Source of the DNA: Kutzneria kofuensis
Lineage (GTDB): Bacteria; Actinomycetota; Actinomycetes; Mycobacteriales; Pseudonocardiaceae
NCBI RefSeq assembly: GCF_014203355.1
Contig: NZ_JACHIR010000001.1
Span: forward strand, 8,434,038-8,498,037
Direction: 5' to 3'
DNA: 64,000 bases
The translations under genes were made by a program, and so were the position numbers. The notes under the pieces were generated by a model. The model saw only the letters and a list, made by a program, of their open reading frames with translations. It was not told where the DNA came from and searched no databases. Positions 1 through 64,000 of this stretch are shown here, one piece after another. Position 1 is the stretch's first letter. Each line of letters starts with the position of its first letter.

Positions 1-435
1 ACGATAGCCGGACCGAGGAACATGATCGCGGCCGACGACCGTCTGGCCGGCTATCGCAGCGCGCTGGCCGAGGGCGGCCTGGCGCCGGCCGGGATCGTCT
101 GCCGCGGGGACTTCACCCTCAACTCGGGCGAGCATGCCATGTTGCGGTTGCTGGATCGCTATCCAGCGCTCGACGCCGTGTTCGCGGCCTCGGACCTGAT
201 GGCCGTCGGCGCGTTACGCGCGCTGCGCCGGTTGGGCGTGCGGGTGCCGGAGCAGGTGGCCGTCGTCGGGTTCGACGACGCCGCGCTGGCCAGGCACACG
301 ACGCCGCGGTTGACCACGGTTCGACAGCCGGTCGAGGAGATGGGCGCGCGGTCGGTCGCCGAACTGCTCGTCGCCGACGAGAGCTGCCGGGCGATCGTCC
401 TGCCCACCAACCTGGTGCTGCGCGGATCGGCCTGA
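1..435 (+). CDS. LacI-family transcriptional regulator, C-terminal part (cut by window edge)
   Basis: The reading frame is open from base 1, so this is the 3' part of a gene that begins outside the window; the visible ATG at 22 is internal. The text corresponds to the C-terminal half of the periplasmic-binding-protein-like effector domain of LacI/GalR regulators: a DRLAGYR segment, then an ASDLMAVGALRALR helix, the VAVVGFDD strand and the TTVRQP segment near the end. The DNA-binding domain is missing from view. It is closely similar to the complete regulator that starts 160 bases downstream, so the two look like tandem paralogues. The ligand is probably a sugar released by the neighbouring glycosidases (inference). 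Confidence 0.9.
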   Translation, partial: TIAGPRNMIAADDRLAGYRSALAEGGLAPAGIVCRGDFTLNSGEHAMLRLLDRYPALDAVFAASDLMAVGALRALRRLGVRVPEQVAVVGFDDAALARHTTPRLTTVRQPVEEMGARSVAELLVADESCRAIVLPTNLVLRGSA

Positions 436-475
436 CGTCAGCGGTGTGACGCCGTCGCTCGGTCGATAACCGTTC

Positions 476-486
476 TGAAACTTTCA
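476..486. promoter_or_regulatory. GAAA-N-TTTC palindrome upstream of LacI gene
   Basis: The site reads TGAAACTTTCA, a palindrome around one central base. Its exact reverse complement occurs at 7869-7879, and related copies lie at 16006-16015 and 19641-19654. It is about 110 bases before the second LacI gene, in a 160-base gap that otherwise shows only that gene's ribosome binding site. GAAA-N-TTTC elements have been reported near xylanolytic genes of Streptomyces, so an operator role is plausible. Confidence 0.4.
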
Positions 487-595
487 TGGCCTGTTCCTGC
501 GTTCGGCCACGTGTTGGTTGACGCGGATTGTCACCACAAGTTGCATCCGATGACACCGAGGTAACGGTGTGTGTCGTTGTGACCAGGAGGTGGCT

Positions 596-1624
596 GTGAC
601 CACGGTGCCGACTTCGGGCGCGCGCCCGACACTGCTGGACGTGGCGCGCACGGCCGGCGTCTCGCCCGCGACCGCGTCTCGCGTGCTGAACGGGTTCCAC
701 CAGGTCCGGCCGGAGACCAGGCGACAGGTCGAGAACGCCATGGCGGAACTGGGCTATGCGCGACGACGGTCGACGCGCGGCACCGAGCCGGACCGTACCG
801 GTTCGATCGCGTTCATCGTGTGCGAGGGGGGCGCCCGTGTGTTCTCCGATCCGTTCTTCGCGCGCGTGCTGTGGGGTGCGAGCCGCGAACTGGCGCCGGT
901 GGGGATGCAGTTGGTGCTGCTCATGGTGCACTCGCCTCAGGACTATCAGTCCGCCGCCGCGCGCTACCTGCGGCACGGCAACGTCGACGGCGCACTGCTG
1001 GTCAGCATGCACGGGCGGTATCCCATCGACTTGGACGGCGTGTCCGTGCCGGTGATGTTCTGCGGTTGTCCGATCGGCTCGAACGCCGATGATCTGTGTT
1101 ATGTCGACGCGGACAACCGCGGCGGCGCCGAGCGTGCCGTGCGGTACCTGGTCGAATCCGGGCGACGCGTGATCGCGACGATCGCCGGCCCCGGGGACAT
1201 GGCCGTCGGAGTGGACCGGCTGGCCGGCTACCGCGCGGCGTTGCTGGACGCCGGCCGGTTCGATTCTCGGCTGATCGTCCACGGCGACTTCGGCCAGTCC
1301 TCCGGCGACCATGCCGTGCGACTACTGCTGAACCGCCGACCGGACGTGGACGCGATCTTCTGCGCCTCCGACCTGATGGCCGCCGGGGCGTTACGCGCGT
1401 TACGCCGGCACGGCCGCCGGGTGCCCGAGGACGTCGCCGTGGTCGGCTTCGACGACTCGCCGATCGCCCGCCAGACCGAACCCCAGCTCACGACCGTGCG
1501 CCAGCCGATCGAGGAGATGGGCAGCCTGATGGTCAGGGAACTGCTCGCGTTGATCCAGGCGCCGGCGCCGCATCGCCGCCGAGCGGTCCTCGACACCCAG
1601 CTCGTCATCCGCGAGTCGGCCTGA
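596..1624 (+). CDS. LacI-family transcriptional regulator
   Basis: A complete LacI/GalR regulator of 342 residues. The N-terminal helix-turn-helix and hinge are clear (TLLDVARTAGVSPATASRVLNG), followed by an effector-binding domain with DRLAGYR, ASDLMAAGALRALR, VAVVGFDDSP and TTVRQP segments. I chose the GTG at 596 because AGGAGG at 585-590 lies five bases before it; an in-frame upstream ATG at 569 would put extra residues ahead of the HTH and has no such site. It is a tandem paralogue of the preceding partial gene and converges on a GH54 arabinofuranosidase gene. It likely represses part of the adjacent glycosidase island (inference from context). Confidence 0.93.
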   Translation: MTTVPTSGARPTLLDVARTAGVSPATASRVLNGFHQVRPETRRQVENAMAELGYARRRSTRGTEPDRTGSIAFIVCEGGARVFSDPFFARVLWGASRELAPVGMQLVLLMVHSPQDYQSAAARYLRHGNVDGALLVSMHGRYPIDLDGVSVPVMFCGCPIGSNADDLCYVDADNRGGAERAVRYLVESGRRVIATIAGPGDMAVGVDRLAGYRAALLDAGRFDSRLIVHGDFGQSSGDHAVRLLLNRRPDVDAIFCASDLMAAGALRALRRHGRRVPEDVAVVGFDDSPIARQTEPQLTTVRQPIEEMGSLMVRELLALIQAPAPHRRRAVLDTQLVIRESA

Positions 1625-1776
1625 AGGATTTCAGTCGACGATCCTGCGGCAGGGGAGCGGACCGCCGATCCTCAGTGGACAGACCGTGGTCACGCAGTAC
1701 AACGGTGTGGTCCGGCGGACCGGTAAGCAGTCGTGGCGGCACGGAGTTCCACAAAGGTTCGTGCTCGGTGCCGGTT

Positions 1777-1819
1777 GAGTGCTGCCGGGGCGGGAACTGG
1801 GAGCCGCCCCGGCACACTC
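1777..1819. terminator. Hairpin terminator between converging genes
   Basis: TGCCGGGGCGG (1783-1793) pairs perfectly with CCGCCCCGGCA (1804-1814) around a ten-base loop. GAGTG/CACTC extends the stem past one bulged base. It lies 20 bases past the stop of the GH54 gene, in the gap between that gene and the LacI gene that reads toward it. Confidence 0.7.
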
Positions 1820-1839
1820 GTGCTGCAACTGCTCTCGGT

Positions 1840-3309
1840 CTATCCCAGGGTCCACTGCTGGTTGCTGCCGCCGTTGCAGGTCCACAGCTCGGCGAGCGCC
1901 CCGTCGGCGGTGGACGCGCCGGTCACGTCCAGGCAGAGCCCCGACTGCGCGCCGGTGATCGTGCCGTCGGAGTTGATGGTCCACTGCTGGTTGGCCTGCC
2001 CGTTGCAGGACCAGGTCACCACCTTCGTCCCGGCGGTGGTGCCCTGGCCGTACGCGTCCAGGCACAGCGTCGTGCCGCCGAGCGCGACCGTCAGCTGGTT
2101 CGACGAGCTGCGCGTCCAGGTCTGGTTGGCTTGGCCGTTGCAGGACCAGATCTGCGTCTGGGTGCCCAGGGTCGTGCTCGAGTTCGGCACGTCGAGGCAC
2201 TTGCCCGCGCCGTTCGCGTGCAGCGGGCCGGTACTGGTCCCGGTGCCGCCGGCACCGTAGCCGGCCGCGGTGATGTTGGCCTGCACGGAGTTCTCGGTGG
2301 CGTCCGACGGGTAGCCGGACGTCATCACGCCTTCGTAGAAGGTGCCGGCCGATCCCTTGCTGTTGTCGCCGCCGATGCCGAGGATGATCGCGCCCTCCTT
2401 GTGCATCGGGTTGTAGCCCGAGACGTTCGGCCGCTGTCCACTGTAGAACGTCGACAGGCCGCCGGACTGCGCGTTGCCGGCCCGAATGGCCCACTGGTTG
2501 GCGCCGCCCTTGACGATGGCGGTCAGGTAGCGGTAGTTGACGCTCGGATCGTTGGCGTTGTACCCGGCGTTCACCCCGGAGAACAGGCCGTTCTCCAGAT
2601 CGGCCATCACCCACGGGCCGTTGCCGGTGCCGTAGCCCCAGACCTTGATGTTGCCGAAGTAGATGGCCTCCATGTGGCCGTTGCCGGTGTCGTTGCTGCT
2701 GGTCTCGGCGTTGCCGTAGTCGAAGCAGCAGCCGCCGTTGTAGTGCGTGCCGTCGAAGACCGCGTACATGCCCTCCGGCTGGTCGCCGGTGGCGATGCCG
2801 GACGTGTGGTTGTTGCGGTAGCCGGTGCCGGCCGCCACGTACACGCCATAGGCCTTGTGGCCGTTGAGACTGGTTGGCGCCGCGGTCGCGTTGGCGAGGT
2901 TGTCGGGCCCGCCGGCGGCGCCGCCGGCGGGCGCCTGGGTGAGGTGGTTGCCCTTGCCGGACTGGTCGTAGATGATCGTGATGAGACACGTCGTGCCGGC
3001 ACAGAAGGAATCCTGCGCGGCGGAGTCGGCGTATCCGCCGGCGCTGGTGACCCCGATGTCCCGGGTTGCGTTGTCCGACGAGCGCCTGACCTGGTAGAGG
3101 CTGCCCGAGTACGAGCCGTAGAGCGCTCGGGTGGTGCTGTGCGCGGCCACGCAGGGCGTTCCGCCGGCCGCGTATATGTCACACGGTCCCTGGGTAGCGG
3201 CCGGTGCCGGCGCAGCCGTGCCGACGGCGGCCCCAGCCGCGAGCAGTGTCGCGGCGCCCGCGGCCAGGATCAGCCGTCTGGTGCGTGGCATCCACGGTCG
3301 AGAGACCAT
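1840..3309 (-). CDS. Secreted GH54 alpha-L-arabinofuranosidase with CBM13
   Basis: A 489-residue exported enzyme that should remove arabinofuranosyl side chains from plant polysaccharides. A signal peptide (residues 1-38, Arg-rich start, Ala-rich core) precedes a catalytic domain very close to fungal AbfB: GPCDIYAAGGTPCVAAHSTTR at the start, ITIIYDQSGKGNHLTQAP, and the vicinal Cys194-Cys195 pair. By alignment from memory, Glu239 (ADLENGLFSG) is the nucleophile and Asp315 (GGDNSKG) the acid/base. Fungal GH54 enzymes end in CBM42; here residues about 355-489 are instead a ricin-type beta-trefoil with three NQ-W repeats (CBM13). The ATG at 3309 follows a weak ribosome site. A 14-bp palindrome lies 70 bases upstream. 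Confidence 0.92.
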   Translation of the reverse strand: MVSRPWMPRTRRLILAAGAATLLAAGAAVGTAAPAPAATQGPCDIYAAGGTPCVAAHSTTRALYGSYSGSLYQVRRSSDNATRDIGVTSAGGYADSAAQDSFCAGTTCLITIIYDQSGKGNHLTQAPAGGAAGGPDNLANATAAPTSLNGHKAYGVYVAAGTGYRNNHTSGIATGDQPEGMYAVFDGTHYNGGCCFDYGNAETSSNDTGNGHMEAIYFGNIKVWGYGTGNGPWVMADLENGLFSGVNAGYNANDPSVNYRYLTAIVKGGANQWAIRAGNAQSGGLSTFYSGQRPNVSGYNPMHKEGAIILGIGGDNSKGSAGTFYEGVMTSGYPSDATENSVQANITAAGYGAGGTGTSTGPLHANGAGKCLDVPNSSTTLGTQTQIWSCNGQANQTWTRSSSNQLTVALGGTTLCLDAYGQGTTAGTKVVTWSCNGQANQQWTINSDGTITGAQSGLCLDVTGASTADGALAELWTCNGGSNQQWTLG

Positions 3310-3379
3310 AGGTGAACTCCCTTGTTCATGGCGGATGGTGATTCGGTGCCCGGAGACTCACCGATGACGCGATTGGCAT

Positions 3380-3393
3380 TGTTAGCGCTAACA
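3380..3393. promoter_or_regulatory. LacI-type operator, TGTTAGCGCTAACA
   Basis: A perfect 14-bp palindrome centred on AGCGCT, about 70 bases upstream of the GH54 start codon. This symmetry and core are typical of LacI-family operators. Related AGCGCT-centred sites occur at 10217, 17390 and 28301, each before a glycosidase gene. In the remaining 3394-3659 stretch I see no gene and no further clear element. Confidence 0.65.
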
Positions 3394-3659
3394 TTCTTGG
3401 TGGCAAAGAAGAAGGGCTGGGGACGACTCCGGGGGACCGTGCGTGGCGGCCATCACTATCGCTCCCAGACGGACGCCCCGTCAAGATGTCGAAGCCCGGT
3501 GACGCCGCAACACGAACCGCGACTGCCGTCGGAGCTCTGTTCACCCCGACTCTCCCCCGAGGTGGCACGGCGGTGCGAGCGATGCGGGGCCCGCCGCCGA
3601 TTGGTCTGGCGTCGCGGCCCCACGGTCAGTCCACGATGGACTCGACGTGCTCGGATGCG

Positions 3660-3693
3660 GCTGCGGCGGCCGGCTGGCGCCGACCGCCGCAGC
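3660..3693 (-). terminator. Hairpin terminator after GH29 gene
   Basis: GCTGCGGCGG (3660-3669) pairs with CCGCCGCAGC (3684-3693) around a 14-base loop, starting 14 bases past the stop codon of the GH29 gene. Confidence 0.55.
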
Positions 3694-3706
3694 TCGTCTC
3701 CCCGGG

Positions 3707-5695
3707 TCAGACGACGGTGATCGTCCACTGGTTGTTGGTGCTGCCGTTCGGGGCCCACAGGAGGGTGGAGTCGCCGACGGTGCTGTCGCCCGCGCCGTCC
3801 AGGGCGGTGCCGGTGCCGCGGTTGATGATCTGGTAGAGGCCGTTGCCCATGCTGTTCAACCGCCACTGCTGGTTGTTGCCGCCGTTCCACGGAGCCTGCA
3901 TCGCGGTGGCGCCGTTGGCCGTGTTGCCCCAGCTGTCGGCGACCATCCCGTTGGCGTTGTTGACGATGCGGTAGTAGCCGCCGCCGACGTCCACCAGCTG
4001 CCACTGCAGGTTGGTGCTGTCGACCCAGTTCCACTGCTTGAGCCGGGATCCGGAGGGGACGTTGCCGCCGCTGTCCAGCACCAGACCCGTGGTGCCGTTG
4101 GCGATCTTCACCCAGCCGGTCGGCACCGGAGCGGCGCCGAGGGTGGGGATCGGCCCGGTGAAGGTCAGCTTGACCACGTACGCGAGCGCGTCGAACGGCG
4201 GGTTGGCCGACGGCATGACGATGTGCAGACCCGAGCCGTCCTGGCTGCGGTTGGGCAGGTTCGCGGCGTTGCCGGCGTCCGGGCCGAGCAGTTGCACCGA
4301 GGCCAAGCCGCTCAGGTTGATCCGGTTCGAGCTGAGGGTCGTGATGTTGAGGGTGCTCCCGGGCCAGCCCAGCACGGTCGCGTACAGCACGGTGTTGTCC
4401 TTGCTGCGGGTGAACCGGATGTCGGTGTTGGTTCCTTCCACCGGGGTGGTGAACGAACCACCGCCCATCTTCGTCGGCCCCTCGCCGTACGCCGCCCAGG
4501 CGCGGGTGCTGTAGACGGATTCGCCGAACCGCTTGAGGTGGTCGCCGATACCGAGCAGGATCGTCCGCTGCTGGTCGGGAATGGTGCCGTCGGCCATCGG
4601 GGCGATGTTGAGCATCATGGTGCCGTTCTTGCTGACTCGGTCGAGCAGCGCGTGCAGCATGGCCTTGACCGAGTAGTAGCCGATGCCGACGGTGTAGCAC
4701 CAACTGGAGCTGGAGACGCTGTCGTCGGTCATCCAGTACGGGTTCTGGATGTCGCCCGGGCCACCGCGTTCGAAGTCGTAGACCTCGCCCTTGTTGTCGA
4801 AACCGTCCTTGTAGGTGGCGACCACGTCCCTGTTCCAGGCCACGGCCTGGTTGTAGTAGTGCGCGAGGAAGTTCAGCCGCTGGGTCTCGTCGACCAGGTT
4901 CAGATCGAAGTCCTGGTAGATCAGGTCGGGCTGGTAGCCGTCGACGACCTCCCGGAGCTTGTCGTACCACAGCTGGTTCTCCGCGGCGGATCCGTTCTGA
5001 CCGAACAGTCGGCGCAGCGAATCCGTGGACTGGTAAGGCACGTGGTCGTAGTAGCCGTTGAAGTGGTAGGCGTGGTGCAGCGACGCCACCAACCTGAGAC
5101 CCTTGCCGCGGATGGCGTCCGCGTGCAGCCGCAACAGGTCGAGCTTGGGGCCGGTCTTGACCGAGTTCCACTCGTTGGCGGCGCTGTTCCACATCGAGTA
5201 GCCGTCGTGGTGCTCGGCGACCGGGCCGGCGAACTTCGCGCCGGCGTCGGCGAACAACTGGGCCCAGTCGTTCGGGTCGAAGTTGCCCCCGGCGGACTTC
5301 AGCTTCGGCGCGAACTGGACCCAGTTGCCGGCCTTGTCCCGGGCGCCGTTGATGAAGTTCTGGTACGGCCATGCCGATGGGTCGCCGTACACGGCCTTGT
5401 GGTGGTTGTTCTCGCTCGACCCGTCGATGTACATGTTGCGCGGGTACCACTCGTTGCCGAACGCCGGGACGCTGAACACGCCCCAGTGGTAGTAGATGCC
5501 GAACTTGGCGTCCTGGAACCACTCCGGCGCGGGCGGGTGCTGGTCGACCGACGACCAGGAGGCCGTGTAGCTGCCCGGACCGGCGGTGGCCCAGACGATG
5601 CCGGGGCGCACCAGTCCGGTGGCCGCGGCGATGCCGGTGAACCCGGCGACGCTCAACAGCCTGCGTCGGCTGAACTGATGGGGAGAAGAGGACAT
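3707..5695 (-). CDS. Secreted GH29 alpha-L-fucosidase with C-terminal CBM13-like domain
   Basis: A 662-residue exported enzyme expected to release L-fucose from glycans. It starts with a Tat-type signal (SRRRLLSVAGFTG at residues 9-21). The GH29 catalytic barrel follows: KFGIYYHWGVFSVPAF, AEHHDGYSMW (residues 160-169) and LIYQDFDLN, where Asp262 fits the nucleophile position. A beta-sandwich comes next, then a ricin/RICIN_2-type lectin module over roughly the last 140 residues (NLQWQLV, NQQWRLN, NQWTI). The frame is open upstream to 5881, but the ATG at 5695 gives the proper Tat signal and has GAAAGG ahead of it. It lies 76 bases downstream of the clan GH-A gene and may be cotranscribed with it. 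Confidence 0.92.
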   Translation of the reverse strand: MSSSPHQFSRRRLLSVAGFTGIAAATGLVRPGIVWATAGPGSYTASWSSVDQHPPAPEWFQDAKFGIYYHWGVFSVPAFGNEWYPRNMYIDGSSENNHHKAVYGDPSAWPYQNFINGARDKAGNWVQFAPKLKSAGGNFDPNDWAQLFADAGAKFAGPVAEHHDGYSMWNSAANEWNSVKTGPKLDLLRLHADAIRGKGLRLVASLHHAYHFNGYYDHVPYQSTDSLRRLFGQNGSAAENQLWYDKLREVVDGYQPDLIYQDFDLNLVDETQRLNFLAHYYNQAVAWNRDVVATYKDGFDNKGEVYDFERGGPGDIQNPYWMTDDSVSSSSWCYTVGIGYYSVKAMLHALLDRVSKNGTMMLNIAPMADGTIPDQQRTILLGIGDHLKRFGESVYSTRAWAAYGEGPTKMGGGSFTTPVEGTNTDIRFTRSKDNTVLYATVLGWPGSTLNITTLSSNRINLSGLASVQLLGPDAGNAANLPNRSQDGSGLHIVMPSANPPFDALAYVVKLTFTGPIPTLGAAPVPTGWVKIANGTTGLVLDSGGNVPSGSRLKQWNWVDSTNLQWQLVDVGGGYYRIVNNANGMVADSWGNTANGATAMQAPWNGGNNQQWRLNSMGNGLYQIINRGTGTALDGAGDSTVGDSTLLWAPNGSTNNQWTITVV

Positions 5696-5771
5696 TGCGG
5701 AGCCTTTCAGCCGAGCATCCACTGTGATTGCTGCCTTGCTTGCAGATCCAGAGCTGGACTTCGGCGCCGGG

Positions 5772-7608
5772 TCAGCGGAGCATGAAGTCCTGGTTGGTGC
5801 CGGGCGCGTTCTTGCACGGCCACTGGTCCAGCTGCTGGCCGAGGTTGCTGCCGGCCCCGTACACGTCCAGGCACAGGCCACTGTTCTGGTTGCGGAACTC
5901 GTACGAGCCGTCGGACTGCTGCACCGGCTGCCACAGGTTGGCGGCCGTGGTGCCCGGCGAACCCTGGACGATGTCGGGGGTGCCTTGGGCGGTGGTGCCG
6001 TTGGCGACGGTCACGTCCTGGCCGGAGCCCTGGGCCCGCAGCTCGCCGTAGCCACCGGAGGCGGGCACGAACTGGAACTGCTGGTTGGCCTGGCCGTTGC
6101 AGGTCCACTGGTCGATCGCGGCGCCGGCGCTGGAGCTGGCGCCGTACACGTCCAGGCAGAGGTTGTTGCTGGCGATCACGAGCTGGTGGTTGCCGCTGGG
6201 GAAGCCCCCGCCGCCGCTGGTCGAGGCTGGTGTGAGGTAGACGGCGAACGCGTCGTGGGAGGCCTGGAAGGTGATCGGCAAGGTGATCGATCCCCCCGTG
6301 GCGTTGACGTTCTGGTTGTACACCACCTGCGGCGCGGACAGCGGGGCCTGGTCGGGGATGCGGTGGACGGTGACGTTCACGCTGCCGTTGTTCGCGAGCC
6401 AGGGGACCGATGCCAGGCCGGTGAAGGTGACCGACGAGGTGCCGGTGGTCCCGTTGGCGTCGCCGATGATCGCGACCGCGCGTGTGGCGGTGGCGTCCTC
6501 CGAGGCCGAGATCGCGGTCGAGCCGACCTGGCCCGAGGTGGCCACGAGGGTGCCGGTCAGGTCGGCGTAGTCGCGCAGTGCCCACCAGTTGCCGGTGGGC
6601 TGCCAGGTCCCGCCGCTTTGGGTCAGGACCCCGGTGAGGTTGGGGGTGATGCAGCAGACCCAGTTGCCGCGCATGGCGTTGGTGTAGCCGGACTGGGCGA
6701 AGCGGGCCAGGTACCAGGCGGTCACGCCGGCGGTCTGCCGGTCGGCGGGCTGGTACTCGTTGGCCGACAGCGGGACCGGGCCGAGGCCGGCGGTGGTCAG
6801 GGCGTTGTTCAGCGACTGGGAGACGGTGACCGGGTCGTCGACGTCGCCCTCGTCGTGGTTGGTGATCATGTCCGGGACGGTGCCGGCCGCCTTCACGTGG
6901 GTCAGCCAGGTCTGCCACTGCGACGACCTGGCCTGGGGGGTGAAGGCGAAGGACGGGCCGACGATCTGCGCGCCGGGGGCGAGGCGGCGGATCTCGCGGA
7001 AGGCGGTGTCCCACATCTGGAAGTACTGGGCGCTGTTCACGCCGCGGGTCCAGAACACGGAGATGTCGGGTTCGTTGTCGATGTCGTAGGCGAACTTCAG
7101 GCCTGAGGCTTGTAGCGCGCCGACGGTGGCGTCGATGAAGCTGACCCAGTTGGAGCAGTTGCCGTTGTCGCACGGGTACACCGGTGTTGGAGGGCTGCCC
7201 GCCGTTGAGGCCGTAGATGTCGGTGAGCAGCGCCTGGTACTGGGCGTGGTAGGGCGGTTGGGTCAGTCGTTTGGCCTGGGAGATCATCGAGTCGAGGTCG
7301 GCCTGGGTGGCCGGGCCGAAGCGGTAGCCGTCTTTGATCCAGCCGCCGGAGAACCAGCCGCCGCCGCGGAAGGCGTTGATGCCCAGTGGTTTGAGGTACT
7401 GGTCGACGGGTTGGGTGCCGTCGGAGCTGATGCCGTAGAGGAAGCCTTCGCCTACTCCGGTTGAGGGTCCTCGGGGTGAGGCGAGGTCCACGGTCAGTGA
7501 GGCGGCCGGGGTGGCGTGGCTGGATCCGGGTGCGAGCAGGGGGACGGCCAAGGCCAGGGCTGCGCCGAGGGCCAGCAGCAGCCGACCGGGTCCGGTTCTC
7601 GTTCTCAT
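5772..7608 (-). pseudogene. Secreted clan GH-A glycosidase with CBM13, interrupted by a frameshift
   Basis: A signal peptide (MRTRTGPGRLLLALGAALAL) and the start of a TIM-barrel glycosidase (LKPLGINAFRGGGWFSGGW) run in one frame from 7608. Near 7175-7190 the coding text jumps to another frame (YPCDNGNCSNWVSF) and then runs open to 5772. Downstream segments show DIDNEPD with a candidate acid/base Glu, and LSANEY with a candidate nucleophile Glu, as in GH39-like or other clan GH-A enzymes. A C-terminal ricin-type CBM13 follows. One base appears lost or gained. Both halves keep full coding character, so either a recent mutation or a sequencing error explains it. The start has AGGAGG eight bases upstream. 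The exact GH family and substrate are not certain. Confidence 0.8.
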
Positions 7609-7754
7609 CGGCTCCTCCTGGGGTACCGCGCCACGATGCCGTGACGACGCGATGAACTCATGAAGCGAACGGGGGAACGGACTGTGCGTGCGGAAACGAC
7701 GTCGGGTTGCCGGCCCCGACTGGTCGCTGCTCTGGATATTGTCGAATGGACGGT

Positions 7755-7770
7755 GTCGAATCGATTCGAC
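7755..7770. promoter_or_regulatory. Operator-like palindrome GTCGAATCGATTCGAC
   Basis: A perfect 16-bp palindrome about 145 bases upstream of the clan GH-A gene. Its core CGAA-Y-CG-R-TTCG recurs at 15793-15806 and 16151-16164 before the second fucosidase, and at 8300-8313 on the LacI gene of this locus, so it is probably that repressor's binding site. The rest of the 715-base gap (7609-8323) holds no gene I can support. Confidence 0.6.
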
Positions 7771-7868
7771 TCGCGGTATTGATGGATGTTACGACCCGGA
7801 TACGAGAGCGGTCAACGGCAGGTTTCCCGTCCATGCCGACACCCTGCGAACCTTGCTCGGGCCGTGCA

Positions 7869-7879
7869 TGAAAGTTTCA
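7869..7879. promoter_or_regulatory. GAAA-N-TTTC palindrome
   Basis: TGAAAGTTTCA, the exact reverse complement of the site at 476-486. It lies in the divergent gap between the clan GH-A gene and the LacI gene at 8324, so it could serve either promoter. Confidence 0.4.
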
Positions 7880-8299
7880 CCGGACCGAGACGGGGTCGTG
7901 TGTCCACAGCTGTGACGATGCGTTGCGGCAACAGGCGAGCCTTGACACGTCCGGCGGCCGCGAGTTACTTACTCCGGAGATCGGGTGCCGGCCCGGCCGT
8001 GTGCCAGGTAGGCGCGGTCGCGTTTGTCCTTCGGAGGTGAGCGTCGGAGTTCTTGACGAATTCGAGGGATCCGCACAATGTACGGAAACGGTGCCTGGTC
8101 TTGACCGGCCCGGCGCGTCCCGTTCTCGATCAGGGGGGCGGCACCGAGATCGGGCTGCGCCCAACGGGTTCGCTCAGCCGGCGCTGTGTGCACGTCGCGG
8201 GGCGTCCTCCGTCGAATCGACACGGCATGTCACGGAGATCGACACTGGCGGCGGTCAACGCCTCGAATGCGGGCGTGACCTACACTGCGTGTCATTGGG

Positions 8300-8313
8300 C
8301 CGAACCGGTTCGG
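8300..8313. promoter_or_regulatory. Autoregulatory LacI operator CCGAACCGGTTCGG
   Basis: A perfect 14-bp palindrome that touches the GGAGGGGG ribosome binding site (8312-8319) of the LacI gene starting at 8324. The regulator bound here would block transcription or translation of its own gene. The core CGAACCGGTTCG matches the YCGAAYCGRTTCGR pattern of the sites at 7756, 15793 and 16151. Confidence 0.65.
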
Positions 8314-8323
8314 AGGGGGCTCG

Positions 8324-9340
8324 GTGGATATCGGGGAGATCGCCCGTCGTTCCGGGGTGTCGCGGAGCACCGTCTCCTACGCGTTGAGCGGGAAGCGCTC
8401 CGTGTCGGAGGCGACCAGGCGGCGGATCCAGGCGGTCGTGGACGAGCTGGGATACCGGCCGAACGCCGCGGCCCGTGCGCTGAAGGAGGGCCGTACCCGC
8501 ACGCTCGGACTGGTGGTCCCGCCGGCGGTCGGCCGGTTGACGTTGATGCAGTTGGAGTTCGTCGCCGCCGTCATGGAGGCCGCCGCCCGCGCGGATCTGG
8601 ACGTGCTGCTCTCGCCGTCCGGCGAGGACCATGACCGGTCGTTCGAGCGGCTGGTGACGGGGCGGCGGGTCGACGGGGTGATCGTCATGGAGATTCGCCT
8701 GGACGATCCCCGGGTGACGCGGTTGCAGGAGGCCGGCATGCCCTTCGTGGCGATCGGCCGCACCTCGCGACCACAGCGGACGTGCTGGGTCGACGTGGAC
8801 TACACCACGCTGGTGGCCAGGTGCGTGGATCATCTGGCCGATCTGGGGCATCGTCACGTCGCCTTGCTCAACCGCCCGGCGCCGTTGGTGGCGTCCGGCT
8901 ACGGTCCCGGGCAGCGGGCTCGGCAGGGCTTCGTCGAAGCGGCAGCCCGTCGTCAGGTCGTCGGGACCGAGTTGTGCTGTGACGACGACATGGCCGCGGG
9001 GGAGCGCTGTGTGGTCGAACTCCTGCACGCCCAACCCGAGATCAGCGCGATGGTGACGGTGAACGAGGCGGCGCTGCCCGGCGTGCAGCGGGGGCTGGAA
9101 CGCGCCGGCCGGTCCGTGCCGGGCCGGTTCTCGATCGTGGGGGTGGCGGCGCGCTACTGGGCCGAGCAGTTCCATCCGCCCCTCACCGCCGCCGACGTGC
9201 CGGCCGGCGAGATGGGCACCACGGCGGTCGAGTTCCTCATCCAACGCATCGCCGAGCCCGACGCGCCGCCGCAGCAACGCCTGCTCACGCCGCCGATCTC
9301 GTTGCGCAGCAGCACCGGCCCCGCGGAGCGGGTCCGCTGA
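8324..9340 (+). CDS. LacI-family transcriptional regulator
   Basis: A 338-residue LacI/GalR repressor. The HTH begins at the first residues (DIGEIARRSGVSRSTVSYALSG), with the hinge at LGYRPNAAARALKEGRT, then a sugar-binding-protein-like effector domain. The GTG at 8324 follows GGAGGGGG. The palindrome at 8300-8313 overlaps that site, which suggests autorepression; copies of the same core lie before the clan GH-A gene and the second fucosidase gene, its likely targets (inference). It converges on the GH12 gene and ends before a strong shared hairpin. It is only distantly related to the tandem LacI pair at the window start. Confidence 0.93.
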   Translation: MDIGEIARRSGVSRSTVSYALSGKRSVSEATRRRIQAVVDELGYRPNAAARALKEGRTRTLGLVVPPAVGRLTLMQLEFVAAVMEAAARADLDVLLSPSGEDHDRSFERLVTGRRVDGVIVMEIRLDDPRVTRLQEAGMPFVAIGRTSRPQRTCWVDVDYTTLVARCVDHLADLGHRHVALLNRPAPLVASGYGPGQRARQGFVEAAARRQVVGTELCCDDDMAAGERCVVELLHAQPEISAMVTVNEAALPGVQRGLERAGRSVPGRFSIVGVAARYWAEQFHPPLTAADVPAGEMGTTAVEFLIQRIAEPDAPPQQRLLTPPISLRSSTGPAERVR

Positions 9341-9391
9341 CGCCCGTCGGACCGGGGTGAAGTTCCGACACGACAACGCTGATTCGCGCGC

Positions 9392-9429
9392 CTGTGGGGT
9401 TCTCCACGGCCGAGTGGAGAACCCCACAG
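9392..9429. terminator. Strong bidirectional terminator hairpin
   Basis: CTGTGGGGTTCTCCAC (9392-9407) pairs perfectly with GTGGAGAACCCCACAG (9414-9429) across a six-base loop. This 16-bp stem sits midway between the converging LacI (stop 9340) and GH12 (stop 9452) genes. Confidence 0.85.
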
Positions 9430-9451
9430 CGTGGGCGGCCGTTCGAGGGCA

Positions 9452-10186
9452 TCAGTTGTAGGAGACCCAGTAGCTGTTGGTCTGGAAGTTCATGCCGCCG
9501 CTGGAGGAGGTGATCTCCCAGCCGAACTGGACGTTGCCCAGGGTGACGTTGCCGATCCAGTGGGCGCTGTTCTCCAGCCACCTCAGGACGTCGAGGATGT
9601 TGACGGTGCCGGAGGTCGACCGGCCGGTGTTCAGGAAGGAGTAGACGTTGTTGGCTCCGTTCCACCCCTTGTAGACGTTCCAGTTGTAGCCGCCGAGCCA
9701 CACGGTGGTGACGTAGGAGCCGATCGGTCCGATCGGCCCGGTCTGGTTGAGCCACAGCATGATCTCGTTGGAGTTGGACGAGTCCCAGATGTCGTAGGCG
9801 GTCTCGTAGGCGCCGGCGGAGGGCACCGAGACGTTGTAGCCCGAGGTCACCGAGTTCAGGGAGTTGATCGGCGTGCCGACCCACCGGGTGACGTTCGGAT
9901 AGGACTTGATGCCCCCGGTGTTGGGCTGGTCCGACCACACTCCCCAGTTGCTGTAGGAGTTCGCCCAGATCGACTGCGGGCCGGCCCCATTGCCCCAGAC
10001 GTCGTTGTACAGCGTGTAGCCGCCGTTGCTCCAGGACGCCCACCTGTCGGAGGACCCCCAGGTTGCGGCATAGGCGGGAGCGGCGGCCAGCGCCAGGGCG
10101 AGGCAGGCGGTGAGCAGCGTGACCACCGGGGCGATGATCCTGCGCTTCAGCCCGATGATCGTGAGATCGAGTCGAGTATGACGCAT
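9452..10186 (-). CDS. Secreted GH12 endoglucanase/xyloglucanase
   Basis: A 244-residue secreted glycosidase made of a signal peptide (to about residue 40, cleavage after AYA) and a single GH12 jelly-roll domain, without a binding module. Family marks are ANSYSNWGVW, the nucleophile segment NEIMLWLNQTG and the acid/base segment FGWEITSSSGG. GH12 enzymes cut beta-1,4-glucan, and many act on xyloglucan. The frame stays open to 10303, but the ATG at 10186 gives the correct signal peptide and has GAGGA upstream. A GAAGCGCTTC palindrome lies 31 bases before the start and is shared in part with the second GH12 gene. Confidence 0.92.
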   Translation of the reverse strand: MRHTRLDLTIIGLKRRIIAPVVTLLTACLALALAAAPAYAATWGSSDRWASWSNGGYTLYNDVWGNGAGPQSIWANSYSNWGVWSDQPNTGGIKSYPNVTRWVGTPINSLNSVTSGYNVSVPSAGAYETAYDIWDSSNSNEIMLWLNQTGPIGPIGSYVTTVWLGGYNWNVYKGWNGANNVYSFLNTGRSTSGTVNILDVLRWLENSAHWIGNVTLGNVQFGWEITSSSGGMNFQTNSYWVSYN

Positions 10187-10216
10187 GTGTGAGTCCTCTT
10201 CGTTGAGGGATTTGGT

Positions 10217-10226
10217 GAAGCGCTTC
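10217..10226. promoter_or_regulatory. AGCGCT-centred palindrome before GH12 gene
   Basis: GAAGCGCTTC is a perfect 10-bp palindrome 31 bases upstream of the GH12 start. Nine of its ten bases recur before the other GH12 gene at 17390. The AGCGCT core is typical of LacI-family operators in actinomycetes. The remaining part of the 10187-10481 gap holds only the GH2 terminator. Confidence 0.5.
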
Positions 10227-10437
10227 GAATCATTGGCACGGACATCGCTCGCGTCAAGAGGCTTGCAAGTGCTTTGACCTGCGGAAAGTGCGGCGGTGAA
10301 CAATCGTGGGCGCTTCGACGCATATTCGACAGAACCGAGTGTGACCGCTCACGGCGACGCCGCTGTTTCCATCGACGAACGTTCGACAATCGACGACCTG
10401 AGCCCGGCTCTCGACTGCGGCGGCGTGTTGGTGCTCA

Positions 10438-10473
10438 CCGGCCCGGCACGGTTCGAAGCGCGCGCCGGGCCGG
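10438..10473 (-). terminator. Hairpin terminator after GH2 gene
   Basis: CCGGCCCGGC (10438-10447) pairs with GCCGGGCCGG (10464-10473), starting nine bases past the GH2 stop codon. The 16-base loop makes it weaker than the other hairpins here. Confidence 0.5.
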
Positions 10474-10481
10474 GAGGTCTG

Positions 10482-13400
10482 TTACGCGGGGATGAGCTGC
10501 CACTGCTGGTTGGCGCCCCCGGTGGCCGTCCACTGCACGACCCGTGCGCCATCGTCGGTCGCCCGGCCGTAGACGTCGGCCAGCAGTCCGTTGTCGGCGC
10601 TGGTGATCGTGAAGTAGCCGTCGCCGGTGGGCCGCAGGTACCAGTGCTGGTTGGCACCGCCGTTCCCGGTCCACTGCTCCAACTGAGTCCCGGTCGTGGT
10701 GGCGTGGCCGGGCACGTCGAGCACCTTGCCGCTGCCGGTGTAGGTCAGCGTGTAGGACCCGCCGGACGCCGCGCCGATGGTCCACGGTGCGCCGCCGGTC
10801 TGCTGGACGACCAGCGCGCCGTCAGCGGTCGACCCGCCGGCGACTGCCAGCGGCTTGCCGCTGTTGCGGTTGACGATCCGGTAGTTTCCGCTCAGCGCCG
10901 ACGCACTGGTGATCTCGAACCGGTCCACGGTCACCCAGGTGCCGGTGGAACCGGACCGCTGGTTGCCGGTGACGCGTATCCGGACGGTGTGCGGGCCGGA
11001 CGCCAGCGTCGTGTTGCTCCACACCACCGCGTCGCCGGTCCGCGTCGCCGAGTACTCGTCCACCAGCGTCTCGGCTGCGCCGTCCACCGAGACGGCCGCG
11101 ATGCCGTGGTTCGGCGCGGTCACGGCGTCCAGGGTGATTCCGGTGCCGGTGAAGCTCAGCGTGGCGGTGTCGCCCGCGACATCGCTGTAGGAGTTGGTTC
11201 CGTCATACGGACCGGCCTCACCGGTGGCGTGTCCCCAACTCCCCGTGTAGGACATGGCGGAGCTGGCATCGTCCACATTGGACGAGACGGCGCCCAGGCC
11301 GAGGAACTCGGCGGAGTCGGTGAACACCGTGCTGCCGGACTTCGCGGTGGTCAGCACCAGGTACACCCGGGTGCCGCTGGTCGGGGCGGTGAACGTGACC
11401 GGCCGGGTGACCCGGGAGCCCAGCGGCACGGTCAGGGTCTCGTCACCGGAGGCGATCACCGTGCCGTCCGGCCGGTCCAGCCGGGCGGTCCAGGAGAACC
11501 CGACCGAGGTGCTGGTGAAGTCGTCGTTGAACACGGTGACGTCGCGGGTGACCGTGCTGCCGTACGGGTAGCTGTCGGCCGCCTGCGACAGCGGGAACGT
11601 GCCGTTGGCGTCGGACACGCCGGAGGCCGACCAGTACGGCAGGTCGATCGCGGCGACCGGGTTGAACGCGGCCTGGATCCGCTGGATCTGCGGGTTGCTC
11701 CACGGGTCGGCGAGATTGTCCGCCCCGTAGATCGGGTGGCCGCCCTCCTCCGGCGTGAAGTCGGTGGTGCGCACCCCGGGCACGACACCGGCCCACCCGG
11801 ACAGCAGGGTGTAGGGCCGCAGGTCGGTGACGTCCTTGCCGCGCTTGGCGGCGGTCGCGGTGGCGAACCACTCGAAGCCCTGCTTCGTGTTGCAGGCCGG
11901 CCAGATGTACTCGCCCTCGCCGTCCGGCCGGCCGGCCGTAGACCAGACCTGCTCGCCGTAGTGGCCGAGACCGTCCAGGTAGTGCCCGAGGACCGCGAAG
12001 TTGCCGTACGTCATCGTGGGGTACTGGCCGGGCGACCCGCCGGGACCGAGGTCGACGCTGATCGGCCGGGTGCCGTCGGCGGTGTTGACCGCCGCGTAGA
12101 GGTCCTTCTCGAACTGCTCGGAGTCGCTGCCGCTGATGTTCGGCTCGTTGTCCTGGCTCCAGCGGATGACCGCCGGGTGATTGCGGTCGCGCAGGGCCAG
12201 CGCGCGATCGTGGGCGACCATGTTGTCGTGCCCGGCGACGAAGTCCTGCTGGCCGCTGGAGCCGCGGATAGCGCTCTCGTCGATGACCATCAGGCCCAGC
12301 TCGTCGGCCACGTCGAGCATGTAGGGGCTGGCCGGCTCCTGGTGGATCCGCACCACGTTGTAGTTGAGCCGCTGGTAGTTGTCGACCGCCTGCGGCCAGC
12401 CGCCGTTGCCGGTCGAGGGCGGCAGGAAGCCGGGCAGGGTGTCGTAGGCGTCGCCCTTGCCGCCGTTGTCGATCCGGTCGAAGTCGGCGCCCTGCAGGTT
12501 GTCGCCGCGGAAGTTCACTCGTACGCCGTTGAGGTAGTAGTAGTCGCCGTTCTGGCTGCTCTCCCGGAACCCGAACCGGTAGGTGGCGTCGCTGGTGCGG
12601 CCGTCGTCGGTCACCGCGTGCAGCGCCAGCCGGTGCAACTGGGCGCGGTACCCCTGCCGGTAGGGCACGTTCGGCCACCAGTACGAGGCGGAGCCCAGGT
12701 TCCACGGCACCGGGCCGACGGTCGCCGTTGCCGTCGAATGGGCCGCCACGGTGACCGAGCGGCCGGGCAGCGCCGGATAGTTGAAGGACGTGCCGTTGTC
12801 GGACGTGAGCGTGCCGCTCAGCGTCACTGTGCGGGCGGTGTCGGAGGTGTTGGCCACCGACACGTCGTAGGTGAGGCTCTGGTTGGCCACCGAGGTGCGC
12901 ACGAAGGCGTCGCTGATGCGGACCGCCGGGTACACCCGCAGGAACGCCGAGCGGTAGATGCCCTGGGGGACCGCCTCGGACCACTCGGCGGCGTCGGGCA
13001 CGACGTACTTGCCGTTCGCCGGGTTCTTCATCGCGTTGCGGCCCTTGACGTCCACGCTGAGCGTGTGGGTCGTGCCGGGCGCGGCGTAGGCGCTGATGTC
13101 GAAGTTCGACGGGGTGAACGCGGTCGTCTGGGTGGCGACGACCCGGCCGTCCACCGACAGGGTGGCCTGGTGGTTCACCGCGCCGAACTCGATCCACGCC
13201 GACTGCGGCCGGCCGGAGTCCGGCACGGTGATGGTGCGCGAGTACACCGCTTCGGACACGTCGGTGAAGCCCTGCTTGTACCAGCCGCCGCCGGGCACGC
13301 GGATCGAGGTCGTCGCCCGCCCGGTCGGCGTGAAGCTCCACGTGCCGGTCAGGTCCACGGACGCGAGCGCGCCGTTGCCGTCGCCGAAGCCGGTCACGTC

Positions 13401-13541
13401 GGCGAAGGATGCCGCCGGGGCGGCTGCTTGCGGCGCGGCGGTGGCCGGACGGGCCGCGACGGCGACGGCGAGCACTGCCACCGCCGTCGCGGCCCACCGG
13501 GTGAAGCGCCGAGAACTGGATGATCGAGTGTGATGCCGCAT
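10482..13541 (-). CDS. Secreted GH2 family glycosidase with CBM-like and CBM13 modules
   Basis: A 1019-residue exported GH2 enzyme (beta-galactosidase, glucuronidase and related activities). After a signal peptide (to about residue 36) come the sugar-binding sandwich, the Ig-like domain and the barrel. The barrel has RDRNHPAVIRWSQDNEP with the acid/base Glu, and a GEYIWPA segment with a candidate nucleophile Glu. A second Ig-like domain and a beta-sandwich carbohydrate-binding module (YTGSWGHATGEAGPYDGT) precede a C-terminal ricin-type CBM13. The ATG at 13541 has GGAAGG ahead of it; the frame runs open to 13580. It lies 104 bases after the second fucosidase gene on the same strand, so a two-gene transcript is likely. 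In xyloglucan breakdown it could remove galactose (inference). Confidence 0.9.
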   Translation of the reverse strand: MRHHTRSSSSRRFTRWAATAVAVLAVAVAARPATAAPQAAAPAASFADVTGFGDGNGALASVDLTGTWSFTPTGRATTSIRVPGGGWYKQGFTDVSEAVYSRTITVPDSGRPQSAWIEFGAVNHQATLSVDGRVVATQTTAFTPSNFDISAYAAPGTTHTLSVDVKGRNAMKNPANGKYVVPDAAEWSEAVPQGIYRSAFLRVYPAVRISDAFVRTSVANQSLTYDVSVANTSDTARTVTLSGTLTSDNGTSFNYPALPGRSVTVAAHSTATATVGPVPWNLGSASYWWPNVPYRQGYRAQLHRLALHAVTDDGRTSDATYRFGFRESSQNGDYYYLNGVRVNFRGDNLQGADFDRIDNGGKGDAYDTLPGFLPPSTGNGGWPQAVDNYQRLNYNVVRIHQEPASPYMLDVADELGLMVIDESAIRGSSGQQDFVAGHDNMVAHDRALALRDRNHPAVIRWSQDNEPNISGSDSEQFEKDLYAAVNTADGTRPISVDLGPGGSPGQYPTMTYGNFAVLGHYLDGLGHYGEQVWSTAGRPDGEGEYIWPACNTKQGFEWFATATAAKRGKDVTDLRPYTLLSGWAGVVPGVRTTDFTPEEGGHPIYGADNLADPWSNPQIQRIQAAFNPVAAIDLPYWSASGVSDANGTFPLSQAADSYPYGSTVTRDVTVFNDDFTSTSVGFSWTARLDRPDGTVIASGDETLTVPLGSRVTRPVTFTAPTSGTRVYLVLTTAKSGSTVFTDSAEFLGLGAVSSNVDDASSAMSYTGSWGHATGEAGPYDGTNSYSDVAGDTATLSFTGTGITLDAVTAPNHGIAAVSVDGAAETLVDEYSATRTGDAVVWSNTTLASGPHTVRIRVTGNQRSGSTGTWVTVDRFEITSASALSGNYRIVNRNSGKPLAVAGGSTADGALVVQQTGGAPWTIGAASGGSYTLTYTGSGKVLDVPGHATTTGTQLEQWTGNGGANQHWYLRPTGDGYFTITSADNGLLADVYGRATDDGARVVQWTATGGANQQWQLIPA

Positions 13542-13645
13542 GGAACGTGCCTTCCGGTCTCCGTCGACGTGCGCGACCACTCCGTCATCCGATGGCCGCG
13601 GCGCGCCGTGTGCCGTGATGAATCGGGTAGGTCAGGGCGAGCAGG

Positions 13646-15730
13646 TCAGTGGATGCTCCATTGCTGGTTGCTCTGGCCGTTGCAGGTCCACAGTTCGACG
13701 GGAGTGCCGTTGGCGGTGCCGGCCCCGGTCACGTCGAGGCACAGTCCTGATTGGACGCCGGTGATGGTGCCGTTGGAATTGACGGTCCACTGCTGGTTGG
13801 CGCCGCCGTTGCAGGTCCAGGTGACGACCTTGGTGCCGGATGTGGTCCCCTGTCCGTACGCGTCGAGGCAGAGCTGGCTGCTGCCGCTGTAGACCGTGAG
13901 CTGGTTGCCCGAGGTGTGGGTCCACCCCTGGTTGGCCGCGCCGTCGCAGTCCCAGATCTGGACCTGGCTCCCCGGTGTCGTGCTGGCCCCGTTGACGTCC
14001 AGGCACCGGCCGGACGCGGCGGAGGTCACGCTCCCGGCCGCGGTGGACCCGCCCGGGCGCTTGAACAGGCCGAACTCGGCGATGGTCGGGGTGGACCGGG
14101 AGCCGGTGACGCGCAACCGCACCTGACTGGTGGTGACCGGCGAGTTCAGGCGGACGAGTTTCTTCTGGCCGATCGTGGTGTCGCCGGCGATCTGGTTCCA
14201 GGAGCTGCCGTTCCAGGCGTCCACGGCATAGGACTCGACGCGCTGGCCGATGTGCAGGTCCTCCTGCGCCGAGATGACATCGAACGTCTGCGTTCCGGGC
14301 AGGGTGAACACCAGCGCACCCGTGCTGCCGGTCGGCTGCCACGAGGTGTCCAGGTTGCCGTCCAGGGCCAGGTTCGGGGTGCGGCCCGAGGTGTTCGAGG
14401 TCCCGCTGTCGTTGGCCACGGTGGCGCCGCTGGCGAGGTTGGTGTTGAACGTCCCCGCGATCCTGGCGTTGAGCTGGGACAGCACGGTCACCTCGGACTG
14501 GTCGAACACGCCCTGTCGGTTCGGCGGGACGTCCAGCAGGTTGTTGCAGTTGCGGCCCACCGAGTTGTAGTACATGTCCTCCAGTTCCGGCACGCCCCGC
14601 CAGGTGTCGCCGGGCTGCCAGAACCAGTTGTGGTTCGCCGACAGCGTCCCGTTGCACTCCGGGGGCGACCAGCGCAGCAGGTTCCACGCGCTGGTCCCGT
14701 CCTGCTTGCGTTGGGACAGCAGGCTGTCGCTGCCCAGATCGGGGGCGCCGTAGCCGCCGGGCGGATTGATGATGGTGTCGGCGGCGGTCGCGGCGTTGCC
14801 GGTGAAGGGCACGACCGCCCACTCGGACTGGCGGGCGTAGCCGTTCTCGTTGCCGACCCAGCGGATGTCCGGCCCGCCGTCGTTCTCGATGGCCGCGTTG
14901 GGTTGCAGTGCCCGGACGATCTTGATCCAGTCGCTGAAGTTGTACGGCTGGTTGCGGCCGGTCGGGTTGGCGCCGTCCAGCCACAGCTCGTCGATGCCGC
15001 CGTAGCGGGACATCAACTCGTAGAGGGTGTTCTCGTAGTAGGTGTTGTAGTCGTCGGAGTTGAAGGTGAACGTGATTCCGTTGACGATCTCGGACGGGTC
15101 ACTGGGAATGGTCACGGTCCGGCTCGGGCTGCCGTTGGCGAACTTCCCGCCCGGTTGGTTCTCGTGCAGGTCGGCCGGTGACAGGTAGATGCCCGCCTTC
15201 AGGCCGGCCTTGTGCATGGAGTCGGCGTAGTTCTTCACCACGTCACCGTTGCCGTTCTGCCATGCGTGGTCGGAGGCGACGCTGAAGGTGGAGTACTTGG
15301 AGGGGAAGAGCAGGAAGCCGTCGTGGTGCTTGGCGGTCAGGACGGCGCCCTTGAACCCGGTGTCCTTCAGCGAACTCGCCCACTGGTCGGTGTTCAGGCC
15401 GGTGGGCTGGAAGATGTTCGGGTCCTCGGTTCCGGTGCCCCACTCCCGGCCGTCGAAGGTGTTCACGCCGAAGTGGATGAACGCCATCCGCTCCGCCCGC
15501 TCCCAGGCCAGCTGGCGCGCCGATGGCACGACGTTGGCCGCGTTCGCGATGATCGTGCTGGGCGAGTCCGACGGCGCCACGGCGATGACCTCGGCCGGAG
15601 TCGCCGCGTAGGCGGGGCCTGCCGCGAGCACGGTGAGCACCGTCAGGGCGAGTCCGACCAGGCCGGCCAACCCTTTGCGGTGAGAAACGCGGAGTCGTGG
15701 CGCGGATCTGCGTTGATCTGCCGAAAGCAT
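13646..15730 (-). CDS. Secreted GH29 alpha-L-fucosidase with discoidin-like and CBM13 modules
   Basis: A 694-residue secreted fucosidase, different in architecture from the one at 3.7 kb. A signal peptide (cleavage near AYA, residues 40-42) precedes the GH29 barrel with MAFIHFGVNTFDGREWG, TAKHHDGFLLFPS and the nucleophile segment DELWLDGANP (Asp252). An F5/8 type C-like domain follows (about residues 440-560, VANDSGTSNTSGRTPNLALD onward), then a ricin-type CBM13 with three QQW/QGW repeats. Such enzymes often prefer alpha-1,3/4-linked fucose, but linkage cannot be read here. The ATG at 15730 is preceded by GAGAGGG. Two operator-like CGAA-CG-TTCG sites lie upstream, pointing to control by the LacI at 8.3 kb. 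Confidence 0.92.
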   Translation of the reverse strand: MLSADQRRSAPRLRVSHRKGLAGLVGLALTVLTVLAAGPAYAATPAEVIAVAPSDSPSTIIANAANVVPSARQLAWERAERMAFIHFGVNTFDGREWGTGTEDPNIFQPTGLNTDQWASSLKDTGFKGAVLTAKHHDGFLLFPSKYSTFSVASDHAWQNGNGDVVKNYADSMHKAGLKAGIYLSPADLHENQPGGKFANGSPSRTVTIPSDPSEIVNGITFTFNSDDYNTYYENTLYELMSRYGGIDELWLDGANPTGRNQPYNFSDWIKIVRALQPNAAIENDGGPDIRWVGNENGYARQSEWAVVPFTGNAATAADTIINPPGGYGAPDLGSDSLLSQRKQDGTSAWNLLRWSPPECNGTLSANHNWFWQPGDTWRGVPELEDMYYNSVGRNCNNLLDVPPNRQGVFDQSEVTVLSQLNARIAGTFNTNLASGATVANDSGTSNTSGRTPNLALDGNLDTSWQPTGSTGALVFTLPGTQTFDVISAQEDLHIGQRVESYAVDAWNGSSWNQIAGDTTIGQKKLVRLNSPVTTSQVRLRVTGSRSTPTIAEFGLFKRPGGSTAAGSVTSAASGRCLDVNGASTTPGSQVQIWDCDGAANQGWTHTSGNQLTVYSGSSQLCLDAYGQGTTSGTKVVTWTCNGGANQQWTVNSNGTITGVQSGLCLDVTGAGTANGTPVELWTCNGQSNQQWSIH

Positions 15731-15792
15731 CGATGACCCTCTCTGCCGCTGTGGAGTCGCCGTCGGCCCGCGCTTGTGCTGACGCAGCAGTG

Positions 15793-15806
15793 TCGAACCG
15801 ATTCGA
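15793..15806. promoter_or_regulatory. Operator-like near-palindrome TCGAACCGATTCGA
   Basis: It lies 62 bases upstream of the second fucosidase and differs by one base from the perfect palindrome at 7756-7769. The same sequence recurs inverted, with one mismatch, at 16151-16164. Confidence 0.6.
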
Positions 15807-16005
15807 TCGGAGGCTACGGTCGAGGGTGTGGCCGGTCAACGTGTCGCAAGGACGGTCTGGACGGCTGAATTGGTCGCTGTCGGAAGCAGGGACTCGGCGG
15901 CTCGCCGTCGATCGGCCGTTGCCGCTGCTCACCGGGCCTGTTGCGAGGTCGCTTCGGCGATCACCGGGACATCGTGCCGGTGCGCAGGATTCGAGCTGGC
16001 GGCCA

Positions 16006-16015
16006 TGAAACTTTC
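16006..16015. promoter_or_regulatory. GAAA-N-TTTC motif
   Basis: TGAAACTTTC matches ten of eleven bases of the element at 476-486. It lies in the 438-base gap between the fucosidase start and the GH12-CBM2 stop, where no gene is evident. Confidence 0.35.
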
Positions 16016-16025
16016 TAGCCAGCAG

Positions 16026-16083
16026 ACCCGTGGTTCCGCGATCGGGTTCGTGGCGCGACGATGACGAGCGCAGAACCACGGGT
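16026..16083 (-). terminator. Long hairpin after GH12-CBM2 gene
   Basis: ACCCGTGGTTC (16026-16036) pairs with GAACCACGGGT (16073-16083). One mismatch and three more pairs follow inside, with a 28-base loop. It lies about 85 bases past the GH12-CBM2 stop, so a terminator role is probable but not certain. Confidence 0.45.
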
Positions 16084-16150
16084 CGCTCACCTCGCCGGAC
16101 CCGACCGGAGTTCACCATCGGCGATGAGACCGGCCGGGCGCCGCGAAAAT

Positions 16151-16164
16151 TCGAATCGGTTCGT
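16151..16164. promoter_or_regulatory. Operator-like TCGAATCGGTTCGT
   Basis: Thirteen of fourteen bases match the reverse complement of the site at 15793. Two copies about 360 bases apart upstream of the same fucosidase gene would allow repression loops, as in other LacI systems (inference). Confidence 0.5.
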
Positions 16165-16168
16165 GTCG

Positions 16169-17308
16169 TCAGCTCGCCGTGCAGATCGGCGTCGGTGACG
16201 TGTTGGTCCCCGAGTAGCCGGCCTGGAACCCGAAGGAGGTGTTGCCGCCAGGGGGGATCGCACCGTTGTAGCCGGCGTTCGTCACGGTCTCGTTGGGACC
16301 GCTGTGGCTCTCGGCCGCGTTCCAGACGTTGCTGATCTGCTGGTTGCCGCCCCAGACCCAGGTCACCTTCCAGCCGTTGGTGGGCGCCGTCCCGGTGTTC
16401 GTGACGGTCACGTTGGCGGTGAAGCCGGTGTCCCACTGGTTGCTCACCGTGTAGGCCACCGAGCATCCGCCGCCACCACCGCCAGTGCCACCACCTCCAC
16501 CAGTACCGCCCCCACCGCCGCTGTTGCTGCCGGGGGTGGCACTGAAGGAGAAGCTGTTCGTGGCCAGGCCCTGGCCGCCCTGCCAGATCTCGAAGCCGGC
16601 CTCCGCGTCGAGCAGGTAGTGCGAGGGGTTGAGCGAGCCGCGCGCGACCGCGTCGTTGATCAGGGCCTTGATGTCAAGGTTGGTGAACGAGGTGCCGCCG
16701 GGGTTGAGCGTGTAGGAGATGATCTTCCACGAGGTCTGCTGCCCGGTCCAGACGTTCCAGTTGTAGCCGGCGACGTTGGCCGTGCCGGTCTGCGAGCCGA
16801 ACGGCTGCACGCCACCCCGGCTGTTGAGCCAGATCATCATCTCGGTGCCGTCGGGCTGGCCGCTGGTGGTGGGGGTGGAGTTGAACCAGATGTCGTAGGC
16901 GACGTCGTAGGCCCCGGAGCCGGGCTGGACGGTGCTCCACGACGAGACCGCGCTGCCGAGGTTGCTCACCTGGATCGGCAGGCCGCTGTTGGGCGTGCAC
17001 ATGCCCCAGTGGCAGCCCTTGTAGATGGACGGGTAGGTGGCCGGGGCGCCGTTGGTGGGCAGGTTGAAGTTGGCCGTGCTCACCGACCACGCGGTGCCGC
17101 CGGAGTAGTTGACGCACTGCTGCGTGGACGAGTTCCACTCGTTGGCCTGGATGATGTAGTCCCCGGCCGAGATCGTGCCGGTGCCGGAACAGGTGGACGT
17201 GTCGGCTGCCGCAGTTGGCGCGCCGACCGCGGCGACGATCGCCGAGGCGGCCAGCGTCATCGCCGCGGCGGCCGCTGCCGCGCGGAGCCTGGTGAAGCGT
17301 AGGAACAT
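16169..17308 (-). CDS. Secreted GH12 endoglucanase with CBM2
   Basis: A 379-residue secreted cellulase. It has a signal peptide (to about residue 35, AAAD), then a GH12 catalytic domain with QANEWNS at its start, the nucleophile segment DGTEMMIWLN and the acid/base segment EAGFEIWQGG. A Gly-Thr-rich linker (about residues 258-278) leads to a CBM2 cellulose-binding domain (CSVAYTVSNQWDTGFTANVT to the C terminus, with the framing cysteines and surface Trp residues). The domain order matches secreted actinomycete endoglucanases of the CelB type. Transcription comes from a 160-base gap holding a GAAGCGCTT motif. The linker and CBM2 resemble those of the neighbouring GH6 enzyme, so the two should act together on cellulose. 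Confidence 0.93.
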   Translation of the reverse strand: MFLRFTRLRAAAAAAAMTLAASAIVAAVGAPTAAADTSTCSGTGTISAGDYIIQANEWNSSTQQCVNYSGGTAWSVSTANFNLPTNGAPATYPSIYKGCHWGMCTPNSGLPIQVSNLGSAVSSWSTVQPGSGAYDVAYDIWFNSTPTTSGQPDGTEMMIWLNSRGGVQPFGSQTGTANVAGYNWNVWTGQQTSWKIISYTLNPGGTSFTNLDIKALINDAVARGSLNPSHYLLDAEAGFEIWQGGQGLATNSFSFSATPGSNSGGGGGTGGGGGTGGGGGGCSVAYTVSNQWDTGFTANVTVTNTGTAPTNGWKVTWVWGGNQQISNVWNAAESHSGPNETVTNAGYNGAIPPGGNTSFGFQAGYSGTNTSPTPICTAS

Positions 17309-17389
17309 CAGGTGTCACCCTTCGGGAGTCCGCCGCGCTCTGGCGGCGCAAGCGCGTCCGGGCAACCGCGGCAGGGCCGCCAGGGCCGA

Positions 17390-17398
17390 GAAGCGCTT
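17390..17398. promoter_or_regulatory. AGCGCT-centred motif before GH12-CBM2 gene
   Basis: GAAGCGCTT, 82 bases upstream of the GH12-CBM2 start, is identical over nine bases to the palindrome before the other GH12 gene (10217-10225). Confidence 0.4.
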
Positions 17399-17429
17399 GT
17401 GGTGCATGGGATTCGGCTCGCGTAGTGGT

Positions 17430-17462
17430 GGCGGCCCCGCCGTGTCGGCCGGCGGGGCCGCC
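17430..17462 (-). terminator. Hairpin terminator after GH6 gene
   Basis: GGCGGCCCCGCCG (17430-17442) pairs perfectly with CGGCGGGGCCGCC (17450-17462) around a seven-base loop, beginning six bases past the GH6 stop codon. Confidence 0.75.
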
Positions 17463-17468
17463 CGTCGG

Positions 17469-19454
17469 TCAGCTCGCGGTGCAGGTGAGCGTCGGGTTCG
17501 TGTTCGTTCCGCTGTAGCTGGCCTGGAAGCCGAACGTGGTGTTGGCCCCGGGTGCGAGCGCGCCGTTGTAGGCCGCGTTCGACACGGTCTCGTTCTGGCC
17601 GCTGTGCGACTCGGTCGCGTTCCACGCGTTCGTGATCTGCTGGTTGCCGGACCACGTCCAGGTGACCTTCCACGACTGGACGGCCGCGCTGCCGGTGTTG
17701 GTCACCGTCACGTTCGCGGTGAAGCCGGTGTCCCAGGAACTGCCGATCGCGTACGTGGCCGAGCAGCCGCCGCCACCACCGCCGCCGGAGGGCTTGACCG
17801 TCCAGGTGAAGGAGGCCGAGCCGGTGGCGTTGCTGGTGTCGCGTGCGGTCACCGTGACCGTCGAGGTGCCGGCGGTCGTGGGCGTGCCGGAGATGAGGCC
17901 GGTAGTGGAGCTGATCGACAAGCCGGTCGGCAGCCCGGTGGCGCTGTAGGACAGGGTGCCGCCGGCCGTGTCGGTCGCGGTGATCTGGAGGCTGACAGCG
18001 GTGTTCACGGTGCTGGTCTGGTTGCCCGGGCTGGTCACCGTCACCGAGCCGGAGCCGCCGCCACCGGAGATCAGCGCCGGGTAGGCGTTGGTCACCAGCT
18101 GCTGGAACTGGGCGCCGAACCACTGGCCGGCCGGCACGTCGTAGCCCGGGATGGAACCGGTCGGGTAGGTGCCGCCGTTGCCGTCGCTGTTGGTGCCGCT
18201 GGGGTCGCAGTGCGGATCGCCGTGGCTGTGCGAGGCGGTCGGGTAGTCGCCGTCGGACTCACCCGGCGGCTTGATCCAGACGAAGCCGATGATCGGGTCG
18301 GCGGCGCCGTAGGGCTGCACGGTGGGCGCCGAACCCAGGCCCGCGCCGTTCTGGTTGCACCAGTCGCCGCGGAAGGACCGCTGGTCGATCTTGTTGGCGG
18401 CGACGTAGGCGTCCGGCGTGGTCGGCGAGGAGTTGAGCGAGGTCGGCCGGTTCGGGCCGCCCCAGCCGTTGCGCGAGGTGTCGATGAGGATGCCGATGGT
18501 CGAGGGGAAGCCCTGGGCGACCAGCTGCGAGTACATCGCCTCGTCGTAGGTCTTCTCGTCGAAGTACGGGTTCCACTGGTAGAACTTCGCCGAGTCCAGC
18601 GGCTGGCCGCCGACCGACATCGTGGAGTTCGGCAGGAACGGCTCGGTGGTCGGCGTGTAGTTGGCGGTGTCGGAGATGAAGCCGTCCACGCTGGCGACGC
18701 CGGCGGTCGTGGCCTTGGCCACCTTGGCGAACTCCTGCGCGGCCGGCGGCATGTTGCTCGACCAGCCCAGCCATGCCGAGTGCGCGATGTCCACGTAGTT
18801 GTAGACGTTGGGGATCGCGTGCAGCTTGTTCAGCGCGTACTCGACGCCCGCCTCGTAGTACGGGGTGGCCGCGGCGCAGGTCGGCTTGCTCGCGTTGGTG
18901 ACGGCGTTGGGCAGCGAGTCCGGCTCGATGATCGCGACGATCCGCTCGTTGGCGTACTTGGAGTTGGACAGGATCGTCGCGATCGGGTCGATGTACTGGG
19001 ACTCGTACGTCGCCAGGCCGGCCGAGGTGGCCGGCAGCTCGCCGTTGGAGGCCAGCGCGGCGCAGTCGCGGCCGGGCAGGTCGTAGATGACCACCTCGAC
19101 CGTGATCGGAGTGCTGCCCTGCTGCTGGGCCAGCGCCTGGTCGAGGTGCCACTGCAGGCCGTGGTGGACGCTGTCGCCGCTGATCGCGGCGATCTTGTCC
19201 ATCCACACGCCGGTCGGGAAGTTCGCGACCTTGGCCTCGGCGGCGGCCAGTGTCGGATTCGTCCCCTGGTCGGCGGCGGCCTGGGCGTTGACCTCGGCCG
19301 CGTAGTCCGGGCTCGCGTACTGGGTGGCGCCCACGAAGGGGTTGGTCACATGCGCGGCGGCGTGCGCCGCGGTCACCGTCAGCGGCGAGAGCACCGACGC
19401 GGCGACCGCGAGCGACACCGCGCCCGCGCGGAGCGCCTGGATGGTTCGGGACAC
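17469..19454 (-). CDS. Secreted GH6 cellobiohydrolase with Ig-like domain and CBM2
   Basis: A 661-residue exocellulase. A signal peptide (to about AHA) leads into a GH6 barrel with NPFVGATQYASP at its start, VIYDLPGRDCAA and IIEPDSLPN, both carrying the conserved catalytic Asp residues, and WIKPPGESDG near the end. A putative Ig domain follows (SPGNQTSTVNTAVSL, LPTGLSISSTTGLISGTP), then a Gly linker and a CBM2. GH6 exoglucanases release cellobiose from the non-reducing end. Two GTG starts compete: 19466 overlaps its own AGGA, whereas 19454 has GAGGA five bases ahead, so I chose 19454. A 20-bp inverted repeat lies about 185 bases upstream. Confidence 0.93.
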   Translation of the reverse strand: MSRTIQALRAGAVSLAVAASVLSPLTVTAAHAAAHVTNPFVGATQYASPDYAAEVNAQAAADQGTNPTLAAAEAKVANFPTGVWMDKIAAISGDSVHHGLQWHLDQALAQQQGSTPITVEVVIYDLPGRDCAALASNGELPATSAGLATYESQYIDPIATILSNSKYANERIVAIIEPDSLPNAVTNASKPTCAAATPYYEAGVEYALNKLHAIPNVYNYVDIAHSAWLGWSSNMPPAAQEFAKVAKATTAGVASVDGFISDTANYTPTTEPFLPNSTMSVGGQPLDSAKFYQWNPYFDEKTYDEAMYSQLVAQGFPSTIGILIDTSRNGWGGPNRPTSLNSSPTTPDAYVAANKIDQRSFRGDWCNQNGAGLGSAPTVQPYGAADPIIGFVWIKPPGESDGDYPTASHSHGDPHCDPSGTNSDGNGGTYPTGSIPGYDVPAGQWFGAQFQQLVTNAYPALISGGGGSGSVTVTSPGNQTSTVNTAVSLQITATDTAGGTLSYSATGLPTGLSISSTTGLISGTPTTAGTSTVTVTARDTSNATGSASFTWTVKPSGGGGGGGCSATYAIGSSWDTGFTANVTVTNTGSAAVQSWKVTWTWSGNQQITNAWNATESHSGQNETVSNAAYNGALAPGANTTFGFQASYSGTNTNPTLTCTAS

Positions 19455-19637
19455 TTCGGTCCTCACTCCTAGAAGACGTCCGCCGCGTCGTCCGCGACGG
19501 AGGTGCGGAAGGGCCTGCCGACCGTGAGGACGGCTCGTCGGAGAGTTGGCCAGCGTGATTGAGAAGTCAACGGAGTGTGCTTCCCGGCGAGGGCTCCCGA
19601 GGTCAGGGCCGGGTTCGCGCTGAAAGATTCCTGATTC

Positions 19638-19657
19638 GCACTGAAAGATTTCAGTGC
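19638..19657. promoter_or_regulatory. 20-bp inverted repeat of the GAAA-TTTC type
   Basis: GCACTGAAA and TTTCAGTGC flank the two bases GA, giving nine paired bases on each side. A half copy, CTGAAAGATTC, lies just upstream at 19620-19630. The core CTGAAAGATTTCAG differs by one base from the sequence at 1621-1634. It lies between the GH6 promoter region and the lasso cluster terminators and fits an operator for GH6. The rest of 19455-19793 shows no gene. Confidence 0.5.
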
Positions 19658-19793
19658 GGCGTCACGGTTTCCGTCGAACGGCGACGTCAGGGACAGGATC
19701 GGCGCAGGTTGTCGTCCGCCGGAGCGATGCGTCCTCGCCTTGCCGCCGGCCAGTCTCGCCACCGCCAAGGCAACCGTGATCGGGTCCATGGCG

Positions 19794-19832
19794 AGCACCC
19801 CTTCCGAGTGTGGGGCTCTCGGAAGGGGTGCT
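19794..19832 (-). terminator. Strong hairpin terminator after lasso cluster
   Basis: AGCACCCCTTCCGAG (19794-19808) pairs perfectly with CTCGGAAGGGGTGCT (19818-19832) around nine bases. It is the second of two hairpins past the last lasso gene. Confidence 0.8.
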
Positions 19833-19855
19833 GAGCTGCGGGTTGCGTTACGTCG

Positions 19856-19890
19856 GGCTGGCGATCCTCATCGGCGAGGATCGCTCAGCC
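19856..19890 (-). terminator. First hairpin after lasso cluster
   Basis: GCGATCCTC (19861-19869) pairs with GAGGATCGC (19876-19884). GGCTG/CAGCC extends the stem with one bulge. It begins 27 bases past the stop of the B2 protease gene, giving a tandem terminator with the next hairpin. Confidence 0.65.
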
Positions 19891-19916
19891 CGAGCGAGGG
19901 CGGTCATGACCGACGG

Positions 19917-20333
19917 CTATGCCGTCACACCGACGGTCAGCAGCGGGCGGTAGTGCCCGGCGGGCAGGGGTTCGCCGACGGGGTGGCCGTCGACCTCGAC
20001 CCAGGCATGCGCGGAGAACGGGCTGGTCCGCACGCCGGTGCACCAGGTCGGCCACGTTCCGCGGGCGCGGCACAGCAGGGCCACGGCGATGGAGCGTTGC
20101 AGACAGCCCTGACCGGCGCAGCGCAGGCTGACCGACACCACGGCCTCGCGAGCCCGCTCGGCCTGTGCCAGGGTCGCGGGTCGCGCGCCGCGGCTGGCGA
20201 ACTCCAGCAGCTGACGGATTCGGACCGGCCGCCGGCCGATCAGCATCCTGGCGACGGCCACTGCAATCAACGGGAGCACCCGGCGGTGCAAGGGCATCGG
20301 GGCGGGCCGCGTCAGCGCGGCGGGGAGGCTCAC
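19917..20333 (-). CDS. Lasso peptide B2 protein (transglutaminase-like leader peptidase)
   Basis: A 138-residue protein that should cut the lasso precursor between leader and core. It shows the B2 signature: the nucleophile Cys77 in GQGCLQRSIA, His109 in FSAHAWVEV and a following acidic residue in VDGHPVGE, the Cys-His-Asp arrangement of the transglutaminase-like fold. The N-terminal part is a basic helical stretch, as in standalone B2 proteins. Its GTG start overlaps the stop of the B1 gene (GTGA), so the two are translationally coupled. It is the last gene of the A-C-B1-B2 operon and is followed by two hairpins. Confidence 0.92.
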   Translation of the reverse strand: MSLPAALTRPAPMPLHRRVLPLIAVAVARMLIGRRPVRIRQLLEFASRGARPATLAQAERAREAVVSVSLRCAGQGCLQRSIAVALLCRARGTWPTWCTGVRTSPFSAHAWVEVDGHPVGEPLPAGHYRPLLTVGVTA

Positions 20334-20593
20334 GACGCGCCTTGGACCAGGCCGGCGGTGCGCAACCGGTCGAGCAGGCCGGTCACGTCCCGACGCACGC
20401 GGTCGGGTTCGACGGCGTGGCGGGCGGCGAGATCGGCGACGACCTGGTCGACCGCGCGGCCGCCGAGCACGGCGTCGAGGATGCCGGAACCGGTGGCGTT
20501 GAGCTGCCAGTACCGGCCGGTGTTCTGGTCCAACAGCACCGCGCCGTCGTCGGTGGCGGTGTGGGCGACGTCAGGGTGCAGTCGTAGCGGCAC
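20330..20593 (-). CDS. Lasso peptide B1 protein (PqqD-like RiPP recognition element)
   Basis: An 87-residue PqqD-family protein that binds the precursor leader and hands it to the B2 peptidase. The fold shows as LDQNTGRYWQLNATGSGILDAVLGG followed by helices ending in LLDRLRTAGLV. The GTG start at 20593 lies inside the end of the cyclase gene (23-base overlap), and the stop overlaps the B2 start. Split B1/B2 proteins are the usual actinobacterial arrangement. Confidence 0.92.
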   Translation of the reverse strand: MPLRLHPDVAHTATDDGAVLLDQNTGRYWQLNATGSGILDAVLGGRAVDQVVADLAARHAVEPDRVRRDVTGLLDRLRTAGLVQGAS

Positions 20594-22382
20594 GGGAATC
20601 CTCCGGACGAGTGGGACGGTCGGTGGCCCGCAGCCAGTTCTCGCACCCGATCAGGCCCTCGACGGCGAAGACCGGGCGGAAGTCGGCGTAGGGGGCGAAG
20701 AGGCCGGCGATCAGGCGGTCACGGTCGATCAGGCCCCGCGCGGCCAGCGCGGAGTCGGCGAACAGGTCCGCGATGGTGTCACGGTGTCGGCGGAAGCCGG
20801 CCCGCACGTCCTGGTTGAACACGCCCTTCGTGGTCCGGGTGCGGATCCGTTCGGGCAGCACGCCCTGCATGGCCTCGGCCAGCAGCGGCTTGTAGCGGTA
20901 CGGGGTGGCGCGTTCCGGCAGACGCACCGCCATCGCGGCTTCGACCACGCGGTCGTCGAGGAAGGGCAGCTCCAGGGCGACATTGGCGTCACCGAAAACC
21001 CTGGCCAACTGCCGATACGCCGCGGCGCCCTGCCGCAGCGTCGTCAGGTATTGGTGCTGGCCGAGGTCGGCGTCCAACGGCTCGGCCGTCTCGGCGTGCC
21101 GACGCAGCACATCGCGGGTGGTGGCGATCGCGTCGGCACTGGCCCACTCGGACGCGCGCAGCGACCCCAGTCCCCAGCCCAACACGGGAAATCGTCCCGG
21201 CAGCGGGGGAACGGTCAACTGCTCGGCCTGTGCTGCCCACCACGTGGATGCGGTGCCTGGGCGGAGAAGTGCCGCCAGCGTGGGCCGTAACGGCCACCGG
21301 TGCAACGCGAGCTGGCCTCGCACATGGTTCACAGCGGTCAGCGGCCGGCGGCGCAGCAATCGGGACAGGTAGCCGGGAAGGTCGCCGAACAGTTCGTCAC
21401 CGCCGTGCCCGGCGAGGTGTCGGGTGACGCCGTTGTCGGCGAGAACCATGGCGGTGCGGCGGATGCGAGTGGCCGTCCGCATGAACGGATACGGCTGTTC
21501 GACATCGATGATCGTTGCCGGATCGGCAAAGCAAGCCGGCAGTTCCGTTTGTGGCAACACCAGGTGCTCGGCCGCGGGCAGCTGCTCGGAGGCCACCGCG
21601 CTGAAGATCGCGTCATCGTTTGCCGCTTCGGCCTCCGCCCAGCGAAAGGTCAGCAGCTCCGGGTTGTGTCGCGCGGCCAGGAAGCACAGTGATGAGGAAT
21701 CCAGGCCGCCGGACAGATCGCTGCCCCACCGCTCGCACTGTCGCGCGCTGACGGCGTCGGCCAATGCCGCTCGAACCCGAACGGCACCCTCGCGCAGGCC
21801 GACCTCCGGCGTCGGCGCGCGCCACCACCGAACCTGCCGGACGCGATCGGCCCGCAGCACCAGATAGTGATCCGGCGGCAAGGCGGAAACCCCGCGCCAC
21901 AGGGGCCGTTCGCCCAGCGGCGGCGGCAGGAGGCCGCACACCACGCGGGCCGCAAGCATTTCCTCGTCCACCACGTCGCCGAGCACGTCGGCGCGATCGG
22001 CCGCGACCGGGACTCCGTCGACCATGGCGTGGAAGACCGGCCGCAGCCCGGTGACCGAACCCTGCACGCGAACGTCACCGTTCACCGACACCACGAGGTG
22101 GAACGTGCCCGACAGGCTGCGGGCCAGCCGATCGGCGTCGGCCACCGTGCGCAGTTCTGCCGCCCATTTCGCCAGCTGGGCCGCGGTGACGGGACAAATG
22201 CCCAGCACCGCCACCGAAACCGGGCCGGCGGTGCCGACCACGCACTCGTCCGGCGACCATCGGCCCACCAGCCAGGGACGACCCGAGGCATGGGGCACCA
22301 CCCGAACGCCGTCCCGCACGTGCCGGCCGGACACGGCGGCCGCGGCCGCCGTGTCCGGCAGGACCATCAACGCAAACCGCAT
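20571..22382 (-). CDS. Lasso cyclase (asparagine synthetase-like, protein C)
   Basis: A 603-residue AsnB-like enzyme that activates the side-chain carboxylate of the core Asp with ATP and closes the macrolactam with the N-terminal amine. An N-terminal glutaminase-like domain is followed by the ATP pyrophosphatase domain with its PP-loop SGGLDSSSLCFLAARHN, and HLAGHGGDELFGD further on. The frame is open far upstream, but the ATG at 22382 starts two bases after the precursor stop and gives the usual start MRFALMVLP; the upstream text is the precursor gene read in another frame. It overlaps B1 at its 3' end. Confidence 0.93.
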   Translation of the reverse strand: MRFALMVLPDTAAAAAVSGRHVRDGVRVVPHASGRPWLVGRWSPDECVVGTAGPVSVAVLGICPVTAAQLAKWAAELRTVADADRLARSLSGTFHLVVSVNGDVRVQGSVTGLRPVFHAMVDGVPVAADRADVLGDVVDEEMLAARVVCGLLPPPLGERPLWRGVSALPPDHYLVLRADRVRQVRWWRAPTPEVGLREGAVRVRAALADAVSARQCERWGSDLSGGLDSSSLCFLAARHNPELLTFRWAEAEAANDDAIFSAVASEQLPAAEHLVLPQTELPACFADPATIIDVEQPYPFMRTATRIRRTAMVLADNGVTRHLAGHGGDELFGDLPGYLSRLLRRRPLTAVNHVRGQLALHRWPLRPTLAALLRPGTASTWWAAQAEQLTVPPLPGRFPVLGWGLGSLRASEWASADAIATTRDVLRRHAETAEPLDADLGQHQYLTTLRQGAAAYRQLARVFGDANVALELPFLDDRVVEAAMAVRLPERATPYRYKPLLAEAMQGVLPERIRTRTTKGVFNQDVRAGFRRHRDTIADLFADSALAARGLIDRDRLIAGLFAPYADFRPVFAVEGLIGCENWLRATDRPTRPEDSRAATTAP

Positions 22383-22384
22383 CC

Positions 22385-22513
22385 TCAGAAACGCATGTGA
22401 GCGACGCCGTCCGGGAAGAGGGCGATCACCGGGCCGAGGGTGTCCTCGCCGAACTCGCCCACCTCCAGCAGCGCCGGCGGCTCGTACGGCTCCGGCTCGA
22501 GCTGCTCGTTCAT
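22385..22513 (-). CDS. Lasso peptide precursor (A), core GPVIALFPDGVAHMRF
   Basis: A 42-codon gene directly upstream of the cyclase, with a gap of two bases. The leader carries the exact actinobacterial motif Y-x2-P-x-L-x3-G-x-F-x3-T (Tyr10, Pro13, Leu15, Gly19, Phe21, Thr25). Thr25 is the penultimate leader residue, so cleavage after Leu26 releases a 16-residue core starting with Gly. Asp at core position 9 gives a nine-membered Gly1-Asp9 macrolactam. The tail GVAHMRF would thread the ring, with His13, Met14, Arg15 or Phe16 as plugs. There is no Cys, so class II. No ABC exporter gene is adjacent. A weak GGATGG precedes the ATG. Confidence 0.9.
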   Translation of the reverse strand: MNEQLEPEPYEPPALLEVGEFGEDTLGPVIALFPDGVAHMRF

Positions 22514-22844
22514 CACGCACCATCCAGGGTGTAGCGCCGGCACACGGGCGTGCACCGGTCCCGGCCGACCCTAGGCAGCAGAATTTTCCTCACGATATCG
22601 AAGGCTTATTCATGTATGCGGAGGCGCGGTCGCCGGAGCAGGGTGATGGACAGCCCGGGAGCACAACGCTCTCGACTTCCCCGACCTGCTGCGACTGATC
22701 GACGAACGCTCGACGGCCTTCCGCGCCGCGTCGCCGCCGGGGCCGACGCCAGGGCGAAGATCGTGCCGGAGGACGCCCCGGCCGCGCCCGTCCACCGGGC
22801 CGGTGGCGGCGGTGAGTCGGTTCTGCGAGGGAATCAGGCGCGAG

Positions 22845-22860
22845 TCAGGGGAAACCCTGA
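22845..22860. promoter_or_regulatory. Inverted repeat TCAGGG-N4-CCCTGA
   Basis: This site lies 66 bases upstream of the DUF4342 gene. It shares its TCAGG/CCTGA halves with the ArsR-type repeat at 24121-24138, so the two might bind the same regulator. Elsewhere in the 22514-22926 gap I see nothing clear beyond the presumed lasso promoter region. Confidence 0.3.
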
Positions 22861-22926
22861 TGGCAGTGCGCCCGGCCGCGGGCACGCTGGAGGTGTCAAA
22901 GGGACATCCGCAGTTCGAGGAGAGTC

Positions 22927-23217
22927 ATGAACGAATCCAAGCCCGAGTACACCCGTACCACCGTCGACTCGGTGGTCAACGCTGTTCGCGGGTTGGTCAG
23001 TGAGGGCATCAACCGTCGCGTGGTCGTGCGTGACAGCAAGGACGACGTGGTGCTGGAGGTGCCGGTGGCTCTCGGGCTGGTCGCGGCCCTGGCCGCTCCG
23101 GTGGCCACCACGATCGGTGCCGGTGTCGCGCTGGTCGGCAAGTGCGACATCAAGCTCGAGGACCGCCGGCAGCCCGGTAGCCAGCCCGCGACGACGGTCG
23201 ACGCCGAGCAGGTGTAG
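22927..23217 (+). CDS. DUF4342-family protein
   Basis: A 96-residue protein of the DUF4342 type. An N-terminal helical part (TVDSVVNAVRGLVSEGINRRVVVRD) leads to the family's VVLEVPVALGLVAALAAPVATTIGAGVALV segment, given here only to describe it as one hydrophobic stretch of about 30 residues (positions 39-68), and a short charged tail. The function of the family is unknown; the hydrophobic part suggests membrane association. The ATG at 22927 has GAGGAGAG ahead of it. The gene is monocistronic, ending before a hairpin, and converges on the ArsR regulator. Confidence 0.8.
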   Translation: MNESKPEYTRTTVDSVVNAVRGLVSEGINRRVVVRDSKDDVVLEVPVALGLVAALAAPVATTIGAGVALVGKCDIKLEDRRQPGSQPATTVDAEQV

Positions 23218-23257
23218 TGGCAGACGGGGCCTCGCTGGACCTGTGAGCGGCTTCTCC

Positions 23258-23289
23258 GGCCGCTCCCGCGGTCGACCTCGGGAGCGGCC
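23258..23289. terminator. Hairpin terminator between DUF4342 and ArsR genes
   Basis: GGCCGCTCCCG (23258-23268) pairs with CGGGAGCGGCC (23279-23289) around ten bases, 40 bases past the DUF4342 stop and 80 before the ArsR stop. Confidence 0.7.
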
Positions 23290-23369
23290 AGCGAAAGTCG
23301 TGGGTGGCCCACGCTCGTCCTGGACGTCTTCCAGGCGATGGGCGACGCCGACGAGGTTGCCCGACTGTG

Positions 23370-24083
23370 TCAGAGGGCGAAACCGGGAACGAGCGTGGGC
23401 AGCCGGCGCCGGCCGGCGCCGGTCAGCAGCAGCTCCCGAGAGTCTTCCCGCCGCCGGACCAGATCGTCGGCGATGAACGCGTCGAGCACGGCCTGTCCCA
23501 GTGCGCCGCCCAGGTGGGGCAGTCGGTGGGTCTTGTCGAGGCAGGCGGTGGCGAGCTTGCGGCGGCCGGGGTCGATGGCCGCGGCGTCGACTCCGAGGGA
23601 GGCGAACGCCGACAGGTCGTGGCCGAGCGTGAGTTCGTCGCCGCCGCCGGTCGGTGGCTGGAGGGCGGAGCGCTCGACCAGCATGCCGAACACGGAGACG
23701 CCCAGTCGCCCGGCCGCGTGGTCGTAACACGTGTGTGCGATGTCGACGGCAGACGTCGGTCGGCCGGTGGGTTCGAGATCGGTGTTGGCGGCGTAGCGGG
23801 ACAACACGGTGAGCACGTCGCCGAGATCCGCCCGGCCGAGTCGGTACACCGCGTGCCGGCCGGTGTGCTCGACCGCGACGAGGCCGGCGGCGCGCAGTCG
23901 GGTGAGGTGGTTGCCGAGGCGGGGCGCGGATACGCCGATGGCGTCGGCCAGCTGGATCATCGTGTGCGGGCCCTCGGCCGCCAGCAGCTGCAGCGCCGTG
24001 AGTCGCACCGGGTCGGCCAGCTCGCGGGCCAGGCCGGTCACCGCGGACAGGACCGGATCGTCCGGGTCCACCCAGCCGGCCAT
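23370..24083 (-). CDS. ArsR-type winged-helix regulator
   Basis: A 237-residue repressor-like protein. The winged helix lies at about residues 12-75 (ELADPVRLTALQLLAAEGPHT, LADAIGVSAPRLGNHLTRLRAAGL, then the wing HTGRHAVYRL). A longer C-terminal domain contains AHTCYDHAAGRLGV, a Cys/His-bearing segment conserved in this ArsR subgroup. The frame is open to 24143, but the ATG at 24083 follows AGAGGAG. It is divergent from an MFS transporter gene 130 bases away, with a symmetric repeat in between, so it most likely controls that transporter in response to a small molecule. Confidence 0.9.
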   Translation of the reverse strand: MAGWVDPDDPVLSAVTGLARELADPVRLTALQLLAAEGPHTMIQLADAIGVSAPRLGNHLTRLRAAGLVAVEHTGRHAVYRLGRADLGDVLTVLSRYAANTDLEPTGRPTSAVDIAHTCYDHAAGRLGVSVFGMLVERSALQPPTGGGDELTLGHDLSAFASLGVDAAAIDPGRRKLATACLDKTHRLPHLGGALGQAVLDAFIADDLVRRREDSRELLLTGAGRRRLPTLVPGFAL

Positions 24084-24120
24084 CGGTCGCTCCTCTCGTC
24101 CGGGTTTGACGTTAGCACGA

Positions 24121-24138
24121 TTCAGGCAACCCTGAATG
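24121..24138. promoter_or_regulatory. ArsR-type operator between divergent genes
   Basis: ATTCAGG and CCTGAAT flank four bases (CAAC), forming an inverted repeat of two seven-base arms midway between the ArsR and MFS start codons. Confidence 0.6.
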
Positions 24139-24213
24139 GTCATTGCTGGACGGGGTGTCGCGGGCTACGGTGGCATGCAGACAGCGTTCATGATCTGCTG
24201 AAGGGTGGACGCG

Positions 24214-25548
24214 ATGGTGGCGACGGCGAGCCCGGGCCACGCCGCCGAGGTCACCAGGGGCCTGCGGACGTTGCTGTGGGGAAGGGCCGTGTCCGCGCTC
24301 GGCGACGGCCTGTGGTTCACGATCTGGGCGGTGTTCTTCACCCGGATCCTGGGCCTGTCGATGATCATGGTGGGGTTCGGCATGGCGGTGGCCGCCGGCG
24401 TCGGCATGGCCGCCGCGGTGCCGATCGGCTCGATCGCCGACCGCCTCGACCCGAGGCTGGTGCTCGTGGCCATCACGGCCGTCCGGGCCGCGGCGATGGC
24501 CTCCTACCTGCTGGTGCACGACACGTGGACGTTCATGGTGGTCACCATCCCCTTCACCGCGCTGGCCACCGGCGGCACGGCGGTGCGCACGGCGCTGATC
24601 GCCGGCCTGGTGATGGACAACGCGGCCCGGATGCGGTCGCTGGCCCAGCAACGTGTCGCCCAGCATGTCGGCTACGCGATCGGCGCCGGCATCGGCGCGC
24701 TCGTGCTGGCCGCCGACCGGCCGCAGGTGTACCTGGTCGCGATCGCCGGCAACGCGGTGACGTTCGTGGTGCTGGCCGCGACCACCCTGGCCGTGCCGAG
24801 GCCGGCCGGGCAGGTCCACACCGGCACCATGGCGGGATCGCTGACGGCGCTGCGGGACCGCCCGTACCTGGCGGTCATCGGCTTGACCTCGTTGTTGTCC
24901 CTGTGCTGGGCCATGTTGTCCACCGGTCTACCGTTGTGGATCTCCGGCTCGACGCACCTGCCGCTCGCGCTCAGCGGTGTCGTGGTGGTGATCAGCTCAG
25001 TGGGCATCGCGGCGTTGCAGGTGCCGGTCACCAGGTTCGCCCGCACACCGGGCCAGTCGGCGCGGACGGCGGTGTGGGCCGGGATCCTGCTGGCAGTCGC
25101 CTGTGCGCTGCTCGCGACCACCTCGGGCGCGGCCGGCGTCATCGGCACGGCCGTGGTTGTCGTCGTGGCGCTCCTGCACGTCTGCGGTGAGCTCGGCTAT
25201 GTGGCCGCGACGTGGGGGTTGTCGGTCAACCTGATGCGGGAGGACGCCCGGGGCGCCTACCAGGGGGTGAGCGAGGCGGCGACCGCGACCGTGCAGATGT
25301 TCGCGCCGGCCGTGTTCACGGTGGCGCTGGGGACCTTCGGCGCCGGTGGCTGGCTGCTGGTCGCCGTGGTGTTCGTGCTGGTGGTGATCCCCGTGCCGGC
25401 GCTGACCCGCTGGGCGGTGCGGACCCGGCGCGCCAGTTCCCGGACCGTCCACGTGGGACGGTTGGATGGGTGCGCGGACGCGCCGTTCGCGTGGCGGCTG
25501 GCCACTCCGGTCACGCAAAACCGAGGATGCCGTCAAGATCGAGTGTGA
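24214..25548 (+). CDS. MFS efflux transporter
   Basis: A 444-residue integral membrane protein of the major facilitator superfamily with about 12 hydrophobic helices. LLWGRAVSALGDGLWFTIWAV opens helix 1, and the loop IGSIADRLDPRLVL fits the cytoplasmic MFS motif A between helices 2 and 3. This pattern resembles drug/macrolide exporters. The ATG at 24214 has AAGGGTGG six bases ahead; a GTG at 24205 overlaps that site. It is divergent from the ArsR gene and probably repressed by it. It lies 1.7 kb from the lasso cluster, which lacks its own exporter; a link is conceivable but unsupported. Confidence 0.88.
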   Translation: MVATASPGHAAEVTRGLRTLLWGRAVSALGDGLWFTIWAVFFTRILGLSMIMVGFGMAVAAGVGMAAAVPIGSIADRLDPRLVLVAITAVRAAAMASYLLVHDTWTFMVVTIPFTALATGGTAVRTALIAGLVMDNAARMRSLAQQRVAQHVGYAIGAGIGALVLAADRPQVYLVAIAGNAVTFVVLAATTLAVPRPAGQVHTGTMAGSLTALRDRPYLAVIGLTSLLSLCWAMLSTGLPLWISGSTHLPLALSGVVVVISSVGIAALQVPVTRFARTPGQSARTAVWAGILLAVACALLATTSGAAGVIGTAVVVVVALLHVCGELGYVAATWGLSVNLMREDARGAYQGVSEAATATVQMFAPAVFTVALGTFGAGGWLLVAVVFVLVVIPVPALTRWAVRTRRASSRTVHVGRLDGCADAPFAWRLATPVTQNRGCRQDRV

Positions 25549-25549
25549 T

Positions 25550-25575
25550 GTTTGGGCGCCGTTTTCTGCGGTATT
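25550..25575 (+). promoter_or_regulatory. Sigma-B-like promoter for csbD-type gene
   Basis: GTTT (25550-25553), a 16-base spacer and GGTATT (25570-25575) resemble the actinomycete stress sigma consensus (GNNT, 14-16 bases, GGGTAC/T). It lies about 90 bases upstream of the CsbD start. A perfect version occurs at 26395-26420. Confidence 0.4.
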
Positions 25576-25665
25576 CCTTCGGTGTTCGACGGCGACGGTC
25601 ATTGGTGGACGCTGGTCGGCCAGCGCAACCCGCCACAGACCACCGACAAGTGAGAAGGAGTTGCC

Positions 25666-25842
25666 GTGAGCACCGAACGCAAGGTCGACGCGACCGCTGA
25701 CGACGTCAAGGGCAAGGTCAAGGAAGGCGTCGGCAAGGTCACCGATGACCAGAGCCTCGAGACCGAGGGCAAGGGCGACCAGGCCAAGGGCAAGGTCAAG
25801 CAGGCGGTCGAGGACGTGAAGGACGTCTTCAAGAAGGACTGA
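25666..25842 (+). CDS. CsbD-family stress protein
   Basis: A 58-residue hydrophilic protein of Lys, Asp, Glu, Gly and Val repeats: KGKVKEGVGKVTDD, then QAKGKVKQAVEDVKDVF. This is the CsbD signature; in Bacillus the founding member depends on sigma B, and the molecular role is unknown. The GTG at 25666 follows AGAAGGAG with five bases between. The upstream gap contains a sigma-B-like promoter, and a hairpin follows the stop codon. Confidence 0.9.
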   Translation: MSTERKVDATADDVKGKVKEGVGKVTDDQSLETEGKGDQAKGKVKQAVEDVKDVFKKD

Positions 25843-25861
25843 CCGACAACGCGGGACCGTG

Positions 25862-25891
25862 GAAGGGCTCCGCCTCGCGGTGGGGCCCTTC
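25862..25891 (+). terminator. Hairpin after csbD-type gene
   Basis: GAAGGGC (25862-25868) pairs with GCCCTTC (25885-25891); neighbouring bases add weaker pairs. It starts 20 bases past the CsbD stop. Confidence 0.5.
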
Positions 25892-25924
25892 TCGTCCGCG
25901 ATCGAGCCGGGGGAGGGCTCAGCG

Positions 25925-26332
25925 TTGACAGACCCTGAACGGGTTTCGAACTCCGATGCTGCCACCGGCTTCCCTGCGGAGCCCGCACCGGTCACTCGGG
26001 GCGACGAGGTCGAAACCGCCGTGGTGGTGCGTCTGGCCGGCGAGATCGACCTGGCCAACGCCGAGCACGCGGCCGAGCAGTTACGTGCCGCTGAGGCCGT
26101 CGCCGTGGCCGACGCGCCCGCGGTGGTGGTGCTCGACCTGAGCCGCGTGACCTTCCTCGGCTCGGTGGGGCTGGCGATGATCCTCGAGCACGACCAGCTC
26201 TGCGCCGCCTTGGACAGCCGGTTATGCGTGGTCGTCGGGGACAATCAACGTGTGTGGCGTCCGATCCACATCGCTTCGCTCGACGAAGTGCTCACCATCG
26301 TGTCGAGCGTGGCGGAGGCGGTCCGCGGCTGA
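25925..26332 (+). CDS. STAS-domain anti-sigma factor antagonist-like protein
   Basis: A roughly 135-residue protein with a single STAS domain: VVVRLAGEIDLANAEHAAEQL, then VVLDLSRVTFLGSVGLAMI with the phosphorylatable Ser of the SVGL segment, and a final helix VLTIVSSVAEAV. In this family, phosphorylation of that Ser by an anti-sigma kinase controls release of a sigma factor. The start is uncertain. The TTG at 25925 has GGGAGGG ahead of it; a GTG at 25859 would run through the hairpin of the previous gene. It sits between two genes with sigma-B-like promoters, consistent with a stress-response group. Confidence 0.8.
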   Translation: MTDPERVSNSDAATGFPAEPAPVTRGDEVETAVVVRLAGEIDLANAEHAAEQLRAAEAVAVADAPAVVVLDLSRVTFLGSVGLAMILEHDQLCAALDSRLCVVVGDNQRVWRPIHIASLDEVLTIVSSVAEAVRG

Positions 26333-26394
26333 ACCGGCCTTGGTGCGTCCGGGGAAGCACCTGCTTTCCTCATGGCGGCGAAGCGGCGGTTCCT

Positions 26395-26420
26395 GTTTGA
26401 CATCGGTCCACAGCGGGTAC
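26395..26420 (+). promoter_or_regulatory. Consensus sigma-B-type promoter
   Basis: GTTT (26395-26398), a 16-base spacer and GGGTAC (26415-26420) match the Streptomyces sigma-B-group consensus exactly. The small membrane protein starts 38 bases downstream. Confidence 0.6.
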
Positions 26421-26457
26421 GAAACGCATGGTTGTTCGAAGCCACCGGAGGTGCGTG

Positions 26458-26616
26458 GTGCTCGCTCTGATCGGCCTACTGCTGGTGATCTGGCTCGTGT
26501 GCGCCGTTGTCGGCGCTGTGGTGAAGGGTCTCGTCTGGCTGCTGGTACTCGGGGTCGTCCTTTTCGTCGTCACCGCTGTGGTGGGGTGGGTCAAGCGGGA
26601 GGCACTCCGACGCTGA
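26458..26616 (+). CDS. Small hydrophobic membrane protein
   Basis: A 52-residue protein made of two hydrophobic helices (LALIGLLLVIWLVCAVVGAV and a second over residues 23-43) with a basic tail GWVKREALRR. Proteins of this kind are common near stress genes in actinomycetes and have no assigned function. The GTG at 26458 has GGAGG six bases ahead; an upstream in-frame ATG at 26428 would add a basic stretch without a ribosome site. A consensus stress promoter lies upstream and a strong hairpin follows. Confidence 0.75.
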   Translation: MLALIGLLLVIWLVCAVVGAVVKGLVWLLVLGVVLFVVTAVVGWVKREALRR

Positions 26617-26644
26617 AGACGCGGAACCGCTGACGGCGGCATTG

Positions 26645-26679
26645 CGAAGGGGCAGCCGGCGCCGTCGGCTGCCCCTTCG
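26645..26679. terminator. Strong bidirectional terminator
   Basis: CGAAGGGGCAGCCG (26645-26658) pairs perfectly with CGGCTGCCCCTTCG (26666-26679) around seven bases, between the small membrane gene and the converging GH76 gene. Confidence 0.85.
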
Positions 26680-26753
26680 GGTGGTCCGCCGCGCGACGGG
26701 CAAGAGCGCGAAGCGTTTTCTCGACGAGCGGCGCGGCGGGGCCACCGCGGTGT

Positions 26754-28259
26754 TCAGCCGGTGGCGTTGAGCAGGTCGAGCGCGCTCTGCTGGCGGGCCG
26801 CGTCGCTCTGGTCGAACGGGCCCGACCAGACCAGGCCGTACTGGTCGAATCCGTTGCGGTCGTTGGTGTAGGCCGAATCGGCCTGGCGCTTCAGGTAGGC
26901 CGTGTACGGGTGGTCGGACAGTGCCGCGTTCAGCGCCGACAGGTCGCGGGCGTAGACGCCCTTGAAGGTCGGGCCGTCCCCGACGCCACCGGGCTGCTCG
27001 CCCGGGTCCCGCAGGATTCCGTTGGGGTTGAGGGCCGTGCTGGTCGTGGACGCGTTGGCCAGCGTGCGAGCCTGGTCCAGGTACGAGCCGTTCCCGGTGG
27101 CCCGGTACAGCTCGGCCAGCGCCGCCAGCGGCACCCCCTGGTTGTAGGTCCAGGTCGGCTGGTTGTTGTTCACGCAGGTCGAGGTGAGCCCGTCGTTGAC
27201 CAGGTTCTGGCCGTTGATCATCCCGCTGTTGCGGAACCAGGCCCAGCCGGCCCGCGCCCGTTGCAGATACGTCGTGTCGCCGGAGATCCTGTTGTGCAGC
27301 GCGGCGTTGAGCTGGATGTAGAGCGAGTTGGGAATGGCGTTCTTGTACGTCTTGGCCGAACTCCACCACACCCCGCCGCCGCAGGTGCCGTCCCAGTACG
27401 AGTGGACGTGGTCGGCGTCGAACCGGGCGGTGCTCAGGTAGCGGCTGTCGCCGGTCTGGTCGTAGGCCGCGACCCAGGCCAGGCCCCACCAGAGCGTGTC
27501 GTCGTTGTAGGCGTTGGTGAAGTTGCCGCCTTGGGCCGAGAGGTTCTTGGTGTAGGTGTTGGCGATGGCGTAGGTGTAGCTGCCCATACCGGATGCCCTG
27601 ATGTTGCCGATGATCGCGGTCAGGGCGTTGGCGGAGTTCCACCAGCCGGTGGTGCCGAACAGGCCGGTGCCGTTGTCGTAGTCCTCCATCAACGCGGTCG
27701 CGGCGGCGGTGCGCCGGTCGTAGGAGTTCCACGTGGTGCGGCGCCAGTCCGTGCAGGTGATCGCCGTGCTTCCGGCCGGCTGGGCGCAGGCTCGCAGCAG
27801 GCCGACGCCGTTGTTGTTCCAGTCGTCGTCGTTGAACATCAGCGTGCGCCAGCCCGGGTAGCCGCTGGGCGTCTTGGTGTCGCCGAGCTTGGACCCGGAG
27901 GCCCAGCTGCGGCCGGCGTCGAACGAACGGTCCAGCCACAGCTCGTCGCCGGTGGAGCTGTTGGTGATCGCACCCCAGCCCATGTCGTCGGCGTCGTCGA
28001 GGTGCAGGGACAGTTGACGGTTGCCGGCGGCCGTCGCCGTGACGCCCTGCCGGTCCTGCGTGGCCAGCGCGGGATCGCGGGCGTCACAGTACTTGTCGCA
28101 GATGGTGGCCATCGGCGCGACGGCGCCGCTCGACGGGGGAGGAGCGGCGGTGGTCGGGGGCGGGGTCGGGGGTGCTCCGGTGGACGCGACGGCGGCGGCC
28201 GGGGCCACCAGGACCGCGGCAGCGAGCGTGAGGGCGCTCAACACGGCACCTCTGAGCAT
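26754..28259 (-). CDS. Secreted GH76 endo-alpha-1,6-mannanase
   Basis: A 501-residue secreted enzyme. The signal peptide ends near AVAS (residue 26), then comes a Pro/Thr-rich stretch (PPTPPPTTAAPPP), a sandwich-like segment of about 100 residues, and an alpha/alpha-barrel typical of GH76. The catalytic Asp pair is visible in YNDDTLWWGLAW. GH76 enzymes hydrolyse alpha-1,6-mannan of yeast walls, or act on mannose-containing bacterial glycans. The ATG at 28259 follows GGGAGG. A perfect TGAGAGCGCTCTCA palindrome lies 42 bases upstream, so sugar-dependent LacI control is likely. It shares a terminator with the converging small membrane gene. Confidence 0.9.
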   Translation of the reverse strand: MLRGAVLSALTLAAAVLVAPAAAVASTGAPPTPPPTTAAPPPSSGAVAPMATICDKYCDARDPALATQDRQGVTATAAGNRQLSLHLDDADDMGWGAITNSSTGDELWLDRSFDAGRSWASGSKLGDTKTPSGYPGWRTLMFNDDDWNNNGVGLLRACAQPAGSTAITCTDWRRTTWNSYDRRTAAATALMEDYDNGTGLFGTTGWWNSANALTAIIGNIRASGMGSYTYAIANTYTKNLSAQGGNFTNAYNDDTLWWGLAWVAAYDQTGDSRYLSTARFDADHVHSYWDGTCGGGVWWSSAKTYKNAIPNSLYIQLNAALHNRISGDTTYLQRARAGWAWFRNSGMINGQNLVNDGLTSTCVNNNQPTWTYNQGVPLAALAELYRATGNGSYLDQARTLANASTTSTALNPNGILRDPGEQPGGVGDGPTFKGVYARDLSALNAALSDHPYTAYLKRQADSAYTNDRNGFDQYGLVWSGPFDQSDAARQQSALDLLNATG

Positions 28260-28300
28260 GGAACCTCCCGGTTGCAGGGTTGCCGGTAGGAACGTGCTGG

Positions 28301-28314
28301 TGAGAGCGCTCTCA
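28301..28314. promoter_or_regulatory. LacI-type operator TGAGAGCGCTCTCA
   Basis: A perfect 14-bp palindrome centred on AGCGCT, 42 bases upstream of the GH76 start. It differs from the known CebR operator consensus TGGGAGCGCTCCCA at two symmetric positions. Confidence 0.65.
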
Positions 28315-28433
28315 ACAGCGATTGTGAGGTTCGTGTGAGGCCGCCGTCAACGGTTGCGCGGGATATGTCCTGTTGTCGTCCGATGCTGGGAAATCACTGG
28401 TATCCGACCGCCGGCATGCCCCACCCCGACGGG

Positions 28434-28517
28434 ATGGAGACCGAGCGCCTGCTCCGGCCGGCCGAGCCGTCCGATGTGGACGACCTGCGGGCGCTGGACG
28501 TGGCGCCGTCGCGGTGA
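28434..28517 (+). pseudogene. GNAT acetyltransferase N-terminal remnant
   Basis: A 27-codon frame METERLLRPAEPSDVDDLRA resembles the first strand and helix of GNAT N-acetyltransferases, which often start with ETERLLLRP. It stops at once and nothing acetyltransferase-like follows before the MerR gene. It looks like a truncated gene end left by a rearrangement; the match is short. Confidence 0.35.
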
Positions 28518-28537
28518 TGTCCTGCGGTCCGGCCCCC

Positions 28538-28568
28538 TTGACTCTCAACCCACTTGAGATTCCATAGT
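28538..28568 (+). promoter_or_regulatory. MerR-type promoter with 19-base spacer
   Basis: TTGACT (28538-28543) and CATAGT (28563-28568) are 19 bases apart, the stretched spacing typical of MerR-activated promoters. Inside the spacer, TCTCAA and TTGAGA form an inverted repeat (28543-28559). Transcription would begin about seven bases after the -10, at or next to the GTG at 28576. Confidence 0.6.
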
Positions 28569-28575
28569 GGCCGGT

Positions 28576-29550
28576 GTGAACGACCTCTACTCCATCGGGG
28601 ACGTCGCCCGCCGCACCGGCCTGAGCGTGAGCGCAGTCAGGTTCTACGCCGACGAGGGCGTCGTCACGCCCACCGGCCTGACCGGGGGCGGCTTCCGGCA
28701 GTACGACGTGCACGCCATCGCCCGCCTCGAACTCGTGCGCACCCTGCGCGACCTGGGCGCCGGCCTGGACGACATCCGCCGGGTGCTGGCCGCGGAGACC
28801 ACCCTGCACAACCTGGCCACCACGCACCTGCGGCTGGTCGAGGACCAGCTGCGCCAGTTCCGGGCGCGCCGCGCCGTGCTGCGGACCATCGTCCGGCAAC
28901 ACACCACAACAGAACAGGTGAGCCTGATGCACAAGCTCGTGTCGATGTCCGACGACGACCGTGACCAGCTCATCAACCAGTTCTGGGACTTCGTGACCGA
29001 CGGCCTGGACGTCCACCCCGGCTACATCGAGCGGCTGCACGCGATGCGGCCGCACCTGCCCGAGGAGCCGTCCACCGAGCAGCTCGAGGCCTGGATCGAG
29101 CTGGCCGACCTCGTGCGGGACGAGGAGTTCCGCACGGCGCTGCGCGACCACCTCCACCGCACCTTCAACACCGAGAAGGGCCGCCTGATGGCCACGCCGG
29201 AGATGATGGCCCACGCCGAGCGACAACGGGAGCTCTTCCTGGAGGCGAAGGCGGCGCTGCAGGCCGGCGTGCCCGCGGAGTCGCCGCAGGCCCGGGACAT
29301 CGCCGAGCGGGTGGCCGCCGCCCGGGCCGAGATGCTCGCCGCCATGACCGGGCAGCACGATCCCGACGAGGTCCGGCGCAGCATTGTGGCGTTCGACCGG
29401 AACAAGGGGGCGCGGTGGATGGCCGAGGCGACCGGTCTGAAGCTGCTGACCCGGTACAGCACACTGGTAGCCACGATCAACGGCACGCCCAAGCCGGATC
29501 CGGACCAGGCGGCGACCCTGCACGAGTGGATGGCCGCCGCCCTGCGCTAG
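28576..29550 (+). CDS. MerR-family transcriptional regulator
   Basis: A MerR regulator of about 324 residues. The N-terminal winged HTH is clear (YSIGDVARRTGLSVSAVRFYADEGVV, then GFRQYDVHAIARLELVRTLRDLG), followed by the dimerisation helix and an all-helical C-terminal domain of about 200 residues with no motif I recognise, which would bind the effector. Two GTG codons are in frame, 28567 and 28576. The first lies inside the -10 element of the predicted promoter, so 28576 is preferred and the transcript may be leaderless. It probably activates its own promoter; other targets are not apparent. Confidence 0.88.
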   Translation: MNDLYSIGDVARRTGLSVSAVRFYADEGVVTPTGLTGGGFRQYDVHAIARLELVRTLRDLGAGLDDIRRVLAAETTLHNLATTHLRLVEDQLRQFRARRAVLRTIVRQHTTTEQVSLMHKLVSMSDDDRDQLINQFWDFVTDGLDVHPGYIERLHAMRPHLPEEPSTEQLEAWIELADLVRDEEFRTALRDHLHRTFNTEKGRLMATPEMMAHAERQRELFLEAKAALQAGVPAESPQARDIAERVAAARAEMLAAMTGQHDPDEVRRSIVAFDRNKGARWMAEATGLKLLTRYSTLVATINGTPKPDPDQAATLHEWMAAALR

Positions 29551-29633
29551 ATGTGGTGACCTGAAAGGTTGTGACAGTAACCAGGCCGGTCGGCCTCCGG
29601 CAAAGACACGACGCGCGGATGAGGTTGTCCAGG

Positions 29634-30212
29634 TCAGCCCAGCGATGCGCTCGCGGCGCGCAGCTCGTCGAGGGCCTTCAGGAGGTAGGCGGCGAACCCG
29701 TCCTCGGGGGCACGATCACCTTCGGACCATTCGGCGTACCCCCGTTTGAAGGCGAGGACGCCGAGCTCGCTGGCGAGGGCGGCGGTCGGATCGGGCACGC
29801 CGCGGGCGACCAGGGCAGCGGTCATGGCGGCCGCGAGGCTGACGCTCTTGAGGGCGTCGCGCTCCTGGAGTTCGGCGCTGGCGGCGACGGCCGCCTTCAG
29901 ACGCGGGGCGATCTCCCGGCTCATCGGGCCCATCGCGGTCGAGGCACGCTCCAGGCCGGCGGCGACCGCCTCGAGCGGGCTGGCGTCGGCGGGCGCCTCG
30001 GCGATGCCCTCGGTCAGCAGCCGGCACAGCGTCTCCTGCCCGGCGACCAGCAGCTCGCGCTTGTCGGGGAAGTGCCGGAAGAAGGTGCTCTTGGTGACCC
30101 CGGCGCGCTCCGCGATCTGCGCGACCGTCGTGGCGTCGTACCCCTGCTCGGTGAACAGGTCGACGGCCGCCATGACGAGGCGTTCGCGCGCTCCCGGCTC
30201 CCATCGACCCAT
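29634..30212 (-). CDS. TetR-family regulator of the adjacent SDR-like gene
   Basis: A 192-residue TetR repressor. The HTH is AAVDLFTEQGYDATTVAQIAERAGVTKSTFFRHFPDKRELL (residues about 15-55), and the rest is a helical ligand-binding domain. It is divergent from an NAD-dependent epimerase-like gene. The 85-base gap between them carries two 24-bp operators, one the reverse complement of the other, so it should repress both genes. The ATG at 30212 is 13 bases from the first operator. TetR-SDR pairs of this kind are common in actinomycetes. Confidence 0.92.
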   Translation of the reverse strand: MGRWEPGARERLVMAAVDLFTEQGYDATTVAQIAERAGVTKSTFFRHFPDKRELLVAGQETLCRLLTEGIAEAPADASPLEAVAAGLERASTAMGPMSREIAPRLKAAVAASAELQERDALKSVSLAAAMTAALVARGVPDPTAALASELGVLAFKRGYAEWSEGDRAPEDGFAAYLLKALDELRAASASLG

Positions 30213-30225
30213 GGAGCCATCATAA

Positions 30226-30249
30226 GTGATGGGACTCTTGTCCCATCAC
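30226..30249. promoter_or_regulatory. TetR operator 1
   Basis: GTGATGGGAC and GTCCCATCAC flank TCTT, giving two perfect ten-base arms. It lies just upstream of the TetR start codon. Confidence 0.8.
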
Positions 30250-30258
30250 TCTGGTACG

Positions 30259-30282
30259 GTGATGGGACAAGAGTCCCATCAC
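30259..30282. promoter_or_regulatory. TetR operator 2 (mirror of operator 1)
   Basis: The same ten-base arms GTGATGGGAC/GTCCCATCAC flank AAGA, making it the exact reverse complement of operator 1. It ends 15 bases before the SDR-like start codon; centres of the two sites are 33 bases apart, close to three helical turns. Confidence 0.8.
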
Positions 30283-30297
30283 TCGCGGGAGAGTTCC

Positions 30298-31179
30298 ATG
30301 CGCGTCTTCATCACCGGCGGCACCGGCCTGATCGGGTCCGCCGTCGTTGCCGAGCTGCTCGGCAACGGCCATACCGTCCTCGCACTCGCCCGCTCCGACG
30401 CCTCCGCACAGGCCGCCGCGGCGGCCGGCGCCGAGCCGATCCGGGGAGGTCTGGCCGATCTGGACGTCCTGCGCGCCGGCGCCGCTCAGGCCGACGGCGT
30501 GATCCACCTGGCCTTCGCCAACGACTTCAGCAGTCCCGAAGCCCTGGCGAACGCGGTCGCCGAGGAAAGTGCCGCCCTCGCCACCCTCGGCGAGGCACTC
30601 GTCGGCACCGACCGTCCCTTCGTGGTCTGCTCGGGCACGCCCGCAGTGCCGGGCCGCGCCTCCACCGAGGCCGACTCGGTTCCGACCGAGGGGCCGGTCG
30701 GCGGTCGCGGTCGTGCGGTCACGGGAGTTCTGGACCTGGCCTCGCGCGGCGTCCGGAGCTCGGCCGTCCGCCTGCCGCGGACCGTCCACAACGAGGGCAC
30801 GGGCGGGTTCGCCGGCGTGTTGACCGGGATCGCGCGTCGCAGCGGTGTGTCCGGCTACCCGGGTGACGGCACGCAGCGCTGGCCGGCCGTGCATGCCCTC
30901 GACGCCGCAGTCCTGTTCCGGCTCGCCCTGGAGCAGGCGGAAGCCGGCACCGCCTGGCATGCCGTGGCCGATGAGGGCGACCGAGTGCGTGACATCGCCG
31001 CGGTCATCGGCCGGCGGCTGGGCCTGCCGGTCGAGTCCGTGCCGGTGGAGACCTACGGCCCCCTCGGCGTCATCTTCGCGGCCGACCAGCCCTCGTCCAG
31101 CGCCCACACCCGGCAGGCGCTCGGCTGGGAGCCGAAGCACCCCAGCCTGCTGGAGGACCTGGAGAACATCCAGCCCTGA
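30298..31179 (+). CDS. NAD-dependent epimerase/dehydratase-like SDR protein
   Basis: A 293-residue extended short-chain dehydrogenase-type protein. The nucleotide-binding motif GGTGLIGS is at residues 7-14, with LALARSD at the end of strand 2 and DGVIHLAF after it. The usual YxxxK is not obvious in the central region, so the catalytic activity is uncertain; it may be a reductase-like or atypical SDR. The ATG at 30298 follows GCGGGAGAG. Operator 2 of the divergent TetR lies just upstream, so expression should be induced by that regulator's ligand, possibly its own substrate. Confidence 0.88.
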   Translation: MRVFITGGTGLIGSAVVAELLGNGHTVLALARSDASAQAAAAAGAEPIRGGLADLDVLRAGAAQADGVIHLAFANDFSSPEALANAVAEESAALATLGEALVGTDRPFVVCSGTPAVPGRASTEADSVPTEGPVGGRGRAVTGVLDLASRGVRSSAVRLPRTVHNEGTGGFAGVLTGIARRSGVSGYPGDGTQRWPAVHALDAAVLFRLALEQAEAGTAWHAVADEGDRVRDIAAVIGRRLGLPVESVPVETYGPLGVIFAADQPSSSAHTRQALGWEPKHPSLLEDLENIQP

Positions 31180-31301
31180 CCGGCAGCCCGGAACGTGGGG
31201 CGAGCTGCCGCCACTGATCACTCTTCTCGCCCTCTCGTCGCCTGTCTGCTCCCCATTTGTTCCCCGGGCTTCGGTAGCACCTGACCGCCCGACAGGAACG
31301 A

Positions 31302-31337
31302 CTCTGCCCCGTCGAGCAGCCACTCGACGGGGCAGAG
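31302..31337. terminator. Strong bidirectional terminator
   Basis: CTCTGCCCCGTCGAG (31302-31316) pairs perfectly with CTCGACGGGGCAGAG (31323-31337) around six bases, between the SDR-like gene and the converging ribosome-inactivating protein gene. Confidence 0.85.
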
Positions 31338-31356
31338 AGATCAGGATCAGCAGGAG

Positions 31357-32322
31357 TCAGCGGCGCAGTGATGTGCCCAGAACGTACTGTGCGTAGGCGA
31401 CGGCCGTGTCCAGGATGATCCGTTGCGGACGACCGGTCCACGGCTCGATGCGTCCCCATCCGGTCATCGGGGTGTTGTCCCTGGTCCCGGGCGGCTGGCG
31501 CAACAACCCGTTGAAGGCCGCGCTCAACGGGCTCCAGCTGTTCTCCTGGTCGGCGTACTCGCCCGGCAGGTAGAGGGTGGAGTTGCCGTTCATCGTCAGG
31601 GCGATCTCGTCCCGTAGCGGTCGGAAACGGGCGGCTTCGGAGATGAACTGGGTCATCATCAGCACCCCGCGGGCCATGTCACGGGGATTGCTGGCGTTCC
31701 ACAGGTTCCACACGGCCCCGTTGACGGTGTCCCGGTCGATCGCCAGGCCGGTGCGCCCCTGGCCCGCCGTGTTCTCGATGTCGCCGTAGCCCTCCCCGAA
31801 CGGGCACTGCCATTCCCCGTGGCTGGCGCCGTTGGAGGGACCCGCCCCGTTGCGATTGCCCAGGTAGTTGTAGGTGCTCCCGCCCGTCCACCAGCCGACG
31901 AGGTACAGGTCCGAGCGCCGCAGCTGAAGGCGGACGAAGTTGGGGTTGCCCCACATGTGGATGTCGACCCGGATGAACCCGCCGCCACCGGTGTGGTCCA
32001 CGTTGTAGCCGGAGCCGGCGTTCGGGACCGAGGTGGATCCGCCGTCGTTGACCCGGTTGCGGATGTCGTTGATGAAGTTGATGTAGTCGTAGCCGTTGTT
32101 GGCGCCGAGGTAGTAGGTGGGGTTGCCGTCCTCGGCGTGCGCGCTCGGGGCGCCGCCGAGCGGACCGAGCAGCCCGGCGATCGCCGCGACCGCCAGCGCG
32201 ATCACGGCCGCCGCCACAGCGGCCGGGCGACGGCGTCGACGGCCGTCGCGCCGTCCCGCGCCCGTGTCCCGACCGTGTGCCGGTATCTGTTCGGAAACGT
32301 CCATGACAGTGGTAGTTGGCAT
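31357..32322 (-). CDS. Secreted ribosome-inactivating protein (rRNA N-glycosidase)
   Basis: A 321-residue protein of the ricin A-chain/Shiga toxin family, which removes one adenine from the sarcin-ricin loop of large-subunit rRNA. The active-site helix TQFISEAARFRPL carries Glu229 and Arg232. ENSWSPLSAAF supplies the conserved Trp263, and DLYLVGWWTGGSTYNY holds Tyr140 at the substrate-stacking position. A long Arg-rich n-region (RRDGRRRRRP), hydrophobic core and AHA cleavage site at 61-63 indicate export, possibly by Tat. The ATG at 32322 or 32304 could be the start; the frame is open to 32400. Streptomyces coelicolor has a related protein. It is alone, with a shared terminator downstream. 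Confidence 0.9.
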   Translation of the reverse strand: MPTTTVMDVSEQIPAHGRDTGAGRRDGRRRRRPAAVAAAVIALAVAAIAGLLGPLGGAPSAHAEDGNPTYYLGANNGYDYINFINDIRNRVNDGGSTSVPNAGSGYNVDHTGGGGFIRVDIHMWGNPNFVRLQLRRSDLYLVGWWTGGSTYNYLGNRNGAGPSNGASHGEWQCPFGEGYGDIENTAGQGRTGLAIDRDTVNGAVWNLWNASNPRDMARGVLMMTQFISEAARFRPLRDEIALTMNGNSTLYLPGEYADQENSWSPLSAAFNGLLRQPPGTRDNTPMTGWGRIEPWTGRPQRIILDTAVAYAQYVLGTSLRR

Positions 32323-32506
32323 GCCTCTGCTCTCGCATTGCTCGGGGTGTTGTGCGCCCGACGTGGTCGACCCCACGCCGGGCGGGCAGGCACCTGCCAT
32401 CGGTGGCTGCGACGGCGGGTTTCATCTCTGGAAGCGTCCGCGAATGGTGCTTGTGGACAGCTGTGACGATGCAGGTCCGTAGTGCACCGAAACAATGGGG
32501 AACGCA

Positions 32507-32534
32507 TTGAGTGGGTAGGCAGCCGCAATAAGAT
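32507..32534 (+). promoter_or_regulatory. Putative promoter of the LAL regulator
   Basis: TTGAGT (32507-32512) and TAAGAT (32529-32534), 16 bases apart, resemble a housekeeping promoter about 70-90 bases before the LAL start. The other part of 32323-32506 shows no gene. Confidence 0.35.
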
Positions 32535-32602
32535 GGGTATGGCCGACGACGCCGGACCAACCGACCGCCCTCCGATCACTACACGAGACCAAGCGGGGCA
32601 GA

Positions 32603-35436
32603 GTGTCCGTAAAGGACGGTGATGGGGTGGCTGACCAGCAGGGCTCTCCGGGACTCGGCCGGGGCTTCGCGTTCGTCGGCCGCCGCCGCGAACTCGACCT
32701 CCTACTCGCTGCCGTCCGACAGCCGCCCGCCGTCGTCGTGATCGAGGGCGACGCCGGCATGGGCAAGTCCCGGCTGGTGCGCGAGGCCACCGCGATCCTG
32801 AGATCGCAGGGTTGGCGGGTGATGACGGGCTTCTGCCACCCGCTGCGTGAGCCCCTGCCGTACGGGCCGGTGGTGGACGCGCTGGGCAAGGCCGGTCCGT
32901 GGCTGCCGGACGCCGGGCTGCCGCCGACGGCCGGCGCGCTGGCCCCGCTGCTGCCGGACCTGGCCGACCGCCTGCCGCCGGCGCCGGCCGCATCGGAGCA
33001 GCCGGGCGCCGCCCGGCACCATCTGGTCCAGGCCGTGCGCTCGGTGCTGGCGTCGATCGGCCGGGTTGTGCTGGTCGTCGAGGATGTGCACTGGGTCGAT
33101 GACGCCACCCGCGAGCTGCTCCTGCTGCTCGGCCGCGACCTGCCCGACCAGTTCGCGCTGGTGGTCACCTACCGCGCCGAGGACCTGCCGCCCGGGACCG
33201 CGGTCCTGGGCGCGGCCTACCGGCCGCCGCCCGGCGCCAGCGGCACGGTGATCCGGTTGTCGCCGTTGACCGAGACCGACGTCGCCGACCTGGCCGGTGC
33301 CGCGCTCGGCGCCCAGGCCACGCCCAAGCTGTGCGCTGCGCTCCACCGCCGCAGCGAAGGCCTGCCGCTGGTCGCCGAGGAAGACCTGATCACGCTGCGG
33401 GATCACGCGCGCCGGGACGTCAGGGACCTGGAGCAGGCCGAGGTGCCCGACGGCCTGCGGGAAGCGGTCACCGAGCGGCTGACGGCGCTGTCGCCGGCCG
33501 GGGCGGCGGTCGTGGACGCGGCGGCCGTGCTGGCCGTGCCGGCCACCGAGGCGCTGCTCGCCGAGGTCGCCGGGCTGGACCGCGACGCGGCCGCCGACGG
33601 ACTGATCGATGCGCTGCGAGCGGCCGTGCTGCGCGAAATCGACAACGGCCGCTACGCCTTCCGTCACGTGCTCGCCCAGCAGGTCGCCTACCGGCACGTC
33701 CCCGGGCCGCGCCGGACCCGCCTGCACCAGCGGGCCATCGAGAAACTCCAGACCCACCATCCGGTTCCGCTGGTGCAGATCGCGCACCACACGCTGGCCA
33801 CCGGCGACCAGCAGGGCTGGCTCGACCGCGTCGAGCAGGCCGCCGACCAAGCCGTCGCGCTCGGCGACACCGGCACCGCGGCCACCCTGCTGCACCAGAT
33901 CCTGGACCGCCCGGAGGTGGACGGTGTGCGGCGGTCCCGAACCGCGCTCGCGCTGGCCCGGATCGCCAACTCGGGGGTGGACTACGCCGCGACCGCCTGC
34001 GCACTGCGCGCCGTCCTGGCCGATCCGCTGCTGCCGGCGCCGACCAGGGGCGAGATCCGGCTGGGGCTCGGCCTGATCATGCTCAACCTGGGCGGCGACT
34101 CGGCCGGCTTCGGCGAGCTCGAACGCGCCGTCGACGAGCTGGCCACCCTCCCGGACAAGGCAGCGCGGGCGATGATCGCGCTGGCCCTGAACGAGCGGAA
34201 CGGCGCCGCCGCGCACGCGTGGGACTGGCTCGGCCGGGCCGAACAGGCCGTCCGGGACAGCACGAACGAGTCCGTCCGGGCGGCGGTCCAAGTCACCCGG
34301 CTCCTGCTGATGGCGCGGGCGGGCGATGCCGCCGTCTGGCCGCTGGTGGACCAGCTGCGGCGCCAGGGCGGAAGCCGGGCGGTGCTGGGGCAGACCTGTT
34401 ACGGGCTCTACAACATCGGGGAGACGGCCATCCAGCTCGGCCATGACCGGCGGGCCCGCGCGCTGCTGCTGGCGAACCAGGACCTGGCCGAACGCCTGGA
34501 CCATCGGCCGTTCGAATGCCTGAATCGCGTCGAACTGCTGCGCATCGAGTGGTTGGCCGGCCGTTGGGCCGGTCTGGAGGACGAGTACGCCGCCCTCGAG
34601 CGTGCCTATCCCGATGTCAAGCAGGTCGGTGTCGACCGGGCACTGTGCCAGGGACACCTTGCCCTGGTCCAGGGGCGGCACTCCCGAGCCCTGGAGCACT
34701 TCACGGTCGCCGCGGAGCACAGCGGCAACACGAGCGAGGCGGTCGTGAGCAGGGGAATCGCCGCTGGCCTCACCGCCGTGCGCCTCGCCCAGAACGAGCC
34801 GCAGGCGGCCTGGGCGATCGCCGAACCAGCCCTGTTGACGTTGAGCGGGCCCAGCGACTGGACGCGGACGACCGGTCTGTTCCCGGTCGCGGTGTGCGCG
34901 ACCGCGACGCACCGGCCGCCATGGCCGAACTGGCACTGGCTCGCGGCCTGATGCTGCGCGCCACCGAACCCGCACAGGCCGCCGAGCACTTCGCCGAGGC
35001 GCAGCGCAGGTGGCAGGACATCGGCCGGCCCTACGAAGTGGCCAAGGCCGCCGAACGCCGCGGTGACGCCCTGACCTGTGTCTGTCCCGAAGACGCCCCG
35101 GCGCACCTCGCCGACGCCGTGCGCGGCTTCACCGATCTCGGCGCGACCGGCGACACCGCCCGCTGCCAACACCGCCTACGCGAACTCGGTGTCCAGGCGT
35201 TGCGACGACCGGGACGCCGTGGCTACGGAAACGAGTTGTCGCCCCGCGAACTCGAGGTCGCCGACCTGCTCGCAGGCGGCGCCACCAACCAGGACATCGC
35301 CCAGACCCTGTTCCTGTCCCCGCGCACCGTCGAGAAGCACGTGGCCCGCGTCCTGGCGAAACTGGGCACCGAGCGCAAGGGCATCCAAGGCGGCCGGTCG
35401 AACTCGGACAGCTACGGATCCGACGGAGGTGCCTGA
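32603..35436 (+). pseudogene. LuxR-family LAL regulator (ATPase plus LuxR HTH), frameshifted
   Basis: A large ATP-binding LuxR-type regulator of about 940 residues in total. The N-terminal AAA-type ATPase shows Walker A (EGDAGMGKSRLV) and Walker B (VVLVVEDVHWVDD); a long helical TPR-like middle follows. The first frame ends at 34951. From about 34885-34915 the coding text continues in another frame (DRDAPAAMAELALARG) to the C-terminal HTH LSPRELEVADLLAGGATNQD with SPRTVEKHVARVL, ending at 35436. A one-base change thus separates ATPase and DNA-binding domain. The start may be GTG 32603, or GTG 32627 with AAAGGACGG ahead of it. Mutation and sequencing error cannot be told apart. Confidence 0.82.
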
Positions 35437-35622
35437 GAAAGCGCGCCCAAATCCGTGGCATTTCCTCGCGAGGGCGAGATCAGGCGGCTTGCCCGAGTCG
35501 GCCGAGTACACCACGCTGAGCCCCGAGCACGAGGACTGCCGGCGAGCCCAGATCGCGCACCGATGAGTTTCCCACGCCGCGCTGGTCTGTACGCCGGACA
35601 CCCACGGACGGAAGGCCGAGCC

Positions 35623-36189
35623 ATGCGGAAACTGGTCTACGGCATGAACCTGACCCTGGACGGCTACATCGCCGCGGCCGGCGACGACATCGGCTGGAGC
35701 GGGCCGCCGAGCGACGAGCTGTTCCAGTGGTGGCTAGGCCACGAACAGGCGAGTGGCCTGTCGCTGTACGGGCGCAAGCTGTGGGAGACGATGAGCTCCT
35801 ACTGGCCGACCGGCGACCAGCAGCCCGACGCCACCCCGGCGCAGATCGAGTTCGCGCGGAACTGGCGGGACACGCCGAAGGTGGTGTTCTCCTCGACGAT
35901 CGACAAGGTCGACTGGAACACCCGCCTGGTCACCGGCGACGCGATCGCCGAGATCACCCGGCTCAAGGCCGAGGACGGCGGCCCCATGAACATCGGCGGC
36001 GCAACGCTCGCCGGGGCGGCCATGCGCGCCGGGCTGATCGACGAGTACGTGATCGTCACCCACCCAGTCCTGGTGGGCGGCGGCACGCCGTTCTTCACCG
36101 CGCTGGACAGCTGGGTGAACCTGAACCTGGTGGAGACGCGGACGTTTCCCGGCGGCGTGGTCCTGACCAGGTACGAGACGAGGCGCTGA
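35623..36189 (+). CDS. Dihydrofolate reductase-like (RibD C-terminal domain) protein
   Basis: A 188-residue protein of the RibD C-terminal/dihydrofolate reductase fold: MRKLVYGMNLTLDGYIAA at the start, LYGRKLWETMSSYW, KVVFSSTI, then NIGGATLAGAAMRAGLIDEY and HPVLVGGGTPFF. Such single-domain proteins are NADPH-dependent reductases of unknown substrate and are not true folate enzymes. The ATG at 35623 has GGAAGG seven bases ahead; the frame is open to 35455 without a better start. It follows the LAL gene by 187 bases. Confidence 0.88.
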   Translation: MRKLVYGMNLTLDGYIAAAGDDIGWSGPPSDELFQWWLGHEQASGLSLYGRKLWETMSSYWPTGDQQPDATPAQIEFARNWRDTPKVVFSSTIDKVDWNTRLVTGDAIAEITRLKAEDGGPMNIGGATLAGAAMRAGLIDEYVIVTHPVLVGGGTPFFTALDSWVNLNLVETRTFPGGVVLTRYETRR

Positions 36190-36229
36190 GCAGCGGCACC
36201 CACGGCGCCGCCCGTGCGTGTTGTAGACG

Positions 36230-36340
36230 TACTTCCACTTCACCGGGCCGGCGTTGGTGATGCCCAGCGCGTAGCACACGGCGGAGTCGGCCGCCGAGCC
36301 TCGGCCCTGGCAGAAGATCTTGCCTCGCGGCAGAACCGCA
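36230..36340 (-). pseudogene. DnaE2/ImuC (error-prone DNA polymerase) fragment
   Basis: Read on the minus strand, this short stretch encodes GKIFCQGRGSAADSAVCYALGIT, close to the conserved block of the PHP-Pol III alpha family, best matching DnaE2 (CQGRGSAANSAVCYALG). No flanking polymerase sequence is present in any frame. It is a gene fragment stranded between the DHFR-like and CDF genes, evidence of past recombination. Confidence 0.55.
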
Positions 36341-36342
36341 CG

Positions 36343-37002
36343 ATGTCCCCACACGACAAGGAAGTGGCCCGTGTCGGGCAGACTGCCGGGGTGCCGAATC
36401 TCGACCGTGACGCCGAACAGGACATCCATCGCTGGCTGCTGCGGCGCGGGTTCGCGCTGGAGTACGCCACCCTGGCCTGGAACGTCGTCGGGATCGTCGT
36501 GCTGGCCGTCACCGCGATCACCGCGCGGTCGGTCGCACTGGCCGGGTTTGGCCTGGACTCGCTGATCGAGATCGGCGCTTCCACGGTGGTGATCTGGGAA
36601 CTGTCCGGCACCAGCGAGGCACGGCAGCGACACGCGCTGCGGCTGATCGGGGTCGCGTTCGCGCTGCTGGCCGTCTACCTCGCGGTGCAATCCACGCTCG
36701 TGCTGGTCACCGGCTACCACCCGCAGCCCAGCACCGGCGGGATCATCTGGACCGCGGTCACTGCGGTGGTGATGTTCGCGCTGGCCGCCGGCAAGGCCCG
36801 CACCGGCGCCGCGCTGGACAACCTGGTGCTGCGCACCGAGGGGCGGGTCACGCTGGTCGACGCGATGCTCGCGGTCGCCGTGCTGGCCGGGCTGGTCCTC
36901 AACGCTGCCCTCGGCTGGTGGTGGGCCGACCCGATCGCCGGGTACGTGCTGCTGGCCTACGCCGCCCGCGAGGTGCACGAGATCTTTTCCGGCGAGCACT
37001 GA
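36343..37002 (+). CDS. Cation diffusion facilitator-type transporter
   Basis: A protein of about 219 residues with five or six hydrophobic helices. GFGLDSLIEIGAS in helix 2 and WWADPIAG in helix 5 place acidic residues where CDF proteins bind Zn, Co or Fe ions. The usual cytoplasmic C-terminal domain is absent, so it is a short member. The start is uncertain. The ATG at 36343 has no clear ribosome site, and in-frame GTG codons at 36364 and 36391 are alternatives. The region upstream is a decayed polymerase fragment, so the native promoter may have been lost or replaced. Confidence 0.75.
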   Translation: MSPHDKEVARVGQTAGVPNLDRDAEQDIHRWLLRRGFALEYATLAWNVVGIVVLAVTAITARSVALAGFGLDSLIEIGASTVVIWELSGTSEARQRHALRLIGVAFALLAVYLAVQSTLVLVTGYHPQPSTGGIIWTAVTAVVMFALAAGKARTGAALDNLVLRTEGRVTLVDAMLAVAVLAGLVLNAALGWWWADPIAGYVLLAYAAREVHEIFSGEH

Positions 37003-37198
37003 TCCAAGCGCCGGCGGCTGCCGTAGTGCCGCCCACTCGGTGACACCGCTCACCGCGTCGGCAAGGTGTGGTCGTCCATGTGGTCCAGCGCGAGGACAGC
37101 CACCGTGGGCACAACCAGACCGTAGCTGGCGAGAATCCGGCGGAAGTTGGCAGTCCAGCGCGTTTCCGGCGGCGCGTGGCCGCCATTAGCTTCACGTC

Positions 37199-37624
37199 GT
37201 GATCGTCGTTTCCGCCGTCCTCATCGGCATCCTCTACGTCCTCGTCAACTCCCTCATCGCCGAGCCGCACCGCCGCCGCTTCAACGCGATCATGGTCGCG
37301 GGCGCCGGGGCCGCGTACCTCAGCAGCGGCGCGTTCGGGCCGTGGGAGATCGCGTTCACCGCCGCCGTGACCTACTGCGCGTACCGCGGCCTGGAGTCCT
37401 GGACCTACATCGGGATCGCCTGGCTCCTGCACACCGCGCTGGACGTGGTTCACCACATCAAGGGCAGCCCGATCCTCCCGTTCGCCCACACCTCCTCCCT
37501 GGGCTGCGCCATCTGCGATCCGGTGATCGCCATCTGGTGCTTCGGCGGTGGACGGCCGATTCAGCAGCTCCGCAGGCGGCTGGCGTCCGTGCCGAAATGG
37601 CGCCGTGCCAATCGGATGTCGTGA
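37199..37624 (+). CDS. DUF6010-family membrane protein
   Basis: A 141-residue integral membrane protein with about four hydrophobic helices. EPHRRRFNAIMVAGAGAAYLS, WLLHTALDVVHHIKG and GCAICDPVIAIWCF are the recognisable family blocks; His and Cys residues in the last two could bind metal, but the function is unknown. The GTG at 37199 begins at the first helix; no strong ribosome site is visible. The 196-base gap before it shows nothing I can assign. Confidence 0.75.
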   Translation: MIVVSAVLIGILYVLVNSLIAEPHRRRFNAIMVAGAGAAYLSSGAFGPWEIAFTAAVTYCAYRGLESWTYIGIAWLLHTALDVVHHIKGSPILPFAHTSSLGCAICDPVIAIWCFGGGRPIQQLRRRLASVPKWRRANRMS

Positions 37625-37653
37625 CTGCCGTTCAGCTAGCGGCGTGAGGGCAG

Positions 37654-37940
37654 GTGGGCTGGCGCTACGAGGTGGTCGGCCCGGCGTCGGAGCGCTGGTG
37701 GGCAACCTTCGCTCGCTGGCGGCCTACCACCACCGCGCCACCGCATGGCCGACACCGTGGCCGCGCTGCGCGCGGTGTTCGCGGCCCCGGCTGAGCTGCT
37801 GGCCGGGCTGAACAGCTCGGCGAACCCCGTCGCGGTCCTGCCGGTCCTCTACCACCTGCTCTGGCAACGCGAACTGAACACCGACCTGCGCCGGCCGCTG
37901 CATCCGGACGTCAACGCGCCGCTGGGCCGATGGCCGGCAC
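37654..37940 (+). pseudogene. Decayed TnsA-like transposon endonuclease fragment
   Basis: Successive frames give GWRYEVVGPASER, VGNLRSLAAYHH and MADTVAALRAVFAAPAELLA with VAVLPVLYHLLWQRELNTDL. Together these resemble the C-terminal half of actinobacterial TnsA-like heteromeric transposase endonuclease subunits (GW-YEV, GN-R-LAGYR, PVL-HLLW). At least two frameshifts break it and no N-terminal nuclease domain is left. The surrounding 37625-38238 gap holds nothing else of note. Confidence 0.5.
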
Positions 37941-38238
37941 CGCACACAACCCCGGCCCGCAAGTCGCCCGAGCATCTGTCACCCGGACGAGGCCCCAAAC
38001 TGGCAGTGCGTAGCTGAATTCGCCCTCCATCCGGACGCCCGGCACTACTTGCGGGGCACCGGCGGCGGCGGTTCCCGGGGATATGACGAACGCTCGACTA
38101 CCGCTTCGCAGTTGCCCAGTCACCCACACCGGTACACAACAGCCCCCCGGCCCGGAACTCGTTTCCTCGCCAGGATACGAGGTACACGCCTCTCGGGTTC
38201 CGGCGACACGCGCCGGACGTATGCGAGAGAGAGCGACA

Positions 38239-38859
38239 ATGACGACATCATCCGTGTGCCGCGCCGTGACGGCGGCCATCGCAGTTCCTGCCCTGCTGCT
38301 CGTCGCCCCCGCCATTGCCATGGCCGCCGGCACCGGCGACACCCACGGCGCGGCGATCCACCAGGTCACGACCCACCAGATCACCGCCAAGTCCGTGGTC
38401 CACGAAACACCGACCGCGATCAGCAGTACCGGGCACACTGTCGCGCTGCCGACACATCGCATGACAAGCACGAGCACCGCCAACACCAGCTCGAACGCCG
38501 CCACGACACCGGCTCGGCGCCAGGTCGGCGGCGTGACTCCGGTCGCGGCCGCACCGAAGGCCGCTCCGGCCACGGCCGTGCCCGCCACGCCCGTGGTCCA
38601 TGAGACCACGGGCACGGCGCGTGGCTGGGATCCGTGCGGCGCCGACGCCTACGCCTGCGTCCACTGGCACGCGACGTACCACTGGCACGGTGAGTACCAC
38701 GTCCTCGGCAACAACGTGGAGGCCGGGAACTACTGGAACGCCGGGGCCTATGCGGAGTGGAGCCCCACACATGACACCCACGGCCACTACTGGAACGCCG
38801 GCTCGCACGTGAATGTCTCTCATTACTACGGCGACGGCCACCACGGCGACGACGACTGA
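38239..38859 (+). CDS. Secreted His/Trp/Tyr-rich protein
   Basis: A 206-residue exported protein of unknown function. A signal peptide (residues 1-31, ending IAMAAG) is followed by a low-complexity Thr/Ala/His region of about 100 residues. The distinct C-terminal domain is rich in His, Tyr, Trp and Asn: CVHWHATYHWHGEYHV, two YWNAG repeats, then HYYGDGHHGDDD. The spaced His residues suggest metal binding at the cell surface (inference). The ATG at 38239 has GAGAGAG ahead of it. It is monocistronic, with a perfect 15-bp hairpin 15 bases past the stop. Confidence 0.8.
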   Translation: MTTSSVCRAVTAAIAVPALLLVAPAIAMAAGTGDTHGAAIHQVTTHQITAKSVVHETPTAISSTGHTVALPTHRMTSTSTANTSSNAATTPARRQVGGVTPVAAAPKAAPATAVPATPVVHETTGTARGWDPCGADAYACVHWHATYHWHGEYHVLGNNVEAGNYWNAGAYAEWSPTHDTHGHYWNAGSHVNVSHYYGDGHHGDDD

Positions 38860-38873
38860 GCATCAGCTCGGGA

Positions 38874-38908
38874 GCCGTCGGTCCCGGCCCAGCGCCGGGA
38901 CCGACGGC
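38874..38908 (+). terminator. Strong terminator after His-rich gene
   Basis: GCCGTCGGTCCCGGC (38874-38888) pairs perfectly with GCCGGGACCGACGGC (38894-38908) around five bases. Confidence 0.85.
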
Positions 38909-38910
38909 AC

Positions 38911-39218
38911 GCACATGTCCGTGGCGAATTTCGCGGGCCGGACCGCGCTCCAATACGTGCTGGGTCGGACAATCCCACCACGCAGATATCGCCGCCGACG
39001 CCGCCGTCGACCAATCCTGCCGCGGCCCCCGCGGGCCGGGCCGCCCCGTGCGCCGATCTCCTTCGAGGTCCACGTACGTTGGCCGCCGCCGAGTGCCACT
39101 CCGCGCTGGTGCTCCCAGCCGATGCGTCGGTGGTGGTCGGTGCCGCTGTGTCGCCGCGCCGGCGATGGTGCCACGCGTACGGTGCATCCGTCGAAGCGGC
39201 CAGCAGATAAGTCGTGCT
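38911..39218. other. Gap without recognisable gene
   Basis: Open frames exist on both strands because of the GC content, but none has a family signature, ribosome site or coding periodicity that I can support. It lies between a terminator and the end of the TetR gene. Confidence 0.5.
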
Positions 39219-39905
39219 TCAGCGTGGTTTCGCGGGCTCCGGGAACGTGGTCAGTCCTTCCTCGACCAGGCGGGCGGCGCGGCGGACCTCCTGGGTCACG
39301 GCGTCGATCGCGTCCGGCAGTGGGCGACCGGGTCGCAAGTGGATCCTGAGGGCGCGGAACTGGACGCGCCACAGGCCGAGGAGGGTGGCCGCGACAATCT
39401 GGGGTTCGGGGTCGTCGGGTCGCATCCCGGTCCGGGTGGCGAGTACTTCGGCGGCGATGTCGACGAACCGGTCGGCGGTGTCACTCCGGTACGCCCGTAG
39501 CGAAGGGGTGTTCCGGATCAGGTCGCCGAACTTCTGGTACTGCGCCAGCGCGCGGTCCTGGTCGGTGTCGGCGGCGAGGCTCGCGACGAGGTCGTGTAGT
39601 TCGTGGTCGAGGACCGTCAGCATCGCGGTGACCGGGGGGAGCGCAGGGTTCGACAGGTGCGTGCGCAACGCCTCGGCCGTCGCCTCCAGCCGGTCCAGCA
39701 GCAGCGCCTCCTTGCTCGGGAAGTAGTTGAAGACGGTCTTCTCGGACACCCCGCACGCCTCGCCGACGTCGGCCACCCGGACGGCGTCGAAGCCGTGCTC
39801 GACGAACATCCGCGCGGCGGCGTCGGACAACTGCTGGCGCATCGCGCGCTTCTTGCGCTCGCGCAACCCTTCGACGGCCGGCCGACCGGTTCCCGTTGTC
39901 GCCAT
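39219..39905 (-). CDS. TetR-family regulator
   Basis: A 228-residue TetR regulator: HTH at ARMFVEHGFDAVRVADVGEACGVSEKTVFNYFPSKEALL (about residues 31-69), then a helical effector domain. The ATG at 39905 faces the SRPBCC gene 80 bases away. That short AT-rich gap (TTACAGTATTTTTATAGCAG near 39941-39963) should hold both promoters and the operator. It most likely controls itself and the SRPBCC-DUF1304 gene pair. Confidence 0.9.
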   Translation of the reverse strand: MATTGTGRPAVEGLRERKKRAMRQQLSDAAARMFVEHGFDAVRVADVGEACGVSEKTVFNYFPSKEALLLDRLEATAEALRTHLSNPALPPVTAMLTVLDHELHDLVASLAADTDQDRALAQYQKFGDLIRNTPSLRAYRSDTADRFVDIAAEVLATRTGMRPDDPEPQIVAATLLGLWRVQFRALRIHLRPGRPLPDAIDAVTQEVRRAARLVEEGLTTFPEPAKPR

Positions 39906-39985
39906 GCGGACATCCTACTTCAGCCGCACGAAAAGTTCTGTTACAGTATTTTTATAGCAGCCGAAGTTACCCTTGGAGGAGCCGC

Positions 39986-40471
39986 ATGTCCGAGATCCAC
40001 ATCGTTCGCGACTACCCGCACTCGCCCGTGAAGGTCTGGCGGGCGATGACCGACCCGGACCTGATCCCGTACTGGACCTCGACCGGAAAAGGCGCTCGCG
40101 CCGTCGGGTTCCAGCCCGTGGCGGGCAACCGGTTCCAGTTCGTCGCCAAGCCGATGCCCGGCTGGCGGGGGATCGTCGACTGCGAGGTGCTGGAGGTCCG
40201 CGAGCGGGAACTGCTGCGCTACACCTGGATCGGCGCGCCGGGCGAGACACCCAGCCACGTCCGCTACCAGCTGGAGCCCACGCCCACGGGAACCCGCTTC
40301 ACCTACCACCACACCGGGTTCACCGGGATCGGCGGATTCGCCATGGCCAAGCTGCTCGGCTCGGTCCGGACCAGGATGCTCACCGTCGGGGTGCCCGCCC
40401 TGCTCGCCGAGCTGGACGAGACCGGCGCGCTCCGCCCGGACACGACGCTGCGGCTGACGCAACCCCGATGA
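39986..40471 (+). CDS. SRPBCC/AHSA1-family protein
   Basis: A 161-residue single-domain START-like protein: YPHSPVKVWRAMTDPDLIPYW at the start, CEVLEVRERELLRYTW, TRFTYHHTGF and a long C-terminal helix. The fold forms a hydrophobic pocket; the ligand is unknown. The ATG at 39986 has GGAGGA five bases ahead. Its stop overlaps the start of the DUF1304 gene (ATGA), so the two are coupled and probably under the divergent TetR. Confidence 0.9.
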   Translation: MSEIHIVRDYPHSPVKVWRAMTDPDLIPYWTSTGKGARAVGFQPVAGNRFQFVAKPMPGWRGIVDCEVLEVRERELLRYTWIGAPGETPSHVRYQLEPTPTGTRFTYHHTGFTGIGGFAMAKLLGSVRTRMLTVGVPALLAELDETGALRPDTTLRLTQPR

Positions 40472-40848
40472 ACATCCCCGCACAAGCACTCGCGGTCGTC
40501 GCGGCGCTCACGCACTTGTGGATCTTCACGATGGAAAGCGTCCGCTTCAGCCGCCCTGACGTGCACGCCATGTTCGAGGTGCGCGCGGCGGACCTCAACG
40601 CCGTCCGCCCCTGGGCGTTCCACCAGGGCTGCTACAACGCTCTACTGGCCCTGCAGATGCTCGCTGGTCTGACCGCGGTGCACCTGGGCGCCGCCGCCGC
40701 TGGCCAGGCCCTCGTCCTGGCCGCCAGCGCGTCCATGCTCGCGGCAGGCGTAGCCCTGATCGCCTTCGACCCCCGCCGGGCGCGGATCAAGGGCCTGATC
40801 GGCCAGGGCGCACCCGCCCTGGCAACCCTCATCGCCCTCATGGCCTGA
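40468..40848 (+). CDS. DUF1304-family membrane protein
   Basis: A 126-residue integral membrane protein with four hydrophobic helices and the family segments MFEVRAADLNAVRPWAFHQGCYNALLA. The function of DUF1304 is unknown. It is translationally coupled to the SRPBCC gene. In the 208-base gap that follows I see only an inverted repeat CCGGTCGA-TC-TCGACCGG at 40922-40939. Confidence 0.88.
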   Translation: MNIPAQALAVVAALTHLWIFTMESVRFSRPDVHAMFEVRAADLNAVRPWAFHQGCYNALLALQMLAGLTAVHLGAAAAGQALVLAASASMLAAGVALIAFDPRRARIKGLIGQGAPALATLIALMA

Positions 40849-41056
40849 GCCGCACCTGCAGAGAAACTTCCATGGCGAGGTCCAAGGACTGCAGGTCAGC
40901 CTCACCAGGGCCAAGGAGAAACCGGTCGATCTCGACCGGAGCATGACGCGGTTCGCCGCCCCTATCGGCTGACCGAAGCGAGGTGTTCTGGAAGTATTGC
41001 TCGGCGCGTGGCGGCCGTCACGACCTGCTGTTTCAGATCGGTGATGTGGAGTGCCG

Positions 41057-43006
41057 ATGTCAAAGGAAAGTCCGCGGATTCCGCTGCGCTTCGGCGCGCA
41101 GCTCGTCCCACCCCTGCCCACCGGCGCGGTCGGGAGTGTCGTGTGTGGTCTGGTGGACGGGCGGCCCGTGGCGCTCACCTGCGGCGGGGCCACCGGAGAT
41201 CGCTCGGTCCGGGTGTGGGACATGGACGATCACCAGCAGCTCGGGCGTGCCATCACCCCCCGCGGCTCTGAGCCGGTGTGGGGCGTGGCCTACGGAGAGT
41301 TGGATGGGCGGCCCGTGGCGGTGCTGGTTGGTGGCGGTGTGTGGGTGTGGGACCTGACCGAGCGGCGGCAGATCAGCCGCGGCACGGTCCGGCCTTACCC
41401 GCCGAGCCGGCATGTCGCCGGTGGGCTGTGGGATGTGGCGTGCACCCGGCTCGACGGCCGGCTGGTCGCCGTGACCGGCGGCTACGACGACAACGTCCGG
41501 GTCTGGGATGTCCTCACCGCACAGCAGCTTGGTGACCCGCTTGTCGGCCACACCGGCGTGATCAGGTCCGTGGTCTGCGGGGCACTGCAGGGCCGTCCGA
41601 TCGTTGTGACCGGCAGCGAGGACCACACCGTGCGGCTGTGGGACCTGGACCGGCACGAGCCCATCGGTCAGCCGCTTGCCGGCCACGACGGCGAAGTCTG
41701 GGCGGTGGCCTACGGGGTGCTCGACGGCAGGCCGATCGCCGTCTCCGGCAGCAGGGACCGCACCGTCCGAGTCTGGGACGTGGCCAGTGGACGACAGCTC
41801 GGCGACCCACTGTGCGGCCACTCCAAGGAGGTGGACGCCGTCGCGCTAGCCACGGTCGCCGGTCGGACCGTCGCGGTCAGTGGCGGCGAGGACGTCCGGG
41901 TGTGGGACCTTCGGACTCGCCGTCAGGTCGGACCGCCCCTGTTCGATGGCCGCGACCTCGGCCACATCCGGGCGCTGGCCTGCGGCACCCTGCGCGGCCG
42001 CCCGGTCGCGCTCGCCGCATGCAGCGGTGCGTGGAGGGCGTGGGTGCGCGTGTGGGATCTGGAGGAACACCGCCACATCGGCAATACCGTGCCCGCCCGG
42101 TATGCCGCCGAGTTACCCACGAGCTGGACCGACCCGACCACCGGTGACGTCTACGACCTGACCCGCGATCTTGTCGACAGCGACGGGGGCCGGTGGCAGC
42201 TCGTCGACTACGACGGCATTGAACCCATCGTCGCCGAGCATCCGGTGAACCCGCGGGTCACCTTCGGCATCGCCCACGCGCACGCCGAGTACGACTTCGT
42301 CGATGCGGTCGCTCCCGGACCGAGGCGTCGCACGCCGCCCCGCACCACACACTCCACCCGCCGGCAGTACTACGAATTTCAAGTCTTGGACGAAGGTCGG
42401 GCACTGTCGGCGGAGCAGTTGGCCGAACTCGCCGAGCGATACCCGTACGCCAAGATCGGTCCGACCAGGATGGTGTGGGACTTCGACCCCGACGACGAGG
42501 ACGACGCTGCCGGGAACGAGCACCCGGGCCTGTTGCTGGGGGAGCGGGAGCGCGACGATCTGCTCAACAGGTTCTTCGACGTCTTTCTGGAGTTCCGGGC
42601 CGGCGGTCAGCGGTACCTGATGTTCCGTCTGCCCACCGCCCAACTCGACCTGGAGACGGTCAGCCCCTATCTCACAGCCGGTTACTACGACGGACTATCA
42701 GCACGGGTGTGCGACTCCCATGTGCTGCTCGGCTTCGGCCACTACGAGGAGGACGGCGAGCTCGCCCACTGGCGAGAGCGGCCCAACACCTGGCTGAAGC
42801 CACTCCTGCCGCTCCATGCCGACCTCGCCAGCGGCGACCTCTCGGCCGCCTATCTGGGATGGCTCAAAGGCGTCCAAGACGCCGATGACCGAGACCAGCG
42901 TCGACCGCCACCGCGACCCACGACGTTGCGGGCGATGTCCCCGCAGCTGAGGAAGCTCGCCACCCTGCTCCACCTCAACCAGTGGGCCAGAAAGCACCTT
43001 CCCTGA
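41057..43006 (+). CDS. Seven-bladed WD40 protein with a C-terminal YYEF-type domain
   Basis: A 649-residue protein. Seven WD repeats fill about residues 25-350; each ends in VWD or LWD (VWDMDD, VWDLTE, VWDVLT, LWDLDR, VWDVAS, VWDLRT, VWDLEE), enough for a closed seven-bladed propeller, normally a protein-docking platform. The C-terminal third is a separate domain starting RRQYYEFQVLDEGRALS, with RFFDVFLEFRAGGQRYLMFRLP, like a widespread uncharacterised actinobacterial family that usually stands alone. No signal peptide or membrane helix is seen. The ATG at 41057 has GGAG five bases ahead; GTG 41051 is possible. Its partners are unknown. Confidence 0.85.
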   Translation: MSKESPRIPLRFGAQLVPPLPTGAVGSVVCGLVDGRPVALTCGGATGDRSVRVWDMDDHQQLGRAITPRGSEPVWGVAYGELDGRPVAVLVGGGVWVWDLTERRQISRGTVRPYPPSRHVAGGLWDVACTRLDGRLVAVTGGYDDNVRVWDVLTAQQLGDPLVGHTGVIRSVVCGALQGRPIVVTGSEDHTVRLWDLDRHEPIGQPLAGHDGEVWAVAYGVLDGRPIAVSGSRDRTVRVWDVASGRQLGDPLCGHSKEVDAVALATVAGRTVAVSGGEDVRVWDLRTRRQVGPPLFDGRDLGHIRALACGTLRGRPVALAACSGAWRAWVRVWDLEEHRHIGNTVPARYAAELPTSWTDPTTGDVYDLTRDLVDSDGGRWQLVDYDGIEPIVAEHPVNPRVTFGIAHAHAEYDFVDAVAPGPRRRTPPRTTHSTRRQYYEFQVLDEGRALSAEQLAELAERYPYAKIGPTRMVWDFDPDDEDDAAGNEHPGLLLGERERDDLLNRFFDVFLEFRAGGQRYLMFRLPTAQLDLETVSPYLTAGYYDGLSARVCDSHVLLGFGHYEEDGELAHWRERPNTWLKPLLPLHADLASGDLSAAYLGWLKGVQDADDRDQRRPPPRPTTLRAMSPQLRKLATLLHLNQWARKHLP

Positions 43007-43234
43007 CACCCGGGCCAGGCGCACATACCGATCAGACCGGGGGAAACCCCGTACGAAATGCCACGAATGTTCGGGCGATGCGGGCTTGGTCAGCTCGCGG
43101 TCGAAGGCCGCCCCCCGGCGGCCGTGTCCGGCCGCGTCGTTGTCGAGGTGGGCGAGGAGTCAGCTGGTGCCGCCGAGCACGCCCAGCCGCCGCAGCGGTG
43201 CGCTGCACAAGGCCACCATTGTCACCAGGGCCAG

Positions 43235-43430
43235 ATCGGCCGCGGCTGCATCAAGTTCGCCCGCAACGACGCCTGCTCGTTCTGCTCGATCCGGTTCGGT
43301 GGCATGTGGCGCAACTCCGTCCCGTCGGCGGAGGCCGCCTGGCAGGTCATCCACGCCGCGCACACCGCCGGGTACGACTACCTGTACCTGACGGCCGACG
43401 AGTTGCCGCTGATGTTCGGCCGGCTGTTGC
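43235..43430 (+). pseudogene. Radical SAM enzyme fragment
   Basis: One frame reads RGCIKFARNDACSFCSI, then MWRNSVPSAEAAWQVIHAAH and AGYDYLYLTADELPL, resembling the first two strands and cysteine cluster of a radical SAM protein. No start, N-terminal part or remainder of the barrel is found; it runs straight into an IS701-type remnant. It is a truncated gene, perhaps cut by that insertion. Confidence 0.55.
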
Positions 43431-43431
43431 T

Positions 43432-43668
43432 GTGGCGGAGTTGGACCGGGTGCAAGCGCGGGATCGGTAGCCGGTTCGCGCGATCCGAACCGCGATCCCG
43501 GGTTCGGGGATGCCTGCTGGGCTGACCGCGGGGTCGGAACGCAAGAACGGCTGGACCCTGGCCGAGCACACCGCCCAGATCGGCCCGGATGGCATGCAGC
43601 GGCTGCTGCGGCGAGCGGACTGTGACCGTGACGGCGTGCTGATCGTGGACGATACCGGGTTCCTTGTA
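43432..43668 (+). mobile_element. IS701-type transposase remnant
   Basis: Pieces in three frames match the N-terminal part of IS701-family transposases in order: AELDRVQAR, GSRFARSEPRSRVRG, then GLTAGSERKNGWTLAEHTAQ and GPDGMQRLLRRAD. The text then jumps to DGVLIVDDTGFL, which normally lies some 25 residues further on. Two frameshifts, an internal deletion and absence of the rest of the DDE domain show that it is dead. It abuts the radical SAM fragment. Confidence 0.7.
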
Positions 43669-43877
43669 TTTCCGTATCGAGTGGACAGTCGCGCTCAAGT
43701 GGAGCAAAACTGGGGCACGCCCCTGACTCTATTTGAAACAGGGTCAGGATTCTGCTCCGCGTCCATGTCGCCCACTTGGGGAGGCCGAGTGTGAACCGTT
43801 CGTCGGCCGCGAGTTGGACCGGCAAGCCCGGTCGGTGCGAATCACCTTCCGTGTCGGATGCGGAGTCGAGTAAGCAC

Positions 43878-43916
43878 AAGACGGCCTGCCGGATTCGATG
43901 CCGGCCAGGCCGTCTT
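43878..43916 (-). terminator. Hairpin after small secreted peptide gene
   Basis: AAGACGGCCTG (43878-43888) pairs with CAGGCCGTCTT (43906-43916), with further partial pairing inside the loop. It begins 28 bases past the stop at 43945. The stretch 43669-43877 has no gene I can support. Confidence 0.65.
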
Positions 43917-43944
43917 CCGATTGCCGGTTACCGCGGTTTGTCGG

Positions 43945-44115
43945 TTACCGTGGGGGCCACTCGCCGCCGTCCTCGCCGCCGGTCGTCGGCGCCGAGACGG
44001 ACGTGGACACGGCGGCTTCGGCGTGTGCGTGCGCAGCGCCCAGCGCCTGGGCTGCGACCGGCGTCGCCAACAGAGCGAACAGCAGACCAAGCGCGATGTT
44101 CCGTGCTTGCACCAT
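43945..44115 (-). CDS. Small secreted peptide
   Basis: A 56-residue product starting MVQARNIALGLLFALLATPV, a clear signal peptide cleaved near AQA or AHA, leaving a mature part of about 30-35 residues rich in Ala, Ser, Thr and Gly. The ATG at 44115 has GGGAG eight bases ahead; the frame is open to 44199 without a better site. It lies 28 bases after the DUF5519 gene on the same strand and before a hairpin, so it probably ends that transcript. The function is unknown. Confidence 0.55.
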   Translation of the reverse strand: MVQARNIALGLLFALLATPVAAQALGAAHAHAEAAVSTSVSAPTTGGEDGGEWPPR

Positions 44116-44143
44116 GGTTGAAGCTCCCTTCGCTGCGACAGTT

Positions 44144-44695
44144 TCATTCGGCGACATCGGTGACCCCCGGGTCGTCGGGGTCCGACAAACCGAGCGCATA
44201 CCGGTAGGATATTTTTACTAATGCCCACACGACGCCAAGTTCGGCCTCGTCACGTGGACCGAACAGCAGGAAGGGGCCGGAAGAGACGCTGGGCTTTCCC
44301 CAACCCGCTTTGCTGGCCGCTGCCGCACATGCCGAAGGCAGCATAACATGCAGGCTTCCGTCATAACTCGGGTGCAAATGCGTGAATTCCGTCAGGGCGA
44401 TGAAGGCCGAGAGGGGTCCCCGCGCCAGCTTGGGCGCCAGGTGCAGCCCGTCGCTGCCGGGCGCGCAGGCGATCGCCGGCCGCACGAGCACGCCGCGCAG
44501 CCCGCCGGCCAGCAGTAGGAGTCTCTCCTGCAGCCATCGCGGCGCGTTCTGGGTCAGCTGCTCCTGCCTGCGCTCGTCCGAGGCCAGCGGCGTCGGGCCT
44601 TCTCTCCGCGGCAGGCTGCCGGATGTCACTGCGGCAACCTGGTGTCGGGCGATCCCATTCGTTCTCCCTGCCTCCAACGTGTGTCTCGCGAACAT
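44144..44695 (-). CDS. DUF5519 (luciferase-domain) protein
   Basis: A protein of up to 183 residues. The C-terminal 120 residues fit DUF5519: LHLAPKLARGPLSAFIALTEF, THLHPSYDGSLHVMLP, AGWGKPSV and LLFGPRDEAELGVVWALVKISY. The family's role is unknown despite its luciferase-domain label. The start is uncertain: an ATG at 44695 and a GTG at 44626 are both possible and neither has a strong ribosome site. It is divergent from the SARP gene at 44845, so the 149-base gap should carry both promoters. Confidence 0.75.
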   Translation of the reverse strand: MFARHTLEAGRTNGIARHQVAAVTSGSLPRREGPTPLASDERRQEQLTQNAPRWLQERLLLLAGGLRGVLVRPAIACAPGSDGLHLAPKLARGPLSAFIALTEFTHLHPSYDGSLHVMLPSACAAAASKAGWGKPSVSSGPFLLFGPRDEAELGVVWALVKISYRYALGLSDPDDPGVTDVAE

Positions 44696-44844
44696 GGATC
44701 ACGTTGCCGAAGCGGCATCCCCATTCGTTCCCGCGGCGATTCCGCCTGGCTCCCACCGGTTCCGGGATCCGGGCGGTAACGGAGCAGGAATGCCGGCACG
44801 CACGATCGGCGCAGCGACCGGACTCGCTGACTCGAGGAGATGCC

Positions 44845-45639
44845 GTGCTGGAATTCACCTTGCTGGGTCCATTGGGGGTCCAGGGCGCTGATGGCCCGGT
44901 CCAGCTGACCTCGACCAGGCTCAAGCAGGTGTGCGCGATCCTGCTGGTGGACAGCCCGCGGGTCGTCGACGTCGGCCGGATCGTGGCGGAACTGTGGCCG
45001 GCGGGGCCGCCGAAGTCGGCGTTGAGCACGGTGCACACCTACGTCTACCTGGTGCGCAAACAGTTGGCCGAGCACGTCGCGGATGTCAACAAGCTGGTCG
45101 CCACCGTGAGCAACGGGTACGCCATGACGGTCGATCGACAGGCGGTCGACGCCTTCCGGTTCGAGCAGTGTGTGCGCGACGGCCGCGTCCTGCTGGACGC
45201 GGGGCGGGCGGCCGACGCGTCCGCCAAGTTCGACAAGGCGCTGGCCATGTGGCGGGGATCCGCTCTGGTCGACGTGCGAGGCGGACCGTTGCTGGACGCG
45301 GAGGCCGTTCGGCTGGACGGCCTGCGCGAGGCCGCGCTGGAGCTGCGCATCCAGGCCGATCTGGCGCAGGAACGGCTGGCTGAGGTGATTCCGGAACTGC
45401 AGGCGCTGGTCCGGCGCTATCCGCTGCGAGAGCGTTTCCACCACCAGCTCGTCGCGGCGCTCAACCGGGCCGGGCGGCGGGCCGACGCGCTGATCGCCTA
45501 CCGGCACACCTGCCGCGTGCTCCACGAGGAACTCGGCCTCGACCCCTCGTACGAACTGCGCCGGTTGCACCACCTGGTGCTGACCGGCGCGCCGGTCGGC
45601 GCAGCAGAAGCCGCGGTCAGACTGCCGTCTCCGTTGTGA
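44845..45639 (+). CDS. SARP-family pathway regulator
   Basis: A 264-residue Streptomyces antibiotic regulatory protein with the minimal two-domain layout. An OmpR-like winged helix (FTLLGPLGVQGADGPVQL, then LLVDSPRVVDVGRIVAELWP) is followed by the BTAD helical domain (FDKALAMWRGSALVDVRG, LRERFHHQLVAALNRAGRRADAL). Such proteins activate antibiotic operons by binding repeated heptamers upstream of the -10 element. The GTG at 44845 has GAGGAGA four to five bases ahead. It lies directly upstream of a second SARP and 3.4 kb before the biosynthetic operon, so it is the likely pathway activator. Confidence 0.92.
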   Translation: MLEFTLLGPLGVQGADGPVQLTSTRLKQVCAILLVDSPRVVDVGRIVAELWPAGPPKSALSTVHTYVYLVRKQLAEHVADVNKLVATVSNGYAMTVDRQAVDAFRFEQCVRDGRVLLDAGRAADASAKFDKALAMWRGSALVDVRGGPLLDAEAVRLDGLREAALELRIQADLAQERLAEVIPELQALVRRYPLRERFHHQLVAALNRAGRRADALIAYRHTCRVLHEELGLDPSYELRRLHHLVLTGAPVGAAEAAVRLPSPL

Positions 45640-45699
45640 CGGTGGCTTCGGCCGCGCGTGGTTTTCCATTCGACCCGTGCTTGACGGGAGACCAGTCAC

Positions 45700-47904
45700 T
45701 TGACCGCAACACATCAGTTCGGCCCGTACACCGCGATACTGCGCCCATCCGGTGCGACGGACCCCGCGCGACACGGAGCTGAGCGCCGCCGGCCTTTCCC
45801 GGACACGGAGCCGATGCGCCGACCGGCGGTGAACGGGGCTCCGACGGCCACCGGCGCCACGCCGCGAACCACCGGTTTCCTCACCCGTGACGGCCTCCGG
45901 TTCTCCGTCCTGGGTGACCTCCGTGCCCATCGCGGCGGCGTCGCGCTCGACAAGTTGGGCCCACCGCAGCAACAGGCCGTGCTGCTGGTGTTCCTGCACC
46001 ACGCCTCCCACGCGGTCTCCATAGCGCAGCTCGTCGACGCGTTGTGGGAGAACGACCCGCCGCGATCCGCGGCACGCACGATCCGCACCTATGTGTGGCG
46101 GCTGCGAGGTGTCCTCCGGTCCGGTGACACATCGCCCGGCGAGCTCGTCTCCGCCGGGGACGGCTACCGCCTGGACATCGAACCATCCCAAGTGGACGCA
46201 AAGTACGCGACGCTGCTGCTCAAGAACGCCATCGAGCTGCGTGCCAGCGGCCGGACCGCGGAGGCGGCCGCCGCGCTGGACGAATCACTGACGCTGTGGC
46301 GCGGTGAGCCCCTGGTGGGGGTGCCGGGCCCGTTCGCGGATCGACAGCGGCTGCACCTCGCCGAACTGCACGTCAGTCTCGTCGAGGAACGCGCCGATCT
46401 CGACCTTGCCACTGGCCGGTTCCAGACCGCCGTGGCGCTTCTGCGCGATCTCGCGGCAGCGCACCCCCTCCGTGAGCGCCTCCAGGGACTGCTGATGCGC
46501 GCGTTGTACGGCGCCGGGCGGCAGGCCGACGCGCTGGCCGTGTTCCACGCGACCCGGCTGCGGCTCGCCGAGGAGATCGGCATCCACCCGTGTCAGGAGC
46601 TCATCAGGCTGCACCAGCAGATTCTCACCGGACAGCTCTCACGCGCGCCGCGCATCGAACCGGCGGCGACGACATCCCCGACACCGCATCCGGTTTCCGC
46701 GGAGCGCTCCGAAGGAGTCGGCCGGAGCGACCGGGAAACGTCCGCCGACTCGGCGGCGACGACAGCGGTTCCGCCCGCGGACTCGGGGCGGTCCGACCCG
46801 ACCGGGTTCACCGTCGCCGAGCCGCCGGCGTCGGGCCACCCGACCGCACCCGCCTTTCCGGTCCCCGCCCAGCTGCCCCCGGACATCCCGGACTTCGTGG
46901 GCCGCGCCGCCGAGGTCCAGAGCCTCTGCGCCATCCTGACCGACCGGCGGCGATGTACCCCCGCAGTGGTCGCTGTGACCGGAATGGGCGGCGTCGGCAA
47001 GACGTCGCTCGCGGTGCACGTCGCCCATCGCGTCCGTTCCAGTTACCCCGACGGCCAGCTCTACGCGCGTTTCGACGGCGGGGACAGCGATCTCGACGCC
47101 ACCAGGAACGTGCTGGCGGCCTTCCTGTCCGTGCTCGGCGTCCGGGCCGACCAGATGCCGGACGACGTGGCGGACCGCAGCCGGCTGCTGCGTTCGTTGC
47201 TGGACGGGCGCAGCAGCCTGATCGTCCTCGACAACGTCCCCGACGCGGCGGTGATCCGAGACCTGATTCCCGGCTCGGTCGCGTGCGGGGTGATCATCAC
47301 CAGCCGCTCCCGACTCGTCGGCCTGCCGCTGACCCATCAGCAGTGTCTCGACGTCCTGAGCCTCGAAGCGGCGATCGCCCTGCTCGGCCACGAAATCGGC
47401 GCCGAGCGTGTGGCCGCGCAGCACGACGGCGTCGTCGCGCTCGTCACCGCGTGCGGCCGGCTGCCGCTGGCGATTCGCATCGTCGGGGCCCGGCTGGCCG
47501 GCCGGGCCGGTTGGCCCGTCTCGGCGATGATCGAGCGGCTCGACAACGGGCGGCAGAGCATGGCCGAACTCCGTGTCGGGGACCTGGCCGTCGAAGCAGT
47601 CCTCGAGAGCGGCTACCGGCGGCTCACCGCCGCCCAAGCCGACGCGCTCAGGCTGCTCGCCGATGTGAGCGGCGACGAGCTGACCCTGGCCACGGCCGCC
47701 GCCGTCCTCGGACTCGACGAGCACGTGGCCGAGGACATCCTGGAGTCACTCGTGGACGCCGCGATGCTCGAGTCGTCCGTTCCCGGCCGCTACCGCTTCC
47801 ACGTGCTCGTCCGCGCGTTCGCTCGGCAGCTCGCCGACAGCCGCGACCGTGCCGAACCGCCGGATACGGGCGACCAGCCCCGTGTCGGGGCGGGAACGAG
47901 GTGA
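45700..47904 (+). CDS. AfsR-type SARP regulator with NB-ARC ATPase
   Basis: A protein of about 734 residues with a winged-helix domain (FSVLGDLRAHRGGVALDKLG, IAQLVDALWENDPP), a BTAD domain (LRERLQGLLMRALYGAGRQADAL), a Pro/Ser-rich linker, and an NB-ARC nucleotide-binding domain with VAVTGMGGVGKTSLAVHVAH and a later ITSRSRLVGL. It ends after the helical ARC part and lacks the TPR array of full AfsR proteins. The start is unclear: TTG at 45700 has GGGAG nine bases ahead, ATG at 45814 has GGAG very close. It follows the smaller SARP by 60 bases and is probably cotranscribed. Confidence 0.88.
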   Translation: MTATHQFGPYTAILRPSGATDPARHGAERRRPFPDTEPMRRPAVNGAPTATGATPRTTGFLTRDGLRFSVLGDLRAHRGGVALDKLGPPQQQAVLLVFLHHASHAVSIAQLVDALWENDPPRSAARTIRTYVWRLRGVLRSGDTSPGELVSAGDGYRLDIEPSQVDAKYATLLLKNAIELRASGRTAEAAAALDESLTLWRGEPLVGVPGPFADRQRLHLAELHVSLVEERADLDLATGRFQTAVALLRDLAAAHPLRERLQGLLMRALYGAGRQADALAVFHATRLRLAEEIGIHPCQELIRLHQQILTGQLSRAPRIEPAATTSPTPHPVSAERSEGVGRSDRETSADSAATTAVPPADSGRSDPTGFTVAEPPASGHPTAPAFPVPAQLPPDIPDFVGRAAEVQSLCAILTDRRRCTPAVVAVTGMGGVGKTSLAVHVAHRVRSSYPDGQLYARFDGGDSDLDATRNVLAAFLSVLGVRADQMPDDVADRSRLLRSLLDGRSSLIVLDNVPDAAVIRDLIPGSVACGVIITSRSRLVGLPLTHQQCLDVLSLEAAIALLGHEIGAERVAAQHDGVVALVTACGRLPLAIRIVGARLAGRAGWPVSAMIERLDNGRQSMAELRVGDLAVEAVLESGYRRLTAAQADALRLLADVSGDELTLATAAAVLGLDEHVAEDILESLVDAAMLESSVPGRYRFHVLVRAFARQLADSRDRAEPPDTGDQPRVGAGTR

Positions 47905-48147
47905 GTGTCGTGTCCCATCGGGAGGACAAGCGCGGCATGACTTCTGTATCAGCACCGGTCGCGACGACAACGGCGTCCGTCCCGCGGTCGCGGACGAAGA
48001 TCCGGCCGTCTGGCCACAGTGGACTGATCGGGCGTCGTCCGGCCCGACCCGGCGCCGCCGCCGCGTGCAGTGACGGTTGCCCGGTAGGTCGCCCGCCGAT
48101 CCGACGTCGACCGAACACCGATCACGACGGACCACGATCGTGTGCGA

Positions 48148-48174
48148 GGGGCGGAAGCCACCCGATTCCGCCCC
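48148..48174 (+). terminator. Hairpin between SARP and biosynthetic operon
   Basis: GGGGCGGAA (48148-48156) pairs with TTCCGCCCC (48166-48174) around nine bases. It separates the regulators from the operon, so the operon promoter should lie at 48175-48253. In 47905-48147 I find no convincing gene and no RiPP-like precursor. Confidence 0.6.
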
Positions 48175-48253
48175 ACCGGGCCAATTCGCTTTCCGTGACC
48201 GGACCGCCAGGAGTGGGACGGGGCACCACATCACTCTCTTCGGGAGGAGGCGC

Positions 48254-49876
48254 ATGATCGCGTCCGCTGCCGTGCCGACGGGTGCACGACCGGGGGCGGC
48301 ACCCATCGTGCTCGCCACCCCCTCACCTGTCACCCACCGCACCGCCGAGGAGAACCTCGGACTGGGATATCTCGCAGCCTTCCTCCGCGAGGCCGGTTAC
48401 GAGGTCACCATCGTCGACGGTTGGCTGCGGGGCCTCGACGTCATCGAACTCGCCGCGCAGGTGGTCGCACTCAGGCCGGTGCTGCTCGGATTCGCCTGCT
48501 ACCGCAGCAACATGCAGCGGGCCATCGAGACCATGCGCCTGGTGCGCGAAGGCGGCGTCCGGCCGTTCACCGTCGCGGGCGGTTACGGGCCGACCTTCCA
48601 CACCGAAGACTTCCTCGATGCGGGGTTCGACGCCGTGGTGCGTGGCGAGGGCGAGCTTCCGATGCGCATGCTCGCCGACCACCTCGCCGGTCGCGACGGC
48701 GCGCCGGACCTCGCGGCCATCCCCGGACTGAGCTGGCGCGCGGCCGACGGGAGAGTCCACCACAGCCCTCAGCCCGCGCCGAAGCTTCCGCTCGACAGCC
48801 TTCCGCATCCGCACCGCGACACCCTCGACCTCACCATGAAGCGGCGCAGTCTCGTCCACCTCCAGACCGCCCGTGGCTGCCAGGCCAGTTGCACCTTCTG
48901 CTCCATCGTGGCGTTCGAGCGGGTCGGCGGCGGCTCGACGTGGCGGCAGCGCGGCATCAAACACATCGCCGACGAGCTGGAGGCGCTCTGGGAGCGCGGG
49001 GCCCGTTATTTCAAGATCATCGACGATTCGCTGGTCGAACCGCCGCGGGACGCCCAGTGGTGCGCCGACCTCGCCGACGAGCTCGACCAGCGGGGGGTGC
49101 GGGCCCGGCTGCGCGGTTCGATCCGCGCCGACCGGGCCAGCGAGGACGTGGTGCGGGAACTGGCCCGCGCCGGATTCTTCTCCTTCTCCTGCGGCATCGA
49201 GAACTTCTCCCAGTCGGCGCTGCGGCGCATGGCCAAACGGGCCGACGTCGAACAGAACCACGCCGCCCTGGAACGCTTCCGGTCGCACGGCATCTACGTG
49301 CAGGCCGGGCACATCCTCTTCGACGACCGCACCAGCCTGCAGGAGCTGGAGGACAACTACGCCGGGATGCGCCGCCACTCCTGGGCGATCTCCAAGGGCA
49401 TCTTCACCGAGATGTACGCGGCGGCGGGCACCAACTTCACCCGACGGCTGGCCAAGCGCGGCGCGCTCGAGGTGGACCGCGACACGCTCGGAAACACCCG
49501 CTACGACGTGCTCGATCCACGGGTGCGGCCGATCTACGACGCGCTGAAGCGGTGGCAGAAGGCGCATTCCGGCGTCTACGACAAGGCGATCGACCCGCTG
49601 TCCGCGCCCAAGGCCCTCGATGACCGTGAACTGGCCGTCATGCACGGGCTGTACCTGGAGCTGCGCCGGATCGACCTCGATCTGTTCCGCCGCTTGCTGG
49701 ACGTCGCCGCCGGGCCGGTGCCCACCGCCCGGCTGGACGCCGAGATCGACGAGCTCGTGCGGGCCGAGACCGAGCGCACCGCCCCGTGGTACGAGCGTTT
49801 CGACCGCCGCGTCGAGGCGGCCTACCGCGACGTGGGCCTGGCCTACGACGCCGACGAGAACCCGTTTCTGTGCTGA
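48254..49876 (+). CDS. B12-binding-type radical SAM enzyme
   Basis: A 540-residue enzyme. The N-terminal 150 residues form a cobalamin-binding-like Rossmann domain (ENLGLGYLAAFLREAGYEVTI, LGFACYRSNM, VAGGYGPTFH). The radical SAM core follows with the 4Fe-4S motif ARGCQASCTFCSI, and a C-terminal helical extension ends the protein. Members of this group do methylations at unactivated carbons, ring rearrangements or other radical steps in natural product pathways; the substrate cannot be named. The ATG at 48254 has GGGAGGAGG just ahead. It is the first gene of the operon; the next starts 33 bases on. Confidence 0.9.
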   Translation: MIASAAVPTGARPGAAPIVLATPSPVTHRTAEENLGLGYLAAFLREAGYEVTIVDGWLRGLDVIELAAQVVALRPVLLGFACYRSNMQRAIETMRLVREGGVRPFTVAGGYGPTFHTEDFLDAGFDAVVRGEGELPMRMLADHLAGRDGAPDLAAIPGLSWRAADGRVHHSPQPAPKLPLDSLPHPHRDTLDLTMKRRSLVHLQTARGCQASCTFCSIVAFERVGGGSTWRQRGIKHIADELEALWERGARYFKIIDDSLVEPPRDAQWCADLADELDQRGVRARLRGSIRADRASEDVVRELARAGFFSFSCGIENFSQSALRRMAKRADVEQNHAALERFRSHGIYVQAGHILFDDRTSLQELEDNYAGMRRHSWAISKGIFTEMYAAAGTNFTRRLAKRGALEVDRDTLGNTRYDVLDPRVRPIYDALKRWQKAHSGVYDKAIDPLSAPKALDDRELAVMHGLYLELRRIDLDLFRRLLDVAAGPVPTARLDAEIDELVRAETERTAPWYERFDRRVEAAYRDVGLAYDADENPFLC

Positions 49877-49909
49877 CAAGTCACTCCACCCGAAAGGTCG
49901 TGCCGTCCA

Positions 49910-51166
49910 GTGTCTGACCCGCAAACCGCGAAGCCGGAGTTCCCGTGGGAGCGCAAGGCGCTGCCGCTGTCCGTGATCGACGCCAAGGAGCACTTCGCCC
50001 GCCCCGTCGGCCCGATCGAGTACGAGGACGCCGACGAGTGCGCCATCGACATCAAGAACATCGGCTGGACCCTGGGCAACGACTGCCCGTACCGCTGCAC
50101 CCACTGCTACTCGATGTCCGCCCGTGAGAAGGGCATGGACTTCAGCCTCGAGATCGTCGACCGCATCATCGGGCAGTTGGCCGCCAACAACGTCGAGACG
50201 GTGAACCTCGGCGGCAACGAGCCGCTGTTCACCAACGGCGCCAATCCCAAGAACACGCTGCTGCCGCAGATCATCGACGGGCTGGTCGACGCCGGGATCA
50301 TCGTGGGCCTGACCACGTCCGGCATCACCGCCATCCACCTGGAGCGCGACCACAACGCGTCCTGGCGGCGGCTCAACGACCTCGACATCAGCTTCGACTC
50401 GCCGTTCGAGGAGGAGCACAACAAGAACCGCGGCGCGAAGATCTACAAGCAGGCGATCCGCACCCTTGAGCTCGCCAAGGAGTACGGCATCGACCACTCG
50501 ATCATCATGTGCGGGATGAACTGGAACTTCACCCAGCGGCACCTGGAGGGGCTGCTGGAGCTGGCCTACAAGTACGACGCGCACATCCGCATCAACCCGA
50601 TCAAGCCGGTCGAGGGCCAGCACATGGACTCGCTGCTGTCGGCCGAGCAGTACTACGAGGGATTCGCCTTCCTGATGGAGCACTGCTCGCCGGTGGACCT
50701 CGGCGAGCCGCCGATCGCCGCCGTGACCGACTACCAGAACGCGAAGGGCTGCCCCTGCGGCCGCACGTCCTTCCGGATCCACTCCATCACCCCGGACGGG
50801 CGGATCCCGGTCTCCCCCTGCGTGTACCTGCACGACTACAAGGTGGGCGACCTGCGCAAGGACGACCTGTACGACATCATCCGCTCCCCGCAGTTCGCCT
50901 CCTTCCGCCGGCGCAACGCCAATCCGCACCTTCTTGAGGGATGCTCGGGGTGCGAGATGCTCCAGTCCTGCCGCGGCGGCTGCGCCGGACGGTCCTACCT
51001 GCACAACGCGCACGTGACCGGAGAGCGGTCGCTGTTCGTGCGCGACCCGTACTGCCCCAAGGACATCAAGCCGAAGCAGACGTTCCCGCAGCGCCCGACC
51101 GTGCCCACCGACAAGCGCCTGGTGCACATGGACTACCTCTGCACGTGGATCGGGAAGCCGAAGTGA
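49910..51166 (+). CDS. Radical SAM/SPASM-domain enzyme
   Basis: A 418-residue enzyme with the radical SAM cluster motif in GNDCPYRCTHCYSM, NLGGNEPLF after it, and a C-terminal SPASM domain with further cysteines (GCPCGRTSF, PVSPCVYL, EGCSGCEMLQSCRGGCAGR) for auxiliary clusters. SPASM enzymes often modify peptides, but others act on small molecules. No precursor peptide gene is visible beside it, so a non-peptide substrate is possible. The GTG at 49910 is reached 12 bases after AAAGG, a long spacing. Its stop overlaps the start of the kinase gene (GTGA). Confidence 0.92.
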   Translation: MSDPQTAKPEFPWERKALPLSVIDAKEHFARPVGPIEYEDADECAIDIKNIGWTLGNDCPYRCTHCYSMSAREKGMDFSLEIVDRIIGQLAANNVETVNLGGNEPLFTNGANPKNTLLPQIIDGLVDAGIIVGLTTSGITAIHLERDHNASWRRLNDLDISFDSPFEEEHNKNRGAKIYKQAIRTLELAKEYGIDHSIIMCGMNWNFTQRHLEGLLELAYKYDAHIRINPIKPVEGQHMDSLLSAEQYYEGFAFLMEHCSPVDLGEPPIAAVTDYQNAKGCPCGRTSFRIHSITPDGRIPVSPCVYLHDYKVGDLRKDDLYDIIRSPQFASFRRRNANPHLLEGCSGCEMLQSCRGGCAGRSYLHNAHVTGERSLFVRDPYCPKDIKPKQTFPQRPTVPTDKRLVHMDYLCTWIGKPK

Positions 51167-52071
51167 CCGTCCTCGACGGCGGCCTGGTCGACACCCTGCC
51201 GCGTGACCTCGCCGACCGGCTGGCCGAACGCGTCGGCGCCGACCGGCTCCGGCAGGTGCGGGCGGCGAGCTTCAAGGAGCGTTCCAGCAACGGGTGGTTC
51301 CGCGGCGCGGTCGACGGCCAGGAAGTCTTCGTCAAGCTGTACGCCCGGGCCGACCGGGCCGCGGCGGACCGTGCGGTGTCGGCGGCCGTCGGACCGGCGC
51401 ACACGACCCGGCTGCTCGGCTGGGGCCGGGACGAGCGGACCGGGGAGCACGCCGTCTTCGCCTGGGAGGACTGCACCGGCCTGCCGTGGGACGCTCGTGC
51501 GGCGGCGACCGCGGGACGGCTGCTGGCCGTGGTCCACGACACGCCGCCGCCCCTCGGTCCCGACGGGTCGCCGATCCTGGCCGGGCTCCCGACCGCCGAG
51601 AGCCACTACGACCGCCTGCTGGCCGGGCTGGCCCAGCAGGCGCCCCATCTGTTCGCCCGGATCAGCGGCCGGTTGACCGGCTCGTGGGCGACCGACCTGG
51701 TCGCGGCGGCGCAGCGCGCCGCCGCCCAGGCGCCGGCGGTGGTGCTGCACGGGGACTTCTCGTTCCGCAACATCGCGCGCACGGCACGGGGCGTGGACGT
51801 GGTCTTCGACTTCGAACGGGCCGTGACCGGGCCGGTCGAACAGGACCTGGGCCGGTTGTGGGACCGGGAGCTGGCGGCGATCGAGGGCGGTCACGACGCC
51901 TTCGTGGCCGGCTACCGGGCCGGGCGGGCCCAGGACCCCGGCCCGTTCTCGACGGCCGCGCTCGACTTCGCCCGCCTGTCGTGCGCGGTGAGCACCCTGA
52001 TCGCCGCCCGACGCACCCGTGATCCCGAGTTCGAGGCCGAGGGTCTCGCCATCCTGGAAGCACTGACATGA
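51163..52071 (+). CDS. APH-fold phosphotransferase
   Basis: A 302-residue aminoglycoside-phosphotransferase/choline-kinase-type protein. The ATP-binding Lys is in EVFVKLYARAD, the catalytic loop is VVLHGDFSFRNI and the metal-binding segment is VVFDFERAV. Such enzymes phosphorylate a hydroxyl of a small molecule, either as a pathway step or for self-protection. The GTG start overlaps the stop of the SPASM gene, and its stop overlaps the HprK-like gene, so synthesis is coupled. Confidence 0.88.
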   Translation: MTVLDGGLVDTLPRDLADRLAERVGADRLRQVRAASFKERSSNGWFRGAVDGQEVFVKLYARADRAAADRAVSAAVGPAHTTRLLGWGRDERTGEHAVFAWEDCTGLPWDARAAATAGRLLAVVHDTPPPLGPDGSPILAGLPTAESHYDRLLAGLAQQAPHLFARISGRLTGSWATDLVAAAQRAAAQAPAVVLHGDFSFRNIARTARGVDVVFDFERAVTGPVEQDLGRLWDRELAAIEGGHDAFVAGYRAGRAQDPGPFSTAALDFARLSCAVSTLIAARRTRDPEFEAEGLAILEALT

Positions 52072-53066
52072 GCAGCGACATCGATCCGGCCGCGCTGTTG
52101 GCCGTGCCCACGGCCGGCATCACCCTCGCGGTGGTCGGCAATCCGTCCGTGGTGGCGGCCCTGCGGCAGATCACCAGCCCCTTCTACCAACCCGTCACGG
52201 CGCCGCGAGGCGAGGTCTGGACGCTGAGCCTGTACATCGGGGACCCCGGCGTCGAGGCGGCCGACGAGCCGGCCCACCGCGCCGAGTTCGACATGGCCGC
52301 GCGGCGCATCACCGTGCGCTGCGCCAAGGCCGCCTGGCTGCCGGTTTTCGGCACTCGCTACGCCCGGACCCTCGTGCGGGCTCTGACCATCGGCCGCGGC
52401 GCTGTTCCCCTGCACGGCGCGGCCGTCGAGTTCGACGGGATCGGCGTCATCCTCGTCGGGGACAAGATGGCCGGCAAGACGACATCGGCGCTGTCCCTGG
52501 TGCGCTGCGGGGCCGCGCTCGTCTCCAACGACGACGTGCTGCTCGTGAAGGACGCCGTCGACGACTGGCGGCTGATCGGGGGACCCCGCTCGGTCGGCAT
52601 CCGCCTCGGCTCCCTCGCCGAACACCGCCCGGCCCTCACCGTCGACGAGGTCGCCGCGGCGACCGCGGGCCACCCCGCCAACCGCGCCGACAAGCATTTC
52701 CTGCACCCCGGCGACATCGGCCGCCTCGGTGGCGTGGCCCGTGTCCAGGCGCCCGGGCGCGTGCTCATCGAACTCGTCTGCGAGCCCGGGCCGACCAGGA
52801 GCCGCCGGCTCGACGGCGACGAGGCCGCCGCCGTGCTGAGCGTCTACCTCGAGGACGCGGCCGACCGGCGCCGGTTCGACCTCATCGGCGCCCTCGGCGC
52901 GCCGGCGCCGGCGCTGACCGCGGACACGGTCGGATCACTGGTGCGGGGGCTGGACTTCTACCGGTTCTCGCATCCGATCTCCGGCTGGGTCGACGACCTG
53001 CTCGCCTTCGTCAAGGACATCGCCGCACAGCGCGGCGGCTCGGACACCGCAGAGGTGATGGCATGA
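52068..53066 (+). CDS. HprK-like kinase
   Basis: A 332-residue protein with an N-terminal domain of unknown fold and a C-terminal P-loop kinase domain. The Walker A is VGDKMAGKTTSALSL (residues about 130-144) and VSNDDVLLV resembles the HPr kinase catalytic segment. Comparable HprK-like kinases modify lasso peptides and other metabolites, so a small-molecule or peptide substrate is more likely than HPr. ATGA overlaps link it to both neighbours. Confidence 0.82.
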   Translation: MSSDIDPAALLAVPTAGITLAVVGNPSVVAALRQITSPFYQPVTAPRGEVWTLSLYIGDPGVEAADEPAHRAEFDMAARRITVRCAKAAWLPVFGTRYARTLVRALTIGRGAVPLHGAAVEFDGIGVILVGDKMAGKTTSALSLVRCGAALVSNDDVLLVKDAVDDWRLIGGPRSVGIRLGSLAEHRPALTVDEVAAATAGHPANRADKHFLHPGDIGRLGGVARVQAPGRVLIELVCEPGPTRSRRLDGDEAAAVLSVYLEDAADRRRFDLIGALGAPAPALTADTVGSLVRGLDFYRFSHPISGWVDDLLAFVKDIAAQRGGSDTAEVMA

Positions 53067-53893
53067 AACTCGGAGTGGTCCTGCGCGCCGACAACCTGAT
53101 CCGGGAGAAGCAACTGCGCCAGAACCGGGTCGTCACCCCGTTCGGTCCGGTCGACCGCGTCTTCAGCGGCCTCGTGCACAACGTCGAGGCCCATTTCCTC
53201 TACGGCCGCTTCCCCGGCGCCCGCACGCCGAGCTGGGAGATTCCCTACGAGGCCAACCAGAGCGCCTTCGACGCGCTGGGGGTGGACCACCAGATCGGCA
53301 CGTTCGTCGTCGGCGGCGTCGACAAGTCGGTGCGCGGCGGTGACCTCATCATCCCGCACGACGTGATCAGCCTGTCCGGGCCGTCCCGCAGCCTGCCGCC
53401 GCTGGACGGCCGCTTCCGCAACGCGCACGTCATCCCGACGTTCTGCCCGGTGCTGCGGGAACTGCTGATCCGCGGTGCGCGCGCGACGGGCATCCCGGTG
53501 CACGAGAGCGGCGTCTACTTCAGCTTCTACGGCTTCGCCCGCATCGAGACCGACGCCGAGCTGCAGCTGATCGAGCGGCTGGGCGCCCGGCTGGTCGGCC
53601 AGACCCTGGACCCGGAGTTCACCCTGGCCCGGCAGCGCCAGCGGCACTACGCCGCCATCGCCATCGCCGTGGACTCCTACCACGACATGAAAAACGAGCA
53701 GGACGAGGACCCGGAGGTCTTCCGCGCCCGGTCCCGCGAGGCCATCGCCGTGGGACGGGAGCAGTTCGAGCGGATCATCGAGGCCGGGCTGGCCGGCCAC
53801 GACGAGGCGGCCGAAGGCGACTGCGGCTGCGCGAAGGTGGCCAAGGGTCCGCACCGCGACATGTTCACCTCGTTCCCGGAGCACCTGTTGTGA
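53063..53893 (+). CDS. MTAP/PNP-like nucleoside phosphorylase
   Basis: A 276-residue protein of the purine nucleoside/methylthioadenosine phosphorylase superfamily. Recognisable parts are FVVGGVDKSVRGGDLIIPHDV (as in the G-S-L-R-PGD-hVhPDQ block), GVYFSFYGFARIETDAELQLI, and LVGQTLDPEFTLARQRQRHYAAIAIAVDSY. The phosphate-binding N terminus is altered, so hydrolysis or another glycosyl transfer is possible. A C-terminal GDCGCAK segment is unusual. In context it could handle a nucleoside intermediate. It is coupled on both sides by ATGA overlaps. Confidence 0.82.
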   Translation: MKLGVVLRADNLIREKQLRQNRVVTPFGPVDRVFSGLVHNVEAHFLYGRFPGARTPSWEIPYEANQSAFDALGVDHQIGTFVVGGVDKSVRGGDLIIPHDVISLSGPSRSLPPLDGRFRNAHVIPTFCPVLRELLIRGARATGIPVHESGVYFSFYGFARIETDAELQLIERLGARLVGQTLDPEFTLARQRQRHYAAIAIAVDSYHDMKNEQDEDPEVFRARSREAIAVGREQFERIIEAGLAGHDEAAEGDCGCAKVAKGPHRDMFTSFPEHLL

Positions 53894-54912
53894 GCGCGTT
53901 CGACGGGCTGCAGGAGGCCTACCTTCACCACATCGCGGACCTCCTGCACGAACCGCAGTTCCGCAACAGCCCGCGCGGCTACGCCAGCCAGGAGCGACTG
54001 GGGGTCAGGTTCACGCTGCGCGACCCGCTGCGCCGGCTGGTCACGCACCCGGCCCGGCGGACCAACCTGGTGTTCAACTTCGCCGAGGTGCTGTGGTATC
54101 TCGCGGGCCGCGACGACCTGGCCTACCTGGCGTACTACGCGCCCAGCGTGGCCAAGTACTCCGCGGACGGCCAGCGGTTGACCGGAACCGCCTACGGGCC
54201 GCGGATCTTCGACCACGGGGCCGGGGCCGGCGACCAGTGGGAGGCCGTGACGACGGCGATCCGCGAGGACCCCGACACCAAACGCGCGGTGATCCAGATC
54301 TTCCAGCCGCGCGAGCTGCTGGTGCCCGGCAACCCCGATGTGGCCTGCACGCTGGCCCTGCAGTTCCTGCTGCGCGAGGGCCGGATGCACATGGTCGCCT
54401 ACATGCGGGCCAACGACGCCTACCGCGGCATGGCCAGCGACGTCTTCTCCTTCACCTGCCTGCTGGAGGCGATGGCCAGGAAGTTCCACGTCCCGGTCGG
54501 CTCCTACACCCACGTGGCCGGCTCGCTGCACCTGTACCAGCCCGACCTGGACAAGGCAGCCCGGCTGTTGGAGTGCCCGGAGCCGGTCGAGCCGGCGGGG
54601 GACCGGATGCCCGAGATGCCGGACGGCGACAACCGCCCGCACCTGGACCGCGTGCTGAAGATCGAGGAGGCGCTGCGGGTCGGTCGCGCGCGGCTCGACG
54701 CCGACGCGATCGAGGCGCTGGACCTGCCGTCCTGGTGGGCCCATGTGGTGCGGCTGTTCGAACTGTACCGGCGGGTGCGGGCCGGCCAGCCGGACCACGA
54801 CCGGCTGGCCGACCACCTGCCGCCGCTGTACCGACGTCTCCTGCGCCAGCGCTTCCCGTCGCTGGCGATCCACGCCCCGTCCGCCGAGGAGGTCCTCGAT
54901 GCCGCCCCATGA
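53890..54912 (+). CDS. Thymidylate synthase homologue, probable CMP/dCMP 5-hydroxymethylase
   Basis: A 340-residue ThyA-fold enzyme. The nucleophile Cys153 sits in DVACTLALQFLLREG, and the helix YMRANDAYRGMASDVFSF is the block that in true thymidylate synthases reads as G-L-P-F-N. Here Asp184 replaces that Asn (Asn177 in E. coli ThyA). The Asn to Asp change marks cytosine-specific relatives such as phage dCMP hydroxymethylase and the mildiomycin/bacimethrin CMP hydroxymethylases MilA and BcmA. It should use methylene-tetrahydrofolate to add a hydroxymethyl group at C5 of CMP or dCMP (inference). The next gene encodes the matching N-glycosidase type; the two overlap by 14 bases. Confidence 0.88.
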   Translation: MSAFDGLQEAYLHHIADLLHEPQFRNSPRGYASQERLGVRFTLRDPLRRLVTHPARRTNLVFNFAEVLWYLAGRDDLAYLAYYAPSVAKYSADGQRLTGTAYGPRIFDHGAGAGDQWEAVTTAIREDPDTKRAVIQIFQPRELLVPGNPDVACTLALQFLLREGRMHMVAYMRANDAYRGMASDVFSFTCLLEAMARKFHVPVGSYTHVAGSLHLYQPDLDKAARLLECPEPVEPAGDRMPEMPDGDNRPHLDRVLKIEEALRVGRARLDADAIEALDLPSWWAHVVRLFELYRRVRAGQPDHDRLADHLPPLYRRLLRQRFPSLAIHAPSAEEVLDAAP

Positions 54913-55429
54913 CCGTATTTTCGACCCAGCGACGCACGAGGAGCTCGACCGCCCGGTCGTGTTCCTCGGCGGCCCGTTCAAAGCCCTCATCGACCCGGCC
55001 ACCGGCCAGCTGCCGCAGCCGGTGCGCCGTCGCTACACCACGCTCATCGCCGCCTTCGAGGACGAGGGATGGGTGGTGCTCAACGCCCACCGCGCCGAGG
55101 AGTGGGGCGCCGGGCTGGTCAGCGCCGGCGAATGCACCCGCCGCGACCTGGAGTGGATGCGCCGCTGCTCGGTCTTCGTCGCCTTCCCCGGTGCGCCGGC
55201 CTCGCCCGGCACGCACGTCGAACTGGGCTGGGCGTCGGCGCTCGGCCGGCCGACCGTGGTGCTGGTGGAGCCGGGAACGGAACCCGCGGCGCTGGTCGGC
55301 GGCCTGCCCGTGGTGGCGCCGGTCACGCTCGTCGAGTACCGCGACGACCGGGACGGTGTACGCGAGGTGGTCGCGGCGGTGACGGCGGCGCTGCACACTC
55401 GGACGCCGGTCGCGGGGGTGTTGTCATGA
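54899..55429 (+). CDS. Nucleoside 2-deoxyribosyltransferase-like N-glycosidase (MilB/BcmB type)
   Basis: A 176-residue protein of the nucleoside deoxyribosyltransferase fold: FLGGPFKA (residues 23-30), LNAHRAEEWG, ECTRRDLEWMRRCSVFVAFP, and GTHVELGWASALG with candidate nucleophile Glu108. In mildiomycin and bacimethrin pathways this family hydrolyses 5-hydroxymethyl-CMP to free 5-hydroxymethylcytosine. Its place just after a MilA-like gene makes the same reaction likely. The ATG at 54899 has GAGGAGG six bases ahead, inside the end of the preceding gene. Confidence 0.88.
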   Translation: MPPHDRIFDPATHEELDRPVVFLGGPFKALIDPATGQLPQPVRRRYTTLIAAFEDEGWVVLNAHRAEEWGAGLVSAGECTRRDLEWMRRCSVFVAFPGAPASPGTHVELGWASALGRPTVVLVEPGTEPAALVGGLPVVAPVTLVEYRDDRDGVREVVAAVTAALHTRTPVAGVLS

Positions 55430-56265
55430 GCGTGACGCCCCTTGCGCCGTACCACTTCCCGGGCAAGGCGCAACGGACCCGGTGCGTGACGATCGGCTCG
55501 TCGGACTCCAGCGCCGGCGCTGGCATCCAGGGCGACCTCAAGGCGTTCTCCTCGGTCGGCGCGTACGGCGCCAGCGTGGTCGTCGGCGTGACGGCCCAGA
55601 ACACGACCGGTGTGAGCGCCAGCGCGGCGATCGACCCCAAGCTCGTCGAGAGCCAGTTGAAGGCGGTGCTCGACGACGTCGGTGCCGACGGCGTGAAGGT
55701 GGGCACCAGTTGGAACGCGCCGCTGGTGTGGACGCTGGTGGACCGGCTGGTCTGGCTCGACGACATCCCGGTGGTCGTGGACCCCGTGATGGAGACCGCC
55801 GCCGGCTCCGCGCTCGGCGGCAGCGAGGAGTCGGTGGTCGCGATCCGCGAGGGACTGCTCCCGCTGGCCTGGGTGGTGACGCCGAACGTGCGGGAGGCTC
55901 GGCGCATCACGCGGCTCGACGAGGACGCGCCGCCCGAGCAGTTGGCCGAGGAACTCGTCCAACTCGGCGCGCAGGCCGCGCTCATCACCGACGCCTTCCC
56001 GGACGACCCGGAGGTCTGCGACTGGCTGTTCGACGGCGAGAAGCACCACGAGATCCGCGGCCCGCGCGCGAGCACGCGGTGCGACCACGGCGCGGGCTGC
56101 GCGCATTCCGCGCTGCTGACGGTGTTCCTGGCCCGCGGTGTGGACCTCGTGGGCGCCGCCCACCAGGCCCATGAGGCGGTCAGTCTGGCCATTCAGCGCG
56201 GTGCGGCGGACATCGGCGCGGGGCGTCACCCCGTCGACCTGCTCGCCGGGAGCGTGGATTGGTGA
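55426..56265 (+). CDS. thiD: ThiD-family hydroxymethylpyrimidine kinase
   Basis: A 279-residue ribokinase-fold protein of the HMP/HMP-P kinase family: TIGSSDSSAGAGIQGDLKAF at the substrate site, VVVGVTAQNTTGV, DPVMETAAGSALG, TPNVREAR, and the anion-hole segment DHGAGCAHSALL with the conserved Cys. ThiD phosphorylates the hydroxymethyl group of 4-amino-5-hydroxymethylpyrimidines. No other thiamin synthesis gene of the ThiC/ThiE kind is in view, so this copy most likely serves the cluster and acts on a hydroxymethylpyrimidine made by the two upstream enzymes. It is coupled at both ends. Confidence 0.9.
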   Translation: MSVTPLAPYHFPGKAQRTRCVTIGSSDSSAGAGIQGDLKAFSSVGAYGASVVVGVTAQNTTGVSASAAIDPKLVESQLKAVLDDVGADGVKVGTSWNAPLVWTLVDRLVWLDDIPVVVDPVMETAAGSALGGSEESVVAIREGLLPLAWVVTPNVREARRITRLDEDAPPEQLAEELVQLGAQAALITDAFPDDPEVCDWLFDGEKHHEIRGPRASTRCDHGAGCAHSALLTVFLARGVDLVGAAHQAHEAVSLAIQRGAADIGAGRHPVDLLAGSVDW

Positions 56266-57332
56266 CCAGCCCGACACCAGGCGCGGACGTCGTGGTGATC
56301 GGCAGCGGGGTGGTGGGTCTGACGATCGCCTGGCTGCTGGCGCTGCGGGGGGCGGAGGTGACCGTCCTCGACGCGGCCGCGCCTGGATCCGGAGCCTCGC
56401 ACGCGGCCCAGGGCGAGCTCGTGCCACCCGGCCCCGAGCTCGAATCCTGCTTCCGACGCAGCCTGGAGCTGTACGCCCGCCTCGCGGAGCAGACCGGAAT
56501 GCCTTGGGACAGCGAGCCGATCGGCTCGCTGCTCCTGTCCGTGCCGGGCGACGGCGCCGCCGCGGGGGGCAGCACCGGATCGCGGGACCTGGTCGGTGCC
56601 GAGTACGTGTCAGGCCCCGCGCTGCGTGTGCTGGAGCCGGCCGTCGGGCCCTGCGTCGAATCGGCCTGGCTGCTGGCCGAGGGCCGCCGCATCGAGCCGG
56701 CTGCGGTGCTCACGGCACTGGCGCGGGCCGGGCAGGAGGCCGGGGCGGTGCTGCGGACGGGAGTCGGACCGCTGCGACTGGAACAGGGCGCGGGCGAAGG
56801 CTGGGTGGCCGTCGGCGAGTCCGGCACACGGGTCGCCGCGCGACAGATGGTGGTGGCCGCCGGACTCGGCTCGGCCGCGCTGCTCGCCCCGCACGGCATC
56901 CATGTGCCGCTGACCGGGGTGCGTGGGCGCGTGCTGGTCACCGAGCCGGTGCCCCCGCTGCTGCGCCGGGTGCTGGCCGAGGAGGTCGTCAGCGCTCCGT
57001 GTTCGGTGGCCCTGCTGGCCCACCAGACCCGATCCGGCCGCCTCGTGCTCGGCGGCTCCTGGTATCCGCAGGACGAGCCGGAGCCCGACGACCTGTCCGA
57101 TCGCATCCTGACCCGGGCCCGGCGCCTGCTGCCGGCCATCGGCCACCCGAGGACGGTCGTCGAGCGCCGCGGGCTGCGGCCGACGCTGCCGGACCGGCGT
57201 CCCGTCGTGGACCGCCTGGCGCCGGGCCTGTTCGGGTGCTTCGGCCACGGCGGCGAGGGCTACATCGCCGGTCCCGGGACGGCCGAGCGGCTGGCCGATC
57301 TCGTGACCGCCGGAACGGCGAGCACGGCCTGA
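56262..57332 (+). CDS. FAD-dependent amine oxidase, glycine oxidase (ThiO)-like
   Basis: A 356-residue flavoprotein of the DAO/ThiO family. The dinucleotide motif VVVIGSGVVGLTIAWLLALRG opens the protein, described here as residues 10-30; GSGASHAAQGELVPPG follows, and GLRPTLPDRRPVVD with CFGHGGEGYIAGPGTA near the C terminus is the flavin-side signature. Glycine oxidase feeds the thiazole branch of thiamin synthesis; related enzymes oxidise other amino acids or amines. GTG at 56262 overlaps the ThiD stop. The substrate remains open. Confidence 0.88.
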   Translation: MTSPTPGADVVVIGSGVVGLTIAWLLALRGAEVTVLDAAAPGSGASHAAQGELVPPGPELESCFRRSLELYARLAEQTGMPWDSEPIGSLLLSVPGDGAAAGGSTGSRDLVGAEYVSGPALRVLEPAVGPCVESAWLLAEGRRIEPAAVLTALARAGQEAGAVLRTGVGPLRLEQGAGEGWVAVGESGTRVAARQMVVAAGLGSAALLAPHGIHVPLTGVRGRVLVTEPVPPLLRRVLAEEVVSAPCSVALLAHQTRSGRLVLGGSWYPQDEPEPDDLSDRILTRARRLLPAIGHPRTVVERRGLRPTLPDRRPVVDRLAPGLFGCFGHGGEGYIAGPGTAERLADLVTAGTASTA

Positions 57333-57343
57333 GGAGAATCCCG

Positions 57344-58066
57344 ATGAGCTTTGTCGACGAGTTCCGTGAGCGCAGCGCGGACGTGTGGCGGGCCTACCGC
57401 GAGCATCCCTGGATCGAGGCGCTGGCCGCCGGCACGCTGCGGCCCGACCAGTTCGTCTTCTTCCAGATCGACGACGGATCGCACGTCACCGAGTTCAACC
57501 GCGCCATCGCGCTCGGCATCGCCAAGGCGCCGGTCGGCCACCCGTGGGCCGCCTGCGCCGCCGATGTGCTGGCCAACATGTCCACAGTGGCCGAACTGGA
57601 CGAGAAGCGCGCGCTGGTCGAGGACCTCGGCTTCCCGGCTGCCGTCGGCCGGGACCGCTGGACCGCGTCACCGGCCCGCGAGGGGTACGTCAACCATCTG
57701 GTCCGCGTCGGCCTGGAAGGCACCTTCGCGCACATCGCCACGAGCCTCTACCCCTGCTCGCTGTTCACCGAGGTGATCGGGACGCGGTTCCGCGACGTGT
57801 CGATTCCCGGACCCGAGGCCTACCGCCGGTGGGCCGACATGTACACCCGCCGCACCCGCACCCGGATGTGCGCCGCGCACGCCGCGGTGCTGGAGGACGC
57901 CGCGGCGAGCGGCAACGCGGCCGAGGTCGAGACGCTGTACCAGATCTACAAGCGCAGCCTGGAACACCAGGTGCGGGTCTTCGACGCGGCGTGGACGCTC
58001 GACGGTGTGTGGCCGGGCGGCGGCCGCGCCCGCGCCGCCGACGTGGTCGGCGGGGGCGGACGATGA
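57344..58066 (+). CDS. tenA: TenA-family protein (thiaminase II type)
   Basis: A 240-residue helical protein of the TenA family, which hydrolyses aminopyrimidines or thiamin at the pyrimidine methylene. The acidic pair in FFQIDDGSHVTEFNRA (Asp43/Asp44), Cys138 in SLYPCSLFTEVIG, and the closing QVRVFDAAW are where active-site Asp, Cys and Glu/Trp residues fall. The ATG at 57344 has GAGGAG eight bases ahead, 11 bases after the oxidase. It is the last gene of the operon and converges on the amidohydrolase with an 11-base gap and no clear hairpin. Confidence 0.9.
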   Translation: MSFVDEFRERSADVWRAYREHPWIEALAAGTLRPDQFVFFQIDDGSHVTEFNRAIALGIAKAPVGHPWAACAADVLANMSTVAELDEKRALVEDLGFPAAVGRDRWTASPAREGYVNHLVRVGLEGTFAHIATSLYPCSLFTEVIGTRFRDVSIPGPEAYRRWADMYTRRTRTRMCAAHAAVLEDAAASGNAAEVETLYQIYKRSLEHQVRVFDAAWTLDGVWPGGGRARAADVVGGGGR

Positions 58067-58077
58067 CCGCCGGCGTG

Positions 58078-59406
58078 TCACCGGTCGCGTCCGAACACCA
58101 CCTCACCCGGGGCGAACGGCCCGGTGAGCCGCGCGCGGGCCGGACTGGATCGGGCGATCTCGTGGCCGTGGCGAAACACGTGCAGGCGCGCGGGCAGCAA
58201 CCGCAGCGCCTCGATCGGATCGCGCGCGTCGAGCAGCACGAAGTCGGCCGGCCGCCCCTCGGCGATGCCGTAGCGGTCGTCCAACCGCAGCAACCGCGCC
58301 CCGGAACCGGTGACCAGGTCGAGCATGCCGGCGAGCTGCTGGTGTCCGGTCAGGTGTCCGAACAGCGCCCCGAACTGGGCCACCGCGAGCATGTCGCCCA
58401 CGCCCAGGGGGAGCCAGGCGTCCAGCACGGAGTCCTGGCCCAGTGCCACGGTGACCCCCGCCTCGCGCAGCGCGGCGATCGGCGCCATGCCGCGGCGCAC
58501 GGGAGCCGCGTCGTTGCGCCCCTGCAAGACCGCGTTCACCATCGGGTTGGCCACCACGCCCACCCCCGAGTCGGCCAGCCGAGCCGCCACCTCGCCGAGC
58601 AGCGCCGCGTCGTACGCCGCCATCGCCGTGCAGTGGCCGAGCACCACCCGGCCCTGCCAGCCGCGCTCCGCCGCCTCGCGAGCCATCGAGACGGCGAAGC
58701 GGGAACCCGGGTCGTCGGTCTCGTCGCAGTGCGCGTCGACGTCGGCGTCGAACTCCTGCGCGATGTCGAAGACGTCCCGGACATGGGCTTCGCCCTGCGC
58801 CGGCGTCGGCTCGTGGTGCGGGATCCCGCCGACGGCGTCGCAGCCACGCGCCATCGCCGCGCGCAGCGCCTCGCGCTGGCCCGGCTCGCGGTACAGGCCG
58901 TCCTGGGGGAACGCGACGAGTTGGACGTCGCACACCCCGCGGGCCTCGTCCCGCAGTTCCAGCAGGGCACTGAGGGCGTCGGGGGCGCCGGGGCTGACGT
59001 CGACATGGCACCGCACGTGCAGCGTGCCGGCGGCGACCATCCAGCGCAGCACCTCACGGGCGTTGGCCAGGATCTGCTTGCCCGTCAGGCGAGCGCGCCG
59101 CCGCGACCAGACCGCGATGCCTTCGCCCAGCGTGCCCGAGCGGTTCGGGTCCGCCGGGTCGAGGGTGAGCGCCGAGTCCAGGTGCATGTGCGCGTCCACG
59201 AAGGGCGGGACCACCAGCCGCCCCGCGGCCTCCACCACCCGTGCGCCCTGCGCCCGCGCCGTCGCGACCTCGCGGGCGTCGAGCGGCCCGACCCGGGTGA
59301 AACGCCCGTCGCCCACCAGCAGGTCCACCGGCCCGTTTCGGTCGGCGAGGAGCGCGTCACGCACGAGCAGCTGGGCGGGGACCGGTGCGGCGCCGTGAGT
59401 CTGCAC
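58078..59406 (-). CDS. Cytosine deaminase-like amidohydrolase
   Basis: A 442-residue metal-dependent hydrolase of the CodA group: PPFVDAHMHLDSALT (metal-binding His pair), DAHCDETDDPGSRF (catalytic Glu in the HCDE segment), VLGHCTAMAAY and VALGQDSVLDAW with the last metal ligand Asp. Cytosine deaminases and relatives deaminate pyrimidines and related rings. Here it may act on hydroxymethylcytosine or a later aminopyrimidine (inference). GTG at 59406 is the likely start, as the protein begins with the usual N-terminal sandwich; the frame stays open further upstream. It is divergent from the nucleotidyltransferase gene, 45 bases away. Confidence 0.88.
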   Translation of the reverse strand: MQTHGAAPVPAQLLVRDALLADRNGPVDLLVGDGRFTRVGPLDAREVATARAQGARVVEAAGRLVVPPFVDAHMHLDSALTLDPADPNRSGTLGEGIAVWSRRRARLTGKQILANAREVLRWMVAAGTLHVRCHVDVSPGAPDALSALLELRDEARGVCDVQLVAFPQDGLYREPGQREALRAAMARGCDAVGGIPHHEPTPAQGEAHVRDVFDIAQEFDADVDAHCDETDDPGSRFAVSMAREAAERGWQGRVVLGHCTAMAAYDAALLGEVAARLADSGVGVVANPMVNAVLQGRNDAAPVRRGMAPIAALREAGVTVALGQDSVLDAWLPLGVGDMLAVAQFGALFGHLTGHQQLAGMLDLVTGSGARLLRLDDRYGIAEGRPADFVLLDARDPIEALRLLPARLHVFRHGHEIARSSPARARLTGPFAPGEVVFGRDR

Positions 59407-59451
59407 CCCACCACCGTAGCCGTCGTGCCGAACAGACCGACAAGGAAGTGA

Positions 59452-60867
59452 GTGAGCACAGTGGACAGTCCCAGCGCGTATCCCGAACTCCAGCTGGGGT
59501 GCCTCGCCCCGGCGGCCCCGGTCGGCGACATCCTGGCCCGGGTCGAGCGGGTCGTGGCCGACGGCGTGCGCCGGCTGGACCGCGTCGCCGACGTCGTGCG
59601 GCGCAACCGGGTGGTCCTGCTCGCCGCGCACAACCTCGACGGCACGACGCATCCCACCGGCGCGGCGCTCGTCGCCGAGCTCGCGCCGTTCGTCGCCGAC
59701 CGGCGCCGGCGGGCCGAGGCCCTGGTGCGGACCGAGGAGTTGCTGGAGCGCCTCGGCGTCGCCCTCGGCATACCGGTGTGGGGTATCAAGGGCCTGGCGA
59801 GCCGGGCCGGGTACCCCGATCCCGCCCTCCGCGAGCTGCGGGACGCCGACGTCGCCGTCGCCGGGGCCGACGAGGCGTTCGCGCTGGCCGAGGAGCTGCG
59901 GGGGCACGGCTACGACACCGATCACGCCGAGCTGCCCTGGATCAAGCACGACGCCGGCGGCACGCCCTACGGCCAGTACAAGCTCACCGGCCCGGACGGC
60001 CACTCCGCGGTGGACATCCACTTCGGCCCCGGCTACTCCGCCGGACACTGCGGCCTGCTGCCGGTGCCCGCGCCGACCGAGCCGGGTCTACGCCCGCTGC
60101 CGATCCTGGCCAACCTGCGGCCGATGACCGGCAACAGCGGGGGAGACGTGCACGTCACCGTCAAGGACGTCAACGACCTGTGGACCGCGGCCAAGGTCCT
60201 GGACCCGGAGTCGGCCGCGGCCCTCGTCCGGGACGCGCGGGCCGCCGCCCTGCACGGGCACCTGGCCGGCATCGCCCGTCTCACCGCCGAGATCACCTCG
60301 GTCGACCGGGACCAGCGCGAGGTTCTCGACGTGTTGGTGCGGGCGGCCGCCGGTCGCGCCGGCCGCCCGGTGGTCGCGACCGGCCTGATGTCCCGCACCG
60401 CTCCGGTGCGGGTGCTGCGCACGACCGGCCGCGCCTACGCTCAGGCCCGAGCCCACACCCGCTCAGTGCCGGTCCGCGTCGCGGCGGCGGTCACCGCGTT
60501 CGCCTTCTACGTCGTCAACGCCCGTCCTCGCGTGGTCACGGCCCCGGTGCTCACCCGTAGGCCGGCCCCCTGGCGCTGCGTGCGGCTCGTTCCCGTCGGG
60601 TTGGCCGAAACTCTCGACCGGCGGGGCCCCGACGCCGCGTCGCAGTGGGAAGGCGACCGGTTGGGTTCGGCGGCCCCGCGCCCAGCGGGCGGCGGGCCGC
60701 GCCGTGAATCCCTGCGGTGGACCACGGACCGCACGGTTCTCGCGTACAACGACACGGTTTTCGTGTCCACGGTGTGGGGCGTCCTGCCCCGCGCAGTCGT
60801 GCGCAGCGCCGCGGTCGGCCCGGAGCAGAGGCGGCCGGCCCACACCGTGGCGGGGGCAGCCGAATGA
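59452..60867 (+). CDS. Nucleotidyltransferase-like protein (NTP_transf_5 type)
   Basis: A 471-residue protein. Its central part resembles the uncharacterised NTP_transf_5 family: IPVWGIKGLASRAGYPDPALRELRDADVAVAGADEAFALAEEL, shown here only as the span at residues about 105-150, then HGYDTDHAELPW and KLTGPDGHSAVDIHFG. The paired acidic residues RDADVAV fit a nucleotidyltransferase metal site. Family members occur in several RiPP and nucleoside clusters. The C-terminal 100 residues are Arg/Pro-rich and unassigned. GTG 59452 follows AAGGAAG. Its stop overlaps the next start (ATGA). Confidence 0.75.
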   Translation: MSTVDSPSAYPELQLGCLAPAAPVGDILARVERVVADGVRRLDRVADVVRRNRVVLLAAHNLDGTTHPTGAALVAELAPFVADRRRRAEALVRTEELLERLGVALGIPVWGIKGLASRAGYPDPALRELRDADVAVAGADEAFALAEELRGHGYDTDHAELPWIKHDAGGTPYGQYKLTGPDGHSAVDIHFGPGYSAGHCGLLPVPAPTEPGLRPLPILANLRPMTGNSGGDVHVTVKDVNDLWTAAKVLDPESAAALVRDARAAALHGHLAGIARLTAEITSVDRDQREVLDVLVRAAAGRAGRPVVATGLMSRTAPVRVLRTTGRAYAQARAHTRSVPVRVAAAVTAFAFYVVNARPRVVTAPVLTRRPAPWRCVRLVPVGLAETLDRRGPDAASQWEGDRLGSAAPRPAGGGPRRESLRWTTDRTVLAYNDTVFVSTVWGVLPRAVVRSAAVGPEQRRPAHTVAGAAE

Positions 60868-61856
60868 CCCCCGCACTGCACCGCCGCAGCGTCGTCACCG
60901 CCAAGGACGCCTTGGCCGTGGTCGGGCTGACGGTCGACGAGTTGGTCGCCTGCGTCGACCGCGAGCCGGCCGAGGGACCGCGCTACCTGGTCGGTTCCCT
61001 CGCCTCCGGCTTCGGCAACGACCACAGCGACGTGGACGTGCACATCCTCGTGCCCGGCCTCGAACGTCCCGTCGGGCCGCGGCTGCACCACGCCGCCGAT
61101 GTCACCGTCGATGTCGAGCTGTATCCCGCGGCCTGGCCGGCCGAGACCGTCGCCCGGGTGGGCGCGGTGCCCACCGCTGACTGGCTGCTCGGCCGGATCG
61201 CGATGGACCGGGTCGTCGACGGCGGCCAGCGGCGCTGGCTGTGCCGGTGGATGCACGCCGTGCCCCTCGACCCCCAGGACGGCCCGGTCTTCAGCGACGA
61301 AGAGATCGCCGTCCTACTGCCCGCCCTCGTCCGCGAGGCGCACGACAAGCTCCTGGTCGACGCCGCCGTCGCGCTGCTGGCCGACGCCGCCGGCCGTCGC
61401 GGCGCGGTGGCCTACCCCGAGTCGGCCCGCGACTACCTGTGGGCGCGAGCGGCCCGTGGCCTGTTGGAACTGTTCTGCCGCGCGGCCGGCGACGTGACGA
61501 CGGGGGAGAAGTGGCTGCCGGCGCGCGCCCGGCGGCTGGGCCTCGCCGTGCCGCCACCCGGGCGGTGCGCCGACGATGCCGCGTTCGTGCTCTCCGGACT
61601 GAGCTGGAGCGCCGCCGACATCATGGCCGCGGTGCACATCCACCCGGCGTCCGACGCCGCCCCGGTCGAGCTGGCCGGCCGCCGCTTCCTGGCCAACCGG
61701 CACGACCGCCTGCTGGAGACCTGGACGTCGGCCAGCGGCGCGCTCGGCGCGGCCCTGGAGGAACACGAGCCGGAGACGCTGCTGGACGCGGTGCGGTCCA
61801 CGTCCTGCGATCTGGTCGTCGACGAGGCATTCGTGCGGGAAAGGCTGGCGGCGTGA
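60864..61856 (+). CDS. Nucleotidyltransferase-domain protein
   Basis: A 330-residue protein with the polymerase-beta-like nucleotidyltransferase signature LVGSLASGFGNDHSDVDVHILV (residues about 42-63), where Gly-Ser and the Asp-x-Asp pair bind nucleotide and metal. Strand VTVDVELYP may give the third acidic residue. The rest is helical. It could adenylylate or uridylylate an intermediate. Coupled by ATGA and GTGA overlaps to genes on both sides. Confidence 0.8.
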   Translation: MTPALHRRSVVTAKDALAVVGLTVDELVACVDREPAEGPRYLVGSLASGFGNDHSDVDVHILVPGLERPVGPRLHHAADVTVDVELYPAAWPAETVARVGAVPTADWLLGRIAMDRVVDGGQRRWLCRWMHAVPLDPQDGPVFSDEEIAVLLPALVREAHDKLLVDAAVALLADAAGRRGAVAYPESARDYLWARAARGLLELFCRAAGDVTTGEKWLPARARRLGLAVPPPGRCADDAAFVLSGLSWSAADIMAAVHIHPASDAAPVELAGRRFLANRHDRLLETWTSASGALGAALEEHEPETLLDAVRSTSCDLVVDEAFVRERLAA

Positions 61857-62350
61857 GCGCGGTGGCGGGGATCGACGCGACCTGGCTGGTGACGCACGGA
61901 GCGAACGCGGCCTGGCGGTACGCCCGCTCCGTCCAGCCGACCCTGGCCGACATCGAGGCCGCCTGGCGGAACGAGGACTGGCCGCTGTGCGTGGAGGCCT
62001 GCGCGCAGGCGCTGCGCGGGATCGTGGTGTGCGGCTACTGCCTGAACGGGATGAAGACCATGCCCGACCGCACCGAGCTGCACCTGCTCATGGCGGTGGA
62101 CGAGAGCCCGGCCGCGGCGGCGCTGCGGGCCCTGCCGCGGGCTTTCGTCGCTCGACGCCAGGAGGCGTCGGACGCCAGACGGACCACTTTGGACCACGTC
62201 GCGACGCTGCGCGCGAGCCTGCCCATCGACCTGCCGGTCATTCGCGCGGCCGGCGCCCATGTGCCGACGCTGCGCGTCACCGCCCAGGTCGGCCGGTGGC
62301 GGGCGGAGCGCGGCCTCGGGCCCGTCGACTGGGATCGGTCCGGCCTGTGA
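61853..62350 (+). CDS. Hypothetical protein
   Basis: A 165-residue, mostly helical soluble protein that I do not recognise. Visible features are LCVEACAQALRGIVVCGYCLNG, with three cysteines in a short span, and a C-terminal basic stretch. The GTG start overlaps the nucleotidyltransferase stop, and its stop overlaps the PLP-enzyme start. Its tight coupling suggests it is a partner of the nucleotidyltransferase, which could need a helical partner of the HEPN/MNT kind (speculative). Confidence 0.6.
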   Translation: MSAVAGIDATWLVTHGANAAWRYARSVQPTLADIEAAWRNEDWPLCVEACAQALRGIVVCGYCLNGMKTMPDRTELHLLMAVDESPAAAALRALPRAFVARRQEASDARRTTLDHVATLRASLPIDLPVIRAAGAHVPTLRVTAQVGRWRAERGLGPVDWDRSGL

Positions 62351-63375
62351 CCGACGGGCACGACCTGACCGGCACGCCCCGGCCCTGGCCCGCCGACGTG
62401 GCCGAGCTGTGGCGGGACGGCCTGGCCGAGGCCAGCCGGGCCGCCTCGTGGGAATCCCGCCCGCCTTGGCGCGGAGTGCCCGCGCTGCGCGACGCGCTCG
62501 GCCGCCTCGTCGACTTCGACCAGGCGGCCGAGTTCCTGGTCACCGGCGGCATCCGACCGCTGATCGGCGCGTTCGCGCTGACCGGCCGCCGGGTCGTGGT
62601 CGAACGGCCCAGCTTCGAGGGCGTGGCGACCGCGTTCCGGCGCTGCGGCGCGCGGGTGCTGCGGGCGGACATCGACCAGGCGCTGCGGCTGGCCCGGCCG
62701 GCCGGCGACCACCTGCTGTGGATCACCTCGCCGTGGCGCAACCCCGACGGCTGGAGCCTGGACCCGGACGTCGTCGAGCGGCTGGCCGACTTCGTGCGGC
62801 GGGGCGGGATGCTGGTGCAGAACGAGACCTACCGCCTGTTCTCCCCGTCGACGTCCCCGGCGCCGGCGCGGGTGCCCGGCGCCTTCGTCGCCGGCTCCCT
62901 CACGAAGGCCGCCGGCCCCTGGTCCCGGCTCGGCTGGCTGATCGCTCCCGCCGTGCCCGGTCCGGTCGAGGCGCACCTGCGTGCGTCCGCCCCGCCGACG
63001 CTGTGGCAGGAGGCCTGGGCGCTGTTCGCCGCCGCGGGCGGATTCGATCGGTTGGGCCGGCGGGCCGCGGCGGTGGGGGCGTTGACCGATCGCACGGCGG
63101 CGGCCCTCGGCGGCCCCGTGACCGGAGGGACGAGCCTGCTGGTCAGCGTCAACAGCTCCGACCCGGTTGCCTTGCTGCGCCGGCGTTTCGGTCTGCTCGT
63201 CGGAAGCGGCACGGACTTCGCGGCACCGAACACCACGGCACGGTTGTGTTTCCTGGGCTGCAGTCCGGAGTGCGACCATGTCGGGGTCGAGGCGCTGGTG
63301 CGCTCCGGAGCCGCCCGGATCGTCCATGGTGGACGGAAGGCCGGGCGGCCGCTCGAACGGGGCGGGGCGGCGTGA
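62347..63375 (+). CDS. Aminotransferase-like PLP enzyme (fold type I)
   Basis: A 342-residue protein similar to class I/II aminotransferases. RPPWRGVPALRDALGRLV is the N-terminal substrate arm, VTGGIRPLIGAF the cofactor phosphate region, ITSPWRNPDGW the family Asn-Pro-x-Gly segment, LVQNETYRLF the Asp/Tyr-type contact, and GSLTKAAGPWSRLGWL holds the PLP Lys and the following Arg-Leu-Gly. It is shorter than typical enzymes (about 390). It may install an amino group or act as a decarboxylase or lyase. Its stop codon directly abuts the stop of the pyrophosphatase-like gene on the other strand. Confidence 0.82.
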   Translation: MTDGHDLTGTPRPWPADVAELWRDGLAEASRAASWESRPPWRGVPALRDALGRLVDFDQAAEFLVTGGIRPLIGAFALTGRRVVVERPSFEGVATAFRRCGARVLRADIDQALRLARPAGDHLLWITSPWRNPDGWSLDPDVVERLADFVRRGGMLVQNETYRLFSPSTSPAPARVPGAFVAGSLTKAAGPWSRLGWLIAPAVPGPVEAHLRASAPPTLWQEAWALFAAAGGFDRLGRRAAAVGALTDRTAAALGGPVTGGTSLLVSVNSSDPVALLRRRFGLLVGSGTDFAAPNTTARLCFLGCSPECDHVGVEALVRSGAARIVHGGRKAGRPLERGGAA

Positions 63376-63717
63376 CTACCGGGACACCAGCAGCCCGCCG
63401 ATCTCGAGCACGTCGTCGAGCAGCCGGCGGATCTGCTCGATCTCCGCCGGGGTGCAGTCGATGAGCACCTTGACCTCGGCGTCCCGCTTGACCGGGTCCG
63501 CGGTCACGAAGACCCCCACCACGCCGGAACCCGTCGCGCTGCCGCGGAACACGTCGATGGCGTGGCCGTCGCCGCCGGTCGTCCCGTCGAGATAGCCGTA
63601 GTCCACCGGATACACAGCCTGCGGCACCCGCGGATGCACGGAGTCCTTGGGACGGTCGACGGTCACCGTCGTCCCGGCCACCAGCGCGTCGAGGTTGGCG
63701 AAGAACGTCTCACTCAT
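63376..63717 (-). CDS. Inorganic pyrophosphatase-like protein
   Basis: A 113-residue protein matching the core of soluble family I pyrophosphatases: VYPVDYGYLDGTTGGDGHAIDVFRG, located at residues about 36-60, then a VFVTADP strand and VKVLIDCTPAEIEQI. True enzymes have about 165-175 residues and further metal-binding Asp residues, so this short form may be inactive on pyrophosphate or specialised. The ATG at 63717 lies inside the end of the acyl carrier protein gene (8-base overlap), so the two are coupled. Confidence 0.75.
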   Translation of the reverse strand: MSETFFANLDALVAGTTVTVDRPKDSVHPRVPQAVYPVDYGYLDGTTGGDGHAIDVFRGSATGSGVVGVFVTADPVKRDAEVKVLIDCTPAEIEQIRRLLDDVLEIGGLLVSR

Positions 63718-63961
63718 CCGCGCCCACCTTGGCCGCGATGAGGTCGACGATCCGTCGCACCGACCGGAAGTTCTCGAAGTCCAGCTCATCGTCCTCGAAG
63801 ACGAGGGCGAATCGGTTTTCCAGGCTCAGCGTCAGGTCGACGCTGCGCAGCGAGTCCAGGCCGTGGTACGTCAGGGGATCGAGGTCGCCGATGCGCCGCT
63901 CGTCGCCGAGTATCTGTTCGATCCGGGACCGCACGATCCCGGTTATCTCGTCTCGGTTCAT
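63710..63961 (-). CDS. Acyl carrier protein
   Basis: An 83-residue carrier protein of four helices with the phosphopantetheine attachment Ser in YHGLDSLRSVDL (about residue 37) and an acidic helix FEDDELDFENF. It should tether an acyl or aminoacyl intermediate as a thioester. No adenylation, ketosynthase or condensation domain lies in this window, so its partner is presumably to the right. The ATG at 63961 follows GAAAGG. It is coupled to the pyrophosphatase-like gene. Confidence 0.9.
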   Translation of the reverse strand: MNRDEITGIVRSRIEQILGDERRIGDLDPLTYHGLDSLRSVDLTLSLENRFALVFEDDELDFENFRSVRRIVDLIAAKVGADE

Positions 63962-63972
63962 CCGGTTGCCTT

Positions 63973-64000
63973 TCAGGAGATGGCGAACGGTCCGCCCAAG
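63973..64000 (-). CDS. C-terminal end of a gene continuing past the window
   Basis: On the minus strand, one frame reads LGGPFAIS and stops at 63975-63973, 11 bases before the acyl carrier protein start. Only eight codons are visible, so neither identity nor coding status can be settled; the spacing fits an operon with the carrier protein. Confidence 0.3.

Follow-up and report, generated by a model that had tools for sequence, protein, structure and literature searches.

A conserved two-module gene cluster in Kutzneria kofuensis that appears to join 5-hydroxymethylcytosine to a radical-enzyme-derived part

What could be made by an operon that places MilA- and MilB-like enzymes, together with ThiD-, ThiO- and TenA-like proteins, behind two radical SAM enzymes? 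The question is raised by a locus in a 64,000-nucleotide stretch of the Kutzneria kofuensis genome (the window). The cluster, which stays together across soil bacteria that are only distantly related, appears to encode the making of 5-hydroxymethylcytosine and its coupling to another part supplied by the two radical enzymes, suggesting an undescribed natural product. No cluster with this gene set is described in the open-access literature searched, within which the initial annotation was right to call the whole set undescribed.

Layout, conservation and modules of the locus

Genes were assigned to families from Pfam and NCBIfam profile matches and from PDB sequence searches (Table 1). Positions 48254–63961 hold 17 genes, ten of them in one tight operon. 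All ten operon genes (48254–58066) lie on the + strand, with a single gap of 33 bases (49876 to 49910) and remaining junctions that overlap or span about 11 bases or fewer, confirming the almost fully coupled operon claimed initially. The enzyme families named at that stage are likewise present by Pfam and PDB sequence searches, the PLP enzyme being an Aminotran_1_2 protein for which CobD, far below its cut-off, is the nearest NCBIfam model; the pyrophosphatase-like gene, two SARP regulators and a small helical gene had been left out. Nor does the cluster end at 63961, as had been supposed; it reaches about G000:C1:8507767, 9.7 kb beyond the window end. A homologue of the NB-ARC SARP regulator lies directly beyond the ABC genes in five Streptomyces loci.

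Table 1. Predicted features of the cluster (window positions unless stated)
Feature	Position	Strand	Basis or remark
SARP-type regulator (Trans_reg_C + BTAD)	44845..45639	+	Pfam
SARP regulator with NB-ARC domain	45829..47904	+	Pfam
B12-binding radical SAM enzyme	48254..49876	+	B12-binding 1.1e-18, Radical_SAM 3.5e-13
Radical SAM/SPASM enzyme, unnamed family	49910..51166	+	Pfam; C-terminal LVHMDYLCTWIGKP
APH-like small-molecule kinase	51163..52071	+	Pfam 5.3e-15
HprK-like kinase, P-loop GDKMAGKT	52068..53066	+	below Pfam cut-off
MTAP/PNP-fold protein without usual phosphate-binding motifs	53063..53893	+	Pfam, PDB search, alignment
Predicted CMP 5-hydroxymethylase (MilA/BcmA type)	53890..54912	+	PDB 5jnh, E 4e-113; 7/7 diagnostic residues
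Predicted hmCMP N-glycosidase (MilB/BcmB type)	54899..55429	+	PDB 4jem, E 2.5e-36; motif FLGGPFK
ThiD-like pyrimidine kinase	55426..56265	+	Pfam, PDB search; second full-length genome copy
ThiO/MnmC-like FAD amine oxidase (DAO family)	56259..57332	+	Pfam, NCBIfam
TenA-like protein with active-site Cys	57344..58066 (start maybe 57329)	+	Pfam, PDB search, alignment
CodA-like deaminase, Ser at 5-methylcytosine-deaminase position	58078..59406 (start uncertain)	-	NCBIfam, PDB search, alignment
NTP_transf_5 nucleotidyltransferase	59452..60867	+	Pfam 2.6e-11
Nucleotidyltransferase-fold protein, GS...SDVD motif	60864..61856	+	weak match, below cut-off
Small all-helical protein	61853..62350	+	HEPN-like model
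PLP enzyme (Aminotran_1_2, CobD-like)	62347..63375	+	Pfam; NCBIfam CobD far below cut-off
Small inorganic-pyrophosphatase-like protein	63376..63717	-	below Pfam cut-off
Acyl carrier protein (ACP)	63710..63961	-	Pfam, NCBIfam
Condensation-domain protein, 32-residue GG-leader peptide, C39-peptidase ABC exporter	beyond window, to about G000:C1:8507767		
AMP ligase, PLP decarboxylase, acyl-CoA dehydrogenase	beyond window, to about G000:C1:8507767		

The gene set had been proposed to be conserved as a unit, and a search for scattering in relatives upheld this: in five Streptomyces genomes, two of which are almost identical to each other here, the 17 genes follow one another in the same arrangement and orientation, with protein identities of 51–90%, which is more than chance would give. 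In two Nocardia genomes and in genome G001, 13–14 of the 17 genes are present; a search of 53 kb surrounding each Nocardia locus turned up no homologue of the pyrophosphatase-like, PLP, ACP and NTP_transf_5 proteins. MilA, MilB, ThiD and TenA genes occur within 10 kb of one another in 7 of the 18 MilA-positive family genomes examined (21 were found).

Sequence comparison establishes the enzyme families, the specificity residues of MilA, MilB and CodA, the synteny of the cluster and the separate occurrence of its two modules. Module 1 (MilA–MilB–ThiD–ThiO–TenA) stands alone at locus L025, where MilA and MilB are fused in one 499-residue ORF carrying both domains and the five proteins fall in a clade with those of the window (support 1.0). 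Module 2, with both radical SAM enzymes, occurs without MilA in S. clavuligerus, on Phaeobacter and Enterococcus plasmids, and in two further genomes (G099 and G1160). Locus L042 is an independently built cluster, in which MilA, ThiD and TenA are accompanied by a Nuc_deoxyrib_tr protein, an MTAP-like protein, a radical SAM enzyme, a nucleotidyltransferase-like protein and a deaminase with a different fold.

The pyrimidine module

In MilA, Glu68 and Cys155 are reported to be catalytic and His216 and Tyr218 to bind ribose, while Lys133 and Ala176 select ribose over deoxyribose and Asp186 selects cytosine over uracil (PMC5175136). Alignment places all seven residues (E68, K133, C155, A176, D186, H216 and Y218) in the window protein and in each of 21 aligned homologues, which are part of those retrieved. 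The genome also has a ThyX gene, available for dTMP; with the residues of a CMP enzyme, this led us to reject a housekeeping ThyA and bears out, at the level of sequence, the assignment of a CMP enzyme rather than one making dTMP from dUMP. The position of MilB Arg23 is occupied by Lys in 10/10 loci with module 1, and BcmB is likewise described as having Lys at this hmCMP-recognition site (PMC4081090). The two marks of a MilB/BcmB-type protein, this Lys and linkage to a MilA gene, were thus both found, in keeping with the N-glycosidase function first assigned. The motif F-L-(G/A)-(G/A)-P-F-(R/K)-X-L-(L/V/T) is matched at 9/10 positions (F-L-G-G-P-F-K-A-L-I in the window, with Ile last). Given the MilA residues, ThyX and the MilB Lys, the predicted conversion of CMP via hmCMP to 5-hydroxymethylcytosine by cluster enzymes is well supported. 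The CMP hydroxymethylase and hmCMP N-glycosidase are shared with the mildiomycin pathway, from which the top-scoring PDB structures, 5jnh and 4jem, derive; compared on MilA and MilB, the present cluster differs in having a second module and homologues of ThiD, TenA and ThiO alongside hydroxymethylcytosine formation.

The best PDB match of the CodA-like protein, 4r7w (3e-90), is labelled a cytosine deaminase and is what we take to be the Klebsiella pneumoniae 5-methylcytosine deaminase. A diagnostic position is reported to hold Asp in CodA (Asp315 in that paper's numbering) and Ser in 5-methylcytosine deaminase (PMC6186785). By alignment it is Ser in 9/9 loci, as in 4r7w, from which the present enzyme differs in lying within a biosynthetic cluster, with hydroxymethylcytosine as its predicted substrate. 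The Ser makes ring deamination of a 5-substituted cytosine likely. CodA active-site residues are kept together with Ser in the window strain, the five Streptomyces and G001; both Nocardia proteins keep Ser and have Gln for one pocket His, such that deamination may be lost there. A pyrimidine-derived product, originally one of two suggestions, is supported.

Stronger family matches to ThiD and TenA lie elsewhere in the genome (G000:C1:3651939 and G000:C1:3232079, respectively), and the cluster copies were therefore rejected as housekeeping thiamin genes. The TenA-like protein retains Cys135, the nucleophile of thiaminase II, in 15/15 aligned loci; the Asp44 and Tyr112 positions are also shared with TenA, whereas Tyr47 is His in this cluster. 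Its score of 76.7 bits compares with an NCBIfam cut-off of 130, and it lies above the looser Pfam cut-off. The neighbouring DAO-family oxidase matches ThiO and, more weakly, MnmC in NCBIfam. Because both proteins fall far below NCBIfam cut-offs, they are best read as side branches. The order in which they act, or their substrate, could also differ from that proposed below.

The radical SAM module and the leader peptide

The B12-binding radical SAM enzyme has the CxxxCxxC motif as CQASCTFC, and none of its 21 NCBIfam matches reaches its own cut-off. For the SPASM enzyme, only the general SPASM domain model does so among the 25 matches listed of 45. This unnamed family is highly conserved (57–90% identity across Actinomycetota, Phaeobacter and Enterococcus) and is found on plasmids of three phyla. 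A match to PADLOC pVip (2.8e-10) was taken to reflect no more than the common radical SAM core, and Viperin identity was rejected. The module shares a SPASM radical SAM enzyme and an HprK-like kinase with SynChlorMet/PqqE-like peptide cassettes (NCBIfam matches ScmE and ScmC), but both matches are far below cut-off, and a peptide accompanies only 3/9 cluster loci. No PqqD domain was detected among the cluster proteins scanned.

MTA and purine nucleoside phosphorylases bind phosphate through a GGSG motif near the N-terminus and an RHG loop. In the MTAP-like protein the RHG position reads YGR in 11/11 loci, and GGSG is absent from the N-termini at those loci. A plain MTA phosphorylase for salvage of 5'-deoxyadenosine, an idea taken from PMC8102628, was rejected on the missing motifs. 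The helical protein (61853–62350) is possibly a partner of the preceding nucleotidyltransferase. For the pyrophosphatase-like protein (63376–63717), the PDB search gave nothing significant, the top pyrophosphatase scoring E 0.065; its Phaeobacter counterpart is above the Pfam cut-off.

Beyond the window, a GG-leader peptide, 32 residues long in the window strain, adjoins the C39 exporter and condensation protein; such a peptide has the same neighbours in two Nocardia, one of which was covered by Pfam in this neighbourhood. The cores, SGLTINSCI in the window strain and TVTPCPAMS and TVTPCPVMK in Nocardia, have little in common between the two lineages. When each of the three regions was shuffled 2000 times by a Markov model, comparable peptide ORFs arose in 3, 4 and 4 of the shuffles, under criteria set after the peptide had been seen. 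Two Streptomyces carry a decayed C39 gene at the corresponding position. The peptide was not found in the five Streptomyces loci or in G001 (6/9 full or near-full loci) and was therefore rejected as an obligatory component.

Possible products and their meaning

With somewhat less than even confidence, we favour a conserved natural-product cluster of two modules, in which an activated pyrimidine and a radical-SAM-made unit are joined and exported. The MilA-like enzyme would hydroxymethylate CMP and the MilB-like enzyme release the base; the ThiD-like kinase would then phosphorylate 5-hydroxymethylcytosine on its hydroxymethyl group. Aminopyrimidine is reported to be TenA's preferred substrate (PMC5627462), and the TenA-like protein may exchange the phosphate for an amine at the C5 methylene, after which the ThiO/MnmC-like oxidase would trim the C5-linked amine, and the CodA-like enzyme could deaminate the ring. 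Through a linkage of the aminomethyl type, TenA and ThiO would thereby connect the pyrimidine with the product of module 2, a second building block that the B12 and SPASM radical SAM enzymes, kinases and pyrophosphatase-like protein may form from a common metabolite. The ACP, AMP ligase, PLP decarboxylase and acyl-CoA dehydrogenase would ready an acyl or aminoacyl unit for transfer by the condensation protein, and the conjugate would leave via ABC transporters, with the C39 exporter beside the leader peptide in the window strain and two Nocardia. The steps after 5-hydroxymethylcytosine, the joining of the modules and the role of the peptide are those that we infer, and the chemistry of module 2, which is without analogue, counts against this explanation.

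Alternatively, the scaffold could be a ribosomal peptide, modified by the SPASM enzyme and HprK-like kinase and carrying pyrimidinylmethyl groups transferred onto Thr, Ser or Cys, before the C39 protein cleaves and exports it. SPASM, HprK-like and nucleotidyltransferase genes are common in peptide clusters, and the placement of the GG-leader peptide, its rarity in shuffles and the decayed C39 genes are consistent with this. We nevertheless consider it unlikely: the Streptomyces loci and G001 retain most of the cluster where no peptide was found, the cores diverge, and no GG-type leader was seen by eye among small ORFs listed near the minimal module-2 loci.

A thiamin antivitamin, in which ThiD pyrophosphorylates hydroxymethylcytosine or its deaminated form to a false thiamin pyrimidine, as for bacimethrin or oxythiamin, is distinctly unlikely. 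The names TenA and ThiO stem from thiamin metabolism, and bacimethrin operons are reported to include MilA-, MilB- and ThiD-type genes (PMC5627462, PMC12345177). However, no methyltransferase domain was detected in the 19 window proteins or five downstream proteins scanned, nor any ThiE-like or ThiG-like protein among those scanned. As a methyltransferase is needed for the 2-methoxy group, identity with the bacimethrin cluster was rejected; the present cluster further differs in its TenA and ThiO homologues, MTAP-like and CodA-like proteins, radical SAM pair, ACP and condensation protein. No Rfam family reaches gathering score in the window, and hence no TPP riboswitch at that score. Bacimethrin-looking MilA–methyltransferase–MilB loci occur separately in the family (L079 and L085), and an antivitamin would account for neither the radical SAM module nor the condensation protein, ACP, ligase and decarboxylase. 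Acting on 5-substituted cytosines, as predicted, the CodA-like enzyme would moreover strip the 4-amino group that thiamin needs, and a thiamin antimetabolite thus no longer stands as the leading guess.

That the product is itself a nucleobase antibiotic such as 5-hydroxymethylcytosine, with CodA, nucleotidyltransferases and kinases for self-protection, fits CodA's opposite strand and a pocket suited to 5-substituted cytosines but is very improbable, given that all these genes keep their order in the five Streptomyces, CodA recurs in Nocardia and G001, and many other biosynthetic genes are co-conserved. Highly doubtful, too, is a single product that unites three logics on a scaffold of short ribosomal peptide: a nucleotide-derived pyrimidine, put in place by thiamin-type enzymes run in reverse, would be coupled to a radical-SAM unit and to an acyl unit borne by the ACP, and the Streptomyces branch would have lost the peptide while retaining everything else.

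The two-module conjugate, if true, would be a new class among the few known products built from 5-hydroxymethylcytosine, and the thiamin salvage enzymes ThiD, TenA and ThiO would have been recruited for conjugate building. The cluster would also open up the study of a radical SAM/SPASM family that is highly conserved but unnamed, and since its two modules occur apart in nature, either half can be tested by itself.

Gene content and conservation of the cluster

We take 19 genes spanning 44845–63961, delimited by gene calls and Pfam scans in the 10.4 Mb host genome (window at G000:C1:8434038-8498037), as one cluster (table). Leaving aside the two SARP regulators, the 17 genes that begin with the B12 radical SAM enzyme and finish with the acyl carrier protein (ACP) occur in the same order and on the same strands in five Streptomyces (L026, L027, L028, L031 and G863, by tblastn and gene calls combined), G863 being near-identical to L031 at the cluster locus. 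Two Nocardia stretches (L029 and L030) each retain 13 of the 17 by tblastn, and additionally carry ligase, decarboxylase, dehydrogenase, C39 exporter and condensation-protein genes, the last confirmed by Pfam for L029 only. The genome G001 holds 14 of the 17 in rearranged order, on a stretch that ends early on one side. At a cut-off of E 1e-60 or better, the SPASM protein was recovered from 3 of the 297 genomes in the family to which the window belongs (its own among the three), 2 of 392 Streptomyces (one being the search centre), 4 of 150 Nocardia, and 1 of 396 genomes sampled across the phylum, namely the window's own. Given this synteny and these search counts, the set is rare but holds together as a unit wherever MilA coincides with the SPASM protein. 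The initial annotation's proposal of a conserved unit is borne out by the Streptomyces, Nocardia and G001 loci; the gene set is real and, within the literature that was searchable, undescribed.

Features of the window, its downstream flank and related loci (downstream positions in window-style coordinates; the window ends at 64000)
Feature	Position	Strand	Remarks
Secreted-looking carbohydrate-active proteins	1840-19454	-	series
Lasso-peptide-like cluster	20330-22543	-	
PqqD protein	20330-20593	-	Pfam 7.7e-18
Asparagine-synthase C-terminal part	20571-21185	-	6.2e-16
52-residue ORF	22385-22543	-	possible core GPVIALFPDGVAHMRF
Two SARP regulators	first from 44845		upstream end of cluster
Ten-gene operon	48254-58066	+	B12 radical SAM, SPASM radical SAM, APH-like, HprK-like, MTAP-like, MilA-like, MilB-like, ThiD-like, ThiO-like, TenA-like
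CodA-like deaminase		opposite to operon	
NTP_transf_5; second nucleotidyltransferase-fold protein; small helical protein; PLP enzyme			after CodA-like gene
Pyrophosphatase-like protein and ACP	up to 63961	opposite	
Condensation-domain protein	64122-65507		Pfam 2.8e-15
32-residue ORF	65672-65770		MDNSEVLDIQELSDEMLAEIVGG-SGLTINSCI
C39-peptidase ABC exporter	65895-68321		Peptidase_C39 1.8e-30
AMP ligase	68324-69799		
PLP decarboxylase	69796-71082		Pfam
IS110-family transposase	L002:10139-11419	-	~7 kb beyond window end
Acyl-CoA dehydrogenase	72528-73730		beyond inserted transposase
MilA-MilB fusion	L025:9992-11491		499 residues
Decayed C39 exporter	L031/L061 region, composite 32393-33142		
Decayed C39 exporter	G863:C1 ~3708985-3709734		
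B12 radical SAM, SPASM and PPase-like genes	L110 14911-18237; L111 (G099)		without the rest

Elsewhere in the window, the 52-residue ORF of the lasso-peptide-like cluster, unmatched in Pfam, shows Gly1, Asp9 and Thr at -2 by eye. Scans of three proteins in the carbohydrate-active run identified an arabinofuranosidase and one member each of GH2 and GH6, carrying lectin or cellulose-binding domains; LacI-like genes lie opposite on the other strand (by eye).

Downstream genes and the peptide exporter

The PLP decarboxylase and acyl-CoA dehydrogenase genes, split in the window's strain by the transposase, are neighbours in the Streptomyces loci. In the biosynthesis of macrolactams and butirosin, ligases, decarboxylases and ACPs of this type provide aminoacyl-ACP units. 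A GG-leader ORF lies near the C39 exporter in the window's strain (core SGLTINSCI) and in both Nocardia (TVTPCPAMS and TVTPCPVMK), and none was found in the five Streptomyces or in G001; under criteria picked post hoc, first-order shuffling of these three regions produced a comparable ORF in 3, 4 and 4 of 2000 rounds. L031 and G863 carry a decayed C39 gene between ACP and ligase, the place of the intact gene in the window's strain, with the DCG motif lost; the peptidase stretch without its catalytic motif runs directly into the final portion of the ABC domain. The peptidase part was unmatched at E 1e-3 in the other three Streptomyces. Because of this remnant and the missing peptide elsewhere, peptide and exporter were either ancestral at the site or gained and then lost, and are not required for the remaining cluster.

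Two separable modules

The MilA-MilB-ThiD-ThiO-TenA genes (module 1) occur separately in the Streptomyces metagenome bin L025, together with a second DAO-family oxidase, and other cluster genes were unmatched across its 21 kb. These five proteins form a clade with those of the window (support 1.0, identity 70–79%), and MilA and MilB are a natural fusion in L025, one ORF with both domains, the second scoring slightly under the Pfam cut-off. In the window's family, 21 genomes are MilA-positive, and the flanks of 18 were inspected; MilA, MilB, ThiD and TenA lie inside 10 kb, at a threshold of at least 41% identity to the window proteins, in seven (the window's own, G001, G057, G224, G094, G143 and G246), the remaining 11 missing one or more at that threshold. 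The Micromonosporaceae bin L042 combines MilA, ThiD and TenA with a deoxyribosyltransferase-family protein, an MTAP-like protein, a radical SAM enzyme and a cytidine-deaminase-family deaminase, plus nucleotidyltransferase-like and P-loop proteins, both under cut-off. Three stretches from the window's family (L076, L077 and L082) pair MilA, MilB, ThiD and TenA with a xanthine-dehydrogenase-like molybdopterin protein, and elaborate the shared pyrimidine in another way; Tyr or Leu occupies the MilB Arg23 site in the two aligned, L076 and L077.

The radical SAM genes with kinases and PPase-like protein (module 2) recur on a S. clavuligerus plasmid (L055; B12 radical SAM 71%, SPASM 87%, APH 51%, HprK 48%, PPase 70%) from which MilA is absent. 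An Enterococcus plasmid (L057) encodes the radical SAM pair together with a diphosphatase and an AMP-ligase/carrier protein; a Phaeobacter plasmid (L056) has the SPASM enzyme and a diphosphatase, with no recognisable B12 enzyme. Both radical SAM enzymes and the PPase-like gene are present in genome G099, with nothing else matched within 40 kb, and in G1160, where the PPase-like gene was found solely via its Phaeobacter counterpart; G1103 has both radical SAM enzymes plus HprK- and MTAP-like matches. All 11 aligned SPASM proteins share an invariant LVHMDYLCTWIG close to the C-terminal end, and among the best 25 of 45 NCBIfam matches the general SPASM domain model alone passes its cut-off. In L110 and L111 a phage-integrase-family gene and a Tn3 transposase adjoin the B12 radical SAM/SPASM/PPase-like core, which may therefore move as cargo.

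Predicted pathway steps

The MilA-like protein matches the MilA structure 5jnh at 381 bits in a PDB sequence search. PMC5175136 ascribes the CMP preference of MilA to Lys133, Ala176 and Asp186, beside the catalytic set; the diagnostic residues are identical (7/7) in the window protein and in all 21 homologues aligned, a part of those retrieved. As ThyX is present and the MilA-like protein is the sole PF00303 match in the window's genome, the latter is dispensable for dTMP. The MilB-like protein, matching MilB in the PDB search, has Lys at the site of MilB Arg23, as does BcmB; a positive charge here is tied to hmCMP specificity and MilA linkage in PMC4081090. This Lys occurs in 10 of 10 loci having the module and in 5 other aligned loci, whereas the related but different clusters of G057 and G224 have Tyr and Leu. 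The final position of the published MilB motif (L/V/T) is Ile in the window protein.

In the PDB search the CodA-like protein has Klebsiella 4r7w as its nearest match, and Ser replaces the CodA Asp at 9 of 9 loci. According to PMC6186785, the 5-methylcytosine deaminase of Klebsiella likewise carries Ser there, and this residue controls 5-methylcytosine acceptance. A pocket His is Gln in both Nocardia, which is evidence against deamination in these; the independent L042 cluster has a deaminase whose fold is unlike that of the CodA-like protein, which speaks for ring deamination as a genuine step.

Stronger ThiD and TenA matches elsewhere in the genome indicate that the cluster copies are extra. 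An aminopyrimidine is the preferred TenA substrate according to PMC5627462. Cys135 of TenA is conserved at 15 of 15 loci, and the Tyr47 position is His in the window-type cluster. The NCBIfam matches of the ThiO-like oxidase include MnmC, which oxidizes 5-carboxymethylaminomethyl-pyrimidine. Based on the TenA preference, Cys135 and the MnmC match, we propose that an amine would displace the phosphate of hydroxymethylcytosine phosphate, and that the ThiO-like oxidase would then trim this amine. Neither phosphate-binding motif is present in the MTAP-like protein at 11 of 11 loci, and it is therefore probably not a phosphorylase. Overall, the first two or three predicted pathway steps have strong support.
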